DNA from: Tannerella sp.
Lineage (GTDB): Bacteria; Bacteroidota; Bacteroidia; Bacteroidales; Tannerellaceae
DNA: 44,666 nt
Reading direction: 5' to 3'
Assembly (NCBI GenBank): GCA_031276675.1
Contig: JAISMO010000116.1
Coordinates: 1-44,666 of the forward strand
Position numbers and translations under genes: made by a program. Below the pieces are notes generated by a model. The model saw nothing but the letters and a program-made list of their open reading frames with translations, had not been told where the DNA came from and did no database searches. Each line of letters opens with the position of its first letter. The stretch's first letter is position 1. This document shows positions 1-44,666 of this stretch, in pieces.

Positions 1-41
1 TCAGGTGATGAGAAGTTTGCACTTCCGGTATGGCGAACCCA

Positions 42-731
42 TCATTCCGAATCTTTCAATGCTTCTTCTTTCAGCACAGCCGCGTCGGTTATCTTTTCCA
101 CTGCCGCCCAGCGAACAGAAAAAGCCGAATCTTTCAATGCTGCTTCTTTCAGCACAGCCGCGTCGGTTATCTTTTCCACTACCGCGTAGCGAACATCAGA
201 ATACGACCCTTTCAGTGCTACTTCTTTCAGCACAGCCGTGTCGGTTATCTTTTTCACTGCCGCTGTGCGAACATCATAATCCGAATCTTTCAATGCTACT
301 TCTTTCAGCACAGCCGCGTCGGTTATCTTTTTCACTGCCGCTTGGCGAACATGTTCATTCGAATCTTTCAGTGCTGCTTCTTTCAGCACAGCCGCGTCGG
401 TTATCTTTTGCATTGCCGCTTTGCGAACACCTTTATCCGAATCTTTCAATGCTGCTTCTTTCAGCACAGCCGCGTCGGTTATCTTTGCCACTGCCGCTTG
501 GCGAACCCATCTTTCCGAATCTTTCAGTGCTACTTCTTGCAGCACAGCCGCGTCGGTTATCTTTTCCACTGCCGCTAAGCGAACAGAAAAAGCCGAATCT
601 TTCAGTGCTGCTTCTTTCAGCACAGCCGCGTCGGTTATCTTTTTCATTGCCTTTAAACGGGCGTCGCTGTTTTTGCCCTTTAGCGCTATCCGCGCCAGTC
701 TTTTGTTTCTTAAATAATCAAACAGTTTCAT
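42..731 (-). CDS. LRV/HEAT-like alpha-solenoid repeat protein (copy 1, probably truncated)
   Basis: A 229-residue protein with no signal peptide, so probably cytoplasmic. After a basic N-terminus (MKLFDYLRNKRLARIA) it is eight near-identical 26-residue units with core KITDAAVLKEAALKDS followed by a variable stretch and VRxAAV. The pattern resembles leucine-rich-repeat-variant (LRV) and HEAT solenoids, which act as protein-binding scaffolds; the partner is unknown. The 78-bp DNA units are highly alike and units 1 and 7 nearly identical, which points to recent duplication or gene conversion. The reading frame ends at a TGA inside a unit: the codon pair GAA-AGA of other units is GAA-TGA here, and the frame stays open to the window edge with the residues WVRH that normally follow. 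The protein was probably longer. First of three paralogues, each with the same leader. Confidence 0.8.
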   Translation of the reverse strand: MKLFDYLRNKRLARIALKGKNSDARLKAMKKITDAAVLKEAALKDSAFSVRLAAVEKITDAAVLQEVALKDSERWVRQAAVAKITDAAVLKEAALKDSDKGVRKAAMQKITDAAVLKEAALKDSNEHVRQAAVKKITDAAVLKEVALKDSDYDVRTAAVKKITDTAVLKEVALKGSYSDVRYAVVEKITDAAVLKEAALKDSAFSVRWAAVEKITDAAVLKEEALKDSE

Positions 732-822
732 GTGTTTACTTTTTTAATTGTCCGAACGGTGATTGTTGTGATTGCAAGGATTGTTTTGATTTTCGCAGTC
801 CCAGTCCCGTCCGGACATGCTC
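732..822 (-). repeat. Leader repeat, copy 1, upstream of solenoid gene 1
   Basis: About 90 bp nearly identical to the stretches before the other two solenoid genes. On the plus strand GATT recurs at 761, 770, 779 and 788, an exact 9-bp period. Next to the start codon lies a conserved block containing CGGACAATT and an A-rich run (read on the minus strand). It probably contains promoter or translation signals; no classical -7 TAnnTTTG was found in it. Confidence 0.7.
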
Positions 823-828
823 CATTGT

Positions 829-1185
829 TTATGTCTCCTGTTGTAAACAGTCTATCCTTTTCTTTGCCGTTCTGCGAACATACATATCCGAATCGTTCAA
901 TGCTACTTCTTTCAGCACAGCCATGTCGGTTATCTTTTCCACCGCCTCTTCGCGAACAGACCGATCCGCGTCTTTCAGCGCTGCTTCTTTCAGCACAGCC
1001 GCGTCGGTTATCTTTTGCACTGCCGCTAAGCGAAGAACAAAATGCGTCGAAGCATTCAATGCTACTTCTTTCAGTACTGCCTCGTCGGTTATCTTTTGCA
1101 CTGCCTTCCAGAGAGCGATTTCATTCTTACTCTTTCGCGCTATCCGCGCCAGTCTTTTGTTTCTTAAATAATCAAACAGTTTCAT
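829..1185 (-). CDS. LRV/HEAT-like alpha-solenoid repeat protein (copy 2, short)
   Basis: A 118-residue paralogue of the preceding gene with the same N-terminus (MKLFDYLRNKRLARIA). It has three KITD-type units, one carrying a one-residue insertion (HFVLRLAAV), and ends in a short non-repeat tail (KKRIDCLQQET). No signal peptide or catalytic motif is visible. It is likely cytoplasmic and binding-only, by analogy with LRV/HEAT proteins. About 97 bp separate it from copy 1, and that gap is the leader repeat, so gene plus leader appears to be the unit that was duplicated. The low unit number compared with copies 1 and 3 fits expansion and contraction by recombination between 78-bp units. Confidence 0.75.
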   Translation of the reverse strand: MKLFDYLRNKRLARIARKSKNEIALWKAVQKITDEAVLKEVALNASTHFVLRLAAVQKITDAAVLKEAALKDADRSVREEAVEKITDMAVLKEVALNDSDMYVRRTAKKRIDCLQQET

Positions 1186-1281
1186 GTGTTTCCTTTTTTC
1201 ATTGTCCGAACGGTGATTGTTGTGATTGCAATGATTGTTTTGATTTTCGCAATCCCAATCCCGTCAGCACATTTTTAATTT
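1186..1281 (-). repeat. Leader repeat, copy 2, upstream of solenoid gene 2
   Basis: The same approximately 95-bp leader as at 732-822 and 2301-2394, including the 9-bp-period GATT series and the CGGACAATT block next to the start codon. It fills the whole gap between solenoid genes 2 and 3. Confidence 0.7.
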
Positions 1282-2283
1282 TCAATCTAAAAACATGTGA
1301 ATACAATTTTCGCATACTGCCGAACCTTGCGACCGGTCGTTAGCACGCATACGTTCGATATCGGCGTCGGTTCTGGTACCGCCGAAGAGACCGAAGTTCT
1401 TGAACCAAGAACGCCATTTCGGCGAATTGTAAAACACATCATTCGGAACGATGTACGCCTTTACGCTGGAAAGCGGATGACTGCACACGTCGCACACGCC
1501 TGAGCCGGTATATGGCGGATAACGGTTTTTTGTCGCCATGTCGGTTATCTTTTTCTTTGCCGCTGAGCGAACGTCAGAATCCGAATCGTTCGATGCTATG
1601 TTTTTCAGAAGATACTCGTCGGTTATCTTTTCCACTGCCGCTACGCGCACATCAGAACTCGAATATTTCAATGCCGCGAAGCGAACAGAGCAATTCAAAT
1701 CTTTCGATGCTACTTCTTTCAGAAAATCCTCGTCGGTTATCTTTTCCACTGCCGCTTTGCGAACATCAGAATACGACTCTTTCAGCGCTACTTCTTTCAG
1801 CACAGCCGCATCGGTTATCTTTTCCACTGCCGCTTGGCGAATAACCCGAGACGAAGCGTCCAACGCTACTTCTTTCAACACAGCCGCGTCGGTTATCTTT
1901 TTCACTGCCGTTTGGCAAACATAATTGTCCGAATCGTTCGATGCTGCTTCTTTCAGCACAGCCGCGTCGGTTATCTTTTTCACTGCCGCTTCGCGAACCG
2001 CCCAATCCGAAGCATCCAACGCTATTTCTTTCAGCACAGCCTCGTCGGTTATCTTTTCCATTGCCGCTTTGCGAACATAATCTTTCGAATCTTTCAATGC
2101 TGCTTCTTTCAGCACAGCCGCGTCGGTTATCTTTTCCACTGCCGCTGTGCGAACATTAGGATTCTCATCTTTCAATGCTATTTCTTTCAGAAAAGCCTCG
2201 TCGGTTATCTTTTTCACAGCCTCCAGACGGGCGGCTTGATTCTTACTCGTTAGCGCTATCCGCGCCAGTCTTTTTTTCTCCAA
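1282..2283 (-). CDS. LRV/HEAT-like solenoid protein with C-terminal zinc-ribbon-like domain (copy 3, start disrupted)
   Basis: A 333-residue reading frame with about nine 26-residue solenoid units, one of them contracted in the middle, and then a different C-terminal domain of about 80 residues. That domain holds two cysteine pairs, CDVC and CENC, and looks like a treble-clef or zinc-ribbon fold. The expected start, ATGAAACTGTTTGAT at 2300, lies one base out of frame: copies 1 and 2 have AGAAACAAAAGACTGG where this copy has AGAAAAAAAGACTGG, one base shorter and now a run of seven A. In-frame translation would have to begin at TTG 2283 or rely on slippage. It could be a pseudogene, a phase-variable gene or an assembly error. 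No signal peptide is seen. Confidence 0.7.
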   Translation of the reverse strand: MEKKRLARIALTSKNQAARLEAVKKITDEAFLKEIALKDENPNVRTAAVEKITDAAVLKEAALKDSKDYVRKAAMEKITDEAVLKEIALDASDWAVREAAVKKITDAAVLKEAASNDSDNYVCQTAVKKITDAAVLKEVALDASSRVIRQAAVEKITDAAVLKEVALKESYSDVRKAAVEKITDEDFLKEVASKDLNCSVRFAALKYSSSDVRVAAVEKITDEYLLKNIASNDSDSDVRSAAKKKITDMATKNRYPPYTGSGVCDVCSHPLSSVKAYIVPNDVFYNSPKWRSWFKNFGLFGGTRTDADIERMRANDRSQGSAVCENCIHMFLD

Positions 2284-2300
2284 TCATCAAACAGTTTCAT

Positions 2301-2394
2301 GCGTTTACTTTTTTAATTGTCCGAACGGTGATTTCCGTGATTGCAATGATTGTTTTGATTTTCGCAGTCCCAGTCCCGTCAGCACATTTTTAAT
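2301..2394 (-). repeat. Leader repeat, copy 3, upstream of solenoid gene 3
   Basis: Third copy of the leader, directly upstream of the ATG at 2298-2300, with the same GATT 9-bp periodicity and the CGGACAATT block. Its retention supports ATG 2300 as the ancestral start of copy 3. The remaining DNA to 2551 shows no gene. Confidence 0.7.
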
Positions 2395-2551
2395 TCTTCC
2401 CTGTTTCGGAAGGATTCGCGTCCCTCCGTCAGTACCCTCCATCTCTTTCCGTTCATCCTGCGTTTCCTTCCCGCGCCGTTTTTCCGTCGCGGGCTGCGGG
2501 AGACGGCCGCGAGGCCGCCCCCCGTAACCCGGCTGACGGAATCGGGGAATG

Positions 2552-3529
2552 TCAGTTCCCGGCTGAAATGTTGAACGTAGTAACCAGCTTGCCGGTATAT
2601 TTGCCGATACCGGTAATAATAAGCGTAGCCGTACCGGGGTCCACGTTGTTTTTGTAGCCCACGGTAAAGTCTTCGCTGAACACGAGTTTGACGACGGTTT
2701 CGGAGCCGTCTTTCGCCTTTTGGACGATACTGACCGTCGGAATCACATACACCTGTGTGCCCGTACAGGGCTGCACGTCAATGGGCGCGATCACCGCCGA
2801 AGTGATGTCGGTCTTTGCGTGCAGTCGGCCGTAATGTTCATGCACCAGCGTGTTGTAGTGATTGACGGTGACGTTGAACTTTTCGACAAAATCGGTATAC
2901 AGCGCCGGCCCGTTGAGGTTGATCAGCGCCGTGACGCGGTCCGTGATGCGCCGCAGCGCCCCGTCGGTTTCACGACGGGCGGTTTGCGAAGTAATACCCG
3001 GTTTTTCGGACTGTTCCTGCGTGACGTCATCCACATAGCTTTTGAACAGCGCATTTACGCTTGCCAGTTCGGTCACCCATTCGGCCAGTCCGAGGTTTTG
3101 CACCGCCGGAAGGTAGCCTGGGCTGTTCAGTCGCGTGATGATGCTGTCGATGCTTGCCGTTGCAGCGTCGTAGTCGGCATGGGGCACATCGCCGTAATTT
3201 ACGAGCAGATTGTTCACATGCACGGCATTGTCGCGAATCGCGGGATCAAAGTGTCTCAAGTTCACGCGCACGATCCCGCATATTCCCTCGTAAATCCGGT
3301 CCCGTTCGTGGTCGGTTTCGAGTTTCTTGACGGTGTATTCGCTTTTGCGCATCCACTTGTAGATCGAATCCTCCTGCGTCACCTTGGCGGCATAGGAGGC
3401 CATCAGGTCGGGCGCGTTAATCACCGCCCCGGCCGCTTCACATTCCGAATACGTTATTTTGTGGTATTCGATGTGGTCTGCATTGGAAAAATGACCTGTA
3501 TCAGGTTTTCTTAAAAATAAATCAGGCAT
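2552..3529 (-). CDS. DUF6261-type protein with C-terminal beta domain
   Basis: A 325-residue protein. Residues 25-240 match the pattern I associate with the Bacteroidota family DUF6261: a helical protein with HFDPAIRDNAVHVNNLL, a YGDV/YD segment, LAEWVTEL, an RITDRVTALI helix and YTDFVEKFNVTVNHYN. Its function is unknown. From about residue 250 to the end there is a beta-rich segment with GTATLIITGIGKYTGK, a motif seen in immunoglobulin-like repeats of bacterial surface proteins. No signal peptide is evident, which is odd for such a domain. The start at 3529 is the only methionine before the helical domain. It is transcribed away from the 41-bp array. Confidence 0.75.
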   Translation of the reverse strand: MPDLFLRKPDTGHFSNADHIEYHKITYSECEAAGAVINAPDLMASYAAKVTQEDSIYKWMRKSEYTVKKLETDHERDRIYEGICGIVRVNLRHFDPAIRDNAVHVNNLLVNYGDVPHADYDAATASIDSIITRLNSPGYLPAVQNLGLAEWVTELASVNALFKSYVDDVTQEQSEKPGITSQTARRETDGALRRITDRVTALINLNGPALYTDFVEKFNVTVNHYNTLVHEHYGRLHAKTDITSAVIAPIDVQPCTGTQVYVIPTVSIVQKAKDGSETVVKLVFSEDFTVGYKNNVDPGTATLIITGIGKYTGKLVTTFNISAGN

Positions 3530-3550
3530 AATTTTATCCTCATTGAATTT

Positions 3551-4057
3551 TCAAATAAAAATTAAAACATGGTGGAATGTATCTCGATACCTTTTGGTAC
3601 CGTTTCCGGCGGAAATGTTCGCCATCGGGTTCGACTGCGACTTTTTCCGACGGAAATGTTCACAATCGGATCCGATTGCAACTTTTTCCGGCAGAAATGT
3701 TTGCAATCCGGTTCGACTGCGACTTTTTCCGACAGAAATATTCGCAATCCGGTTCGATTGCGACTTTTTCCGACAGAAATGTTCGCAATCGGGTTCGATT
3801 GCGACTTTTTCCGACAGAAGTGCGCTGAAATTGCAGTCCCGTCCGTGCGAAACACGAAGCCTATTCTGGACTGCCGACGCCTCTGCGCCGCGAAATTCGA
3901 CGGACCGCAAAGGCTGCGGAAGATGCAGGAAAATCATCTCGCCCGGCGCCAGCGCGGCAGCGCACAGCTCCGAAAGCAGCGCGAACAGCGATGCGCCGGG
4001 CAAACACGAAAGGCGCTGGCGCCTCATTCTCTTAAAAGGAAGGGTTATTCTTTTCAT
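3551..4057 (-). CDS. Uncertain small ORF running into the 41-bp array
   Basis: The frame starts at ATG 4057 (MKRITLPFKRMRRQRL) and runs about 75 residues of non-repeat sequence before entering the 41-bp tandem array. Because 41 is not a multiple of three, the array is read in changing frames as cysteine- and serine-rich residues. In favour of a gene are a good Bacteroidota -7 motif on the minus strand (TACATTTG, 4080-4087) and a degenerate copy of the solenoid-gene leader just upstream. Against it, the sequence matches no family I recognise, and the array lacks stops in several frames, so an open frame there means little. It may be a decayed gene whose 3' part was replaced by the array. Confidence 0.3.
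   Translation of the reverse strand: MKRITLPFKRMRRQRLSCLPGASLFALLSELCAAALAPGEMIFLHLPQPLRSVEFRGAEASAVQNRLRVSHGRDCNFSALLSEKVAIEPDCEHFCRKKSQSNRIANISVGKSRSRTGLQTFLPEKVAIGSDCEHFRRKKSQSNPMANISAGNGTKRYRDTFHHVLIFI
3615..3819. repeat. 41-bp tandem array, five units
   Basis: Units begin at 3615, 3656, 3697, 3738 and 3779, exactly 41 bp apart, differing only by substitutions. Each carries an inverted repeat of the form TCGCAATC-GGGTTC-GATTGCGA; the second unit has the perfect palindrome CAATCGGATCCGATTG. A second, weaker dyad (TTTCCGACGGAAA) sits in the other half, so each unit looks like two palindromes about 20 bp apart. It lies between the divergent DUF6261 gene and maeB. Confidence 0.9.
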
Positions 4058-4079
4058 CTTGTTTTCATTTTTCAATTCA

Positions 4080-4138
4080 CAAATGTAGTATTTTTTCAAT
4101 TGTCCGGAGTGGGATTTTCGGGATTGGGATGATTTTTT
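4080..4138 (-). promoter_or_regulatory. -7 promoter motif plus degenerate leader repeat, copy 4
   Basis: On the minus strand TACATTTG (4080-4087) fits the Bacteroidota -7 consensus TAnnTTTG. Behind it come CGGACAATT and GATT at 4113, 4122 and 4131 (plus strand), the 9-bp spacing seen in the leaders of the three solenoid genes. Confidence 0.5.
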
Positions 4139-4265
4139 CCGACTTTAGCGGTCACCGCCCCGGCGGGTCATTATCATTTTTTGCTCCGGTTCACGGCTGA
4201 AACCGTCAAATGCTTCAGCGGTCAGCAGATGCGCAGTGCGGGGATGGATCGGGCAACCCGCCTTA

Positions 4266-4306
4266 GCGCCGATGTACTCCGTTCCGCACGGGCTTTAGCC
4301 CCATTC
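4266..4306. repeat. Dispersed palindromic repeat, partial copy upstream of maeB
   Basis: Contains CGATGTACTCCGTT followed by GCACGGGCTTTAGCCCCATT, which is also present downstream of maeB at 6908-7006. The core GGGCTTTAGCCC is a near-palindrome. The rest of the 4139-4568 gap holds no gene. Confidence 0.7.
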
Positions 4307-4384
4307 TCTTATATTGAACTGTTTCTTTTTTTGAGGTGCTGTTCGTGATCCTCATAACAGGTTCGGCAAACTCACCGGCTGCCG

Positions 4385-4405
4385 ACAAGTCCCTCAGGAA
4401 CTTGT
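4385..4405. promoter_or_regulatory. 21-bp imperfect palindrome upstream of maeB
   Basis: ACAAGT and ACTTGT flank a centre that is nearly symmetric (CCCTCAGGA), so the 21 bp read almost the same on both strands. It could be an operator or the hairpin of an upstream transcript. There is no direct evidence for either. Confidence 0.35.
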
Positions 4406-4568
4406 ATCGAACCGTGCCATGCACAAAACCGTACCGCGCAAAGTATAACTATTCAGTCTCAGGACAAAAAAGAGCGTTTTAAATACTAAAATAGAAGAAT
4501 CCACGTTTGAACGATAAACAACAAAGATGCAGACAACACAAGAGATCATCTTCTAAAAAAACAACCCT

Positions 4569-6866
4569 ATGGCAAAAATAACCAAGGAAAGAGCTTTACT
4601 TTATCACTCGGAAGGCAGGCCGGGCAAAATCGAAGTCATCCCTACCAAACCCCACAGTACGCAGTCGGATTTATCACTCGCCTACTCTCCCGGCGTGGCC
4701 GAGCCTTGCCTCGAAATAGAAAAAAATGCGGAAACCGCTTACGATTATACTACCAAAGGCAATCTGGTGGCCGTGATCTCCAACGGTACGGCCGTGCTGG
4801 GACTGGGCGATATCGGCGCCCTGGCCGGCAAACCGGTGATGGAAGGCAAGGCTTTGCTGTTTAAGATATTTGCAGGCATCGACGTGTTCGACATCGAGGT
4901 GAACGAAAAAGACCCGGAAAAGTTTGTTCAGGCCGTCAAAGCCATTGCCCCCACCTTTGGCGGCATCAACCTGGAAGACATCAGGGCGCCCGAATGTTTC
5001 GAGATCGAGCGGCGGCTGCGGGAAGAGCTTGACATCCCCGTCATGCACGACGACCAGCACGGCACGGCAATCATTTCCGCCGCCGGACTGCTCAATGCCC
5101 TTGAACTGGCCGGCAAGCGGATCGAAGACGTCCGGATCGTGGTCAACGGCGCCGGCGCATCGGCCAGCTCCTGCACGCGGTTATACATGGCGCTGGGCGC
5201 CAGACGGGAAAACATCGTGATGTGCGACAGCAAGGGCGTCATCTCCGTTCGCCGCACGGATTTGAACCGGGAAAAGCAGTTCTTTGCCACGGAACGCGAG
5301 GTTCATACGCTGGCCGAAGCCCTGGTGGGCGCCGACATGTTTCTGGGGCTTTCGGTGGCCGATGTGCTGACGCCGGAGATGGTGCAGCGCATGAACGACA
5401 ACCCGGTTGTTTTTGCGCTGGCCAATCCGAATCCCGAAATCTCGTATGAGCAAGCAAAAGCTTCGCGTCCGGACCTGATTTTTGCTACCGGGCGTTCCGA
5501 CTATCCGAACCAGATTAACAACGTACTGGGATTTCCCTACATTTTCCGCGGCGCGCTGGACGTGCGGGCAACCGCCATCAACGAAGCAATGAAACTGGCG
5601 GCCGTCAAGGCCATTGCCGCGCTGGCCAGGGAATCCGTGCCGGATGTGGTGAATGCGGCGTACGGACTGACGCAGTTGACCTTTGGACGCGACTACCTGA
5701 TCCCCAAACCGATGGATCCCCGGCTGTTGACCTGGGTATCCGTCGCGGTGGCCCGGGCGGCCATCGCATCGGGCGTGGCCCGCCGGACGGTTACCGACTG
5801 GGAGGCGTATAAAAATCATTTGCAGGACCTGATGGGTTACGACAACAAGCTCGTGCGCCGGTTTACCGAGATGGCCCGGCGCGACCCCAAACGGGTCGTA
5901 TTTGCCGAAGGCAGCCACCCGAACATGCTGAAAGCCGCCGCCGTGGCCCGCGACGAGGGCATCTGTTTCCCGATTCTGCTGGGGAATGACGAACGCATCG
6001 CGAAACTGGCGGCAGAGTTGCACATTGACCTGGAGGGCATTGAAATCGTCAACCTGCGGCACGACCGCGAGGCGAAACGCCGCAGGAAATATGCCGGCAT
6101 CCTGGCGGCGAAAAGGGCGCGCGAAGGAGTTACCCTGGATGAAGCGGTAGACAAAATGTTTGAACGCAACTATTTCGGGATGATGATGGTCGAAACGGGC
6201 GACGCCGACGCCTTTATCACCGGCGTTTACACGAAATACTCCCATACGATTCGGGTGGCCGGGGAGGTGATCGGCGTGCGGGAAGGATACAAGACGTTTG
6301 CCGCCATGCACATCCTGATCGGTAAAAAAGGCACCCTGTTTCTGTCCGACACGCTGATCAACCGGAATCCCTCGACCGACATCCTGACCGATGTGGCCAA
6401 ACTGACGTGCGAAGCCGTTCGGTTCTTTGCTCACGAGCCGGTCGTGGCGATGCTGTCCTATTCCAATTTCGGTTCGGACACCGAAGGCAGTCCGGCGCGT
6501 GTGCACGAAGCCGTCCGCACCCTGCACGAAGCCTTTCCCGATTTGGCCATCGACGGCGAAATGCAGGTGAATTTCGCGCTGGACCGGAAACTGCGAGACG
6601 GCAAATATCCCTTCACCCGCCTCTTCGGCAAGGATGTCAACACACTGGTATTCCCCAACCTCACGTCGGCCAATATTGCCCAGAAGATGTTGCAGGAGAC
6701 GGGCAGCGGCGAAATGATCGGCCCGATTCAGGTCGGACTGAAGAAACCCATCCACTTTACGGACATCGGCAGTTCGGTACACGACATTGTCAATATCACG
6801 ACCGTTGCCGTTATCGACGCCATTGTACACCAAAAAAGAACGCAGGCGGCCAAGCGTTCCCGATAA
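4569..6866 (+). CDS. maeB: NADP-dependent malic enzyme fused to phosphotransacetylase-like domain
   Basis: A 765-residue cytoplasmic enzyme converting malate to pyruvate and CO2, supplying NADPH and pyruvate. Residues 15-150 form the malic enzyme N-terminal domain (SPGVAEPC near 40, GLGDIG near 78). Residues 160-400 form the NAD(P)-binding domain, with DDQHGTAI near 160 and the dinucleotide fold motif GAGASA near 193. From about 425 to the end is a phosphate acetyl/butyryl-transferase-like domain ([16 protein letters not shown]), which in the MaeB family is usually regulatory (acetyl-CoA binding) rather than catalytic. Length and order match full-length MaeB, so the gene appears intact. It stands alone, with a strong hairpin after it and copies of a dispersed palindrome on both sides. 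Confidence 0.96.
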
Positions 6867-6907
6867 CGCGCAGGCAGGGCGGCTATTTCTTTATACGTCA
6901 GCTGAAG

Positions 6908-7006
6908 CAGACGGCAATGAAAAGGAATGGGGCTAAAGCCCGTGCAGAACGGAGTACATCGGTGGTCTGCACGGGCTTTAGCCCCATTCCCTTTTATGGC
7001 CGTCTG
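6908..7006. terminator. Long inverted repeat downstream of maeB (dispersed palindrome, complete copy)
   Basis: Arms 6924-6948 and 6966-6990 are a perfect 25-bp inverted repeat (core GGGGCTAAAGCCCGTGCAGA) around a 17-nt loop. Pairing continues imperfectly to 6908 and 7006, giving a stem near 40 bp. It lies 40 bp after the maeB stop and before the 3' end of the convergent 7099-8919 gene, so it can act as a two-way terminator. Parts recur at 4266-4306 and 25253-25300, so it is also a dispersed element. Confidence 0.75.
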
Positions 7007-7098
7007 TTTTTAACCGACGGAAAAAAGCAGGCCAAATCCCCACCTGATGACAACAGCCGCCGACAGTTCCCACGTGTCGGCGGCTGTGTCGGCGATGT

Positions 7099-8919
7099 TC
7101 AGTGATTGCCGGTTTCGCGTTCTTCCCAGCCGCTTTTTCCTTCATCCATATAGACTTCGATCAGCGTGCGGGATACCCGCGGGTCTACTTCCTCGACCAG
7201 CTGGATGCGTAGCGGATTCGTCAGCCGATCCTTCCATGCCAGCACGGGCTTGTAGGGTATTTCGCGGTCGATCCGGTAGACCAGGTACGCCCATTTTTCG
7301 GTAAACATGCTGCCCTGCAACGCCGGGATCACCTGTTGCATGTTGGAGGCGAGGAAACTGAGCGACAGCGCGCGCGTCCAGTATATCCACGGCCCGCCGG
7401 TGATATAGAAGTAGGGATTCAGCAGGCTGAGCCGCGACTCGAGCGAAGCATTGGCGTAGGCCAGGTTGATGCCGGCAAAGCCGATGCCCGTTTCGGCATT
7501 GTAGAAGGTGATCCAGGGCACGTCGGCTTCCATCTTCAGGTCGGTCAGGTCGGCCATGTGGAGCACATCATAGGTGATGACCCTGTCGCGGATGACGTCA
7601 TACCAGGCGGCATGGGTCATCAGTTCGCGCTTGAAAACGATTTCGGCATTGCGCAGGGCCAGACACTGCACCGTTTCATTGATCCTCATGCTGGTGGTAC
7701 TGAAGAAGTAGGGGACGCCCGGAAAAAACTCGTACCGGACGGAGGCGTCCACTTCGGGCATGTTACGCAAGGCTCCCCAGAACTCGCCCGTGGCCAGCAC
7801 GGGGCCGGAGATGGAGTACATGTGCTGCTCCTGTTTCCAGTCGGCCGTATGCGTCCAGGCCCGCGGAGGCACATAGATGCCCGGATTCCAGTGTACCGCG
7901 CCGTTGGTTTCCATGCGGTGATACAGCGGCTGGTCCGGCTGACTTTTCAGCGTGATCTGGTCGATGTGGCCGGAGTTGGGATGCAGGACGATGTTCAGCT
8001 GATCGTTGTCGACGGTCAGGCCGGGCAGTTCTCCCTGCACGCGCAGGTCGGTCTGATAGGTGCCGGCCATCGCCCCGGCGTTGTTGTAGTAAATCAGATA
8101 AACCTTGCTGGTTTTGGCCGGCACGTCGGCCAGAAAAGCCACCTTGCAGGTGACGGTCGGCATCCAGAGAGGGATTTGCCGTTCCGGGCCGTCTTCTTCC
8201 AGCGGCGCCAGGTCGTCTTTTACCGGGTATTTGCGAATCTCGAACACCTGGCTTGGCACTTCGCTCAGGCGGTGGTCGGCAGGATCGACGGCCACCACCC
8301 GGATTTCACGCTTCAGGTCGGTCACCTCGTCCGGATAGAACGGGAGCAGCACTTCTACCGCTTCATTTTTCCGGTCAATGCCGGCCGTTTCGCTGAGCAC
8401 GACGGACTTGTATGCCTTCCAGGCCGGGTCGAAGACCGGTGTGCCCGCGGGGGCCGTCAGGGTCTGCACGGCCGAGAGGATCCGGTCGTCGGGCGAAGGC
8501 TTGACCGATTTTTTCACGCGGACTTTCAGTTCAATCCGGTACGTGGCTCCCGGCTGCCATTTCAGCCATGCCGTGACATGGGGGGTCTTGTACAGCGAAT
8601 TGTCCTGCGAAAGGGCGTATCCGGAAGGCGGACGGTGGATGTATCCGGGTTTGTCGGTTTCCTCGACCACGTCGCCCCGGTACAGATTGACAAACCGCAA
8701 CGGCTGTCCGTTGACCGCGGCTTCCACCTCGATCATGGACGGTTCGGGCAGTTCCATCTCCGCCCTGAAATGGTAGAACGGAATGGAGGGAACCGGATAA
8801 CCCAGTTCCAGGCTGTTGATTTTCAGAGCGCCGCCGGAAATTTCCTTTGCCTCCGTCGGCAACGGCAGGCAGAGAAAACACATCAGCAGCAGCAATACAT
8901 TACATACGTTTGTTTTCAT
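7099..8919 (-). CDS. Exported protein of unknown function, probably carbohydrate-related
   Basis: A 606-residue protein with a clear signal peptide (MKTNVCNVLLLLMCFLCLPLPTEA). The mature part is beta-rich. A segment near residues 300-500 contains NDQLNIVLHPNSGHIDQIT and many aromatic residues (WNPGIYVPPRAWTHTADW), reminiscent of galactose-mutarotase-like beta-sandwiches found in glycoside hydrolases and lyases; this is a pattern-level impression only. No catalytic motif is recognised. It is the last gene of a minus-strand block starting with susC/susD and lies 13 bp after the 921-residue gene, so the two are probably co-transcribed. I infer periplasmic or surface action on the glycan taken up by the SusC/D pair. 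Confidence 0.85.
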   Translation of the reverse strand: MKTNVCNVLLLLMCFLCLPLPTEAKEISGGALKINSLELGYPVPSIPFYHFRAEMELPEPSMIEVEAAVNGQPLRFVNLYRGDVVEETDKPGYIHRPPSGYALSQDNSLYKTPHVTAWLKWQPGATYRIELKVRVKKSVKPSPDDRILSAVQTLTAPAGTPVFDPAWKAYKSVVLSETAGIDRKNEAVEVLLPFYPDEVTDLKREIRVVAVDPADHRLSEVPSQVFEIRKYPVKDDLAPLEEDGPERQIPLWMPTVTCKVAFLADVPAKTSKVYLIYYNNAGAMAGTYQTDLRVQGELPGLTVDNDQLNIVLHPNSGHIDQITLKSQPDQPLYHRMETNGAVHWNPGIYVPPRAWTHTADWKQEQHMYSISGPVLATGEFWGALRNMPEVDASVRYEFFPGVPYFFSTTSMRINETVQCLALRNAEIVFKRELMTHAAWYDVIRDRVITYDVLHMADLTDLKMEADVPWITFYNAETGIGFAGINLAYANASLESRLSLLNPYFYITGGPWIYWTRALSLSFLASNMQQVIPALQGSMFTEKWAYLVYRIDREIPYKPVLAWKDRLTNPLRIQLVEEVDPRVSRTLIEVYMDEGKSGWEERETGNH

Positions 8920-8932
8920 TGATGATAACTGT

Positions 8933-8981
8933 TTAGTGATTAGCGATTAGTGGGTAGTGGTTAGTGGTTAGTGAGCGGTGA
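8933..8981. repeat. Heptamer tandem array, exactly seven units
   Basis: Seven contiguous 7-bp units, mostly TTAGTGA, TTAGTGG or TTAGCGA, covering 49 bp. It includes the stop and last roughly 15 codons of the 921-residue gene, whose tail HRSLTTNHYPLIANH is simply the heptamer read on the minus strand. A second seven-unit array of the same heptamer lies at 43533-43581. Confidence 0.85.
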
Positions 8982-11665
8982 GCCTGTCCGCCGTTTCGGA
9001 CGGTGATCAGGTTTCTTTTGCGCAACTCCTCAAGGCCGTTTTTCCAGTCTCCGCCGTTTCCCCAGATGTAATAGGAGAAGTACATGGTGCTTTGCTGAAT
9101 GATGGGCGTCCAGGGCTGAAACTCGACATAGGTGTGAGGCGCTTCGCCGTTTTCCGGCAGGTTCATCCACATGTGCAGGAAAAGAGGCTGCGACACGGGG
9201 AAGGCCCCCACAAAGGCAATGTCTTCCTGAGTGTCATATCCCGCGTTCCATCCCTCGACCACTTCGATGGCCTGTCCGTACATGGCGTCGGGCTTCATCC
9301 GGTATTCCCGCAGTCCCTCCGCCACGGGTACGGTGAACACGTCTTCCGTGCCGTGGCTTTTCCCCAGTTCCAGGATCGGCTGGGGGCCGATGACGTTGGC
9401 TTCGGGATTTTTGAACCTCAACGCCCATTTGATTTCCAGCAGGGGCGTATTGCCGTAGAGCGTAAAGACTTTCCGAATCCGGTTGCCGTAGTAGTCGGTT
9501 TCCATTTCGACCTGCACATGGTCGCCTTCCTTGCGGACCAGCTTGGCGTCGTAGACCCGGTGGGTTTCCATGCTGGCCTGTCCGAGGAAATCCTCAAACC
9601 CGCCGTAAGGATAGAATCCCCTCATGCGGTGGGGCGCCTTGTGGTTGGGCGCCTGCTTCGGCCATATTTTGAACAGGAGGTTGTCGTTGCGGCTTTTGAC
9701 CACGTATTCGATCACCCGTGCACCCGTGCGGAGCAGGGTCACCCGGACGGAATCGTTCTCCAGGCGGTATTCGTTGACGCCGTCGCCGTTCAGGTCGATT
9801 TCATAGGCATACGTCCGGCCTTCGGCCTTGCCGACCCCCAGTTGCGTTTCGGCCTCCAGGTCCAGCGCCCGCGTCTTCACGGTGTAGCGTCCGGCGTTCA
9901 GTTTCAGCGGAAAGACCAGTTCGCTGAAGGTGGCCGGATTCGTCCGGCAGGTCTGGGTCTGCCGCAGGACGGCTTTGCCCGGCCGGTCGCGTTCGTAGAC
10001 CGTCACTTCGACCGGAAAACTGCCCGTTGCGGAGAAATTGTGCACCGTGACCGGAAAGGCCACCTCCGGCGCATGAGCATAAAGCAGCTGGTGGGCGGAA
10101 ATGGCCGGCGGCAGGTCCAGCATCGTCAGGGTCGTTTTCTGCTTTTCGCCGGCCGCAAAGGATACGGCCACGGGGTTGGTCTTCCCCATTGCCCCGGGTC
10201 CGGGTTGCAGGGTGACGCGAATCTGCCGTTCCTCATACCCCGGCAGGACGACGGTTTCCGGAAGCGGCCCGGTGCGGACGTCCGGCGATGTGGTGAGGGC
10301 CAGCGTGCCGGAAACCGGTTCCGGCGAGTGATTCCGCAGAGTGACCACCAGGTCGTAGCCGTCCGTTTCGGCCTTCAGGTTCAGCCGGTCGTAGAAACAG
10401 TCTTCCAGATAGAGGCGGTCCAGGTAGAGCAGCTGTACGGTATGGCGGAAGGCCGCCGGCCCCATCACCCGCGCGCCGGAAAGCACGGCCACTTCCCTGC
10501 GGTTCAGGATGGCCTCCCAGAGGGTTTTGCCGGAGAGCGCCTGTTCCTTTTCCAGGAAGACGATCATGGAGGAGAGCAGGTGGCCGCTCAGGTAACCGGT
10601 ATGGCAGATAAAGGGCTTGTTTTCGCCGTCGATCTGCTCTTTGTTGCCCTCGTGCACGATGTAGCCGTCATATTCATAGGGGTCGCTTGCGGGGTGGTAG
10701 ACCGGGCGGAAGACGTAGCCTCCCTTCCTGCGGGCAAAGTCGATCCAGGACTGCCTGGTGGGCATGTCCTGCACCTGCAGGCCGTCGTAGTCGGTGCAGC
10801 CGTAGACGGGCGAATAGCCGACCTGTACCACCACGGGCAGGTTGACTTCCTTCACCAGGCTTTCCAGTTCGCGCTGCGCCAGGAAGTCCATGTAGCCGTC
10901 AAAGACGAACCAGGAACAGCCCTCGTTCAGGCCGATGCCCATCACCTCCAGCGGATGCCCGGCCTCGCAGGTGACGCTTTTCAGCAGCGTGGCGGCGCCG
11001 AAGAATCCCTTGTGCATACGGAAGGTGTCCAGGATTTCGCGCGCGGAGGCCAGCAGGTTTTGCAGGCGTTCGAGCTGTTCGGTCGAGGCGGAGGAGAGGA
11101 CAAAGAGGTGCGTGTCGCCGTTGACCAGGTAAAAAGCCTTGAGCGGCGCCAGGCCCTCGGCGTCCAGCTGGTGGCTGTGGAGCCGTCCGGCCCAGTCGAA
11201 CTGTCCCCCGGCCAGGGCTTCCAGGCGCTGACCCAGAGGCGTGTCCGGCGAGGTGAGCGCCAGCACGCGGCCATTCTTCAGCGCCCGTTCCAGCTCTTCC
11301 GGGCCGGGATGGTCGAGCGTCCGGCAGGGCGCGGCAAAGAGGCGGGAAATGAATCCCTCCTGCATCAGCAGGCCGGGCAGTCCCAGATCTTCGGCGATGT
11401 CCACCTTGCTTTGCAGGACGGTGGACTGCAGGTCGGGCACGGCCATCTTGAACAGGTGGCCATAGCGGTACCAGTCGGTATAGGTATCGTGCCAGTGATT
11501 CGTGTATCCGTTGAAGCGGATGCTGCTTTTAATCAGCGGCGCCCCGTCGGTGTCCGGTTCCATCCGGAAACCGGAAAGCGTCTGGCCGTGAGCCGCCGCC
11601 GTGAACAGGGCGGCCATGCACGGCATGACAAGTTTTGTCCGCAGACAACATACGGTAGATTTCAT
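8933..11665 (-). CDS. Large exported protein of unknown function
   Basis: About 910 residues from ATG 11665 (MKSTVCCLRTKLVMPCMAA, signal peptide ending at AAAHG); an upstream ATG at 11698 would add 11 residues before the signal and is less likely. Residues 25-400 look like an alpha/beta domain (PVVVQVGYSPVYGCTDYDG, GGYVFRPVYHPASDPYEYDG). The middle carries beta domains such as LVVTLRNHSPEPVSGTLAL, like CARDB or NPCBM-associated folds. The C-terminal third (YRLENDSVRVTLL, YGGFEDFLGQASMETHRVYD) resembles the mutarotase-like part of the next gene. I do not recognise a catalytic family. Context in a SusC/D locus suggests glycan processing. The last residues are encoded by the heptamer array, so the original C-terminus may have been altered. 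Confidence 0.85.
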   Translation of the reverse strand: MKSTVCCLRTKLVMPCMAALFTAAAHGQTLSGFRMEPDTDGAPLIKSSIRFNGYTNHWHDTYTDWYRYGHLFKMAVPDLQSTVLQSKVDIAEDLGLPGLLMQEGFISRLFAAPCRTLDHPGPEELERALKNGRVLALTSPDTPLGQRLEALAGGQFDWAGRLHSHQLDAEGLAPLKAFYLVNGDTHLFVLSSASTEQLERLQNLLASAREILDTFRMHKGFFGAATLLKSVTCEAGHPLEVMGIGLNEGCSWFVFDGYMDFLAQRELESLVKEVNLPVVVQVGYSPVYGCTDYDGLQVQDMPTRQSWIDFARRKGGYVFRPVYHPASDPYEYDGYIVHEGNKEQIDGENKPFICHTGYLSGHLLSSMIVFLEKEQALSGKTLWEAILNRREVAVLSGARVMGPAAFRHTVQLLYLDRLYLEDCFYDRLNLKAETDGYDLVVTLRNHSPEPVSGTLALTTSPDVRTGPLPETVVLPGYEERQIRVTLQPGPGAMGKTNPVAVSFAAGEKQKTTLTMLDLPPAISAHQLLYAHAPEVAFPVTVHNFSATGSFPVEVTVYERDRPGKAVLRQTQTCRTNPATFSELVFPLKLNAGRYTVKTRALDLEAETQLGVGKAEGRTYAYEIDLNGDGVNEYRLENDSVRVTLLRTGARVIEYVVKSRNDNLLFKIWPKQAPNHKAPHRMRGFYPYGGFEDFLGQASMETHRVYDAKLVRKEGDHVQVEMETDYYGNRIRKVFTLYGNTPLLEIKWALRFKNPEANVIGPQPILELGKSHGTEDVFTVPVAEGLREYRMKPDAMYGQAIEVVEGWNAGYDTQEDIAFVGAFPVSQPLFLHMWMNLPENGEAPHTYVEFQPWTPIIQQSTMYFSYYIWGNGGDWKNGLEELRKRNLITVRNGGQAHRSLTTNHYPLIANH

Positions 11666-11748
11666 ACTTTTTCTGTTTTTGTGAATTTTAAATTTCATAT
11701 CTCCTGTCTCCTACTTTTATGTATATATGTATATCGGATTGCGGGGTG

Positions 11749-11770
11749 GGGGCGAAAAATTTTTCGCCCC
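11749..11770. terminator. Perfect 22-bp palindrome, probable terminator
   Basis: GGGGCGAAAAA followed directly by TTTTTCGCCCC, a perfect palindrome overlapping the first base of the stop codon (11770-11772) of the 316-residue gene. It could terminate transcripts in either direction, and would separate that gene from the 921-residue gene. Confidence 0.6.
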
Positions 11771-12720
11771 TACTCCGCTTCCTGACGGTTGTGTTCGACT
11801 TCGCGCGGTTGGGCGTCGGAGGTTTCCTGACGCCGGCGGTTGACCGTGCCGGCCAGGTCCTCGGTGGTGAGGGGCATGGAAAAGGTCGGTTCGGGGCCAA
11901 ACTTGGGCACGTCTTCCACATGTTTGAGGAAGGCGGCCTTGATGATGAACAGCTTGCCGTGCGAGCCGTCGGGCATCCGGATGTCGTTGTGCAGGCGGGA
12001 GGTATACTGCCGGCACACTTCGGTTTTGCCGTCGGCCGCCATGATGACGATCACCGCCAGCCGCACGCCCGTTGGCCAGCCGTGTGCCGTGAGCGCGGCA
12101 TTTTCCGTGGTGGCCTGGTCAATCACCACGCGGATAAAGTCCATGTTGATGACGGAGACCTTGACTTCGGCCAGCGCGTCGGTCGCTTCCTGCCGGGCGC
12201 GGCGCCCGCCCGTTTCTCCCGGCAGGAAGAATCCGAGCAGATGCACATCGTCCATGGTCAGCACCCCGGCGAAGTACTGCATGTGCGCCCAGGATTTCAC
12301 CTGATTCAGACACAGTCCGATGATGGTTCTGAGCAGCGTGTTGCGCACGGCGCGGTCGGCGGTGGAGCCGTAGTTCGACCGGCACCGGGCAATCAGTTTG
12401 GCCAGTTCGCTGCGGCCGCTGGTCAGCTGATCAAGCAGCGCCTGGGGAAAGTTCCATTTCGTCTGACTGGCTGTGACCAGGTTGACGAGGTTGTCGAGGT
12501 TGTCGAACTTCGCGTCAATGGAGCCATGCCAGCGACGAATGTTGGCCAGCACGCCGTCGGGAATGCTGCTGTAGGTAGCGTTTCCCGCGGCAAGCGCCAG
12601 CGAGAGTCCGCCGCCCGCAGACAGGAGATTTTCCGGGTCTGCAAGGAAGGCGAAAAACGGGATGGACAGGTCGGATACGATGCCGACCGTCCGGATCAAT
12701 AATTGAAATAAAGTTTCCAT
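11770..12720 (-). CDS. Conserved-looking protein of unknown function
   Basis: A 316-residue protein. The first 55 residues contain two hydrophobic stretches (LLIRTVGIVSDLSIPFFAFL and AGGGLSLALAAG). Residues 60-180 are helical. Residues 190-290 look beta-rich (VRLAVIVIMAADGKTEVC, GKLFIIKAAFLKHV). The arrangement, a helical bundle followed by a fibronectin-like domain, recalls Bacteroidota proteins of unknown function often found with DUF6261, but I could not confirm homology by reading. The C-terminus is charged and low complexity (RRRQETSDAQPREVEHNRQ). It sits between the lipoprotein cluster and the two large exported proteins, with a strong palindrome at its end, so it may be its own transcription unit. 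Confidence 0.75.
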   Translation of the reverse strand: METLFQLLIRTVGIVSDLSIPFFAFLADPENLLSAGGGLSLALAAGNATYSSIPDGVLANIRRWHGSIDAKFDNLDNLVNLVTASQTKWNFPQALLDQLTSGRSELAKLIARCRSNYGSTADRAVRNTLLRTIIGLCLNQVKSWAHMQYFAGVLTMDDVHLLGFFLPGETGGRRARQEATDALAEVKVSVINMDFIRVVIDQATTENAALTAHGWPTGVRLAVIVIMAADGKTEVCRQYTSRLHNDIRMPDGSHGKLFIIKAAFLKHVEDVPKFGPEPTFSMPLTTEDLAGTVNRRRQETSDAQPREVEHNRQEAE

Positions 12721-12806
12721 TGTTGTGATAATTAGAATATTATTAATATAGAATACTTGAAAAGACGGAGGAAGGACGCCCGAAAAAACGCAAAAACAGG
12801 CGCCAT

Positions 12807-13058
12807 TTTCGGGGAAATGTCCGCCGTTTTCCGGGAAACGGTTTTTATATCCCGGGATACGTTTTCTGTTTTCGGGGATACGATTTCTGTTTTCCGGGAT
12901 ATGGTTTTCATTTTCGGGGATATGGTTTTCATTTCCCCGAAAATGATTTTTGTTTTCGGGGAAATGGTTTCTGTTTCCCGGGAAATGATTTCCATTTTCC
13001 GGGAAATGGTTTTTGTTTCCCGGAAAACGGTCTTTGTTTTTCGGAGGTTTTTTTCACC
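12807..13058. repeat. 21-bp tandem array, twelve units
   Basis: Twelve units start every 21 bp from 12807 (12828, 12849, and so on to 13038) with substitutions only. The common core is TTTCCGGGAAATGGTTT; several units centre on the dyads TTTCCCGGGAAA or ATTTTCCGGGAAAT. Since 21 is a multiple of three, both strands read as long heptad-like open frames, which I regard as by-products. It lies in the 648-bp gap between the 316-residue gene and the lipoprotein cluster. Confidence 0.92.
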
Positions 13059-13093
13059 GGTAAGCCTGACTTTGTCGGACCCGGTATGCAGGA

Positions 13094-13283
13094 GGCGTAA
13101 TCCTTTCAATAACCCTGTACAGGCACAGCGCAGTGCGGGGCAGTCCGGCGACATCCGGGCGCCTGACCCCGCTCGCCCGCCGTGTCGCAGCAGGGTAACG
13201 CCTGCCGGCGTTAAGGCGGGTTGCATGAGGCCCGTCCCCCGTACTGCGCTCCGCTTGTACGGGGTTATCGAGAGGGTTACGCC
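13094..13283. repeat. Imperfect inverted-repeat element of about 190 bp
   Basis: The left arm 13094-13140 (GGCGTAATCC..., AGCGCAGTGCGGGG) matches the reverse complement of the right arm 13236-13283 (GGCGTAACCC..., AGCGCAGTACGGGG) with several mismatches. A smaller hairpin AACGCC-TGCC-GGCGTT lies between them. The element directly abuts the truncated lipoprotein start at 13355, so it may have inserted into that gene. There is no coding capacity, so it is MITE-like if mobile. Confidence 0.55.
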
Positions 13284-13295
13284 TCCGGCGTACAA

Positions 13296-13355
13296 GGCGT
13301 TACACCGCGCAAACATCTCTGTGAACAGGCACAATAATACTGCTTTTGCTTTCAC
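13296..13355 (-). pseudogene. Lipoprotein gene remnant (N-terminal part only)
   Basis: ATG at 13355 begins MKAKAVLLCLFTEMFARCNA. At DNA level it is a clear relative of the signal-peptide regions of the three lipoprotein genes next door (MKxNAILFCLCxGMFAQCD). After about 20 codons the similarity ends and the sequence passes into the inverted-repeat element and the 21-bp array. The open frame continues on the minus strand to 12732 only because the 21-bp array has no stops. I read this as the broken end of the tandem lipoprotein family. Confidence 0.65.
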
Positions 13356-13367
13356 TATTTCTTTGGT

Positions 13368-13979
13368 TTATTCGATCCGCAAAAAAAAGGTTTTAAACTC
13401 ATGATCCGGATAGACGCATCCGATTTCGGTATAACCGATTCGTGGATATACGATCATTACCCTTAACAGCACTTCGCAAAAAACTGCATCATCACCTATC
13501 CTGCTCGGCTCGGGATTACATCCCGGATCGCAGACGGGACAGAAAGGATAACCGCCATATTCATAGTCGCAAACGTCCGCAGAGTTGGAAACGGTCAGTG
13601 TCCCGTCTTCTCTGAAGTGATACACAATTTCTTCGCACGAACGGTCCGTGGTGTCCTTTCCGCTGATTTCCAGCATTAATTTCCATTTGCCGACAATATC
13701 GTTCACTTTTCCGGTTTTTGCCGGAGAAGCACATGTCGCCTTTTCACTGATTCTGTAGTGATAAATGTCGGTACTTTCAAAGACGTCTTTATACACAGGC
13801 TCTTCCTGTGCCGGGGGAGGCTCTTCCGCCGGAATTTCTTCTTCTTCCGGCGGCGGCGTCACGGATGCGACCGTTTCCCCGCTGCCGGGTTCGGACATAA
13901 TCCCCCTGTCACCGGCACGGTCGCACTGCGCAAACATGCCTATGCACAGGCAAAACAATATTGCATTTGTTTTCATCAT
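13368..13979 (-). CDS. Tandem lipoprotein paralogue 1 (lipocalin-like pattern)
   Basis: A 203-residue lipoprotein: signal peptide with lipobox FAQC, so cleaved and lipidated at Cys about 19. A proline- and glutamate-rich linker (PPPEEEEIPAEEPPP) follows, typical of a spacer holding the domain away from the membrane. The folded part contains VNDIVGKWKLMLEISGKD, SCEEIVYHFREDGTLTVS and a cysteine-rich FCPVCDPGC. The GKW and DGTL pattern resembles lipocalin-like domains of Bacteroidota lipoproteins; the ligand is unknown. It is 9 bp from the next paralogue, in one transcription direction downstream of susC/susD, which suggests a surface or periplasmic accessory role. Confidence 0.85.
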   Translation of the reverse strand: MMKTNAILFCLCIGMFAQCDRAGDRGIMSEPGSGETVASVTPPPEEEEIPAEEPPPAQEEPVYKDVFESTDIYHYRISEKATCASPAKTGKVNDIVGKWKLMLEISGKDTTDRSCEEIVYHFREDGTLTVSNSADVCDYEYGGYPFCPVCDPGCNPEPSRIGDDAVFCEVLLRVMIVYPRIGYTEIGCVYPDHEFKTFFLRIE

Positions 13980-13988
13980 TCCTTCGGT

Positions 13989-14600
13989 TTATTCGATCCG
14001 TAAAAATAAGGTTCTGATTTCATGATCCGGATAGCTGCATCCAAGTTCCGTATAACTGGTCTGCGGATATACGAACATCTTCCTTAACAGCACTTCGCAA
14101 AACACCGCCGCATCATTACCCTTCCTGAAATTCAGATCGGATTTACATTTCGGAAGGCAGGAAGGACAGAAAGGATAAGCGTCATATTCATAGTCACAAA
14201 CGTCCTCCGTGTTGGAAACGGTCAGCGTTCCGTCTTCCCTGAAGTGATACACAATCGCTTCGCAGGAACGGTCCGTGGTGTCCTTTCCGTTGATTTCCAG
14301 CGCCAGTTGCCATTTGCCGACAATGTCATTTACTTCGCCGGTTTTTGCCGGAGAAAGACAGGCTGCCTTTTTATAGATTTCGTCGAAAGAAGTATCGATT
14401 TGTTCATAAGCGCTTACATACACCGGCTCTTCCGGCGTTTGGGGAGCCTCTTCCGCCGGAATTTCTTCTTCCGGCGGCTGTGTCACGGATTCGACCGGTT
14501 CTCCGCTGCCGGGTTCGGGTATATATACTTCGTTGCCGATACGGTCACACTGCGTAAATATCACTGCGCACAGGCAAAACAATATTGCATTTGCTTTCAT
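13989..14600 (-). CDS. Tandem lipoprotein paralogue 2
   Basis: A 203-residue lipoprotein, the closest relative of paralogue 1. The lipobox is FTQC. A shorter acidic linker (PPEEEIPAEEAPQTPEEP) is followed by the same domain: VNDIVGKWQLALEINGKD, SCEAIVYHFREDGTLTVS and the cysteine cluster FCPSCLPKC. The C-terminus LFLRIE matches that of its neighbours, including at DNA level across the stop and into the next start, so whole gene-plus-spacer units were duplicated. Surface-exposed differences concentrate around residues 65-85 and 150-165, which may be where ligand specificity differs. Confidence 0.85.
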   Translation of the reverse strand: MKANAILFCLCAVIFTQCDRIGNEVYIPEPGSGEPVESVTQPPEEEIPAEEAPQTPEEPVYVSAYEQIDTSFDEIYKKAACLSPAKTGEVNDIVGKWQLALEINGKDTTDRSCEAIVYHFREDGTLTVSNTEDVCDYEYDAYPFCPSCLPKCKSDLNFRKGNDAAVFCEVLLRKMFVYPQTSYTELGCSYPDHEIRTLFLRIE

Positions 14601-14612
14601 CGTTTCTTCGGT

Positions 14613-15215
14613 TTATTCGATTCGTAAAAACACATTATTAATCTCAAATACAGGCCATCTCGCTGTCGGCACGAACTGCTGCTCGTATTGCGGATACAGA
14701 ATCATTTTTGTGTACAGCGCTATGCAGAAAACCTCCGTATCTCCCATCCTTAAGTTGGGTCGGGGGGCGGGATCGCAGGAAGGACAGAGAGAAATCGCTT
14801 CGAAGGCGTAATCAACGTCTTCCGTACTGCCGGCGACGCTCAGCGTCCCGTCCGCTTTGAAATGATAGACAATCTCCTCGCACGAACGGTCGACGGTATC
14901 GTTTCCGCTGATTTCCATCATCAGTTTCCATTTGCCGGTAATGTCATACGCTTCTCCGGTTTTTGCCGGCGAAGGACATGCGGCCTTTTCACACACTTCA
15001 TCATAGGATGCATCCATTCCCCGAGCCCATTTTTCAGATGTAAACTCCTCCGTTTCTTCGGGATTCGGCTCTTCCGGCGTTTGGGGAGGCTCTTCGGTTA
15101 TACCTTCGATCACTTCTCCGCTGCCGGGTTCGGGCATAATCCCCCTGTCACCGGCACGGTCACACTGTGCAAACATGCCTATGCACAGGCAAAACAATAT
15201 TGCATTTGTTTTCAT
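14613..15215 (-). CDS. Tandem lipoprotein paralogue 3
   Basis: A 200-residue lipoprotein; its first 25 residues are nearly identical to paralogue 1 (MKTNAILFCLCIGMFAQCD), but the body is the most divergent of the three. The linker is EEPPQTPEEPNPEETEE. The domain has YDITGKWKLMMEISGND, SCEEIVYHFKADGTLSVA and a reduced cysteine cluster (LCPSCDPAP). It ends VFEINNVFLRIE. The mix of a conserved signal region with a divergent body fits gene conversion between copies. It is first of the three in transcription order, about 160 bp after susD, with a decayed extra copy in between. Confidence 0.85.
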   Translation of the reverse strand: MKTNAILFCLCIGMFAQCDRAGDRGIMPEPGSGEVIEGITEEPPQTPEEPNPEETEEFTSEKWARGMDASYDEVCEKAACPSPAKTGEAYDITGKWKLMMEISGNDTVDRSCEEIVYHFKADGTLSVAGSTEDVDYAFEAISLCPSCDPAPRPNLRMGDTEVFCIALYTKMILYPQYEQQFVPTARWPVFEINNVFLRIE

Positions 15216-15216
15216 A

Positions 15217-15300
15217 ATTACTTTGGTTTATTCGTTTCGTAAAAATACATTTGTTGATTTCAAAGACAGGCCGTTTATTTTCAGTTGCATGTAGCATCCG
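15217..15300 (-). pseudogene. Lipoprotein gene remnant (C-terminal part only)
   Basis: Immediately upstream of paralogue 3 the minus strand encodes RPVFEINKCIF, then a one-base insertion relative to the RWPVFEINNVFLRIE ending of paralogue 3, then the same bases through the stop region. This is a frameshifted 3' end of a fourth lipoprotein copy whose 5' part is missing. With the N-terminal remnant at 13355 it brackets the three intact copies. Confidence 0.6.
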
Positions 15301-15374
15301 GTTGCTGCCGCCGCCCGACTCCCCGCCCCTTGCGGGACGGGGACGGGAGACGGTGGAGGGGTTCGCCTTCAGCA

Positions 15375-16982
15375 CTACCGTTTCAGGTTCGGATTCAGAA
15401 TCACATCTCCATAAGGATAGGGAACATACATCCTGCTGTCGCTCCACGTGCCGGAGACCGGTACGGCTTCGTTTCTGAACACGCCGGGCGCCACTTCGAT
15501 CATCGGATTCTGCTTCCTGTATTCGAAATGGTCCTTGATGCGGTACATGCGGAACATGTCGCGCGCCCGGGAGGCAATGCATCCCCAGTAGTATCCGCCG
15601 ATTTCCCAGCCATGCTCGTTGTAGGCGGCCTCGGCCAGCTGTTCGGGAGTCATGGAGGTGGTATAGAGGTTGGTTTCCTTGCCGTCGGCGCGGTTGCGCA
15701 CGCGGTTCAGCACCTCGACGGCCTGGGCGTTGATCTGCCCCGAGCGGCCGATGGCTTCGGCATACCAGCAGTAGACCTCCGAAAGGCGAATGACCTGATG
15801 CATCTTTTCGCCGTCGTAGACGAGGGCGGTTGGATCGGTATAGTCAAATTCCGTGCCGCGCACGGCGCCTTCCGCGCTCTTGATGAAACAGGGCGCCACC
15901 ACGGCCCGCGACGGGGGATCGGTGTCCCACCACCAGTCGTGCAGCACACCGTCGTTCAGCAGGAGCTTCGGGAAATAGGAGGCGTCCTTGCGGGGGCCTT
16001 CCGGAAACTCTTTCCAGAACTTGATCTCGCCGTGTGTGTCGTCCCATCCGCCGCCGTGCTGCATGTCCTGCAGGAAGTCGGTCACGGTGGACATGTTGGC
16101 CGTCCGGTCGCGGTTGTAGTAAATGCCGAGAATGACTTCCGGGTTCTGGTCGTTGTATTCCCAGGAATAGACCTTCCGGTATTCGTCGAGCAGGGTGTAA
16201 TAGTACGTGCCGTTTTCCGCGCCGTCAATCACTTCCTTTGCCTTGGCTGCGGCCAGCTGGTAGTACTCCGTACCCCTGTTGAGGGGCCAGCCCGCCATGG
16301 AGAGGTAGACGTAGGCCAGCGTGGCCTTGGCCGCTCCCCTGCTGACGGCAATGTTCATCCCGTTGCGCATGTAGGGCGCGCTGGTGTAGCGATCCGGCGC
16401 TTCTTCGGCCTTTTTGAGGTCTTCGACCACCAGGTCGTAAATCTCTTCTACCGGCACCAGCGGCGCGTTGTAATCCACCTGCTCTTCGAGCATGACGGGC
16501 ACCGGCCCCCAGGTCTGCACCAGGTAGAAGTAGGCGTAGGCCCGCCAGTAATGCGCCTGGGCCAGGGCGGTCCGGATTTCTTCGGGCGTGGCCTCGGGCG
16601 TCTTCTCCACATTGTTGATGACGAAGTTGGCGGCTTTCACCATCGCCCAGCGCTGTTGCCACAGATAAGGCATCCAGGAGTTGTTGTCCGACACTTCGTA
16701 CTGGTCATGTTCCCGGAGCGGCTGCTTGTTGCTGGCCGGATGGGTCGTGATGTCGTCGCCGGCCAGAAAATTGGTGCCGGTGTAGTGATTGGCAAACTGC
16801 GCTTCGGCCACGATCTGGTACAGCGCGTTCAGCGCCAGGTTCACGTCATTCCTGTTGGTAAAAAGCATCTGGGTGGCCAGCCGACCCTTGGGTTCTTCGG
16901 TCAGAAACCGTTCGCACGCAAACGCGCCCAGCAGCATCCATACACCCAGCAGCATCTTGCATATTCTATTGAAAGTTCTCAT
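15375..16982 (-). CDS. susD: SusD/RagB-family outer-membrane nutrient-binding lipoprotein
   Basis: A 535-residue lipoprotein (signal with LLGAFAC, lipidated Cys about 23, then ERFLTEEPKG, the typical SusD N-terminus). SusD proteins sit on the cell surface as a lid on the SusC transporter and bind the glycan or peptide to be imported. Visible family features are the N-terminal TPR-like helical part (VNLALNALYQIVAEAQF, ALAQAHYWRAYAYFYLVQTWG) and the C-terminal part with RLSEVYCWYAEAIGR and LNRVRNRADG. The length is normal. The 21-bp gap after susC indicates one operon. The ligand cannot be read from the sequence. Confidence 0.95.
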   Translation of the reverse strand: MRTFNRICKMLLGVWMLLGAFACERFLTEEPKGRLATQMLFTNRNDVNLALNALYQIVAEAQFANHYTGTNFLAGDDITTHPASNKQPLREHDQYEVSDNNSWMPYLWQQRWAMVKAANFVINNVEKTPEATPEEIRTALAQAHYWRAYAYFYLVQTWGPVPVMLEEQVDYNAPLVPVEEIYDLVVEDLKKAEEAPDRYTSAPYMRNGMNIAVSRGAAKATLAYVYLSMAGWPLNRGTEYYQLAAAKAKEVIDGAENGTYYYTLLDEYRKVYSWEYNDQNPEVILGIYYNRDRTANMSTVTDFLQDMQHGGGWDDTHGEIKFWKEFPEGPRKDASYFPKLLLNDGVLHDWWWDTDPPSRAVVAPCFIKSAEGAVRGTEFDYTDPTALVYDGEKMHQVIRLSEVYCWYAEAIGRSGQINAQAVEVLNRVRNRADGKETNLYTTSMTPEQLAEAAYNEHGWEIGGYYWGCIASRARDMFRMYRIKDHFEYRKQNPMIEVAPGVFRNEAVPVSGTWSDSRMYVPYPYGDVILNPNLKR

Positions 16983-17003
16983 ATATTTATCTGTTTAAAG
17001 GGT

Positions 17004-19967
17004 TTAAAAATCGAGTTTAACACCGAAGGTAACGGTCCGGGGCACCGGATAGGCGCCCATGTCCAATCCCGTGTATTCGTTGTAGACTTCCGGGTCCATG
17101 CCCTTGTATTTCGTCAGGGTGAACAGGTTCTGGGCGCTCACCGAGAGTTGCGCGTCGGCCACCTTCAACACCTGTTTCGGAATACGGTAGGAAATGCTGA
17201 TGTTCTTCAGTTTCAGGAACGAAGCGTTCTCCAGCCAGAAGTCCGAATTGCCGTAGTATTTGGTTGCCGAATTGGTATGGCTCGGAAATTGCGCATCAGC
17301 CTTGTTTTCCACCTTGTCCCATCCCTTGTAGTAGGCGTCGCGAAGGGTGATAAAACGGTACATGCCGGTCATGGAGGCGAGTGCATAGCGAGTCATGTTC
17401 AGCCGGTTGTAGCCGGTGGCCGCATTGATGAAGAGGCTGGCCGACCAGTTTTTCCAGCTGACCATGTTGTTCCATCCGAAGGTCCATTTCGGGCTGGCCT
17501 GTCCCATGATCACCTGATCGTCGGCCGTCGGGCTGATGGTCAGGCTGCCGTCGGCTCGCTGATAGAGGTTGGCGCCGTTCTCGTCGAATCCTTTCCACTG
17601 ATAGAGGTAGAAGGAGCCGAGCGGATAGCCCGGTTTCATGATCTGCATGGCGCCGCCGTAATTGCTGTAGTTGGCGTCGAGAATGAAATCGGAACCCGCC
17701 AGGTCTATCACCTCGTTCCTCACGTGGGAGGCGTTCAGCGTGGTTTCCCACGTCAGTTCCTCGCCGCTCACGGGGATGGCGTTTACGGAAAATTCAACGC
17801 CGGAGTTTTTCACCTCTCCCTGGTTCACCCAGAATCCGCCGCCGCCGTTGTAACTCGGTACGGCCTTCGGGAACAGCAGGTCTTTGGTCTCCTTCAGGAA
17901 CCAGTCGAAGGTGAGATTCAGCCGGCTGTCCAGCACGCTGAGGTCGGCGCCGAAATCATACTGGTAGGTCTTTTCCCAGCGCACGTCGGGCGTGGCAAAC
18001 GAGTTGCCCCAGTAGCCGGTGTAGCGGGTGGAGGTGCCCCAGCCGTAGCCTGTGGCGGAGAGCATACCCAGCGTGCTGTAGCGTCCGATGTCCTGGTTGC
18101 CCGTAACGCCGAAGCTGGTTCGTATCTTCAGTTGCTGGAAAAGCTCCTGACCGTCCATGAAATCTTCGCGGGAGGCGTCCCAGGCCAGGGCGCCGGAGGG
18201 GAAGTATCCCCACTTGTTGTCGCCCTGGAATTTGGAGGAGCCGTCGGCCCGGAAGGTGCCGGTCAGCAGGTAGCGTCCCTTGTAGCTGTACATCAGCCGC
18301 CCGATGCCCGAAACGATGGACTCGGCCGAGTATTCGTTGCTCTCGCTGCGGGTGGCCGCGCTGTTCACGCTCCAGTAGCCCAGCTTTTCATTGCTCAGGT
18401 CCCTGCCGGCTATTGCCATGCCGGTCGTTTCGGCATTGCTCGCCTCCCATACGGCCGTGGCGGTCAGGCTGTGGTCGCCGAAGGTTTTCTGGTAGGTCAG
18501 GTTGTTGGTGTTCTGCCAGTAGATGTTCATGCCGCTGCCGTTTCCCATGGTGCTGATGGCGCCCGGCCCTCCCAGCGAGGAGGTGAATGAATATTCCGGA
18601 GCATGACGGTAATTGGCGCCGCCCTGCACGGAGAGCGTAAGGCCGTCCGCGATCCTGAAAAGCAGGGTGAGGTTGCCGTTCATGTAATACCTGTAATTGT
18701 CGTTATAGTTGACCATTCTCGTGCCATACGGATTGCTGTCGACCGAATTGTACGGGTCGCGGTAATACACGCCCGTTTCCTCGTCCTTCATTTCCATGGC
18801 AGGCGAATAGTTGATGGCATTCATCAGGCTTACGCCGTTGTTATGGGCGTGCACTCTGGACATGTTGAGCTTGGTGGAAAGCGTCAGCCAGGATGTGACC
18901 TCCGTATCCAGATTGACCCGCAACTGGGCACGCTGGAACTTGGTGGTAATGGTAATGGCCGACATGTCCAGCACATTGCCGGAAACCAGATACCGGTTTT
19001 TCGACGAACCGCCCGAAATGCTCAGCTTGTAGTCCTGGCTGACGCCGGTTTGCGTGATCAAATCCTGCCAGTCAATGCCCTTGGTGCCGTTCCTGTAGGC
19101 TTCCACGTCAGCCGCGGAAACGGTGGTGCTTCCCATGATGTCGTTCAGCGCCAGCGCATACTCGTAAGCGCTCAGCAGGTCATATTTTTTAATGATATGA
19201 GAGAGGCCCGTGGCCACGTCCAGCGTGATGCGCGCCTTTCCATCCCCGCCTTTCCGGGTGGTGACCAGCACCACGCCGTTGGCGCCCCGCGAGCCGTAGA
19301 TGGCCGTGGCGGAAGCGTCTTTCAGCACCTCAACGGACTGAATATCGGAAGGATTGATGCCTTCCAGTCCGGTGGAACTGACAATCCCGTCCACAATATA
19401 CAGCGGGTCGCTGCTCTTGTTGATGGAAGTCGTACCCCGGATACGCACCTTGATGCCTTCGCCGGGCATCCCGCTCAGTGTGGTGACTTCCACGCCGGCG
19501 GTACGTCCCTGAAGAATGTCTTCCACCCGTTTGACCGGCTGGTCTTTGAACTGTTTGTCCGAAACCGAAGCCACCGAACCGGTCAGGTCGCTTTTCTTGA
19601 CCGTTCCGTAACCGATGACAACGACCTCTTCCAGCATTTCGCTGTCATCCTTCAACGTGACGGTAATCGAGGTTTGTCCGGCCACGCTGACATCCTGTGT
19701 GACATAGCCGATAAACGAAACCTGAAGCACTGCTTTTTCGGAAACGGTCAGGCTGAACGCGCCATCCGTGTCGGATACCGTGCCGTTGGTCGTTCCCTTT
19801 TCCACCACATTCGCACCGATAATCACCTCGCCCTGCGAGTCGATTATCCTGCCGTTCACTCTCTTATCTCCCTGTGCATGTATGGAAAACGATGTTCCCA
19901 GGATACACAGCAGGCACATGATCTTTCGACATGTATTCCAACTTCTAAATGTCTTTCTCTTTTTCAT
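17004..19967 (-). CDS. susC: SusC/RagA-family TonB-dependent outer-membrane transporter
   Basis: A 987-residue TonB-dependent receptor that imports glycans or peptides with its SusD partner. Order: signal peptide to about residue 32 (ending SIHAQ); carboxypeptidase-regulatory-like domain about 35-110 (NGRIIDSQGEVIIGANV); TonB-box-like EEVVVIGYG near 117; plug domain to about 240 (GRTAGVEV, IRIRG-type motif VRIRGTTS, DPLYIVDG); beta-barrel to the end. The terminal residue is F (GVKLDF), as expected for outer-membrane barrels. No N-terminal anti-sigma-interacting (STN) domain is present, so regulation by the FecI/FecR type is not suggested. It is the first gene of the susCD operon; the region upstream contains a small ORF with its own promoter-like motif. 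Confidence 0.96.
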   Translation of the reverse strand: MKKRKTFRSWNTCRKIMCLLCILGTSFSIHAQGDKRVNGRIIDSQGEVIIGANVVEKGTTNGTVSDTDGAFSLTVSEKAVLQVSFIGYVTQDVSVAGQTSITVTLKDDSEMLEEVVVIGYGTVKKSDLTGSVASVSDKQFKDQPVKRVEDILQGRTAGVEVTTLSGMPGEGIKVRIRGTTSINKSSDPLYIVDGIVSSTGLEGINPSDIQSVEVLKDASATAIYGSRGANGVVLVTTRKGGDGKARITLDVATGLSHIIKKYDLLSAYEYALALNDIMGSTTVSAADVEAYRNGTKGIDWQDLITQTGVSQDYKLSISGGSSKNRYLVSGNVLDMSAITITTKFQRAQLRVNLDTEVTSWLTLSTKLNMSRVHAHNNGVSLMNAINYSPAMEMKDEETGVYYRDPYNSVDSNPYGTRMVNYNDNYRYYMNGNLTLLFRIADGLTLSVQGGANYRHAPEYSFTSSLGGPGAISTMGNGSGMNIYWQNTNNLTYQKTFGDHSLTATAVWEASNAETTGMAIAGRDLSNEKLGYWSVNSAATRSESNEYSAESIVSGIGRLMYSYKGRYLLTGTFRADGSSKFQGDNKWGYFPSGALAWDASREDFMDGQELFQQLKIRTSFGVTGNQDIGRYSTLGMLSATGYGWGTSTRYTGYWGNSFATPDVRWEKTYQYDFGADLSVLDSRLNLTFDWFLKETKDLLFPKAVPSYNGGGGFWVNQGEVKNSGVEFSVNAIPVSGEELTWETTLNASHVRNEVIDLAGSDFILDANYSNYGGAMQIMKPGYPLGSFYLYQWKGFDENGANLYQRADGSLTISPTADDQVIMGQASPKWTFGWNNMVSWKNWSASLFINAATGYNRLNMTRYALASMTGMYRFITLRDAYYKGWDKVENKADAQFPSHTNSATKYYGNSDFWLENASFLKLKNISISYRIPKQVLKVADAQLSVSAQNLFTLTKYKGMDPEVYNEYTGLDMGAYPVPRTVTFGVKLDF

Positions 19968-20070
19968 ACGTCAATTTTTATAATTTATTTGGTTTGGTAA
20001 ATAACGGCGCTCTTGAGTTTGAACCCCTCCGTCGCCTTTTGTCGGTTGTCTCATAATATACGATCAGCTT

Positions 20071-20319
20071 TTATCCTGTTTCTCTGCAAACACCCTCCTT
20101 TCTGTTTTTGTCCTGCGCGTGCACGGGTGAAAAGCGTCCATGAGAAATATCAAAAATGCTTTCGCCATATCCGCAAATGAGGTGTCCCCACTGTGCTGAT
20201 ATGTAAAAATTACAGCTTCTAAACTTACCGTGTACAAACCTGTACATTTCATTCCATCCGTTTGATTCAATCATATATTTCTCATTTACATCGAATAATA
20301 CACTTTCAGGTACTTGCAT
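20071..20319 (-). CDS. Small ORF upstream of susC, unknown
   Basis: An 82-codon frame (MQVPESVLFDVNEKYMIE) that I do not recognise. In favour of expression is a -7-type motif TATATTTG on the minus strand at 20335-20342, just upstream of the start. It ends about 100 bp before susC in the same direction. It could be a fragment of a regulator, a leader ORF, or nothing. The codon pattern is AT-richer than that of susC. The rest of the 19968-20618 gap contains no other convincing gene. Confidence 0.35.
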   Translation of the reverse strand: MQVPESVLFDVNEKYMIESNGWNEMYRFVHGKFRSCNFYISAQWGHLICGYGESIFDISHGRFSPVHAQDKNRKEGVCRETG

Positions 20320-20334
20320 TCCATTTTTAATGTG

Positions 20335-20342
20335 ACAAATAT
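20335..20342 (-). promoter_or_regulatory. -7 promoter motif reading towards susC
   Basis: CAAATATA on the plus strand is TATATTTG on the minus strand, a match to the Bacteroidota -7 consensus TAnnTTTG. A transcript from here would include the 82-codon ORF and could continue into susC. Confidence 0.45.
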
Positions 20343-20493
20343 AAAGGAATGGAACGGATTTCTCTCATCCGGTTATATTAAAAGTTCCGAATTTGAGCGT
20401 TAATGTTATGGACACGGAAGACGCCGCAGCCTCTTTTTCTCCGGAAAAGTCTCCGAAAACGGATATTCGCTCAAACGGCATGTGGCACAACCG

Positions 20494-20523
20494 TTGTGAA
20501 TTCAAGAACATTTCGTACCTTTG
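20494..20523 (+). promoter_or_regulatory. Promoter of tRNA-Arg
   Basis: TTG at 20494 and TACCTTTG at 20516-20523, with 19 bp between, fit the Bacteroidota -33/-7 consensus. The tRNA follows 95 bp downstream. Confidence 0.6.
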
Positions 20524-20618
20524 TCGCCGTCGTGACAGGTTTATTGCTTGAGTGCCGTTTGAATGATTCATTTGCTGTCATCTTTCTTAATCGCAGGCTG
20601 TTTCATGTCGGTAAACAA

Positions 20619-20692
20619 GGTTCCGTAGCTCAGTTGGATAGAGCAACAGCCTTCTAAGCTGTGGGTCGAGCGTTCGAGCCGCTCCGGAATCA
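20619..20692 (+). tRNA. tRNA-Arg, anticodon UCU
   Basis: A complete cloverleaf. The acceptor stem GGTTCCG pairs with CGGAATC; the D arm contains AGCTCAGTTGGATAGAGC; the anticodon stem ACAGC/GCTGT encloses CTTCTAA with anticodon TCT (reads AGA/AGG); the T arm contains GTTCGAGCC. The discriminator base is A and the CCA end is not encoded. No integrated element is visible at its 3' end. Confidence 0.95.
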
Positions 20693-20808
20693 CAGGGAAA
20701 CTCCCGCCGCTCAACAGTAAGGGTGTGCATGTGGCGATCAGGCCCGCTTTTACCCGGCTTCGCAGGCATCAAGCCGGTGGTGGAACGGGCCAAATTATTC
20801 AATTTTAA

Positions 20809-21267
20809 ATGGCAAAAAGAGACGATAAACAGTTAGAGACAGACCGGAGGTATTTGCGGATGGCGCGGATATGGGCCGAAAATTCGTATTGCAAACGCCG
20901 TCGAGTGGGTGCTTTGATTGTCAAGAACCAGATGATTATTTCGGACGGATATAACGGAACGCCTTCCGGGTTTGAAAACGTTTGCGAGGATGAAAACAAT
21001 ATGACCAAACCTTACGTGCTTCATGCCGAGGCGAATGCCATCACCAAGGTGGCCGCATCCTCCAACAGCAGCAGGGGGGCCACGATCTATATCACCGCGT
21101 CGCCCTGCATCGAATGTGCCAAACTGATTATCCAGGCGGGAATCGTAAGGGTGGTGTACAGCGAAGCATATCATACGGAAGAGGGATGCCACCTGCTTTT
21201 ACGGGCCGGAATTGCAGTAGATTATATCGACATAACAAAACAGGAAGATGAATACGCTCAGAAATAA
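20809..21267 (+). CDS. dCMP deaminase-family protein (ComEB-like)
   Basis: A 152-residue zinc-dependent deaminase. The zinc and proton-shuttle motif HAEANAI (about residues 69-75) and PCIECAKLI (about 102-110) are intact, giving His plus two Cys ligands and a catalytic Glu. The N-terminal part (RRRVGALIVKNQMIISDGYNGTP) is typical of the ComEB/dCMP deaminase family, which makes dUMP for thymidylate synthesis. The length is normal and the protein soluble. Its last 20 bp overlap the start of the protease gene, so the two are translationally coupled in one operon. Confidence 0.92.
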   Translation: MAKRDDKQLETDRRYLRMARIWAENSYCKRRRVGALIVKNQMIISDGYNGTPSGFENVCEDENNMTKPYVLHAEANAITKVAASSNSSRGATIYITASPCIECAKLIIQAGIVRVVYSEAYHTEEGCHLLLRAGIAVDYIDITKQEDEYAQK

Positions 21268-22864
21268 AAAGTTAAATTTGTTTGTGCCCATTGCGCTGGC
21301 AGTCATTATCAGTATATCGTGCGGTTATTTCGCCGGTTCCCGCCTGTCGGGGAAACATTCTTTTTACACCGGAAACAAGATTGACGCCATCCTGAGCATC
21401 ATTGACCGGCAGTATGTGGATACGGTAAATATCCATCGACTGATCGAAACGGTGGCTACCAGTCTGGTCAATGAACTGGATCCTCATTCCAAACTGATTT
21501 CGGCGGAGGAACTGCAGAGCGTCACGGACAATCTGGAAGGCTCTTTCAGCGGCATCGGCGTTTCATTTACCTCCCCCTCGGACACCATTCTGATTACGAG
21601 CGTCATTTCCGGAGGCCCGGCCGAAAAGGTCGGCATCCTGCCGTTTGACCGGATCATCACGATTGACGATTCGACCTATGCCGGGAAAAGCATCACCGAC
21701 ACGCAGATCATGCGGACGTTGCGCGGCCCCAAAAACACCAGAGTGAAACTCGGCATCCAGCGCGGCGGATCGCCTGAACTGATCCATTTTGAAGTGACTC
21801 GCGGAGATGTGCCGAACTATTCCGTTGACGTTTCCTATGCGCTGGGGGAAATCGGATATATTAAGGTAAACAGTTTTGCACGCACGACCTACAACGAATT
21901 TATTACCGCACTTGCCAAACTCCAGAAAAACGGCTGTAGCGGTTACATCATTGACCTGCGGGGCAACCGGGGCGGTTATCTGGACATTGCCATCCGGATG
22001 GCCAATGAGTTTCTGCCCTCCAGGCGGCTGATCGTCTATATGGAAGGGCAGGCCTATCAGCGGCAAAGTTTTTATGCCGACGGCAGCGGATCGTTTCAGC
22101 AGGCGCCACTGGTCGTCCTGGTAGACGAGATGTCCGGCTCGGCAAGCGAGGTCTTTGCCGGCACGGTTCAGGACAATGACAGGGGATTGATCATCGGCCG
22201 GCGGACATATGGAAAAGGACTGGTGCAGAACTCCATCATGATGGACGACGGTTCCGAACTGCGGCTGACCGTGGCACGCTACTATACGCCTTCGGGACGC
22301 TGCATCCAGAAAATGTATGAAATGGGCAAGTCCGAAGAATATGATCAGGACCTGAACATCCGCTACCGGCACGGCGAATTTTACGTCATGGACAGCATCC
22401 GGATGGATGAATCGCTACAGTTCTCAACCCTGGGCGGACGCATGGTTTATGGCGGCGGCGGCATCATGCCCGATCTTTTTATCCCGCTCGATACCGGCAA
22501 TGTGACCTCCTACTATGATGCGGTGATAAACAGCGGCGCGCTGTATGAGTTTGTGCTGGAATATTCCGAACGGAATCAGTCCAGACTGTCCGCTTATTCC
22601 TCTTACAAAGAACTGTATGCCTACCTGAAACAGCAGCCGCTTCTCACGGAGTTCACCGACTATGCGGAAACCAAAGGCATCCGTAAACGACCGACGCTGA
22701 TTCAGATTTCCGGGGAACTGATAGAGACGGCCATACACGCTTATATTATTCGCAACTTCTTTGATTCGGACGGCTTCTATCCGGTTTTCCAAAAGGATGA
22801 TTCCACCATTCTTCAGGCCGTCAAAGTCATCCGCGACGGCACATGGAAACCGGATGTATCCTGA
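21248..22864 (+). CDS. C-terminal processing peptidase, S41 family (CtpA/Prc-like)
   Basis: A 538-residue protease with an N-terminal membrane anchor or signal (LNLFVPIALAVIISISCGYF), active on the periplasmic side. A PDZ domain lies at about 85-170 (GIGVSFTSPSDTILITSVIS). The S41 core at about 200-370 holds the Ser nucleophile in EMSGSASEVFAG and the general-base Lys in RRTYGKGLVQ. The C-terminal 150 residues are the extension common in Bacteroidota S41 proteases. Such enzymes trim or degrade periplasmic proteins. The gene starts within the end of the deaminase gene and overlaps the next gene by 11 bp. Confidence 0.93.
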   Translation: MNTLRNKKLNLFVPIALAVIISISCGYFAGSRLSGKHSFYTGNKIDAILSIIDRQYVDTVNIHRLIETVATSLVNELDPHSKLISAEELQSVTDNLEGSFSGIGVSFTSPSDTILITSVISGGPAEKVGILPFDRIITIDDSTYAGKSITDTQIMRTLRGPKNTRVKLGIQRGGSPELIHFEVTRGDVPNYSVDVSYALGEIGYIKVNSFARTTYNEFITALAKLQKNGCSGYIIDLRGNRGGYLDIAIRMANEFLPSRRLIVYMEGQAYQRQSFYADGSGSFQQAPLVVLVDEMSGSASEVFAGTVQDNDRGLIIGRRTYGKGLVQNSIMMDDGSELRLTVARYYTPSGRCIQKMYEMGKSEEYDQDLNIRYRHGEFYVMDSIRMDESLQFSTLGGRMVYGGGGIMPDLFIPLDTGNVTSYYDAVINSGALYEFVLEYSERNQSRLSAYSSYKELYAYLKQQPLLTEFTDYAETKGIRKRPTLIQISGELIETAIHAYIIRNFFDSDGFYPVFQKDDSTILQAVKVIRDGTWKPDVS

Positions 22865-23468
22865 ATCGCCCGCCGGCATGGAACCGGAGACGCACAAACA
22901 GCAGTGGCGCCGCAGGATGGCCGCACTGAAAAAGCAGTACGGGAACAGCACCCTGCAGCGTCGGCTTTCGGAGCAGGTCTGGCGCCACGTCGAACAGTTG
23001 CCGCAATTCCGGGAAGCCCGCCGTATCGCCTGTTATCATGCCCTGCCGGACGAGGTGCAAACGACGGCCTTCCTTGAAAAATGGCGCCGCGACAGACTCA
23101 TCCTGCTGCCCGCAGTGCGGGGCGAGACGATGATCTTCCTGCCCTATCGGGGAGAAGAATCGCTTCGCAGGGGCGCCTTCCATCTGATGGAACCGGACGG
23201 AGGGGATGAAAAAGCGTTCGCCGAGCCGGAACTGATCCTTGTACCCGGCGTCGCGTTTGACCGCCGATTGAACCGGCTGGGAAGAGGCAAGGGATATTAT
23301 GACCGTTTTCTGTCCGCTCATCCGGTACCCGCGGCGGGTGTCTGTTTCCAGTTTCAGCTTTTTGACCGGATACCGGTCGACAGCCACGACCGGAAAATGA
23401 CCTGGATCGTCACCGAAGAAGAAACCGTCGAAAAGATTACCGATACTTCGCAGGATATGATTTTGTGA
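22854..23468 (+). CDS. 5-formyltetrahydrofolate cyclo-ligase
   Basis: About 204 residues from ATG 22854, which overlaps the protease stop by 11 bp; ATG 22878 (MEPETHKQQWRRRM) is an equally plausible start giving about 196 residues. The enzyme uses ATP to convert 5-formyl-THF to 5,10-methenyl-THF in one-carbon metabolism. The hallmark motif LNRLGRGKGYYDRFL near the C-terminus is intact, preceded by ILVPGVAFD. The N-terminus has the conserved Arg/Lys-rich helix (QWRRRMAALKKQ). It is the third gene of the deaminase-protease run. Confidence 0.93.
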   Translation: MYPESPAGMEPETHKQQWRRRMAALKKQYGNSTLQRRLSEQVWRHVEQLPQFREARRIACYHALPDEVQTTAFLEKWRRDRLILLPAVRGETMIFLPYRGEESLRRGAFHLMEPDGGDEKAFAEPELILVPGVAFDRRLNRLGRGKGYYDRFLSAHPVPAAGVCFQFQLFDRIPVDSHDRKMTWIVTEEETVEKITDTSQDMIL

Positions 23469-23562
23469 ACAGCCAGACCCGACCGGATGCTATTTCCAGC
23501 ATTCAATAAACCTTTGATTACGAACACTGTCGTGACGCACGCTTTGCCGCGTCGCGACACAA

Positions 23563-23677
23563 GGCATTTCCGTGATGCGGAGTAAGTAACCTCTGCAATG
23601 CAGAGTAAGTAACCTCCGGTGCACGGAACAAGTAACCTCCGATACGTGGAACAGGCGACCTCCGGGATGCGGAGCAG
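23563..23677. repeat. 23-bp tandem array, five units
   Basis: Units start at 23563 (degenerate), 23586, 23609, 23632 and 23655, exactly 23 bp apart. The core is GTAACCTCCG followed by a complementary CGGAG or GCAGAG; for example CTCTGC-AAT-GCAGAG is a perfect hairpin. It lies between the convergent cyclo-ligase and tadA genes. The rest of the gap to 23924 has no gene. Confidence 0.85.
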
Positions 23678-23924
23678 CCCTGTGCCGTGACAGGAAGCTT
23701 TATTCTTGATTATAAAGCAACAAGAATCCGTGTTCATCCGTAAAATCCGTGTCATCCGCGTGTTGAAGACGCTGGAGACATCCTCTGTACCCCCTTAGGG
23801 ATGAAAAATCAATAGCATAGCACAGCCCCTCCTGCTGGACAGGCAACGATAAAACCTCCTTTTCACCGCATTTCGAAAACAAAACAGCCTCCGTATCCGT
23901 AATAAACCGGCAACCCATGACCTC

Positions 23925-23964
23925 ATTACCTCATTAACCGGAAATAGACAGTTAATGAGGTAAT
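23925..23964. terminator. Hairpin between convergent genes
   Basis: ATTACCTCATTAAC and GTTAATGAGGTAAT form a perfect 14-bp stem with a 12-nt loop, placed between the 3' ends of the cyclo-ligase gene and tadA. It is a plausible bidirectional terminator. Confidence 0.6.
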
Positions 23965-24038
23965 CGGGTGCGTGCCGTCTTCGGGCTATGGAGGTTATTT
24001 TGCAGGGGAAATGAGGTTTGTCTGTTACTTTTCATCGC

Positions 24039-24479
24039 TCAGCGTTTCTCCCGGAAAAACGCCTGCATCAGGGCGATGCATTCTTCCTGCATCACGCCGT
24101 GCCGGACGGCGGTTTTCGGATGCAGGACGTCGGGCGCATAACGCTGAAACCCTTTTTTCACGTCGGGAGCGCCGTAGGTCAAACAGCCGATTCGGGACCA
24201 GCCTATCGCGCCGGCACACATCGCGCAAGGCTCCAGCGTCACATACAGGGCGCAGTCCGAAAGATATTTTGCGCCCAGCATGTCCGCCGCCGCCGTGATG
24301 GACAGCATTTCGGCATGAGCCGTCGGATCGTTCAGGCGCTCGGTACGGTTATGGGCGCGTGCTATGATCCGGTTGCGGCACACCACTACCGCCCCCACGG
24401 GAACTTCGCCTTCGGCCGCCGCCAGTCGGGCCTCCGACAGCGCCTGCCGCATAAAATATTCATCGGTGAAAAAGGACAT
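24039..24479 (-). CDS. tadA: tRNA-specific adenosine deaminase
   Basis: A 146-residue cytoplasmic enzyme that converts A34 of tRNA-Arg(ACG) to inosine. The active-site motif TAHAEMLSI (His ligand and catalytic Glu) and the second zinc motif PCAMCAGAI are both intact, and the N-terminal FMRQALSEARLAAAEGEVPVGA is typical of TadA. Length is normal. It lies 11 bp after the small gene at 24491, in the same direction, and shares its promoter. Confidence 0.95.
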   Translation of the reverse strand: MSFFTDEYFMRQALSEARLAAAEGEVPVGAVVVCRNRIIARAHNRTERLNDPTAHAEMLSITAAADMLGAKYLSDCALYVTLEPCAMCAGAIGWSRIGCLTYGAPDVKKGFQRYAPDVLHPKTAVRHGVMQEECIALMQAFFREKR

Positions 24480-24490
24480 GGTGCGTCTGT

Positions 24491-24721
24491 TTATCTTCTC
24501 ATCTCATATTCATTGAACAGCGTCGGATAATCGGTTTCCATCACTTTCAGGACATGTTTCATCAGCGTCGTACGATACCAGTTTGACTTGTTCCTGATCC
24601 TGTATTTCGCCACATACTGTTGAATAACATTGTATTCTTCATCATTAAGTAAAAAGGATACTTTATGATTGCGTACACTTCCGGAAGGCGGGGACGTCGT
24701 TTGTTGCTGCCGTTTCTTCAT
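24491..24721 (-). CDS. Small basic protein, putative ribbon-helix-helix-like
   Basis: 76 residues from ATG 24721; an ATG at 24733 is also in frame but would leave only a few bases after the promoter. The N-terminus is basic and polar (MKKRQQQTTSPPSGSVRNHK). The rest reads as one strand and two helices (KVSFLLNDEEYNVIQQYVAKY), a layout seen in ribbon-helix-helix proteins and in MobC-like relaxosome proteins. No mobilisation genes are near, so I favour a DNA-binding regulator. It is co-transcribed with tadA. Confidence 0.7.
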   Translation of the reverse strand: MKKRQQQTTSPPSGSVRNHKVSFLLNDEEYNVIQQYVAKYRIRNKSNWYRTTLMKHVLKVMETDYPTLFNEYEMRR

Positions 24722-24743
24722 TCTCCATTTCATTTGCGCGCCG

Positions 24744-24751
24744 CAAAATTA
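24744..24751 (-). promoter_or_regulatory. -7 promoter of the small gene and tadA
   Basis: CAAAATTA on the plus strand is TAATTTTG on the minus strand, matching TAnnTTTG. Transcription would start near 24737, supporting ATG 24721 as the first start codon. Confidence 0.55.
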
Positions 24752-24905
24752 CATGAAAATTACGCGATCTCCAAGCGCGGCCCGGCCGTACACCTGCGCA
24801 CACCGTGGTTGCCTTCGGCCCGGCATGTGTTTCGAAGTCACGCAGCCGGTTCAGGCAGGGAGAGGAGGAAAGTTATCACGGTTTTTTCAGGTATTTCGTA
24901 TGCGT

Positions 24906-25130
24906 TCAGTCGAAGACGGGGAATTGAAAGTGGGTACGGATAAAACGGTTCGGCCCCCGAAGCTCCGGGGTACGTGCATAAAACGGCACCGAATCGGGCG
25001 CCTCATACGGCTGGAATTTCATCCGAATCGCATAATTCACTTCGTCCACATGCTTTTGCGGGGTTCGCCCGTCAAAAAGGAATGAATAACACAAGATGAC
25101 CGCAAAAAAAGATAATACCAAAGGTTTCAT
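24906..25130 (-). CDS. Small exported hypothetical protein
   Basis: 74 residues from ATG 25130 (MKPLVLSFFAVILCYSFLF, hydrophobic signal or anchor). The mature part (PQKHVDEVNYAIRMKFQPYE) is short and unremarkable, with no recognised motif. The start at 25142 would add MQTT only. It could be a small periplasmic protein or a decayed gene. Confidence 0.45.
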   Translation of the reverse strand: MKPLVLSFFAVILCYSFLFDGRTPQKHVDEVNYAIRMKFQPYEAPDSVPFYARTPELRGPNRFIRTHFQFPVFD

Positions 25131-25252
25131 AGTTGTCTGCATTGATCTTCAAAACATAAAATCCATATAATAACGCCAATGGCAGTGATTATATTGTACG
25201 CCTTGAAGAAAAACCTCCGGCGATTCCCTCCCGGTTTACCGGCAAAATCCCG

Positions 25253-25320
25253 CGTGCATCGGGCTTTCGCCCCATTCCCGTTGCATGGCCGCCGGGTTTT
25301 AACCAGCGGAATGACGGAGA
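25253..25320. repeat. Dispersed palindromic repeat, degenerate copy
   Basis: Contains CGGGCTTTCGCCCCATTCC and then ATGGCCG and GGTTTTAACC, matching in order the right half of the element downstream of maeB (6966-7020). The remainder of the 25131-25743 gap shows no convincing gene. Confidence 0.6.
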
Positions 25321-25743
25321 GACCGGTGGAGAGACCACACATGGCCGAAGAGACAGAGACGCCAGCAGTTAACGGACTGGAACGGACACCTCTCACGGAA
25401 GTGTCGCATTTCGAAAAATGGGACACCTTTTTTGAGCAGACCACATACTTTTGGCGCATGGCTTTCCAGAGCGACATCACAGGGAACGGCAGGACCGGGT
25501 CGCGCAGGCGACACGGCATTTGCCTGGCACACGACCGCTTTTTTCGCGGCACGGAATCATCCGGCCCCGGCCGGGTACCTTTCCGGCCATGCGGAACGGG
25601 CTGCGGACGCCATCCCTTACAGGCCCGGAACGCTTTCAGCTTTATAATTAACAGAACCATTTATCCGTATTTACATGAACAAAATTTTTACAAACTCTAA
25701 AACTTTAGTGGTCCACAAGGAGAGGACGTTAAACAAAAATTCT

Positions 25744-28700
25744 ATGAGAAAACTAAGTGTATTTTTAGCCGCTGCACTCCTCTTTTGTGCAGCAGACAAG
25801 GTGACGGCGCAAACCGTAGTATCCTCCGGCACAGACGGAAATTGCCACTGGGCAATTACTTCGGGCACCCCGTTCAACACCCTTACCATTAGCGGCTCGG
25901 GAGCGATGAGTGATTACAGCAGCTACGCTGCGACACCATGGAGTAGCGCCACGGGAATCAATGGAGTCAGAAACGTGGTCATACAGTCGGGTGTAACGTC
26001 CATTGGGAAGAATGCTTTTAATGGGGCAACACACATATGGACGGTATCCATTCCCAATTCGGTTACCACTATTGGAGATTATGCTTTTCACGATTGCTCT
26101 GGCTTTCAGGGAGCATTAACGATTTCCAATTCGGTTATAACTATTGGAAAGTCTGCTTTCATGTCTTGCTCCCAATTAACTTCCGTCTCATTCGGCACTT
26201 CGCTTAAGCATATCGAGCAGAGCGCTTTTCAAAACTGCTCCGGTTTAGTCGGACAATTAACGATTCCCGACGGAGTCGAGCATTTGGGACCGTTTGCTTT
26301 TGCAGGCTGTTCGAATATAACCTCCGTCAAACTCGGCAATTCGGTGGGTATGGATAATCTTGGAACGACCCCGCGCAGCCAATTTAACGGATGCAGCAAA
26401 TTAGCCTCCGTCACATTTCCAAATTCCATTTATTTTACTTCTATTGATGAACGCATGTTTTATGGATGCGGCATCACCGGGCCATTAACCATTCCCAATT
26501 CGGTAACGACGATCGGCGAGAGCGCTTTTAAGGAAAATACCAAGATAACCTACGTCACATTCCCCAATTCGCTTCGTACTATGAACGAGGCTGCTTTTAT
26601 GGGTTGCACAGGTTTGGTTGGGGACTTAATCATTCCCAACTCGGTAACGACGCTTAAGGCGGAAGTTTTTTCTGGCTGCACCGGGATAAGTTCCGTAATA
26701 ATCGGTGATGGAATAACGACGATTCCGGAGAAAGCTTTTGATCAATGCACGGGCTTAACTTCTCTGACTGTCGGCAGTGCGGTGACGGATATTGAGCAAT
26801 CTGCTTTTTACAGTTGCAGCGATATTAGCGCAATCAAGATAATGGCGGCACTGCCTGCCCACAACAATAGCGGTTTGACAAGCTTAGATGCCAATACTCC
26901 CGTGACGGTTCTCTGCTCTTTAACCGGCAGTGGCCCATGGTTATCCCATTTCACCAATCTTGTCGGAGAACCCTATAAACTTAGTGTATTCAGTAATATT
27001 CCTGCGGCAGGTGAGGTTACTAAAACAGACCCTACTTGCCCGGGCAATACTGCCACTATTACAGCAACTCCCCGTTCCGGCGCCCGGTTTGTAGATTGGG
27101 ATGACGGCGATACAAACGATTCACGTACAGTTACGCTTGCATCGGATTCCGCTATTACAGCCCGCTTTGTTTATACATATAATATACAGGCTGTGCCGAA
27201 CGAAAGCGGAAGGGGAACCGTTAGCGGAGGCGCCATTTACGATAAAGACGCTCCGGTTACATTAACCGCAACGTCCAGCGGCACCGACTATAGCTTCGCA
27301 AAATGGAGTGATGGAAATACGAATGCAACACGTTCTTTCACCGCAACGGCGGATGTGAGTCTGGTTGCTTACTTCGACGTCCTGCACACCGTAACCGCAG
27401 CTTCCGCCGACGCGTCCATGGGCGCGGTAACAGGCGGCGGGACTTATAAAACGGACAGTACGTATACCATCACGGCCACACCGGAGGCCCATCATAGCTT
27501 TGTGCAATGGGACGACGGGAATACGGACAATCCGCGTCACATTACCATAACTGCCACGGCACCGTCATCTCAGACATATACAGCGACATTTGCGCCGATT
27601 ATGCATGACGTAACCATTGTTTCCGGCGATGTGGCCAAAGGAAGTGTTGCCCCCACCTACTCAACAGCTACTTCTGTTCAGGAAGGCACATCCATACCAA
27701 ATATACTGGCAAGCGCCGGAACGGGTTACTGTTTTGTAAGGTGGAGCGACGGGAATACGGACAATCCGCGGACAATCACCGTCATGTCCGATATGGTATT
27801 GACGGCGATATTTGATCTGGTACACCACCGTCTGACCCTGACGGTCGAAAACCCGACCATGGGCACGGTAACCGGCAGCGGAGATTTTGTAGAATACTCG
27901 AGCGTAAACTTTTCGGCCACGCCCAATGCGGGCTACAGTTTTGTACGGTGGCATGACGGCAACGTGCAGAACCCGCGCACGATTTCCCTTGCCTGCGATA
28001 CGGCATTTACGGCCGTATTTTCGGAACGCCTGTGCAACCTCACCGTCACCACCAACGACCCGGCCATGGGGAAAGTGACCGGCAGCACGCAGTACAGGGC
28101 ACACCTTGAGGAGGCCATCATCGTGGCGATACCCGAGCCGGGCTACCGCTTCAGATACTGGAGCGATCGCAATGCGGAGAACCCGCGCACGATAGACTTC
28201 CTGACGGACACCACGCTCCGGGCCGAGTTTGAACCGATTCCGTATCACAGCGTCACCGTGCAGCCGAACCATACCGGCATGGGTCAGGTGACCGGCGGCG
28301 GCGGCACGGTGGCCGACGGCAGCGCCGTCACCCTTCAGGCCGTTCCCGCGACGGGCTACCGCTTTGTGCAGTGGAGCGACGGCAACATCTACAACCCGCG
28401 CGACCTTACCGTCACGCAGCCCGTCAACCTGACGGCCGTGTTTGAAGCCATACCGGAACATCATGTATCCGTGCTCATCAACGATCCAATCATGGGCACG
28501 GTGGTGGGCGAAGGCGACTTCTCGACCGGCCAGACGGCCCTCATCGGGGTGATACCCGCAACGGGCTATCGCTTTGTGCGCTGGGACGACGGCAATACGC
28601 AGAACCCGCGGGCCATTACCGTGACGGGCGACATGGCCCGTACGGCCGTGTGCGAGGTCGTCGGCGCCACGCAGTCGGGCGCCACGCCGCATCAGGTGAC

Positions 28701-29379
28701 CGTCTTTGTGAACAACCCCTCGTGGGGCACGGTGATAGGCGGCGGCCACTATGCCGACCGGGCGACGGTCCTCATCGGAGCCGTACCCCATACGGGCTAC
28801 CGTTTCGTGCAGTGGAGCGACGGCAATACGCAGAATCCGCGCCAGGTAAACGTCACGCAGGACGCCGTCTTTCTGGCCGTCATCGAGAGTGTCGCCGCGA
28901 TAACGGAAACGGAACACCATGTGACCGTCTATGTAAACAACCCCTCATGGGGCACGGTGCTGGGCGGCGGCGACTATAAGGACAACACGTTAGCCACCAT
29001 CGGCGTAGTGCCCGATCCGGGCTACCGCTTTGTGCGGTGGAGCGACGGCAATACGCAGAACCCGCGCACCATCAAGGTGACACAGGATGTGCTGTACATC
29101 GCCGTGTTCGAGTCGGCAACCGGCCTCTTCGAGCTTCCGTCGGCCTCCGACCTGCGGGTGGTCTCACACCCTGCCACGGGCGACCTGACGGTCTTTCTGC
29201 CCGAAACGGTCTCCGGCGCCGAGCTGATACTCTACAGCTTGCAGGGTCAGGCGGTACTGCGCCGGCGGGTAGCGTCCGGAGAAACGGTATCGGGCGGCAG
29301 CCTGTCCCCCGGCATCTACATCTACCAGCTCATCACCGACGGGCAAACCGGCAGAGGCAAAGTGCATATCAGGCGCTGA
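25744..29379 (+). CDS. BspA-like leucine-rich-repeat surface protein with T9SS sorting domain
   Basis: About 1,211 residues from ATG 25744, chosen because it begins a clean signal peptide (MRKLSVFLAAALLFCAA... ending VTAQ); an ATG at 25675 is in frame but precedes it. Residues about 75-380 hold about twelve BspA-type (LRR_5) units of the form TTIGxxAFxxCSxL. Residues about 410-1120 are ten repeats with the signature RFVxWSDGNTxNPR, like the bacterial InlB-B-type repeats used as stalks. The last 75 residues end in LSPGIYIYQLITDGQTGRGK, a type A T9SS sorting domain, so export to the cell surface is expected. BspA relatives bind host matrix and other bacteria. Base composition changes from AT-rich (LRR part) to GC-rich (stalk). 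Confidence 0.93.
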   Translation: MRKLSVFLAAALLFCAADKVTAQTVVSSGTDGNCHWAITSGTPFNTLTISGSGAMSDYSSYAATPWSSATGINGVRNVVIQSGVTSIGKNAFNGATHIWTVSIPNSVTTIGDYAFHDCSGFQGALTISNSVITIGKSAFMSCSQLTSVSFGTSLKHIEQSAFQNCSGLVGQLTIPDGVEHLGPFAFAGCSNITSVKLGNSVGMDNLGTTPRSQFNGCSKLASVTFPNSIYFTSIDERMFYGCGITGPLTIPNSVTTIGESAFKENTKITYVTFPNSLRTMNEAAFMGCTGLVGDLIIPNSVTTLKAEVFSGCTGISSVIIGDGITTIPEKAFDQCTGLTSLTVGSAVTDIEQSAFYSCSDISAIKIMAALPAHNNSGLTSLDANTPVTVLCSLTGSGPWLSHFTNLVGEPYKLSVFSNIPAAGEVTKTDPTCPGNTATITATPRSGARFVDWDDGDTNDSRTVTLASDSAITARFVYTYNIQAVPNESGRGTVSGGAIYDKDAPVTLTATSSGTDYSFAKWSDGNTNATRSFTATADVSLVAYFDVLHTVTAASADASMGAVTGGGTYKTDSTYTITATPEAHHSFVQWDDGNTDNPRHITITATAPSSQTYTATFAPIMHDVTIVSGDVAKGSVAPTYSTATSVQEGTSIPNILASAGTGYCFVRWSDGNTDNPRTITVMSDMVLTAIFDLVHHRLTLTVENPTMGTVTGSGDFVEYSSVNFSATPNAGYSFVRWHDGNVQNPRTISLACDTAFTAVFSERLCNLTVTTNDPAMGKVTGSTQYRAHLEEAIIVAIPEPGYRFRYWSDRNAENPRTIDFLTDTTLRAEFEPIPYHSVTVQPNHTGMGQVTGGGGTVADGSAVTLQAVPATGYRFVQWSDGNIYNPRDLTVTQPVNLTAVFEAIPEHHVSVLINDPIMGTVVGEGDFSTGQTALIGVIPATGYRFVRWDDGNTQNPRAITVTGDMARTAVCEVVGATQSGATPHQVTVFVNNPSWGTVIGGGHYADRATVLIGAVPHTGYRFVQWSDGNTQNPRQVNVTQDAVFLAVIESVAAITETEHHVTVYVNNPSWGTVLGGGDYKDNTLATIGVVPDPGYRFVRWSDGNTQNPRTIKVTQDVLYIAVFESATGLFELPSASDLRVVSHPATGDLTVFLPETVSGAELILYSLQGQAVLRRRVASGETVSGGSLSPGIYIYQLITDGQTGRGKVHIRR

Positions 29380-29603
29380 ACCGTCCGGCCGGACTTATGA
29401 ACAATCACACGGAGGCGGAACAGGGAAGCAGTTACAATTATCTGTTTTTCCAATAGCAGTCCCCACTGCTTCCCCCCGCTCCTCCACTCCCCTTCCGCCG
29501 GCTAAACCCCCGTATCATCCGTTTTTGCTTCACTTGATGACACGGGGATACTCACCGTCAAATCAGGCAGATGTCGCCATGTACCGGGCGAACATGGCCC
29601 TCA

Positions 29604-29633
29604 GCCACCCTGAAGCTACAGTTTCAGGGTGGC
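29604..29633. other. Hairpin with 11-bp stem downstream of the BspA-like gene
   Basis: GCCACCCTGAA and TTCAGGGTGGC pair around an 8-nt loop. It lies 225 bp after the stop codon and may terminate or process the transcript. No U-run follows. Confidence 0.4.
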
Positions 29634-29778
29634 CCTCAGGACGACAGGGGAAGCGAGAGGATTTTCTTTGCTGCCGGGGTCGTTTTTATTCACTCATGTT
29701 ACGCGGCATCCGGGCTTATCCCTTGCCGACAGGCCGCCCGATGGCCGTTGCTGCGACAGACATGCCGCTGTGCATCGG

Positions 29779-29985
29779 AGGTTGATCGACCTGTAGTGTA
29801 TAGGTCCGTGGGCCTCTACGCTACAGGTCGATGGACCTGCAGCCTGGAGGTCAGGCGACCTCCAGCTTACAGGTTGATCGACCTCCAGCCTGCAGGTTAA
29901 TTGACCTCCAGCCTGCAGGTTGATCGACCTCAAGCCTACAGGTCGGTCGACCTCCAGGCTGGAGGTGGGTTCACCTGTGCACTGG
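29779..29985. repeat. 23-bp tandem array, nine units
   Basis: Nine units start every 23 bp from 29779 to 29963 with no indels. Every unit carries AGGT, six variable bases, then ACCT (or a close variant), a perfect or near-perfect small hairpin, followed by a CCAGCCTGC-like stretch whose end pairs with the next unit. It fills most of the 29380-30145 gap, which otherwise contains no gene. Confidence 0.92.
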
Positions 29986-30113
29986 AGACCTGCCGCTGTG
30001 CACTGTTAAGCGGCACAAAGTCGGGAAAAAAAACGGCATGTGGGGAACCGGGAAGACGCCTGACCCTCCTCCCGGTTTTTTATCTGTCTGTGTGTGCAAT
30101 CTGATTTTTTATC

Positions 30114-30121
30114 TATATTTG
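30114..30121 (+). promoter_or_regulatory. -7 promoter of the HMA-domain gene
   Basis: TATATTTG, 24 bp upstream of the ATG at 30146, matches the Bacteroidota -7 consensus. Confidence 0.55.
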
Positions 30122-30145
30122 TGTCTCATATAAAACAGAAAGAAG

Positions 30146-30532
30146 ATGAAAAAAACAGTTTATTCAGTCGTTGTCGCTGCATTCCTCCTGGGAACGGGCA
30201 ACGCACAGGCCTGTCCGGAAATCCGGCCGGACGAACGGACCGGCGTCCTGACAGGTCTCTCTGCCGGAGATACGCACGCACACCTGCACGTAAAGGGCAG
30301 TTGCGAGATGTGTAAAACCCGTATTGAAAAAGCGGCCAAAAAGGTCAAGGGGGTGACGTCCGTATCCTGGAATAAAAACAGTCGGATGCTGCACGTGAAC
30401 TATGACCCGGCGAAGACTTCGCTTGAAGCCGTTTCCAAAGCCGTCGCCAAAGCGGGTCACGATACGGAAAAGGACCAGGCCAAAGACAAAACCTACCAGG
30501 CATTGCCGCAATGCTGCAAGTACAGGAAGTAA
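30146..30532 (+). CDS. Exported heavy-metal-associated (HMA) domain protein
   Basis: 128 residues: signal peptide (MKKTVYSVVVAAFLLGTGNA), a short linker, then one HMA domain at about 48-115 with the metal-binding motif in GSCEMCKTRI (CxxC) and the typical VKGVTSVSWNKNSRMLHV and SLEAVSKAVAKAGH. Such domains bind Cu(I) or other soft metals. Export makes it a periplasmic metal chaperone or scavenger rather than a cytosolic one. A further CC pair lies near the C-terminus (LPQCCKYRK). No metal ATPase gene is adjacent. It is monocistronic, with its own promoter and a hairpin terminator. Confidence 0.88.
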   Translation: MKKTVYSVVVAAFLLGTGNAQACPEIRPDERTGVLTGLSAGDTHAHLHVKGSCEMCKTRIEKAAKKVKGVTSVSWNKNSRMLHVNYDPAKTSLEAVSKAVAKAGHDTEKDQAKDKTYQALPQCCKYRK

Positions 30533-30657
30533 CATGCCGTCCGGAAACGGGGGAAACAATGCATGGTGAATAAGCCGGAAAAACTCCGCCCATCTCTTGT
30601 CATGGCTTTGCACGGTATGGTTCTGCACCTGCCCGGAGATCGGGTTCCTCCTTCCGG

Positions 30658-30690
30658 ATTCCGGCCTGCTTCAGTGAAGCAGGCCGGAAT
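30658..30690. terminator. Hairpin terminator after the HMA gene
   Basis: ATTCCGGCCTGCTTCA and TGAAGCAGGCCGGAAT are perfect complements separated by a single G, giving a very stable 13-16 bp stem between the HMA gene and the LOG gene. Confidence 0.65.
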
Positions 30691-30729
30691 CATATATAAA
30701 ATCATGTCGTCAAGGAAACATTATCCGTT

Positions 30730-31329
30730 ATGGACACAGACAGGATAAACCGGGTCCGTGCCGTCTGCATATACTGCGCGTCCGGCACGGGCGTTCATCC
30801 GGCCTACGGAGAAGCGGCGGAAAAGACGGGCAGCCTGCTGGGCAAAAGAGGGATACGGGTGATTAACGGCGCCGGTTCCACCGGGCTGATGCGGACGGTG
30901 TCCGAAGCGGTGTTGCGCGAAGGAGGCAGCGTGACGGGCGTCATACCCCGTTTCATGGTGCGGAACGGCTGGTGTGACAAGTCCCTGACGGAGATCATTG
31001 AAGTGGAAACGATGCACGAACGCAAACAGCGGATGGCAGCCCTGTCGGACGCCGTCATTGCCCTGCCGGGCGGATGCGGCACACTGGAGGAACTGCTGGA
31101 AATCATCACGTGGAAACAGCTGGGGCTTTATCGCCATCCGGTCGTGATCCTGAACACCAACCGCTATTATGACCCGCTGTTCACCCTTTTCCGGCAGGCG
31201 GCAGACGAACGGTTTCTCCTCTGTCGCGAGAGCCTCTGGCATGAATCCCGAACGCCGGAAGATGCGGTGGAAACGATTTTCAATGCCTGTGGACAGGCTA
31301 CCGGCGGGTTTCGGCATACGCATCCCTGA
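30730..31329 (+). CDS. LOG-family protein (cytokinin riboside 5'-monophosphate phosphoribohydrolase-like)
   Basis: A 199-residue soluble Rossmann-fold protein. The family signature PGGCGTLEEL is intact at about residues 114-123, together with GAGSTGLM near 51 and GGSVTGVIPRFM near 73. LOG-family enzymes hydrolyse nucleoside 5'-monophosphates to base and ribose phosphate; in most bacteria the physiological substrate is not settled. It is followed after 25 bp by the radical SAM gene and then the glycosyltransferase, probably one transcript. Confidence 0.92.
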   Translation: MDTDRINRVRAVCIYCASGTGVHPAYGEAAEKTGSLLGKRGIRVINGAGSTGLMRTVSEAVLREGGSVTGVIPRFMVRNGWCDKSLTEIIEVETMHERKQRMAALSDAVIALPGGCGTLEELLEIITWKQLGLYRHPVVILNTNRYYDPLFTLFRQAADERFLLCRESLWHESRTPEDAVETIFNACGQATGGFRHTHP

Positions 31330-31354
31330 TTGATAATTCCTAACCGAATAACGT

Positions 31355-32806
31355 GTGAAGATAACATTTATCATACCCCCCGTGCTTGTCGGGGGCCGGC
31401 CGGCCGAACGGACTGCCGGATGCACGACCATGGTTTATCCCATGATCAATATCTACGAACTGACGGTGGCCGCCGTGCTGGAAAACGAAGGCTATACCGT
31501 AAGATACGAGGATTTCATTACCACTCGCCGTTCGGCGGAAAGGTTCAGGCAGTTTCTCGAACGGGACACGTCGGACCTCTACCTGATCTGGGCGGTCAAT
31601 CTCTCCATCAAAAACGACGTGGCGGCCTCGGAATGGATCCGTCGCCATGCACCGGAGGCTTACATTGTTTACACCGGTCCGGCTCCGACCTATTATGCGC
31701 AGCATTTTTTGCAGCATGACCGGCAGATTGCCGTACGCGGCGAACCGGAGGAAACGGTCGTGGAATTATGCCGGTGCATTGCCCGGAAGCAGTCCTGGCA
31801 GGAGATCAGAGGTATTTCCTTCCTCAACGGCAGCGACGCGAAGATGCGGCACAACCCCTCGCGGGCTTTGTTAAGAGACCTGGATTCGTTACCCTTTCCG
31901 GCAAGGCACTTGGTGGATATGCACTTTTTCAGCAATCCAAAACTGAAACGTGCTCCCTACACGGCGATGGTCACCTCGCGAAACTGTCCGTTTCACTGTA
32001 TCTACTGTGTGCCGAGTTCATTGACCTTCGCCCGCGAACTGGAATATCGCGCCGAAAAGGGGAAAAAGCCGTTCATCTCCATGCGGTCGCCGGAAAACGT
32101 GGTCGCGGAGATTGATCTGCTGGCAGCGGAGGGATACAGGGCTATCGGCTTCATGGACGATAACTTTATCACGTCGGAAAAACGGCTGATACCCATTGCC
32201 GACGCATTACGCAGGCATGGCATCATCTGGGGATGCCAGGCCCGGGCAGACGCCATTACCGCAAACATCGCCCGCATCCTGGGAGAAAGCGGTTGCGAAT
32301 ATGTGGACCTGGGCGTTGAATCGTTCAATGACGAGATACTGAAATACATCAGGAAGGGCCTCACGCGCCGGCAAATCATGGAGGCGGTCGAATGGCTGAA
32401 CCGCTACCGCGTGCCGGTCAAACTGAACATACTGATAGGCACCAGTCCGCTGGAGACAGGGGACACCATCCGAGAGACGCTGAACACGGCTATTCGCCTG
32501 CACGTTTCGCAGGTGATGATTAATATTGCAGCGCCGTTTCCGGGAACGGAGTTTCATCGCCTGGCCAGGGAGAATCAGTGGATTGTGGGTGGCGAATATG
32601 TGCCGACGGATGTGCAGCATCATTCCATCCTTTCCTATCCGGGTTTGAGTAACAGGGAAATGGAGAAACTCCTGTTCCACTACAATATCAGATTCTTCCT
32701 GCGTCCCCGGTTCATCTGGTCGCAAATGCGCCGTTTTTCCTCCTTCTCCGAATTTTGGAAAGCCTGCAAGGCGCTGAAGAATAAACTTACCCGTTCTGGA
32801 AAATAA
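31355..32806 (+). CDS. B12-binding-type radical SAM protein
   Basis: 483 residues from GTG 31355 (read as MKITFIIPPVLVGG); no better ATG exists upstream. Residues about 1-150 look like the cobalamin-binding Rossmann domain of class B radical SAM enzymes, though the canonical DxHxxG is not obvious. The 4Fe-4S/SAM motif CPFHCIYC (CxxxCxxC pattern) lies near residue 210, followed by IGFMDDNFI and GCQARAD. The C-terminus (RFFLRPRFIWSQMRR) resembles members that act on lipids or polyketides. Substrate unknown; the glycosyltransferase 6 bp downstream suggests tailoring of a lipid or surface glycan. Confidence 0.9.
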   Translation: MKITFIIPPVLVGGRPAERTAGCTTMVYPMINIYELTVAAVLENEGYTVRYEDFITTRRSAERFRQFLERDTSDLYLIWAVNLSIKNDVAASEWIRRHAPEAYIVYTGPAPTYYAQHFLQHDRQIAVRGEPEETVVELCRCIARKQSWQEIRGISFLNGSDAKMRHNPSRALLRDLDSLPFPARHLVDMHFFSNPKLKRAPYTAMVTSRNCPFHCIYCVPSSLTFARELEYRAEKGKKPFISMRSPENVVAEIDLLAAEGYRAIGFMDDNFITSEKRLIPIADALRRHGIIWGCQARADAITANIARILGESGCEYVDLGVESFNDEILKYIRKGLTRRQIMEAVEWLNRYRVPVKLNILIGTSPLETGDTIRETLNTAIRLHVSQVMINIAAPFPGTEFHRLARENQWIVGGEYVPTDVQHHSILSYPGLSNREMEKLLFHYNIRFFLRPRFIWSQMRRFSSFSEFWKACKALKNKLTRSGK

Positions 32807-32812
32807 ACCGTC

Positions 32813-33595
32813 ATGCGACTGTCGGCAGTTATTATCGGACACAATTCCTGGCATTATCTGGAGAAAAACCTGGCTTCGCTGCATTTTCTTTCCTGCGATC
32901 CGCAGGTGGAAATCATCTATGTCGACAACGCCTCCACCGATGCCACACTGCGTGAGATAAGGCGTCTCCATCCGCACATAACCGTCTTCGAGAACCGGAG
33001 CAACGCCGGCATTTCCGCCGCCCGGAACCGGGGCATCCGCGCGGCGTCGGGCGAATACATCTGGCTGCTGGACAGCGACACGGAAGCCTCGGAAACGTCG
33101 CTTGCGGCGATGCTGTCCTTTATGGACGAACATCCGGAGGCCGGCTTGTGCGGCTGCAAGATGTACGGACAGGACGGACGGATACAGAACTCCTGCCGGA
33201 GATTTCCCACAATGGGCGGGAAACTGAAGGCGGCTTTCCGGATTTTCACCCGCAGGCTGCGCGGGAAAGCGCCGGTTTCCCGCGCGCCGCGGGACAGCGA
33301 CTATGACGTGAACGCCACCCGGCCTTTCGAGGTCGATTACGTCATTGGCGCCTGCCAGTTGTTTCGCCGGACGGCACAGGAAAAAATCGGTCTGCTGGAC
33401 GAACATATCTTTTACGGTCCGGAAGACGCCGATTTCTGCCTGCGGATGAAACAGGCCGGATACAAGGTCTTTTATCTGCCGCAAGTCTCCATGTTCCACG
33501 CCTATCAGCGCATTTCCTCACGCCGGATCTTTTCAAAAATCAACGGCCGGCATCTGCTGGGACTGGCGTATTATTTCCGGAAACACGGCTGTTGA
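32813..33595 (+). CDS. Glycosyltransferase family 2
   Basis: 260 residues, GT-A fold. N-terminal VIIGHNSWHYLEKNL and VDNASTDAT bind the nucleotide sugar; LLDSDTEA supplies the metal-binding acidic motif; YGPEDADFCLRMKQAGYKV near residue 205 is the conserved acceptor-side segment seen in rhamnosyl/glucosyl transferases of this family. The C-terminal basic amphipathic stretch (SSRRIFSKINGRHLLGLAYY) could associate with the membrane. It is translated right after the radical SAM gene, so the two probably act on the same product. Confidence 0.93.
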   Translation: MRLSAVIIGHNSWHYLEKNLASLHFLSCDPQVEIIYVDNASTDATLREIRRLHPHITVFENRSNAGISAARNRGIRAASGEYIWLLDSDTEASETSLAAMLSFMDEHPEAGLCGCKMYGQDGRIQNSCRRFPTMGGKLKAAFRIFTRRLRGKAPVSRAPRDSDYDVNATRPFEVDYVIGACQLFRRTAQEKIGLLDEHIFYGPEDADFCLRMKQAGYKVFYLPQVSMFHAYQRISSRRIFSKINGRHLLGLAYYFRKHGC

Positions 33596-33612
33596 GACAG
33601 CGCGCCGGCCGG

Positions 33613-34605
33613 TCATTTCAGCAGCATGGTCGACAGCCCTTCGGAATGTTTGACCTGAAACAGGCTGTCCGGAGTGGAAAAGATGAAATAGTATTCAACG
33701 CCGGGCAACAGGTCCATCATCTGCATGGCTTTTTCCACTCCCATCGACATGCAGGCCGTGGCATACGCATCGGCCGTCATGCAGTCGGATGCCACAATGG
33801 TTGCACTGAGGATGGACTGTTCGGACGGATAGCCGGTTCGCGGGTCGATGATATGTGCATACCGTTTCCCGTCTTTCTCGTAAAAATTGCGGTAATTTCC
33901 GGAAGTCGCCAGGCCACATTTGCCGCATAGCTGCACGATTCCGTTCATTTGGGTATTCATACCGCCGGGGTCGTCTTCCGGTTTGCTGATGCCCACGCGC
34001 CAGCAGTGGCCGTTGGGATTGAGACCGTTCACCGCTATTTCGCCGCCAATATCCACCATGTAATTCGCAACGCCTTCCCGTTCCAGCATACCGGCAATGA
34101 CATCGCAGGCAAAGCCTTTCGCTATGGCGGAGAAATTCAGCTTCATCCGCGGGTCATCTTTCACGACATGACTGTTTTCCAGACGGACTTTGCGATAACC
34201 GACAAACGTCAGCAGACTGTCGATCACCGGCTGCGAAACGCTGTCTTTCCGCTCGAACCCGAATCCCCACAGGTTAATCAGCGGGGCTGCCGTCACGTCA
34301 AACATTCCCTCCGAACGCGCCGATACCTCCATTGATCGGTTGAATACGGCGGCAAACCATTCGTCCACCGCCACATCTTCATTGCGGTTGACCTTCGCCA
34401 GCAAGGAATGGGGGTTGAACGGATTCAGAGAAAGATTAAACGCTTGAAACTCCGCGTCAATCCGGTCCGTCAACAGCCGATCCGACTGATATTTGATGTG
34501 GTAACGGGTATGAAACACCGTTCCGCTTTCTTCGTAATAGGGCGCCTCTTGTCTGCACGCCACTCCCAGGCAGCACGCAGACAGGCATAAAATCCATTTT
34601 TTCAT
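33613..34605 (-). CDS. apbE: FAD:protein FMN transferase (ApbE family), lipoprotein
   Basis: 330 residues with a lipoprotein signal (LSACCLGVAC, lipidated Cys about 17). ApbE attaches FMN covalently to Thr/Ser of target flavoproteins such as NqrB/C and RnfD/G, on the periplasmic side. Family features include FSAIAKGFACDVIAGMLE, YMVDIGGEIAVNG and the late HIIDPRTGYP motif, followed by TIVASDCMTADAYATACM with the metal-binding Asp. Length is normal. No flavinylated target is adjacent. It is convergent with the glycosyltransferase gene. Confidence 0.94.
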   Translation of the reverse strand: MKKWILCLSACCLGVACRQEAPYYEESGTVFHTRYHIKYQSDRLLTDRIDAEFQAFNLSLNPFNPHSLLAKVNRNEDVAVDEWFAAVFNRSMEVSARSEGMFDVTAAPLINLWGFGFERKDSVSQPVIDSLLTFVGYRKVRLENSHVVKDDPRMKLNFSAIAKGFACDVIAGMLEREGVANYMVDIGGEIAVNGLNPNGHCWRVGISKPEDDPGGMNTQMNGIVQLCGKCGLATSGNYRNFYEKDGKRYAHIIDPRTGYPSEQSILSATIVASDCMTADAYATACMSMGVEKAMQMMDLLPGVEYYFIFSTPDSLFQVKHSEGLSTMLLK

Positions 34606-34628
34606 CTGTGTTTCCAGTTATAACGCTG

Positions 34629-34636
34629 CAAAAATA
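34629..34636 (-). promoter_or_regulatory. -7 promoter of apbE
   Basis: CAAAAATA on the plus strand is TATTTTTG on the minus strand, 24 bp upstream of the apbE start; it matches TAnnTTTG. Confidence 0.55.
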
Positions 34637-34645
34637 GTCATTCAA

Positions 34646-34993
34646 TTAAGAATTGAGAGTGAAGGGCGGAGTTGCAAATGGGGAAAACGGGGGTTGCAAA
34701 CTCTCTTCATAAAACATTCCGTGGCAACGCAGACAGTTCCGGAAAGGCTTTTCCTTTGCATTGTGAGCGCTGTTCATAACTATGAAACGGATCACCCCTG
34801 CTTGCGTAGCCCCCGGATCCTGATCGGCGGGTATCATCTGTTCGCACAGGGCCATCAGGCAGTCGGCTTCAGCCTCTGTAAAAACCCGATAACCGGATGC
34901 CGGCAAAGATGAACATGCAGGTAACAGCATCACACTGCCGTATGCCAAACCTGCCGCTTTGATAAATTCTCTTCTACTGTATTGTCTGATCAT
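34646..34993 (-). pseudogene. Gluconate 2-dehydrogenase subunit 3 family, truncated/frameshifted
   Basis: The N-terminus is a twin-arginine-type signal with lipoprotein-like Cys (SRREFIKAAGLAYGSVMLLPAC), then FTEAEADCLMALCEQMIPAD and GATQAGVIRFI, characteristic of the Gluc_2-dh3 family (small subunit of GMC-type membrane dehydrogenases, usually about 180-200 residues). After GVIRFI the frame turns into unrelated sequence and stops at 115 residues. A neighbouring frame continues with DPFHSYEQRS and KAFPELSAL, which looks more like the missing family sequence, so a small deletion or frameshift is likely. The large flavoprotein partner is absent. I regard it as decayed. Confidence 0.6.
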
Positions 34994-35130
34994 ATCTATA
35001 CGATAATATGGTTTAATTTTCCGGGGCGCCTTCCGTTTTCAGGCCCCCTTTTCCCTTGCCGTCCACGCCCCACTTTCGTCAAAAAGCTGTAAATCAGCAG
35101 CAAATAACTTATGAAAGGCCTCTAAATCAG

Positions 35131-35330
35131 ATCTAATCCCGCCAGATTAAATCTAATTTCGCCAGATTAAATCTAATCTCGCCAAAACAAATCTAATTTC
35201 ACGGGAACAAATCTAATCTCGCCAAAACAGATCTAATTTCACGGAAACAAATCTAATTTCGCCGAAACAAATCTAATCTCACGGGAACAAATCTAATCTC
35301 GCCGGAACAAATCTAATTTCACGGGAAAAT
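35131..35330. repeat. 20-bp tandem array, ten units
   Basis: ATCTAAT recurs exactly every 20 bp at 35131, 35151, 35171 and so on to 35311. Units alternate irregularly between endings TCGCC and TCACGGG, with a spacer of AAACA, GAACA or AGATTA. Only substitutions separate the copies. It lies between the divergent truncated dehydrogenase gene and the aldo/keto reductase gene. The rest of the 34994-35721 gap has no convincing gene. Confidence 0.92.
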
Positions 35331-35687
35331 AGAAGGTATGGCGGGCGGATGTCGGCGTCGTCCGGCTTCCGTTTTTTATCCGGGACCTCAAAGAACTTTT
35401 TCGACGGAGACAAAGATACCATGTTTTTAGAGATTTCGACGGCATGAATCATCCACCGTAAACAGGGATGCCGCGCAGGATGAGCCGTTATTTTTTATCC
35501 GACTTCCTTTTTGCGCCCTTCGGAAGACCCGGCCGGGCCGGCAGGAATCCGATGTACACGGCCCGCAGTTTGGGTAAGCCAGGCCGTATAGGTTTCCACA
35601 TCTTTTCGAATGGCCGGATACATGTGCCTGACCGGCCCGGGCAAAAAAGAATCGCGCGGTCGGCAAGCCTTTTTCGGTCACAAGTCT

Positions 35688-35695
35688 TATCTTTG
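35688..35695 (+). promoter_or_regulatory. -7 promoter of the aldo/keto reductase gene
   Basis: TATCTTTG lies 26 bp upstream of the ATG at 35722 and matches TAnnTTTG. Confidence 0.55.
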
Positions 35696-35721
35696 TTTCG
35701 AAATAACTAATCAGCATAAAG

Positions 35722-36657
35722 ATGAAAAATATCAGGATTTCAACAACGGGCATCACTGCCTCCAACCTTGTCATGGGATGCATGAGACTGAAAACCTTAT
35801 CGGTTTCGGAAGTGAGAGCGCTGCTGCACAAGGCGCTGGATGAGGGCGTCAATTTCTTTGACCATGCCGATATATACGGCGACGGCCTCTGCGAAACGCG
35901 CTTTGCAGAGGCCCTGCCGGTTACGTCTTCCATCCGCGGGAAAATCTTTCTCCAGAGCAAATGCGGCATCCGCAGGGGCGGTATCGGCAAGGGCGTTTTC
36001 TTTGACTTCTCGAGGGAGCATATACTGGAATCGGTCGACGGGATACTGGGACGGTTGAAAACGGACTACCTGGACTTCCTGCTGCTGCACCGTCCGGACA
36101 CGCTGATGGAACCGGAAGAAGTGGCCGGGGCATTCACCGCCCTGCAGGGCGCGGGGAAGGTCTGTTACTTTGGCGTCTCCAACTTCAACCCGATGCAAAT
36201 CGAACTGCTGCAGAAGTATGTGCCGCAGAAACTGTTCATCAATCAGTTGCAGCTCAGCATTGCGCATACGCCCATGATCGACAGCGGACTGACCGTCAAC
36301 ATGCATCTCGACCAGAGCGTCAACCGCGAGGGCGGGATTCTGGAATACTGCCGCCTGCACGACATTACGATTCAGGCCTGGTCGCCTTTCCAGAAGGGCT
36401 TTTTTGAAGGGCCGTTTCTCGGCGATCCCAACTACGGGGAACTGAACGGGGTCATCCGTCAGATGGCCGACCGGTATGGCGTGACCGATTCGGCCGTCGC
36501 CACAGGATGGATTACGCGCCACCCGGCCCGGATACAGGTCATTCTTGGAACGACCAACCTGCAGCGGCTCGCCGACAGTTGCCGGGGTTCCGACCTGCCG
36601 CTCACGCGCCGGGAATGGTATGACATCTACAAAGCGGCCGGCAACACCGTTCCGTAA
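35722..36657 (+). CDS. Aldo/keto reductase (YdhF-like)
   Basis: A 311-residue soluble NADPH-dependent oxidoreductase with TIM-barrel fold. The catalytic tetrad is recognisable: Asp and Tyr in FFDHADIYGDG (about residues 45-55), Lys in FLQSKCGI and His in LLLHRPDTL. The C-terminal nucleotide-binding part is RIQVILGTTNLQRL. The HRPD motif and length fit the YdhF subgroup. Substrate unknown. It is monocistronic with its own promoter. Confidence 0.93.
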   Translation: MKNIRISTTGITASNLVMGCMRLKTLSVSEVRALLHKALDEGVNFFDHADIYGDGLCETRFAEALPVTSSIRGKIFLQSKCGIRRGGIGKGVFFDFSREHILESVDGILGRLKTDYLDFLLLHRPDTLMEPEEVAGAFTALQGAGKVCYFGVSNFNPMQIELLQKYVPQKLFINQLQLSIAHTPMIDSGLTVNMHLDQSVNREGGILEYCRLHDITIQAWSPFQKGFFEGPFLGDPNYGELNGVIRQMADRYGVTDSAVATGWITRHPARIQVILGTTNLQRLADSCRGSDLPLTRREWYDIYKAAGNTVP

Positions 36658-36790
36658 ACGGAATCCTGCCGGCGATACGGCAGAGCACTGCCCGCTGCCC
36701 GGCCTCGACAGGATTTCGGATTACACACTCGGACGGAGTGGCAGTATGGATGATAAAAGCCTCTATTCCTGCTAAAAAAGCGGATTTCTC

Positions 36791-36905
36791 AGGCAAAAAA
36801 ACACGTATTGTCAGCGCGATAATGCGTATTATCGGAGCAATAACACGTATTGTTCAGGTAAAAATACGTGTTATCCGGCCGAAAATACGTCTTGTTGAAG
36901 CAAAA
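36791..36905. repeat. 21-bp tandem array, five units
   Basis: CGTRTT-type cores are spaced exactly 21 bp at 36804, 36825, 36846, 36867 and 36888. Units are near-palindromic, for example CGATAATGC-GTATTATCG and AACACGTATTGTT. It lies between the convergent aldo/keto reductase and outer-membrane-like genes and fills most of that 307-bp gap. Confidence 0.88.
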
Positions 36906-36963
36906 ACAGGATGCTTTATTGAGAATTGAGAGTGCATGGCGGAGTGCAGACTCAACGCTCCTC

Positions 36964-37830
36964 TTAAAAACGGCGAATATAGGCTACGGAATACGTATTG
37001 AACAGATAATCTTTCATGCCGTGCAGAAAGCGGAGGGAAAGGATATTTTTTCTGTACTCGCAGTTTAACTTGCAGCGAAGCGCGACGGCGTGATCACCCA
37101 GGTTCCGGTAGCCGTCGAAACCGGAATAATCGCAGGTAAGCAATACATTCCTGTATCCCGCGCCGAGTCCGACGCCATACAGCGCAGCGTCGTTCTGGCG
37201 GTGTACGGGATCATTGGTCATCCAGCAGTAAAAGCCGGCCATTCCCTGTACGCGGAGAAAGGCCAAACGGTCTGCGCTGCGGAGCAAATCCCGGCCGGCC
37301 GTCAAATCAAACCAGTATGTGGCGGCATCCGTATAGCGCGCATCGCACAAACGCCCGCCGCTGGCTGTTTTCAGATGACTGCCGAGCATAAGGTCGCACC
37401 ATTTGTCGCTTTTCAAAACCTGATAAAACGAACTGATGATGACATCGCCGTAGCATGGGATGGGAGGGCGGTTTTCAACGGCATGACGCTCTTCTTTCGT
37501 CTCGTCCGTGGTCACATAGTCCTCCCGTATGACCCCGCTGACTTCCAGTCCGGCACGCCCCCCGGCAACCGGCATGAAGAACCGGGCATAGACATCTTTC
37601 GTCCGGTCTCCCGCAGCCACATGATAATCGCCTCTCAGTTCTGTTTCGCAGCGCTCCGCCACTTTGCCGCTGTGAAGTTCAGGCAGCGGAAATGCATTCG
37701 GACCGAAATAGCGCGGAGCATAAATCAACAGCCTGGTTTGTTCGCGCCAGTCGTCGAATTGAGCCTGCGTCCGGGGAAAACAACAAAAAATACCGATGAA
37801 AACAATTCCCGTTCTAAGAAAATGTGTCAT
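36964..37830 (-). CDS. Putative outer-membrane beta-barrel protein, unknown function
   Basis: 288 residues with a signal peptide (MTHFLRTGIVFIGIFCCFPRTQAQ). The mature part has alternating aromatic/hydrophobic strands separated by polar turns (DVYARFFMPVAGGRAGLEVSG, DRLAFLRVQGMAGFYCWM, HAVALRCKLNCEYRKNILSL) and a terminal Phe (SVAYIRRF), as expected of an outer-membrane barrel. I do not recognise the family. Several cysteines in the barrel part are unusual. It is divergent from the ThuA gene with overlapping promoters. Confidence 0.75.
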   Translation of the reverse strand: MTHFLRTGIVFIGIFCCFPRTQAQFDDWREQTRLLIYAPRYFGPNAFPLPELHSGKVAERCETELRGDYHVAAGDRTKDVYARFFMPVAGGRAGLEVSGVIREDYVTTDETKEERHAVENRPPIPCYGDVIISSFYQVLKSDKWCDLMLGSHLKTASGGRLCDARYTDAATYWFDLTAGRDLLRSADRLAFLRVQGMAGFYCWMTNDPVHRQNDAALYGVGLGAGYRNVLLTCDYSGFDGYRNLGDHAVALRCKLNCEYRKNILSLRFLHGMKDYLFNTYSVAYIRRF

Positions 37831-37849
37831 TTTTTCAACTTTAGGAAAG

Positions 37850-37857
37850 CAAAGTTA
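37850..37857 (-). promoter_or_regulatory. -7 promoter of the outer-membrane-like gene
   Basis: CAAAGTTA on the plus strand is TAACTTTG on the minus strand, 20 bp upstream of the start at 37830. Confidence 0.55.
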
Positions 37858-37878
37858 TCGCTTTTTGATAGAATGTTG

Positions 37879-37886
37879 TATTTTTG
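37879..37886 (+). promoter_or_regulatory. -7 promoter of the ThuA-domain gene
   Basis: TATTTTTG lies 22 bp upstream of the ATG at 37909. It is only about 20 bp from the divergent -7 motif, so the two promoters may compete. Confidence 0.5.
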
Positions 37887-37908
37887 CCCGAAATAGAATC
37901 AGTTATTT

Positions 37909-38826
37909 ATGAAAAAAACAGTATTGGCAAGTATGCTGTCTGTCTGTGTCGCCGCATTTTTTGCGTGCACCTCTTGCGGCAGGCAGCCTTTGAAGGCGCT
38001 GATCGTCACCGGACAAAACAATCACAACTGGCAGGTCAGCCATGTGGCATTTAAACAGATGCTGGAAAATGCAGGACTTTTTACCGTCGATTTTGCCGTT
38101 TCGCCGGGGAAAGGTGAAGACATGTCCGGTTTTGTACCTGATTTTACCTCCTATGATTTGCTGTTGCTTGATTACAACGGCGACCGCTGGCCGGAAGAGA
38201 CCGATCGGCGGCTGCTTGAATATGCGGAAAACGGCGGCGGAATCATTGTCTATCATGCAGCCGACAATGCCTTTTCCCAATGGGCGGAATACAATCAAAT
38301 CTGTGCACTGGGCGGCTGGGAAAACCGTGATGAAAAATCGGGACCGTATGTGTACTGGAAAGACGGTCGGCTGGTGAAAGACACTTCGCCCGGCCCCGGA
38401 GGTTCGCACGGGAAACAGCATGAGTACAGGCTGAACGGACGTGACAGGGAACATCCCGTGACCAAAGGCTTGCCGGCACAATGGCTTCATGCACAGGACG
38501 AACTGTATGACCGGATGCGGGGGCCGGGTAACATTGGCGCCCTGCTCTACACCGCTTATTCCGATACGGCCACTCGCGGGTCGGGACGCGAAGAGCCGTT
38601 GGTTTTTACCGTAGACTACGGCAAAGCGCGCATTTTTCATCTCATGCTCGGACATGCGGGGGCTTCGCTCGAAGACAATACGGCCATGCAGTGCGCCGGT
38701 TTTCAGACGCTGTTGCTTCGCGGCGCCGAGTGGGCGGCTACGGGTAAAGTGACGCAACCCGTACCGGCCGATTTTCCGACGGCAACGCAGGTGTCTCTGC
38801 GAAAAGAGTACAGGGAAAAGAAATAG
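37909..38826 (+). CDS. ThuA-domain lipoprotein
   Basis: 305 residues with a lipoprotein-like signal (AAFFACTSCG). The remainder is a ThuA (trehalose-utilisation, class I glutamine amidotransferase-like) domain: KALIVTGQNNHNW, YDLLLLDYNGDRW, GGGIIVYHAADNAF with the nucleophile-elbow-like region, HPVTKGL and RIFHLMLGHA near the end. ThuA domains are common in Bacteroidota sugar loci, and some link to 3-keto-sugar metabolism; the reaction here is not certain. Length is normal. Monocistronic. Confidence 0.92.
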   Translation: MKKTVLASMLSVCVAAFFACTSCGRQPLKALIVTGQNNHNWQVSHVAFKQMLENAGLFTVDFAVSPGKGEDMSGFVPDFTSYDLLLLDYNGDRWPEETDRRLLEYAENGGGIIVYHAADNAFSQWAEYNQICALGGWENRDEKSGPYVYWKDGRLVKDTSPGPGGSHGKQHEYRLNGRDREHPVTKGLPAQWLHAQDELYDRMRGPGNIGALLYTAYSDTATRGSGREEPLVFTVDYGKARIFHLMLGHAGASLEDNTAMQCAGFQTLLLRGAEWAATGKVTQPVPADFPTATQVSLRKEYREKK

Positions 38827-38834
38827 ACCGCAGC

Positions 38835-39163
38835 ATGCAGGTTTTGACTGATGTTTTTTCCAGCACCAGCCGTCCGGATAAATCGTGTTAAGGTATTGAT
38901 CAAGACCGGCTTTTTTCAGGCGGAAAACGCCGACTGCCGTATTGCCCCACATGTCATCGGCGACGAGGGCGGTTCCGGTGTTGAGCGGTTCCCAAGTCCA
39001 CATTTTTTTGTTTCCTGACGAAAAGCCCGACATCTTCATTTTGGTCTTTTCTTCGGAAGTTTGGCGAAATGGGGAAGACTTACGTTTGTCTGTTCGATTT
39101 CCTGACGGGTCACAGTTGATCGCCCGAATTTTTAACGGTCAGGCTGACAGTCAGATTTCCGGC
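38835..39163 (-). pseudogene. Possible gene remnants between thuA-like and DUF4832 genes
   Basis: Two minus-strand stretches look protein-like but are in different frames and too short: GNLTVSLTVKNSGDQL (39113-39163, like a fibronectin-type segment) and MWTWEPLNTGTALVADDMW continuing to YLNTIYPDGWCWKKHQ (38850-39006). They may be leftovers of a gene decayed after the DUF4832 gene arrived. I do not recognise the family, and the plus strand also has an open frame here, so confidence is low. Confidence 0.3.
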
Positions 39164-39174
39164 AACATGGATAT

Positions 39175-40611
39175 TTATTCATCCGATGATTGTTTTTCGA
39201 AATACAGGCGACCCGGATAAGGCGTTGCCTGATTATTGTTATTGCTTTGTACGTGAATGGTTACCTGCAAATTATTGTATCCGGTTTGGGCTTCCCAGAC
39301 ATTTTCATTGGCGAAGCGGATTGCGTAATCGGGATTTGCCTGTAAGGTTTCCGCCTTATCGGGCAAATTCAAATAGAGCGCATATTCTCCGGTCGCTATT
39401 TGGGCGGGGATACCGATGTTGACGTCGATGCAGGTTTCGATACCGGGTTTCCAGAGGCGCGGCTCTATTTCCAGGGTGGCTTTATAAAGTTCGTGAGAAT
39501 CCGTATTTTTAAGGATCAATTCCACCGGTCGTTCGTTGTAGAGGGAAGCAAATCCCACGTTTTTTAAGACCATACGGGCGGTAAAAGCGCTCGCGGGATA
39601 AACATCGGTCGTATATTCTCCCGAAATGAGTTGGAAACGGTAGCCTAATTCTTTAATTATTTGATCCATATATCCGTTTTCAATCCATAAGTTATTCACA
39701 TTCCGGTAGTAGTCTTCGTTCAGGAAGCTGAAGCGCAAGCGGCGCATTTCGTTATACGCTTTCAGGCCGTCGGCCGGGGCGATTCCGTTGGGAGGACAGG
39801 TTTCTCCGCCGATGGGAACATATAAACAGTCTTTGTTCAGGTAATTTTTATCGGCTTCTATGTCCTGATAAGTTCCATAATCGGTGGCGCTTGCCAGAAA
39901 GCAATCGTTGTGGTGTCCTATCCGGGCGATATTCCGGGCGCTGAAGGCTTCTTCTTCTTTTAACGGCGTTGCCCGTTGCACAAATTCTTTTTTATACTCC
40001 GGCGTTCGCACTTGCACCATGCGGTTTTCCGGCAAAGCTTCCAAAATTTTGTTCAGCACGGTATAGCGATTTCCGGAGGTATTCAGTCCGTGGGTCGTGT
40101 AATACCATTCGCCCCAAGAACCGATAAAACCGGCTTGCATCACGGCGATAACATCGGCGTTTTTCTGCAAACAGGGTTTTAGCTGGTCTAAATGCTGCAA
40201 GATGGTGTTGAGCGGCGCATCCGGTTCGTCGATATCGCTGGAATAGGCGAAACGCACAATACATTTCATTCCCGCTTTCCGGATCGTGGCCATGTCTTTG
40301 TCGAAATCGTCCAAGGCTTTTTGCGATAACGGATCATTCCGGAAATTCTTCAAATAGAAATAGCGGAAGAGCAGGGAAATATTGTTTTGGCGATAAGCGC
40401 TCAACGTGCTTTCGGTGAGCAGACCGGCGCCGGTTCCCAGATTGCAATTCGAAGATTTGTAAAACCCTCTTTCCGGATTGGGGAATTTGTCGTCATTCGC
40501 TTTGTATTCAATCGTTTCTCTTTTCTGTACGGTGTTTTTGACGGGTTTTGACGCACAGGCTGTTAAAAGGATTCCTCCTGCAATCAGGCTTATTAAAAAG
40601 TTTGTTTTCAT
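39175..40611 (-). CDS. DUF4874/DUF4832 lipoprotein
   Basis: 478 residues from ATG 40611 (MKTNFLISLIAGGILLTAC, lipidated Cys about 19); the frame extends upstream to 40695 but those codons overlap the neighbouring gene and precede the signal. Residues about 40-215 fit DUF4874 (NPERGFYKSS, IVRFAYSSDI, GSWGEWYYTTHG) and the rest DUF4832 (GGETCPPNG, RLRFSFLNEDYY). The pattern resembles a TIM-barrel glycosidase-like enzyme plus beta domain; catalytic activity is unproven. It begins 14 bp after the SDR gene. It is visibly AT-richer, with different codon choice from its neighbours, suggesting transfer. Confidence 0.88.
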   Translation of the reverse strand: MKTNFLISLIAGGILLTACASKPVKNTVQKRETIEYKANDDKFPNPERGFYKSSNCNLGTGAGLLTESTLSAYRQNNISLLFRYFYLKNFRNDPLSQKALDDFDKDMATIRKAGMKCIVRFAYSSDIDEPDAPLNTILQHLDQLKPCLQKNADVIAVMQAGFIGSWGEWYYTTHGLNTSGNRYTVLNKILEALPENRMVQVRTPEYKKEFVQRATPLKEEEAFSARNIARIGHHNDCFLASATDYGTYQDIEADKNYLNKDCLYVPIGGETCPPNGIAPADGLKAYNEMRRLRFSFLNEDYYRNVNNLWIENGYMDQIIKELGYRFQLISGEYTTDVYPASAFTARMVLKNVGFASLYNERPVELILKNTDSHELYKATLEIEPRLWKPGIETCIDVNIGIPAQIATGEYALYLNLPDKAETLQANPDYAIRFANENVWEAQTGYNNLQVTIHVQSNNNNQATPYPGRLYFEKQSSDE

Positions 40612-40625
40612 TGTGTTTTTCTTTT

Positions 40626-41363
40626 TTATTGATTCTTTAGTCTGATCCGTTCCCACAGCCACAGGGGAATCAGCCGCCAGACAAACACCAGACACGCATA
40701 ACGCCAGTCAATGACGGCTATGCGCCGACGCCGGTTCAGCGCCCGGACGATCTGCGCCGCTACACGTTCGGGCTTCATCAGCATCGGATACCGCATCGTC
40801 CCGTTCCCGTCCAGGATGGCCGTATCCACGAACCCCGGACGGATATCGGTGAAATGAATATTCAACTTCCGGTTGTGTGCCAGCTGCGCCAGCCCCTCTA
40901 TGTAGATGTTCTGGAAGCGTTTGGTTGCCGAATAGGCCGGCGCCGAACCGATGCCTCTGGTCCCGGCCACCGAACTGATCACGGCCAGATGGCCGCCCTG
41001 ATGTTCCCGGAAATAAAGAAAAGCCGCCGTCACCATGCGGACGAATCCCGATGCATTGGTTTCGACGGTACGCAATTCGATTTCAGGCTGCAATTCCGGA
41101 TTCACCCAGCCGACGCCGGAAGAGAGGAAAAACAAATCCATCCCGCCGGTTTGTGCAATCAGCCGGCGCAGCTGTTCCGGCGCGTCTTCCCGCGTAACGT
41201 CCAGCGTCTGAATCGACACACGTTCGGGAGACAGGGCCTGTAAGGTTGTCAGTTCCTGTTCCCGCCGGCCCGCCACACCGATTTGCCAGCCTTCCGCCAG
41301 CAGTTTTTTTGCCACTTCCCGTCCGATACCCGACGTTGCTCCAATAATAATTGCCCGTTTCAT
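40626..41363 (-). CDS. Short-chain dehydrogenase/reductase
   Basis: 245 residues from ATG 41363 (MKRAIIIGATSGIGREVAKKL); an upstream in-frame ATG at 41396 lies within the promoter and is rejected. The NAD(P)-binding motif is GATSGIG. The catalytic motifs are Ser in VISSVAGTRG and YSATK (Tyr and Lys), followed by IRPGFVDT. The C-terminal hydrophobic stretch (AVIDWRYACLVFVWRLIPLW) could attach to the membrane. Substrate unknown. First gene of a probable operon with the DUF4832 lipoprotein. Confidence 0.92.
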   Translation of the reverse strand: MKRAIIIGATSGIGREVAKKLLAEGWQIGVAGRREQELTTLQALSPERVSIQTLDVTREDAPEQLRRLIAQTGGMDLFFLSSGVGWVNPELQPEIELRTVETNASGFVRMVTAAFLYFREHQGGHLAVISSVAGTRGIGSAPAYSATKRFQNIYIEGLAQLAHNRKLNIHFTDIRPGFVDTAILDGNGTMRYPMLMKPERVAAQIVRALNRRRRIAVIDWRYACLVFVWRLIPLWLWERIRLKNQ

Positions 41364-41393
41364 AAAAAGTTCCCGTTTAATTTGTTTGAGGAG

Positions 41394-41401
41394 CAAAGAT
41401 A
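41394..41401 (-). promoter_or_regulatory. -7 promoter of the SDR gene
   Basis: CAAAGATA on the plus strand is TATCTTTG on the minus strand, about 31 bp upstream of the start at 41363, and overlaps the alternative ATG. Confidence 0.55.
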
Positions 41402-41445
41402 TGGAAATTCAAGGATACAAAACAGGGTTCCGGTTGAGTCCCGAA

Positions 41446-42078
41446 TCATTTCCGTCCGAAATCGGCCGGTATTTCGCCCCATGCCCGGGTATCCCATTTG
41501 AGAATCTGTGTTTCCCAGGTATTCTCCCGCAGCCATTTTTCGGCCCGTTCGATCAGATCGAAGACGGGAACATTGGCCGCCGTCCGTGTGAGTTTGGTAC
41601 GGCATTTCTTCATCCCTATCCACAGGATGGCGTTCCGGCTGTCGGAATAGAGCGGCAGCGGGAGATGGTCCCGTTTCATCAGCGCCAGCCCGTGCACAAG
41701 CGCCAGAAATTCCCCGACATTGTTTGTCCCCTGTCTGAGCGGCCCCACATGAAACCATTCCTTTCCGGAGGCCACATGGACGCCCCGGTATTCCATGTCG
41801 CCCGGATTGCCGCTGCAAGCCGCATCCACGGCCAGACTCTCGCGAATGAACGGGAGCGCGCAGGGGAAAACCTCCCGAACGGACGGCGAAGAGGGTTTCG
41901 CAACCTCTCCGAAGGACTGCCGACCGGTTTCATAGGCAATGCGAGCGGCCTCGCCGGAGTCGAACGACCGGTAGCTGGCCCCCGGATAGCCCGCTATCTG
42001 CAACCTGCACTCTTCCCAGGAGGCATAAATGCCCGGCCGGACGCCTTCCCAAACCACGTAATATTTTTTCTTTGCCAT
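41446..42078 (-). CDS. Ribonuclease H with N-terminal viroplasmin-like domain
   Basis: About 210 residues from ATG 42078 (MAKKKYYVVWEGVRPGIY), supported by the -7 motif just upstream. Residues 4-45 are the caulimovirus viroplasmin/RNase H1 hybrid-binding domain (YYVVWEGVRPGIYASWEEC) that grips RNA/DNA hybrids. Residues about 75-205 are RNase HI with the acidic residues in AVDAACSGNPG, NNVGEFLALVHGL and YSDSRNAILW, and a final Asp in WGEIPADFGRK. It degrades RNA in RNA/DNA hybrids, clearing R-loops and primers. Monocistronic. Confidence 0.93.
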   Translation of the reverse strand: MAKKKYYVVWEGVRPGIYASWEECRLQIAGYPGASYRSFDSGEAARIAYETGRQSFGEVAKPSSPSVREVFPCALPFIRESLAVDAACSGNPGDMEYRGVHVASGKEWFHVGPLRQGTNNVGEFLALVHGLALMKRDHLPLPLYSDSRNAILWIGMKKCRTKLTRTAANVPVFDLIERAEKWLRENTWETQILKWDTRAWGEIPADFGRK

Positions 42079-42095
42079 ACCATTGTTTTCTCCTG

Positions 42096-42103
42096 CAAAA
42101 GTA
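42096..42103 (-). promoter_or_regulatory. -7 promoter of the RNase H gene
   Basis: CAAAAGTA on the plus strand is TACTTTTG on the minus strand. Transcription from here would start near 42090, excluding upstream start codons and fixing ATG 42078. Confidence 0.55.
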
Positions 42104-42160
42104 GTCACAATCTCCCTCCCGCACAAAGCATAAATATTCCAAAAAAAGCGTGCGCAGCGA

Positions 42161-42190
42161 TTGCCGGAACGGAGAATCCTTCTACTTTTG
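42161..42190 (+). promoter_or_regulatory. Promoter of the fucose permease gene
   Basis: TTG at 42161 and TACTTTTG at 42183-42190 with 19 bp between, a good -33/-7 pair; the ATG follows at 42230. Confidence 0.6.
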
Positions 42191-42229
42191 CCGGCAAATG
42201 TTTAAACGTATCTGTTTGATAAATAAGAA

Positions 42230-43543
42230 ATGATGAAAAATGCTTCTTTTTTTCGCGGAAAAGACGGACAAAACTACCTGTTCCCGTTTATCCTTGTAAC
42301 GTCCCTTTTTGCCTTGTGGGGATTTGCCAACGATATTACCAACCCGATGGTCAAGGCCTTTCAGAAAATTCTTCTGATCAGCAACTTCGAAAGTTCGCTG
42401 GTGCAGTTTGCCTTCTATGGCGGATATTGTTTGATGGCCATTCCGGCGGCGCTGTTTCTCCGGAAATTCAACTACAAGAAGGGGCTGCTGGTGGGGCTTG
42501 CCCTGTATGCTGCGGGCGGGCTGCTGTTTGTGCCCGCCTGTCAGGCGATGGCCTTTTGGGCGTTCCTGTTCGCGTATTTCGTGATGACATGCGGACTGTC
42601 GTTTCTTGAAACGACCTCCAACCCGTATATTCTGGCGCTCGGACCGGAGGAAAGCGCCACACGCCGGTTGAATTTTGCCCAGGCTTTCAATCCGATGGGA
42701 TCGCTGACGGGCATGTGGGTGGCGAAAGAATTTATCCTGGCCAAGATGGACGGTCGAAGCGAAGAAGCACGGCAGGCCCTGTGCATGGCCCGTCCCGAGG
42801 AATTTGCCGCACTGCAGAAATCCGACCTCCATATCGTCGGCCAACCGTACCTGATACTCGGACTGGCCGTGCTGTTTGTCTTCATTCTTTTCCTGGCAGC
42901 CCGCCTGCCGAAACCGGCTGCCCCGGATGCGGACACCCTGTCGACCGGCGCCACGTTCCGCAAGCTGATGAAAAACAAACGCTACGTATATGCCGTGATC
43001 GCGCAGTGCTTTTATGTGGGCGTACAGATCATGGTCTGGACGTTTATCATCCAGTATGCGAACCGGGAACTCGACATGAAGGAGGAAACGGCGCAGGGCT
43101 ACAACATGATGGCTATGGCGATCTTTGTTTCCAGCCGTTTTGTCTGCACCTTCCTGCTGAAATACTTCAAACCGAGTGTGCTGTTGACCATGCTCGCTTT
43201 TGGCGGCGCGATCTTTACGCTGGGAGCGATCTTTGTGCACGGCATGGCGGGACTCTACTGCCTGATTGCGATTTCGGCCTGCATGTCGCTGATGTTCCCC
43301 ACGATATACGGTATTGCCCTGAAAGGTATGGGCGATGAGGCCAAACTGGCTTCGGCGGGACTGATTCTGGCCATCGGCGGCGGCAGTATCCTGCCGCCAA
43401 TGCAGGGCTTGCTGATAGACAGGGCCGTCTGGTTTGACGGACTGTCATCCATACGCTTCTCGTTTGTCTTGCCGCTGATATGCTTCGCCGTCATTGCCGC
43501 CTTCGGACAATGGGTCGGCAAAAAACGGGAAATTAGTGATTAG
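42230..43543 (+). CDS. fucP: L-fucose:H+ symporter permease (major facilitator superfamily)
   Basis: 437 residues with about twelve membrane segments. The FucP pattern is clear: FILVTSLFALWGFANDITNP near the start, QFAFYGGYCLMAIPAALFL, FLETTSNPYILALGP and RLNFAQAFNPMGSLTGM. FucP imports L-fucose (some relatives import other sugars) with protons across the inner membrane. The family assignment is firm, the exact sugar less so, since no other fucose genes are adjacent. The stop codon falls in the first unit of a heptamer array. Confidence 0.94.
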   Translation: MMKNASFFRGKDGQNYLFPFILVTSLFALWGFANDITNPMVKAFQKILLISNFESSLVQFAFYGGYCLMAIPAALFLRKFNYKKGLLVGLALYAAGGLLFVPACQAMAFWAFLFAYFVMTCGLSFLETTSNPYILALGPEESATRRLNFAQAFNPMGSLTGMWVAKEFILAKMDGRSEEARQALCMARPEEFAALQKSDLHIVGQPYLILGLAVLFVFILFLAARLPKPAAPDADTLSTGATFRKLMKNKRYVYAVIAQCFYVGVQIMVWTFIIQYANRELDMKEETAQGYNMMAMAIFVSSRFVCTFLLKYFKPSVLLTMLAFGGAIFTLGAIFVHGMAGLYCLIAISACMSLMFPTIYGIALKGMGDEAKLASAGLILAIGGGSILPPMQGLLIDRAVWFDGLSSIRFSFVLPLICFAVIAAFGQWVGKKREISD

Positions 43544-43581
43544 TGATTAGTGATTAGTGGTTAGTGGTTAGCGGTTAGCGG
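43533..43581. repeat. Heptamer tandem array, exactly seven units
   Basis: Seven contiguous 7-bp units (TTAGTGA three times, TTAGTGG twice, TTAGCGG twice) covering 49 bp from the last codons of fucP into the spacer. It has the same unit and number as at 8933-8981. Confidence 0.9.
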
Positions 43582-43636
43582 TTAATTATCAGTGATTCGC
43601 GGGGCGAAATGCGGCAGGTTCCATGGTTTCTATGTA

Positions 43637-44119
43637 TCAGCGGTGTTCATCGAATGTCTGTTCAAACGAAAGCGGAAGCAGGGACGCTGCCGAATCTACG
43701 CAGCGCACTTCCTCGCAGCCGCATAGCAGGATGCGCACCGGATGACGCTGGCGCCGTTCCGTTTCCTGCAACACTTGACGGCATGAGCCGCAGGGTGCAA
43801 TGGACGGCACAATCCGGTCGCCCCTGACGGCCGCCACCGCCAGCGCCTTCACCGGCGCCTCCGGATAGCGGGCATGTGCGCTGAACAGCGCGACCCGTTC
43901 GGCACACATGCCCGACGGACTGGCTATGTTCTCCTGATTGTTGCCCGTCACCAGCGTTCCGTCGGCCAGTACGGCCACCGCGCCCACACGGAATCCGGAG
44001 TAGGGCGCATACGCCTGCCTTGCGGCGGCAACGGCGGCGTCCATCCACTGTTTTTCTTCGCCGGACAATTCTTCCGTCCGAAATGTCCGAATCGTAATTT
44101 CAACGCTCCGGGTGTTCAT
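43637..44119 (-). CDS. cdd: Cytidine deaminase
   Basis: A 160-residue zinc enzyme of pyrimidine salvage, converting (deoxy)cytidine to (deoxy)uridine. Active-site motifs CAERVALFSA and PCGSCRQVL are intact, giving the three-Cys zinc site of the small tetrameric type and the catalytic Glu. The substrate-binding segment YAPYSGFRVGAV near residue 40 is typical. Length is slightly above that of the usual tetrameric form because of an N-terminal extension. It is convergent with fucP and has its own promoter. Confidence 0.95.
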   Translation of the reverse strand: MNTRSVEITIRTFRTEELSGEEKQWMDAAVAAARQAYAPYSGFRVGAVAVLADGTLVTGNNQENIASPSGMCAERVALFSAHARYPEAPVKALAVAAVRGDRIVPSIAPCGSCRQVLQETERRQRHPVRILLCGCEEVRCVDSAASLLPLSFEQTFDEHR

Positions 44120-44153
44120 TTTGCTTTATGATGGCTGTTCCACATGCGATCCG

Positions 44154-44176
44154 ATTTTTTTTTTTTTGCAAAGATA
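44154..44176 (-). promoter_or_regulatory. -7 promoter of cdd next to a 13-T homopolymer
   Basis: CAAAGATA (plus strand 44169-44176) is TATCTTTG on the minus strand. It is followed in the direction of transcription by 13 consecutive T on the plus strand (A on the transcript), covering the expected transcription start. Run length could vary by slippage and affect expression. Confidence 0.5.
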
Positions 44177-44324
44177 GTTTTATTCGGCGGTAAACGACCG
44201 TTTGAAATACAGGTCCACCCCTAAAACCCTGTGTTCACGCATTCCTTCCGCCTGTCTTTTTTCGGTGTTGAAGAGAACTGTTTCCCGCTCCGCATCGGGA
44301 AAATACGGACAAGCGTTGCGGCCT

Positions 44325-44531
44325 GTCGAGTAGTAGCATTACGTCACGTTGAGTAGTAACGTTACGTCGTGTCGAGTAGTAACGTTACGTCGCGTCGAGT
44401 AGTAACGTTACGTCGCGTCGAGTAGTAACGTTACAAAGAGACGCTTTGTAACATTACGAAGCGACGCTTCGTAGCGTTACGAAGAGGCGCTTCGTAGCAT
44501 TACGAAGAGGCACTTCGTAGCGTTACGAAGT
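44325..44531. repeat. 23-bp tandem array, nine units in two sequence blocks
   Basis: Units start every 23 bp from 44325 to 44509 without indels. Units 1-5 share GTCGAGTAGTAACGTTACGT and units 6-9 share CTTCGTAGCGTTACGAAG. Both kinds contain a dyad (GTAACGTTAC; CTTCGTA...TTACGAAG) at the same place. It fills the gap between cdd and the transposase-like end. The stretch 44177-44324 shows nothing recognisable. Confidence 0.92.
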
Positions 44532-44563
44532 GCCTCAAATATGCTGCATAACGTGAGTTCGAC

Positions 44564-44666
44564 CTAAGCGATCTTCTGTAAAGCACTCGTATCCACTATA
44601 TCTATGTTCAGCGAAGGTTTTTTAGGCAGGAAATGATAAGCAATAAGCGCGGAAACCATGTTTGTG
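44564..44666 (-). CDS. C-terminal end of a probable transposase (partial, runs off the window)
   Basis: The minus strand from the window edge reads TNMVSALIAYHFLPKKPSLN followed by IDIVDTSALQKIA and a stop at 44564. The phrase resembles the end of IS4-type transposases common in Bacteroidota. The stretch after the stop (AACGTGAGTTCGACC on the plus strand) may be the insertion sequence end. Only 34 codons are visible, so the family call is tentative. Confidence 0.45.
   Translation of the reverse strand, partial: TNMVSALIAYHFLPKKPSLNIDIVDTSALQKIA

Follow-up and report, generated by a model that had tools for sequence, protein, structure and literature searches.

Short tandem arrays in the DNA of this Tannerella sp. 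are coupled to three uncharacterised gene families, here called B, C and DUF6261: they mostly lie upstream of the gene, with a family-specific period (21 bp for B; 21, 42 or 63 bp for C; 40-43 bp for DUF6261) and a unit whose sequence changes. Gene and array together look like an undescribed two-part genetic module, and among the matches listed in the open-licence full-text literature no paper dealt with gene-coupled arrays of this kind. An earlier note, made from the sequence alone, had described seven intergenic arrays of fixed period, and had missed the coupling of arrays to specific genes and of period to gene family.

Tandem Repeats Finder (TRF), run on the window (the whole stretch analysed, 44,666 nucleotides), recovered all seven arrays at or near the limits that had been set by eye (Table 1). 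The arrays at 23563 and 36791 are weak, with 2.5 and 2.6 copies in TRF as against the five counted by eye. Dyads, claimed for most units, are enriched overall but not general: two of the seven window arrays reached p <= 0.05 in a consensus test. The 41-bp array has two dyads per unit, about 20.5 bp apart by eye, and diverged relatives at other loci of its own genome. The unit of the 21-bp array at 12806 combines a TTTCCCGGGAAA-type palindrome with an AAAACC linker, and this array is kept in the orthologous gap of genome G033 (L179:5951-6175). No array was found in the 559 bp examined of the G033 gap corresponding to 23563 (L180), and before the same downstream gene as the 29779 array G033 carries a DUF6261 module with a 41-bp array (L181). 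For the array at 36791, no partner gene was found, nor a counterpart downstream of the aldo-keto gene in G033 (L183). The array at 44325 has its unit in common with L169:7995.

Table 1 Arrays and associated features in the window
Feature	Position	Strand	Basis and remarks
DUF6261 gene (PF19775) paired with the 41-bp array	2552..3529	-	Pfam E 3.5e-33 and family search
41-bp array	3603..3857	-	TRF period 41 (by eye 3615-3819, five copies); 73 bp upstream of the DUF6261 ORF
Family C gene (316 aa) paired with the 21-bp array	11770..12720	-	No Pfam/NCBIfam match
21-bp array	12806..13057	-	TRF 12826-13044, period 21; partner is the family C gene
Weak 23-bp array	23563..23677	n/a	TRF 23607-23664, period 23, score 67
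23-bp array	29779..29985	n/a	TRF 29779-29966, period 23/46
Family B leader copy (spacer, 20-bp array, distal flank), B gene absent	35035..35428	-	84-88% identical to L353, in three pieces; flank comparison
20-bp array	35131-35327	-	TRF period 20; part of the gene-less leader copy
TATCTTTG, promoter-type -7 box directed into the 20-bp array	35411..35418	-	
Degenerate 21-bp array	36791..36905	n/a	TRF 36800-36853, period 21, score 66
23-bp array with GTAACGTTAC core	44325..44531	n/a	TRF 44325-44530, period 23

Across an 862-kb sample of the same genome such arrays occur throughout, and their periods are far from evenly spread: of 82 arrays with periods of 10-100 bp, 73 have a period of 20, 21, 23, 41 or 42 bp and none a period of 22. 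Mononucleotide-shuffled DNA of the first 610 kb yielded no array of period 10-100 at the same threshold, and in a complete genome from this genus most periods are 41 or 42. The arrays are real and clade-wide. Those of a first sample do not reduce to one unit, the 55 arrays forming 26 unit clusters, of which 17 have one member, and 38 arrays clustering with other loci. The earlier statement that units are unrelated between loci holds between families, yet for five of the seven window arrays a clustering partner exists at another locus, in one case within a loose cluster of eight that may result from chaining. As had been claimed, the arrays are intergenic: none of the 55 overlapped a gene call by >=30%, and a single one had an overlap of 9%, these context counts being rough because the simple codon-score method used for calling missed some genes. 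The period also holds, a shift being needed in 1 of 333 units vs 956 substitutions in 38 arrays linked to family B. A control on flanking DNA gave 530 substitutions vs 200 gaps, a figure inflated by over-extended local alignments (16 vs 0 in the cleanest pair, 22 vs 4 in an orthologous pair), so that resistance of the period to indels, only moderately supported, rests on the low shift count inside the arrays. Unit sequence turns over fast, and period does not. In line with the earlier note, the results support a genome-wide class that has sharply quantised periods, few shifts and units free between families, and with it a shared cause rather than random slippage.

In family B, an uncharacterised protein family of ~222 aa with up to 31 matches in one genome, an array lies within 500 bp upstream of the gene in 33/34 cases and downstream in 1/34, against a background, for all called genes of the own genome, of 37/474 and 47/474 at <=500 bp. 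Among the 41 B loci for which upstream DNA was available, 36 have a period of exactly 21, one of 20 and one of 42, with nine of the 11 loci of G295 and G200, which belong to other taxonomic families, among those at 21. Family C, which is weakly similar to B, has an array <=500 bp upstream of eight of 10 genes and downstream of one of 10, and a period of 21, 42 or 63 in 14/20 loci. For DUF6261, the corresponding counts are 23/26 upstream and 0/26 downstream in six genomes; G003, with 55 copies, gave 24/40 and 5/40 (all called genes of that genome, 49/255 and 40/255). Periods of 40-43 bp were found in 26/29 DUF6261 loci, in 24/40 genes of G003, and, at a looser TRF threshold, in 17/29 one-per-genome loci across the order, the 17 spanning 13 family labels. 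None of the three families matched polymerase, nuclease or transposase families, and family B gave nothing significant in Pfam or NCBIfam. No relative of B turned up in viral contigs (queried with a four-row alignment) or in plasmid and phage collections (queried with a single B protein). Nor was homology of B with DUF6261 supported (hhalign probability 1.8%).

A Bacteroides-type promoter box, TAnnTTTG, occurs in gene sense on the far side of the array, <=120 bp away, at 15/38 B loci (shuffled mean 1.7, max 5, 300 shuffles; antisense 5) and 9/49 DUF6261 loci (shuffled mean 1.6, max 6; antisense 4). Because such boxes are often found there, the arrays probably sit in transcribed leaders. Leaders also occur without their gene: the copy in the window now precedes a minus-strand ORF starting at 34993, and at several loci the 20-bp array family to which it belongs is bordered on either side by conserved sequence.

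We tentatively propose, as a reading that falls somewhat short of an even chance, a class of modules in which a family B, C or DUF6261 gene carries an upstream array, probably in its leader, and the protein controls its own expression through predicted binding to it. Probably a dimer on palindromic units, the encoded protein would occupy the array cooperatively, with one copy on each unit; binding would fix the spacing, and concerted evolution inside the array would let the unit sequence drift. Solo arrays of these family periods would be leader copies now standing in front of other genes, or what is left of modules after decay of the gene, and the 23-bp arrays a separate, gene-less class resembling the BrickBuilt element of Porphyromonas gingivalis. 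Units have a common palindromic core in C (score 7.08 vs 4.6-5.0 in five shuffles) and weak ones in B (4.35 vs 3.3-3.5) and DUF6261 (4.53 vs 3.6-3.8), and partial gene pieces adjoining some arrays, the gene-less leader copy in the window and the low number of period shifts also count in favour of the module. Several observations count against it: no DNA-binding domain was recognised in the B, C or DUF6261 proteins; 16/40 DUF6261 genes of G003, including eight short forms, lack a 40-43-bp array within 500 bp; promoter boxes are few in C leaders (2/15) and, in some B modules, lie between array and gene (8/33 vs 2.1 expected); no array lies close to either of two short C-like pieces (L349, L361); five of six arrays tested in G200 lack a significant dyad; and 23 bp is not a whole number of helical turns. 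Co-divergence of protein and unit, as would be expected of cognate recognition, did not extend beyond near-identical paralogues: only there is unit similarity high, and once protein identity drops under about 80% it loses most of its excess over background, with weak Mantel correlations (B, r 0.08, p 0.08; C, p 0.35; DUF6261, r 0.07, p 0.02). A further step, which we regard as rather doubtful, is that the pitch of the protein assembly acts as a ruler and maintains the repeat length of the array in the protein's own leader, leaving sequence free and keeping the period between distant bacteria. Different families would then have different rulers, of two and four helical turns, and copied leaders would bring other genes under the same control.

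Of the two ideas in the earlier note, helically phased protein-binding sites fare better, and hairpin trains found no clear support in gene-linked arrays. Compensatory changes showed no excess in gene-linked arrays (observed/shuffled: B 17/21.9, DUF6261 2/2.6, C 11/15.6), and in the own genome only the 41/42 set is clearly above shuffle (14/6.2; 23-bp arrays 1/4.2, 20/21 arrays 5/3.3). Cells with G:T and A:C were balanced in B (95 vs 91) and DUF6261 (53 vs 50), with slight asymmetry in C (78 vs 63), and sense and antisense folding energies did not differ significantly. These results count against the alternative that the leader acts as RNA, with repeated sites or hairpins that bind the encoded protein or a ligand, or that are cut into unit-length RNAs. 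The sense-strand promoter boxes and the strand-specific A richness of C arrays (AT skew 0.21, p 0.001) speak for this reading, which we consider unlikely; against it, the window has no Rfam match apart from one tRNA. The tests bear on hairpins, and single-stranded RNA sites may be compatible with them.

An equally improbable alternative sees the arrays as miniature mobile elements spreading between genes, with the genes as passengers or chance neighbours. Its model is BrickBuilt of Porphyromonas gingivalis, described as a minisatellite within a MITE, intergenic, with a 23-nt head-to-tail repeat and no spacers, a leader and tail with promoters, and 19 copies in one strain (PMC4596501). The 23-bp arrays fit it well: they make up 22/82 arrays of the 862-kb sample, lie outside called genes in the first sample, and have no partner gene by neighbour clustering over the 862 kb, the loci at 23563, 29779 and 44325 included. 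They belong to the same order and are likewise 23-nt intergenic tandem repeats, so that the earlier claim of no described class is right only in part; the 20/21/41/42 arrays do not share the 23-nt unit. Gene-less 20-bp copies resemble BrickBuilt too, and the conserved flanks of the 20-bp family and the clustering of 38/55 arrays speak for spreading elements. BrickBuilt, however, is one repeat family with no partner gene named in the retrieved part of its description, as against many unrelated units and three gene families here. Mobility leaves unexplained the upstream-only coupling and a family-linked period kept across many taxa without sequence conservation, and visual inspection of the 20-bp copy revealed no terminal inverted repeats. 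Very improbable, in our estimate, is an enzyme with a built-in length ruler that generates arrays from a short piece of nearby sequence by copying it. It would suit the quantised periods shared by unrelated units, the near-complete change of unit between paralogues that are still fairly close, and one conserved flank that adjoins two 20-bp units differing by eye, but the arrays decay at their ends and change little by little from copy to copy, like ordinary tandem arrays (L030, by eye), and none of the three families matched a polymerase or nuclease family. Such decay, and the common descent of several loci, would be expected if slippage and unequal crossing-over acted alone, with no selection, and chance or descent had produced the peaks in period; with the same few periods in many unrelated units, a period that follows the gene family in distant taxa, and few period shifts, we give this almost no credence.

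REP palindromes of the REP/RAYT type are multi-copy intergenic palindromic repeats, some beside a gene and others solo, a description that also fits the present arrays; these differ in being head-to-tail, of fixed period and before a gene, with free unit sequence, and in having partner proteins that match no transposase (Pfam, NCBIfam). Plasmid iterons are direct repeats spaced at about two helical turns in front of the gene for the Rep protein that binds them, with replicon-specific sequence. Family B and C loci likewise have a direct-repeat array upstream of the gene, about 21-22 bp apart, but are chromosomal and multi-copy, B and C have no Rep family match, and one B protein was unmatched in a plasmid collection. 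A CRISPR array was rejected, the whole unit repeating with no unique spacers between. Borg tandem repeats also comprise many units per genome, of independent origin and partly intergenic (about half in genes); they are perfect and extrachromosomal, with no gene-specific period mentioned in the retrieved part of the source, whereas units here are imperfect and chromosomal (PMC9879509).

An array of family-specific period before the gene offers a functional clue for DUF6261 and family B, and the module would be a case of conserved spacing rather than conserved sequence. Such modules may account for part of the intergenic minisatellites in Bacteroidales. Among the matches listed in the open-licence literature, DUF6261 is named once, in an unrelated paper.

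The seven intergenic arrays that the earlier note described in the window were all recovered by Tandem Repeats Finder (TRF), two of them weakly. The window corresponds to contig 188 in a 189-contig genome of 2.9 Mb. Among the best 80 of 589 matches to its malic/phosphotransacetylase gene, the top one (87% amino-acid identity) came from a Tannerella sp. metagenome bin and the following three, at 78-79%, from two Tannerella bins and one Bacteroidales bin. In 41 stretches of the window's genome (610 kb) we counted 60 arrays of period 10-100, of which 55 had a period of 20-23 or 41-43, against none in mononucleotide shuffles of the sampled DNA. None of these first 55 arrays overlapped a called gene by at least 30%, and one overlapped by 9%, in agreement with the intergenic location noted. 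Once 20 further stretches were added (862 kb in total), we counted 6 arrays of period 20, 21 of 21, 22 of 23, 3 of 24, 13 of 41, 11 of 42 and 6 of other periods, with none of period 22. G003, the one single-contig assembly among our 41 Tannerella genomes (the window's own included), had a period of 20-23 or 41-43 in 55 of 69 arrays over 400 kb, 41 and 42 dominating, which rules out short-read assembly as the source of the arrays. These periods were shared by 7/7 arrays at eight loci of related Tannerella-type bins and, at 21-23, by 23/39 arrays in 72 further loci (1.33 Mb, mostly Bacteroidales).

Clustering of the genes adjoining arrays singled out two gene families. Family B proteins, mostly 203-235 aa, matched nothing significantly in Pfam, in NCBIfam or among PDB sequences. 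Counting fragments, they gave 22 hits in G000, 31 in G027, 15 in G015, 11 in G033 and 0 in G003; a four-row alignment (E 1e-6) found the family in 2 of 295 genomes taken elsewhere in the phylum. Upstream DNA was visible at 41 of the 43 family B loci taken, and the period was exactly 21 in 36, 20 in one and 42 in one, the remaining three having no array or another period. Family C, present in 15 of the 41 genus genomes, resembles B weakly (6.2 bits; at most 1.6 in 200 shuffles); its 20 loci displayed a 21-, 42- or 63-bp array upstream in 14 cases, 2.2 copies of 22 bp in one and none in five. DUF6261 (PF19775), whose comparison with B gave no support for kinship, has 6 copies in G000, 55 in G003 and 0 in 14 control genomes. 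In a first set of 30 DUF6261 loci from six genomes, 29 with visible upstream DNA, we observed a 40-43-bp array at 26, a 21-bp array at one and none at two. At 40 further G003 loci, such a 40-43-bp array lay within 500 bp in 24, comprising 23/31 forms of at least 295 aa and 1/9 shorter forms. DUF6261 is carried by 32 of 295 genomes drawn from the order, own included; at one locus each for 29 of the 31 other carriers (TRF score at least 45, at least 2.0 copies), 17 had an array within 500 bp, of period 41 (12), 42 (4) or 43 (1), three with just 2.0-2.6 copies.

When 520 bases were required on either side of the gene, arrays within 500 bp were upstream and downstream, respectively, of 33/34 and 1/34 B genes, 8/10 and 1/10 C genes, 23/26 and 0/26 DUF6261 genes, and 24/40 and 5/40 G003 DUF6261 genes. 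The background for every called gene was 37/474 and 47/474 in the own sample, and 49/255 and 40/255 in G003. TAnnTTTG, reported as the -7 promoter consensus for Bacteroides (PMC7366714), was searched up to 120 bp past the array on the gene-distal side, in both senses, with 300 shuffles. It occurred in sense at 15/38 B arrays (shuffled mean 1.7, max 5; antisense 5), at 9/49 DUF6261 arrays (mean 1.6, max 6; antisense 4) and at just 2/15 C arrays. Boxes also lay between array and B gene at 8/33 loci versus 2.1 in shuffles (max 7), so some B modules may have a promoter, or a second one, there. In the own genome, boxes pointed into and away from gene-linked arrays in 5 and 3 cases, solo 20/21 and 41/42 arrays (those lacking such a gene) in 8 and 2, and 23/24-bp arrays in 0 and 2, with shuffles giving about 1.1-1.3 per group.

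The fixed period noted within arrays was borne out, shifts being rare relative to substitutions: 1 vs 956 in B arrays, 1 vs 485 and 8 vs 801 in two DUF6261 sets, 5 vs 498 in C arrays, 7 vs 288 in 23-bp arrays and 0 vs 391 in own 41/42 arrays. Clustering against column-shuffled units reduced 55 own arrays to 26 unit clusters, 17 of them single, and 65 G003 arrays to 35; the proposal that units are unrelated between loci thus applies to many, but dispersed unit families also occur. High unit similarity was confined to near-identical paralogues.

In the orthologous gap of G033 the 12826 array has stayed in place, with an unchanged period and a unit that resembles the window's. The examined parts of the 23563 and 36791 gaps showed no array, and the 44325 gap coincides with a contig end. 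The gene next to the 29779 array on its downstream side in the window is preceded in G033 by a DUF6261 module whose array has a 41-bp period. The G033 aldo-keto gene has a 21-bp array with another unit about 389 bp upstream, where the window has its 20-bp array at about 395 bp, although the intervening DNA aligns poorly (229/352). The window's 20-bp unit also lies upstream of a family B gene at L271 (the same place as L353), whose leader has a gene-less copy in the window (see table). Partial B or DUF6261 pieces adjoin arrays at L014, L019, L165 and L026; no array lies close to the two short C-like pieces at L349 and L361. Judging from the leader copy and the gene pieces, copied leaders or module remnants account for at least some of the solo arrays. 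A 20-bp array at L347 has a similar distal flank (127/153 identical) but a unit different by eye, which suggests that the unit evolves faster than the DNA around it.

Features of the window beside the arrays
Position	Feature	Remarks
32-2221	78-bp repeats inside long open frames, apart from intergenic arrays	being in open frames, probably encode 26-residue protein repeats
7099-11698	two long minus-strand proteins (606, 921 aa) after family C gene	secreted-looking by eye; no Pfam match
8933-8973; 43532-43597	heptamer repeats TTAGTGG / ATTAGTG	at or just past gene ends
11770-12720	family C gene	
13368-15215	three tandem minus-strand paralogues (203, 203, 200 aa)	lipoprotein-like by eye; no Pfam family match
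23798-24017	dispersed-repeat member	88% identical to DNA near L353:3215-3443; resembles several other own contigs
35035-35428	gene-less copy of L271/L353 family B leader	84-88% identity; both flanks present

Unit dyads of the kind described in the window are enriched overall relative to shuffled units but not universal (p<=0.05 in 2/7 window arrays). B-linked units had a mean dyad score of 13.1 vs 8.6 shuffled (p<=0.05 in 20/38), family C units have in common a palindromic core whose centre varies, and B and DUF6261 units have weak cores. Selection for RNA hairpins, hairpin trains being one mechanism suggested for the constant period, is unsupported in gene-linked arrays: compensatory changes showed no excess over expectation (B 17 vs 21.9, DUF6261 2 vs 2.6, C 11 vs 15.6), G:T and A:C cells were similar for B (95 and 91) and DUF6261 (53 and 50), with 78 and 63 for C, and folding energy did not differ significantly by strand. 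Own 41/42 arrays were clearly above expectation (14 vs 6.2), own 20/21 arrays slightly (5 vs 3.3). A dimeric protein on the array would be compatible with these results if it accepted sequence change and depended on spacing, of about two helical turns in B and C arrays and about four in DUF6261 arrays. We infer that this binder would be the partner protein encoded beside the array, which would serve as its binding site.

The statement that no described class matches holds in part. The 23-nt, gene-less, promoter-bearing kind is covered by BrickBuilt, the minisatellite-MITE of Porphyromonas gingivalis (PMC4596501), but the open-licence full-text literature gave no description of gene-coupled arrays among the matches listed. 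None of the known kinds tested fits the gene-coupled arrays.

Separately, five G003 loci (L139, L143, L152, L154 and L157) carry tyrosine recombinase genes, mostly paired, the first of which has an array of period 22, 41 or 43 some 290-470 bp upstream; the six recombinases tested had Phage_integrase and Phage_int_SAM_5 domains.
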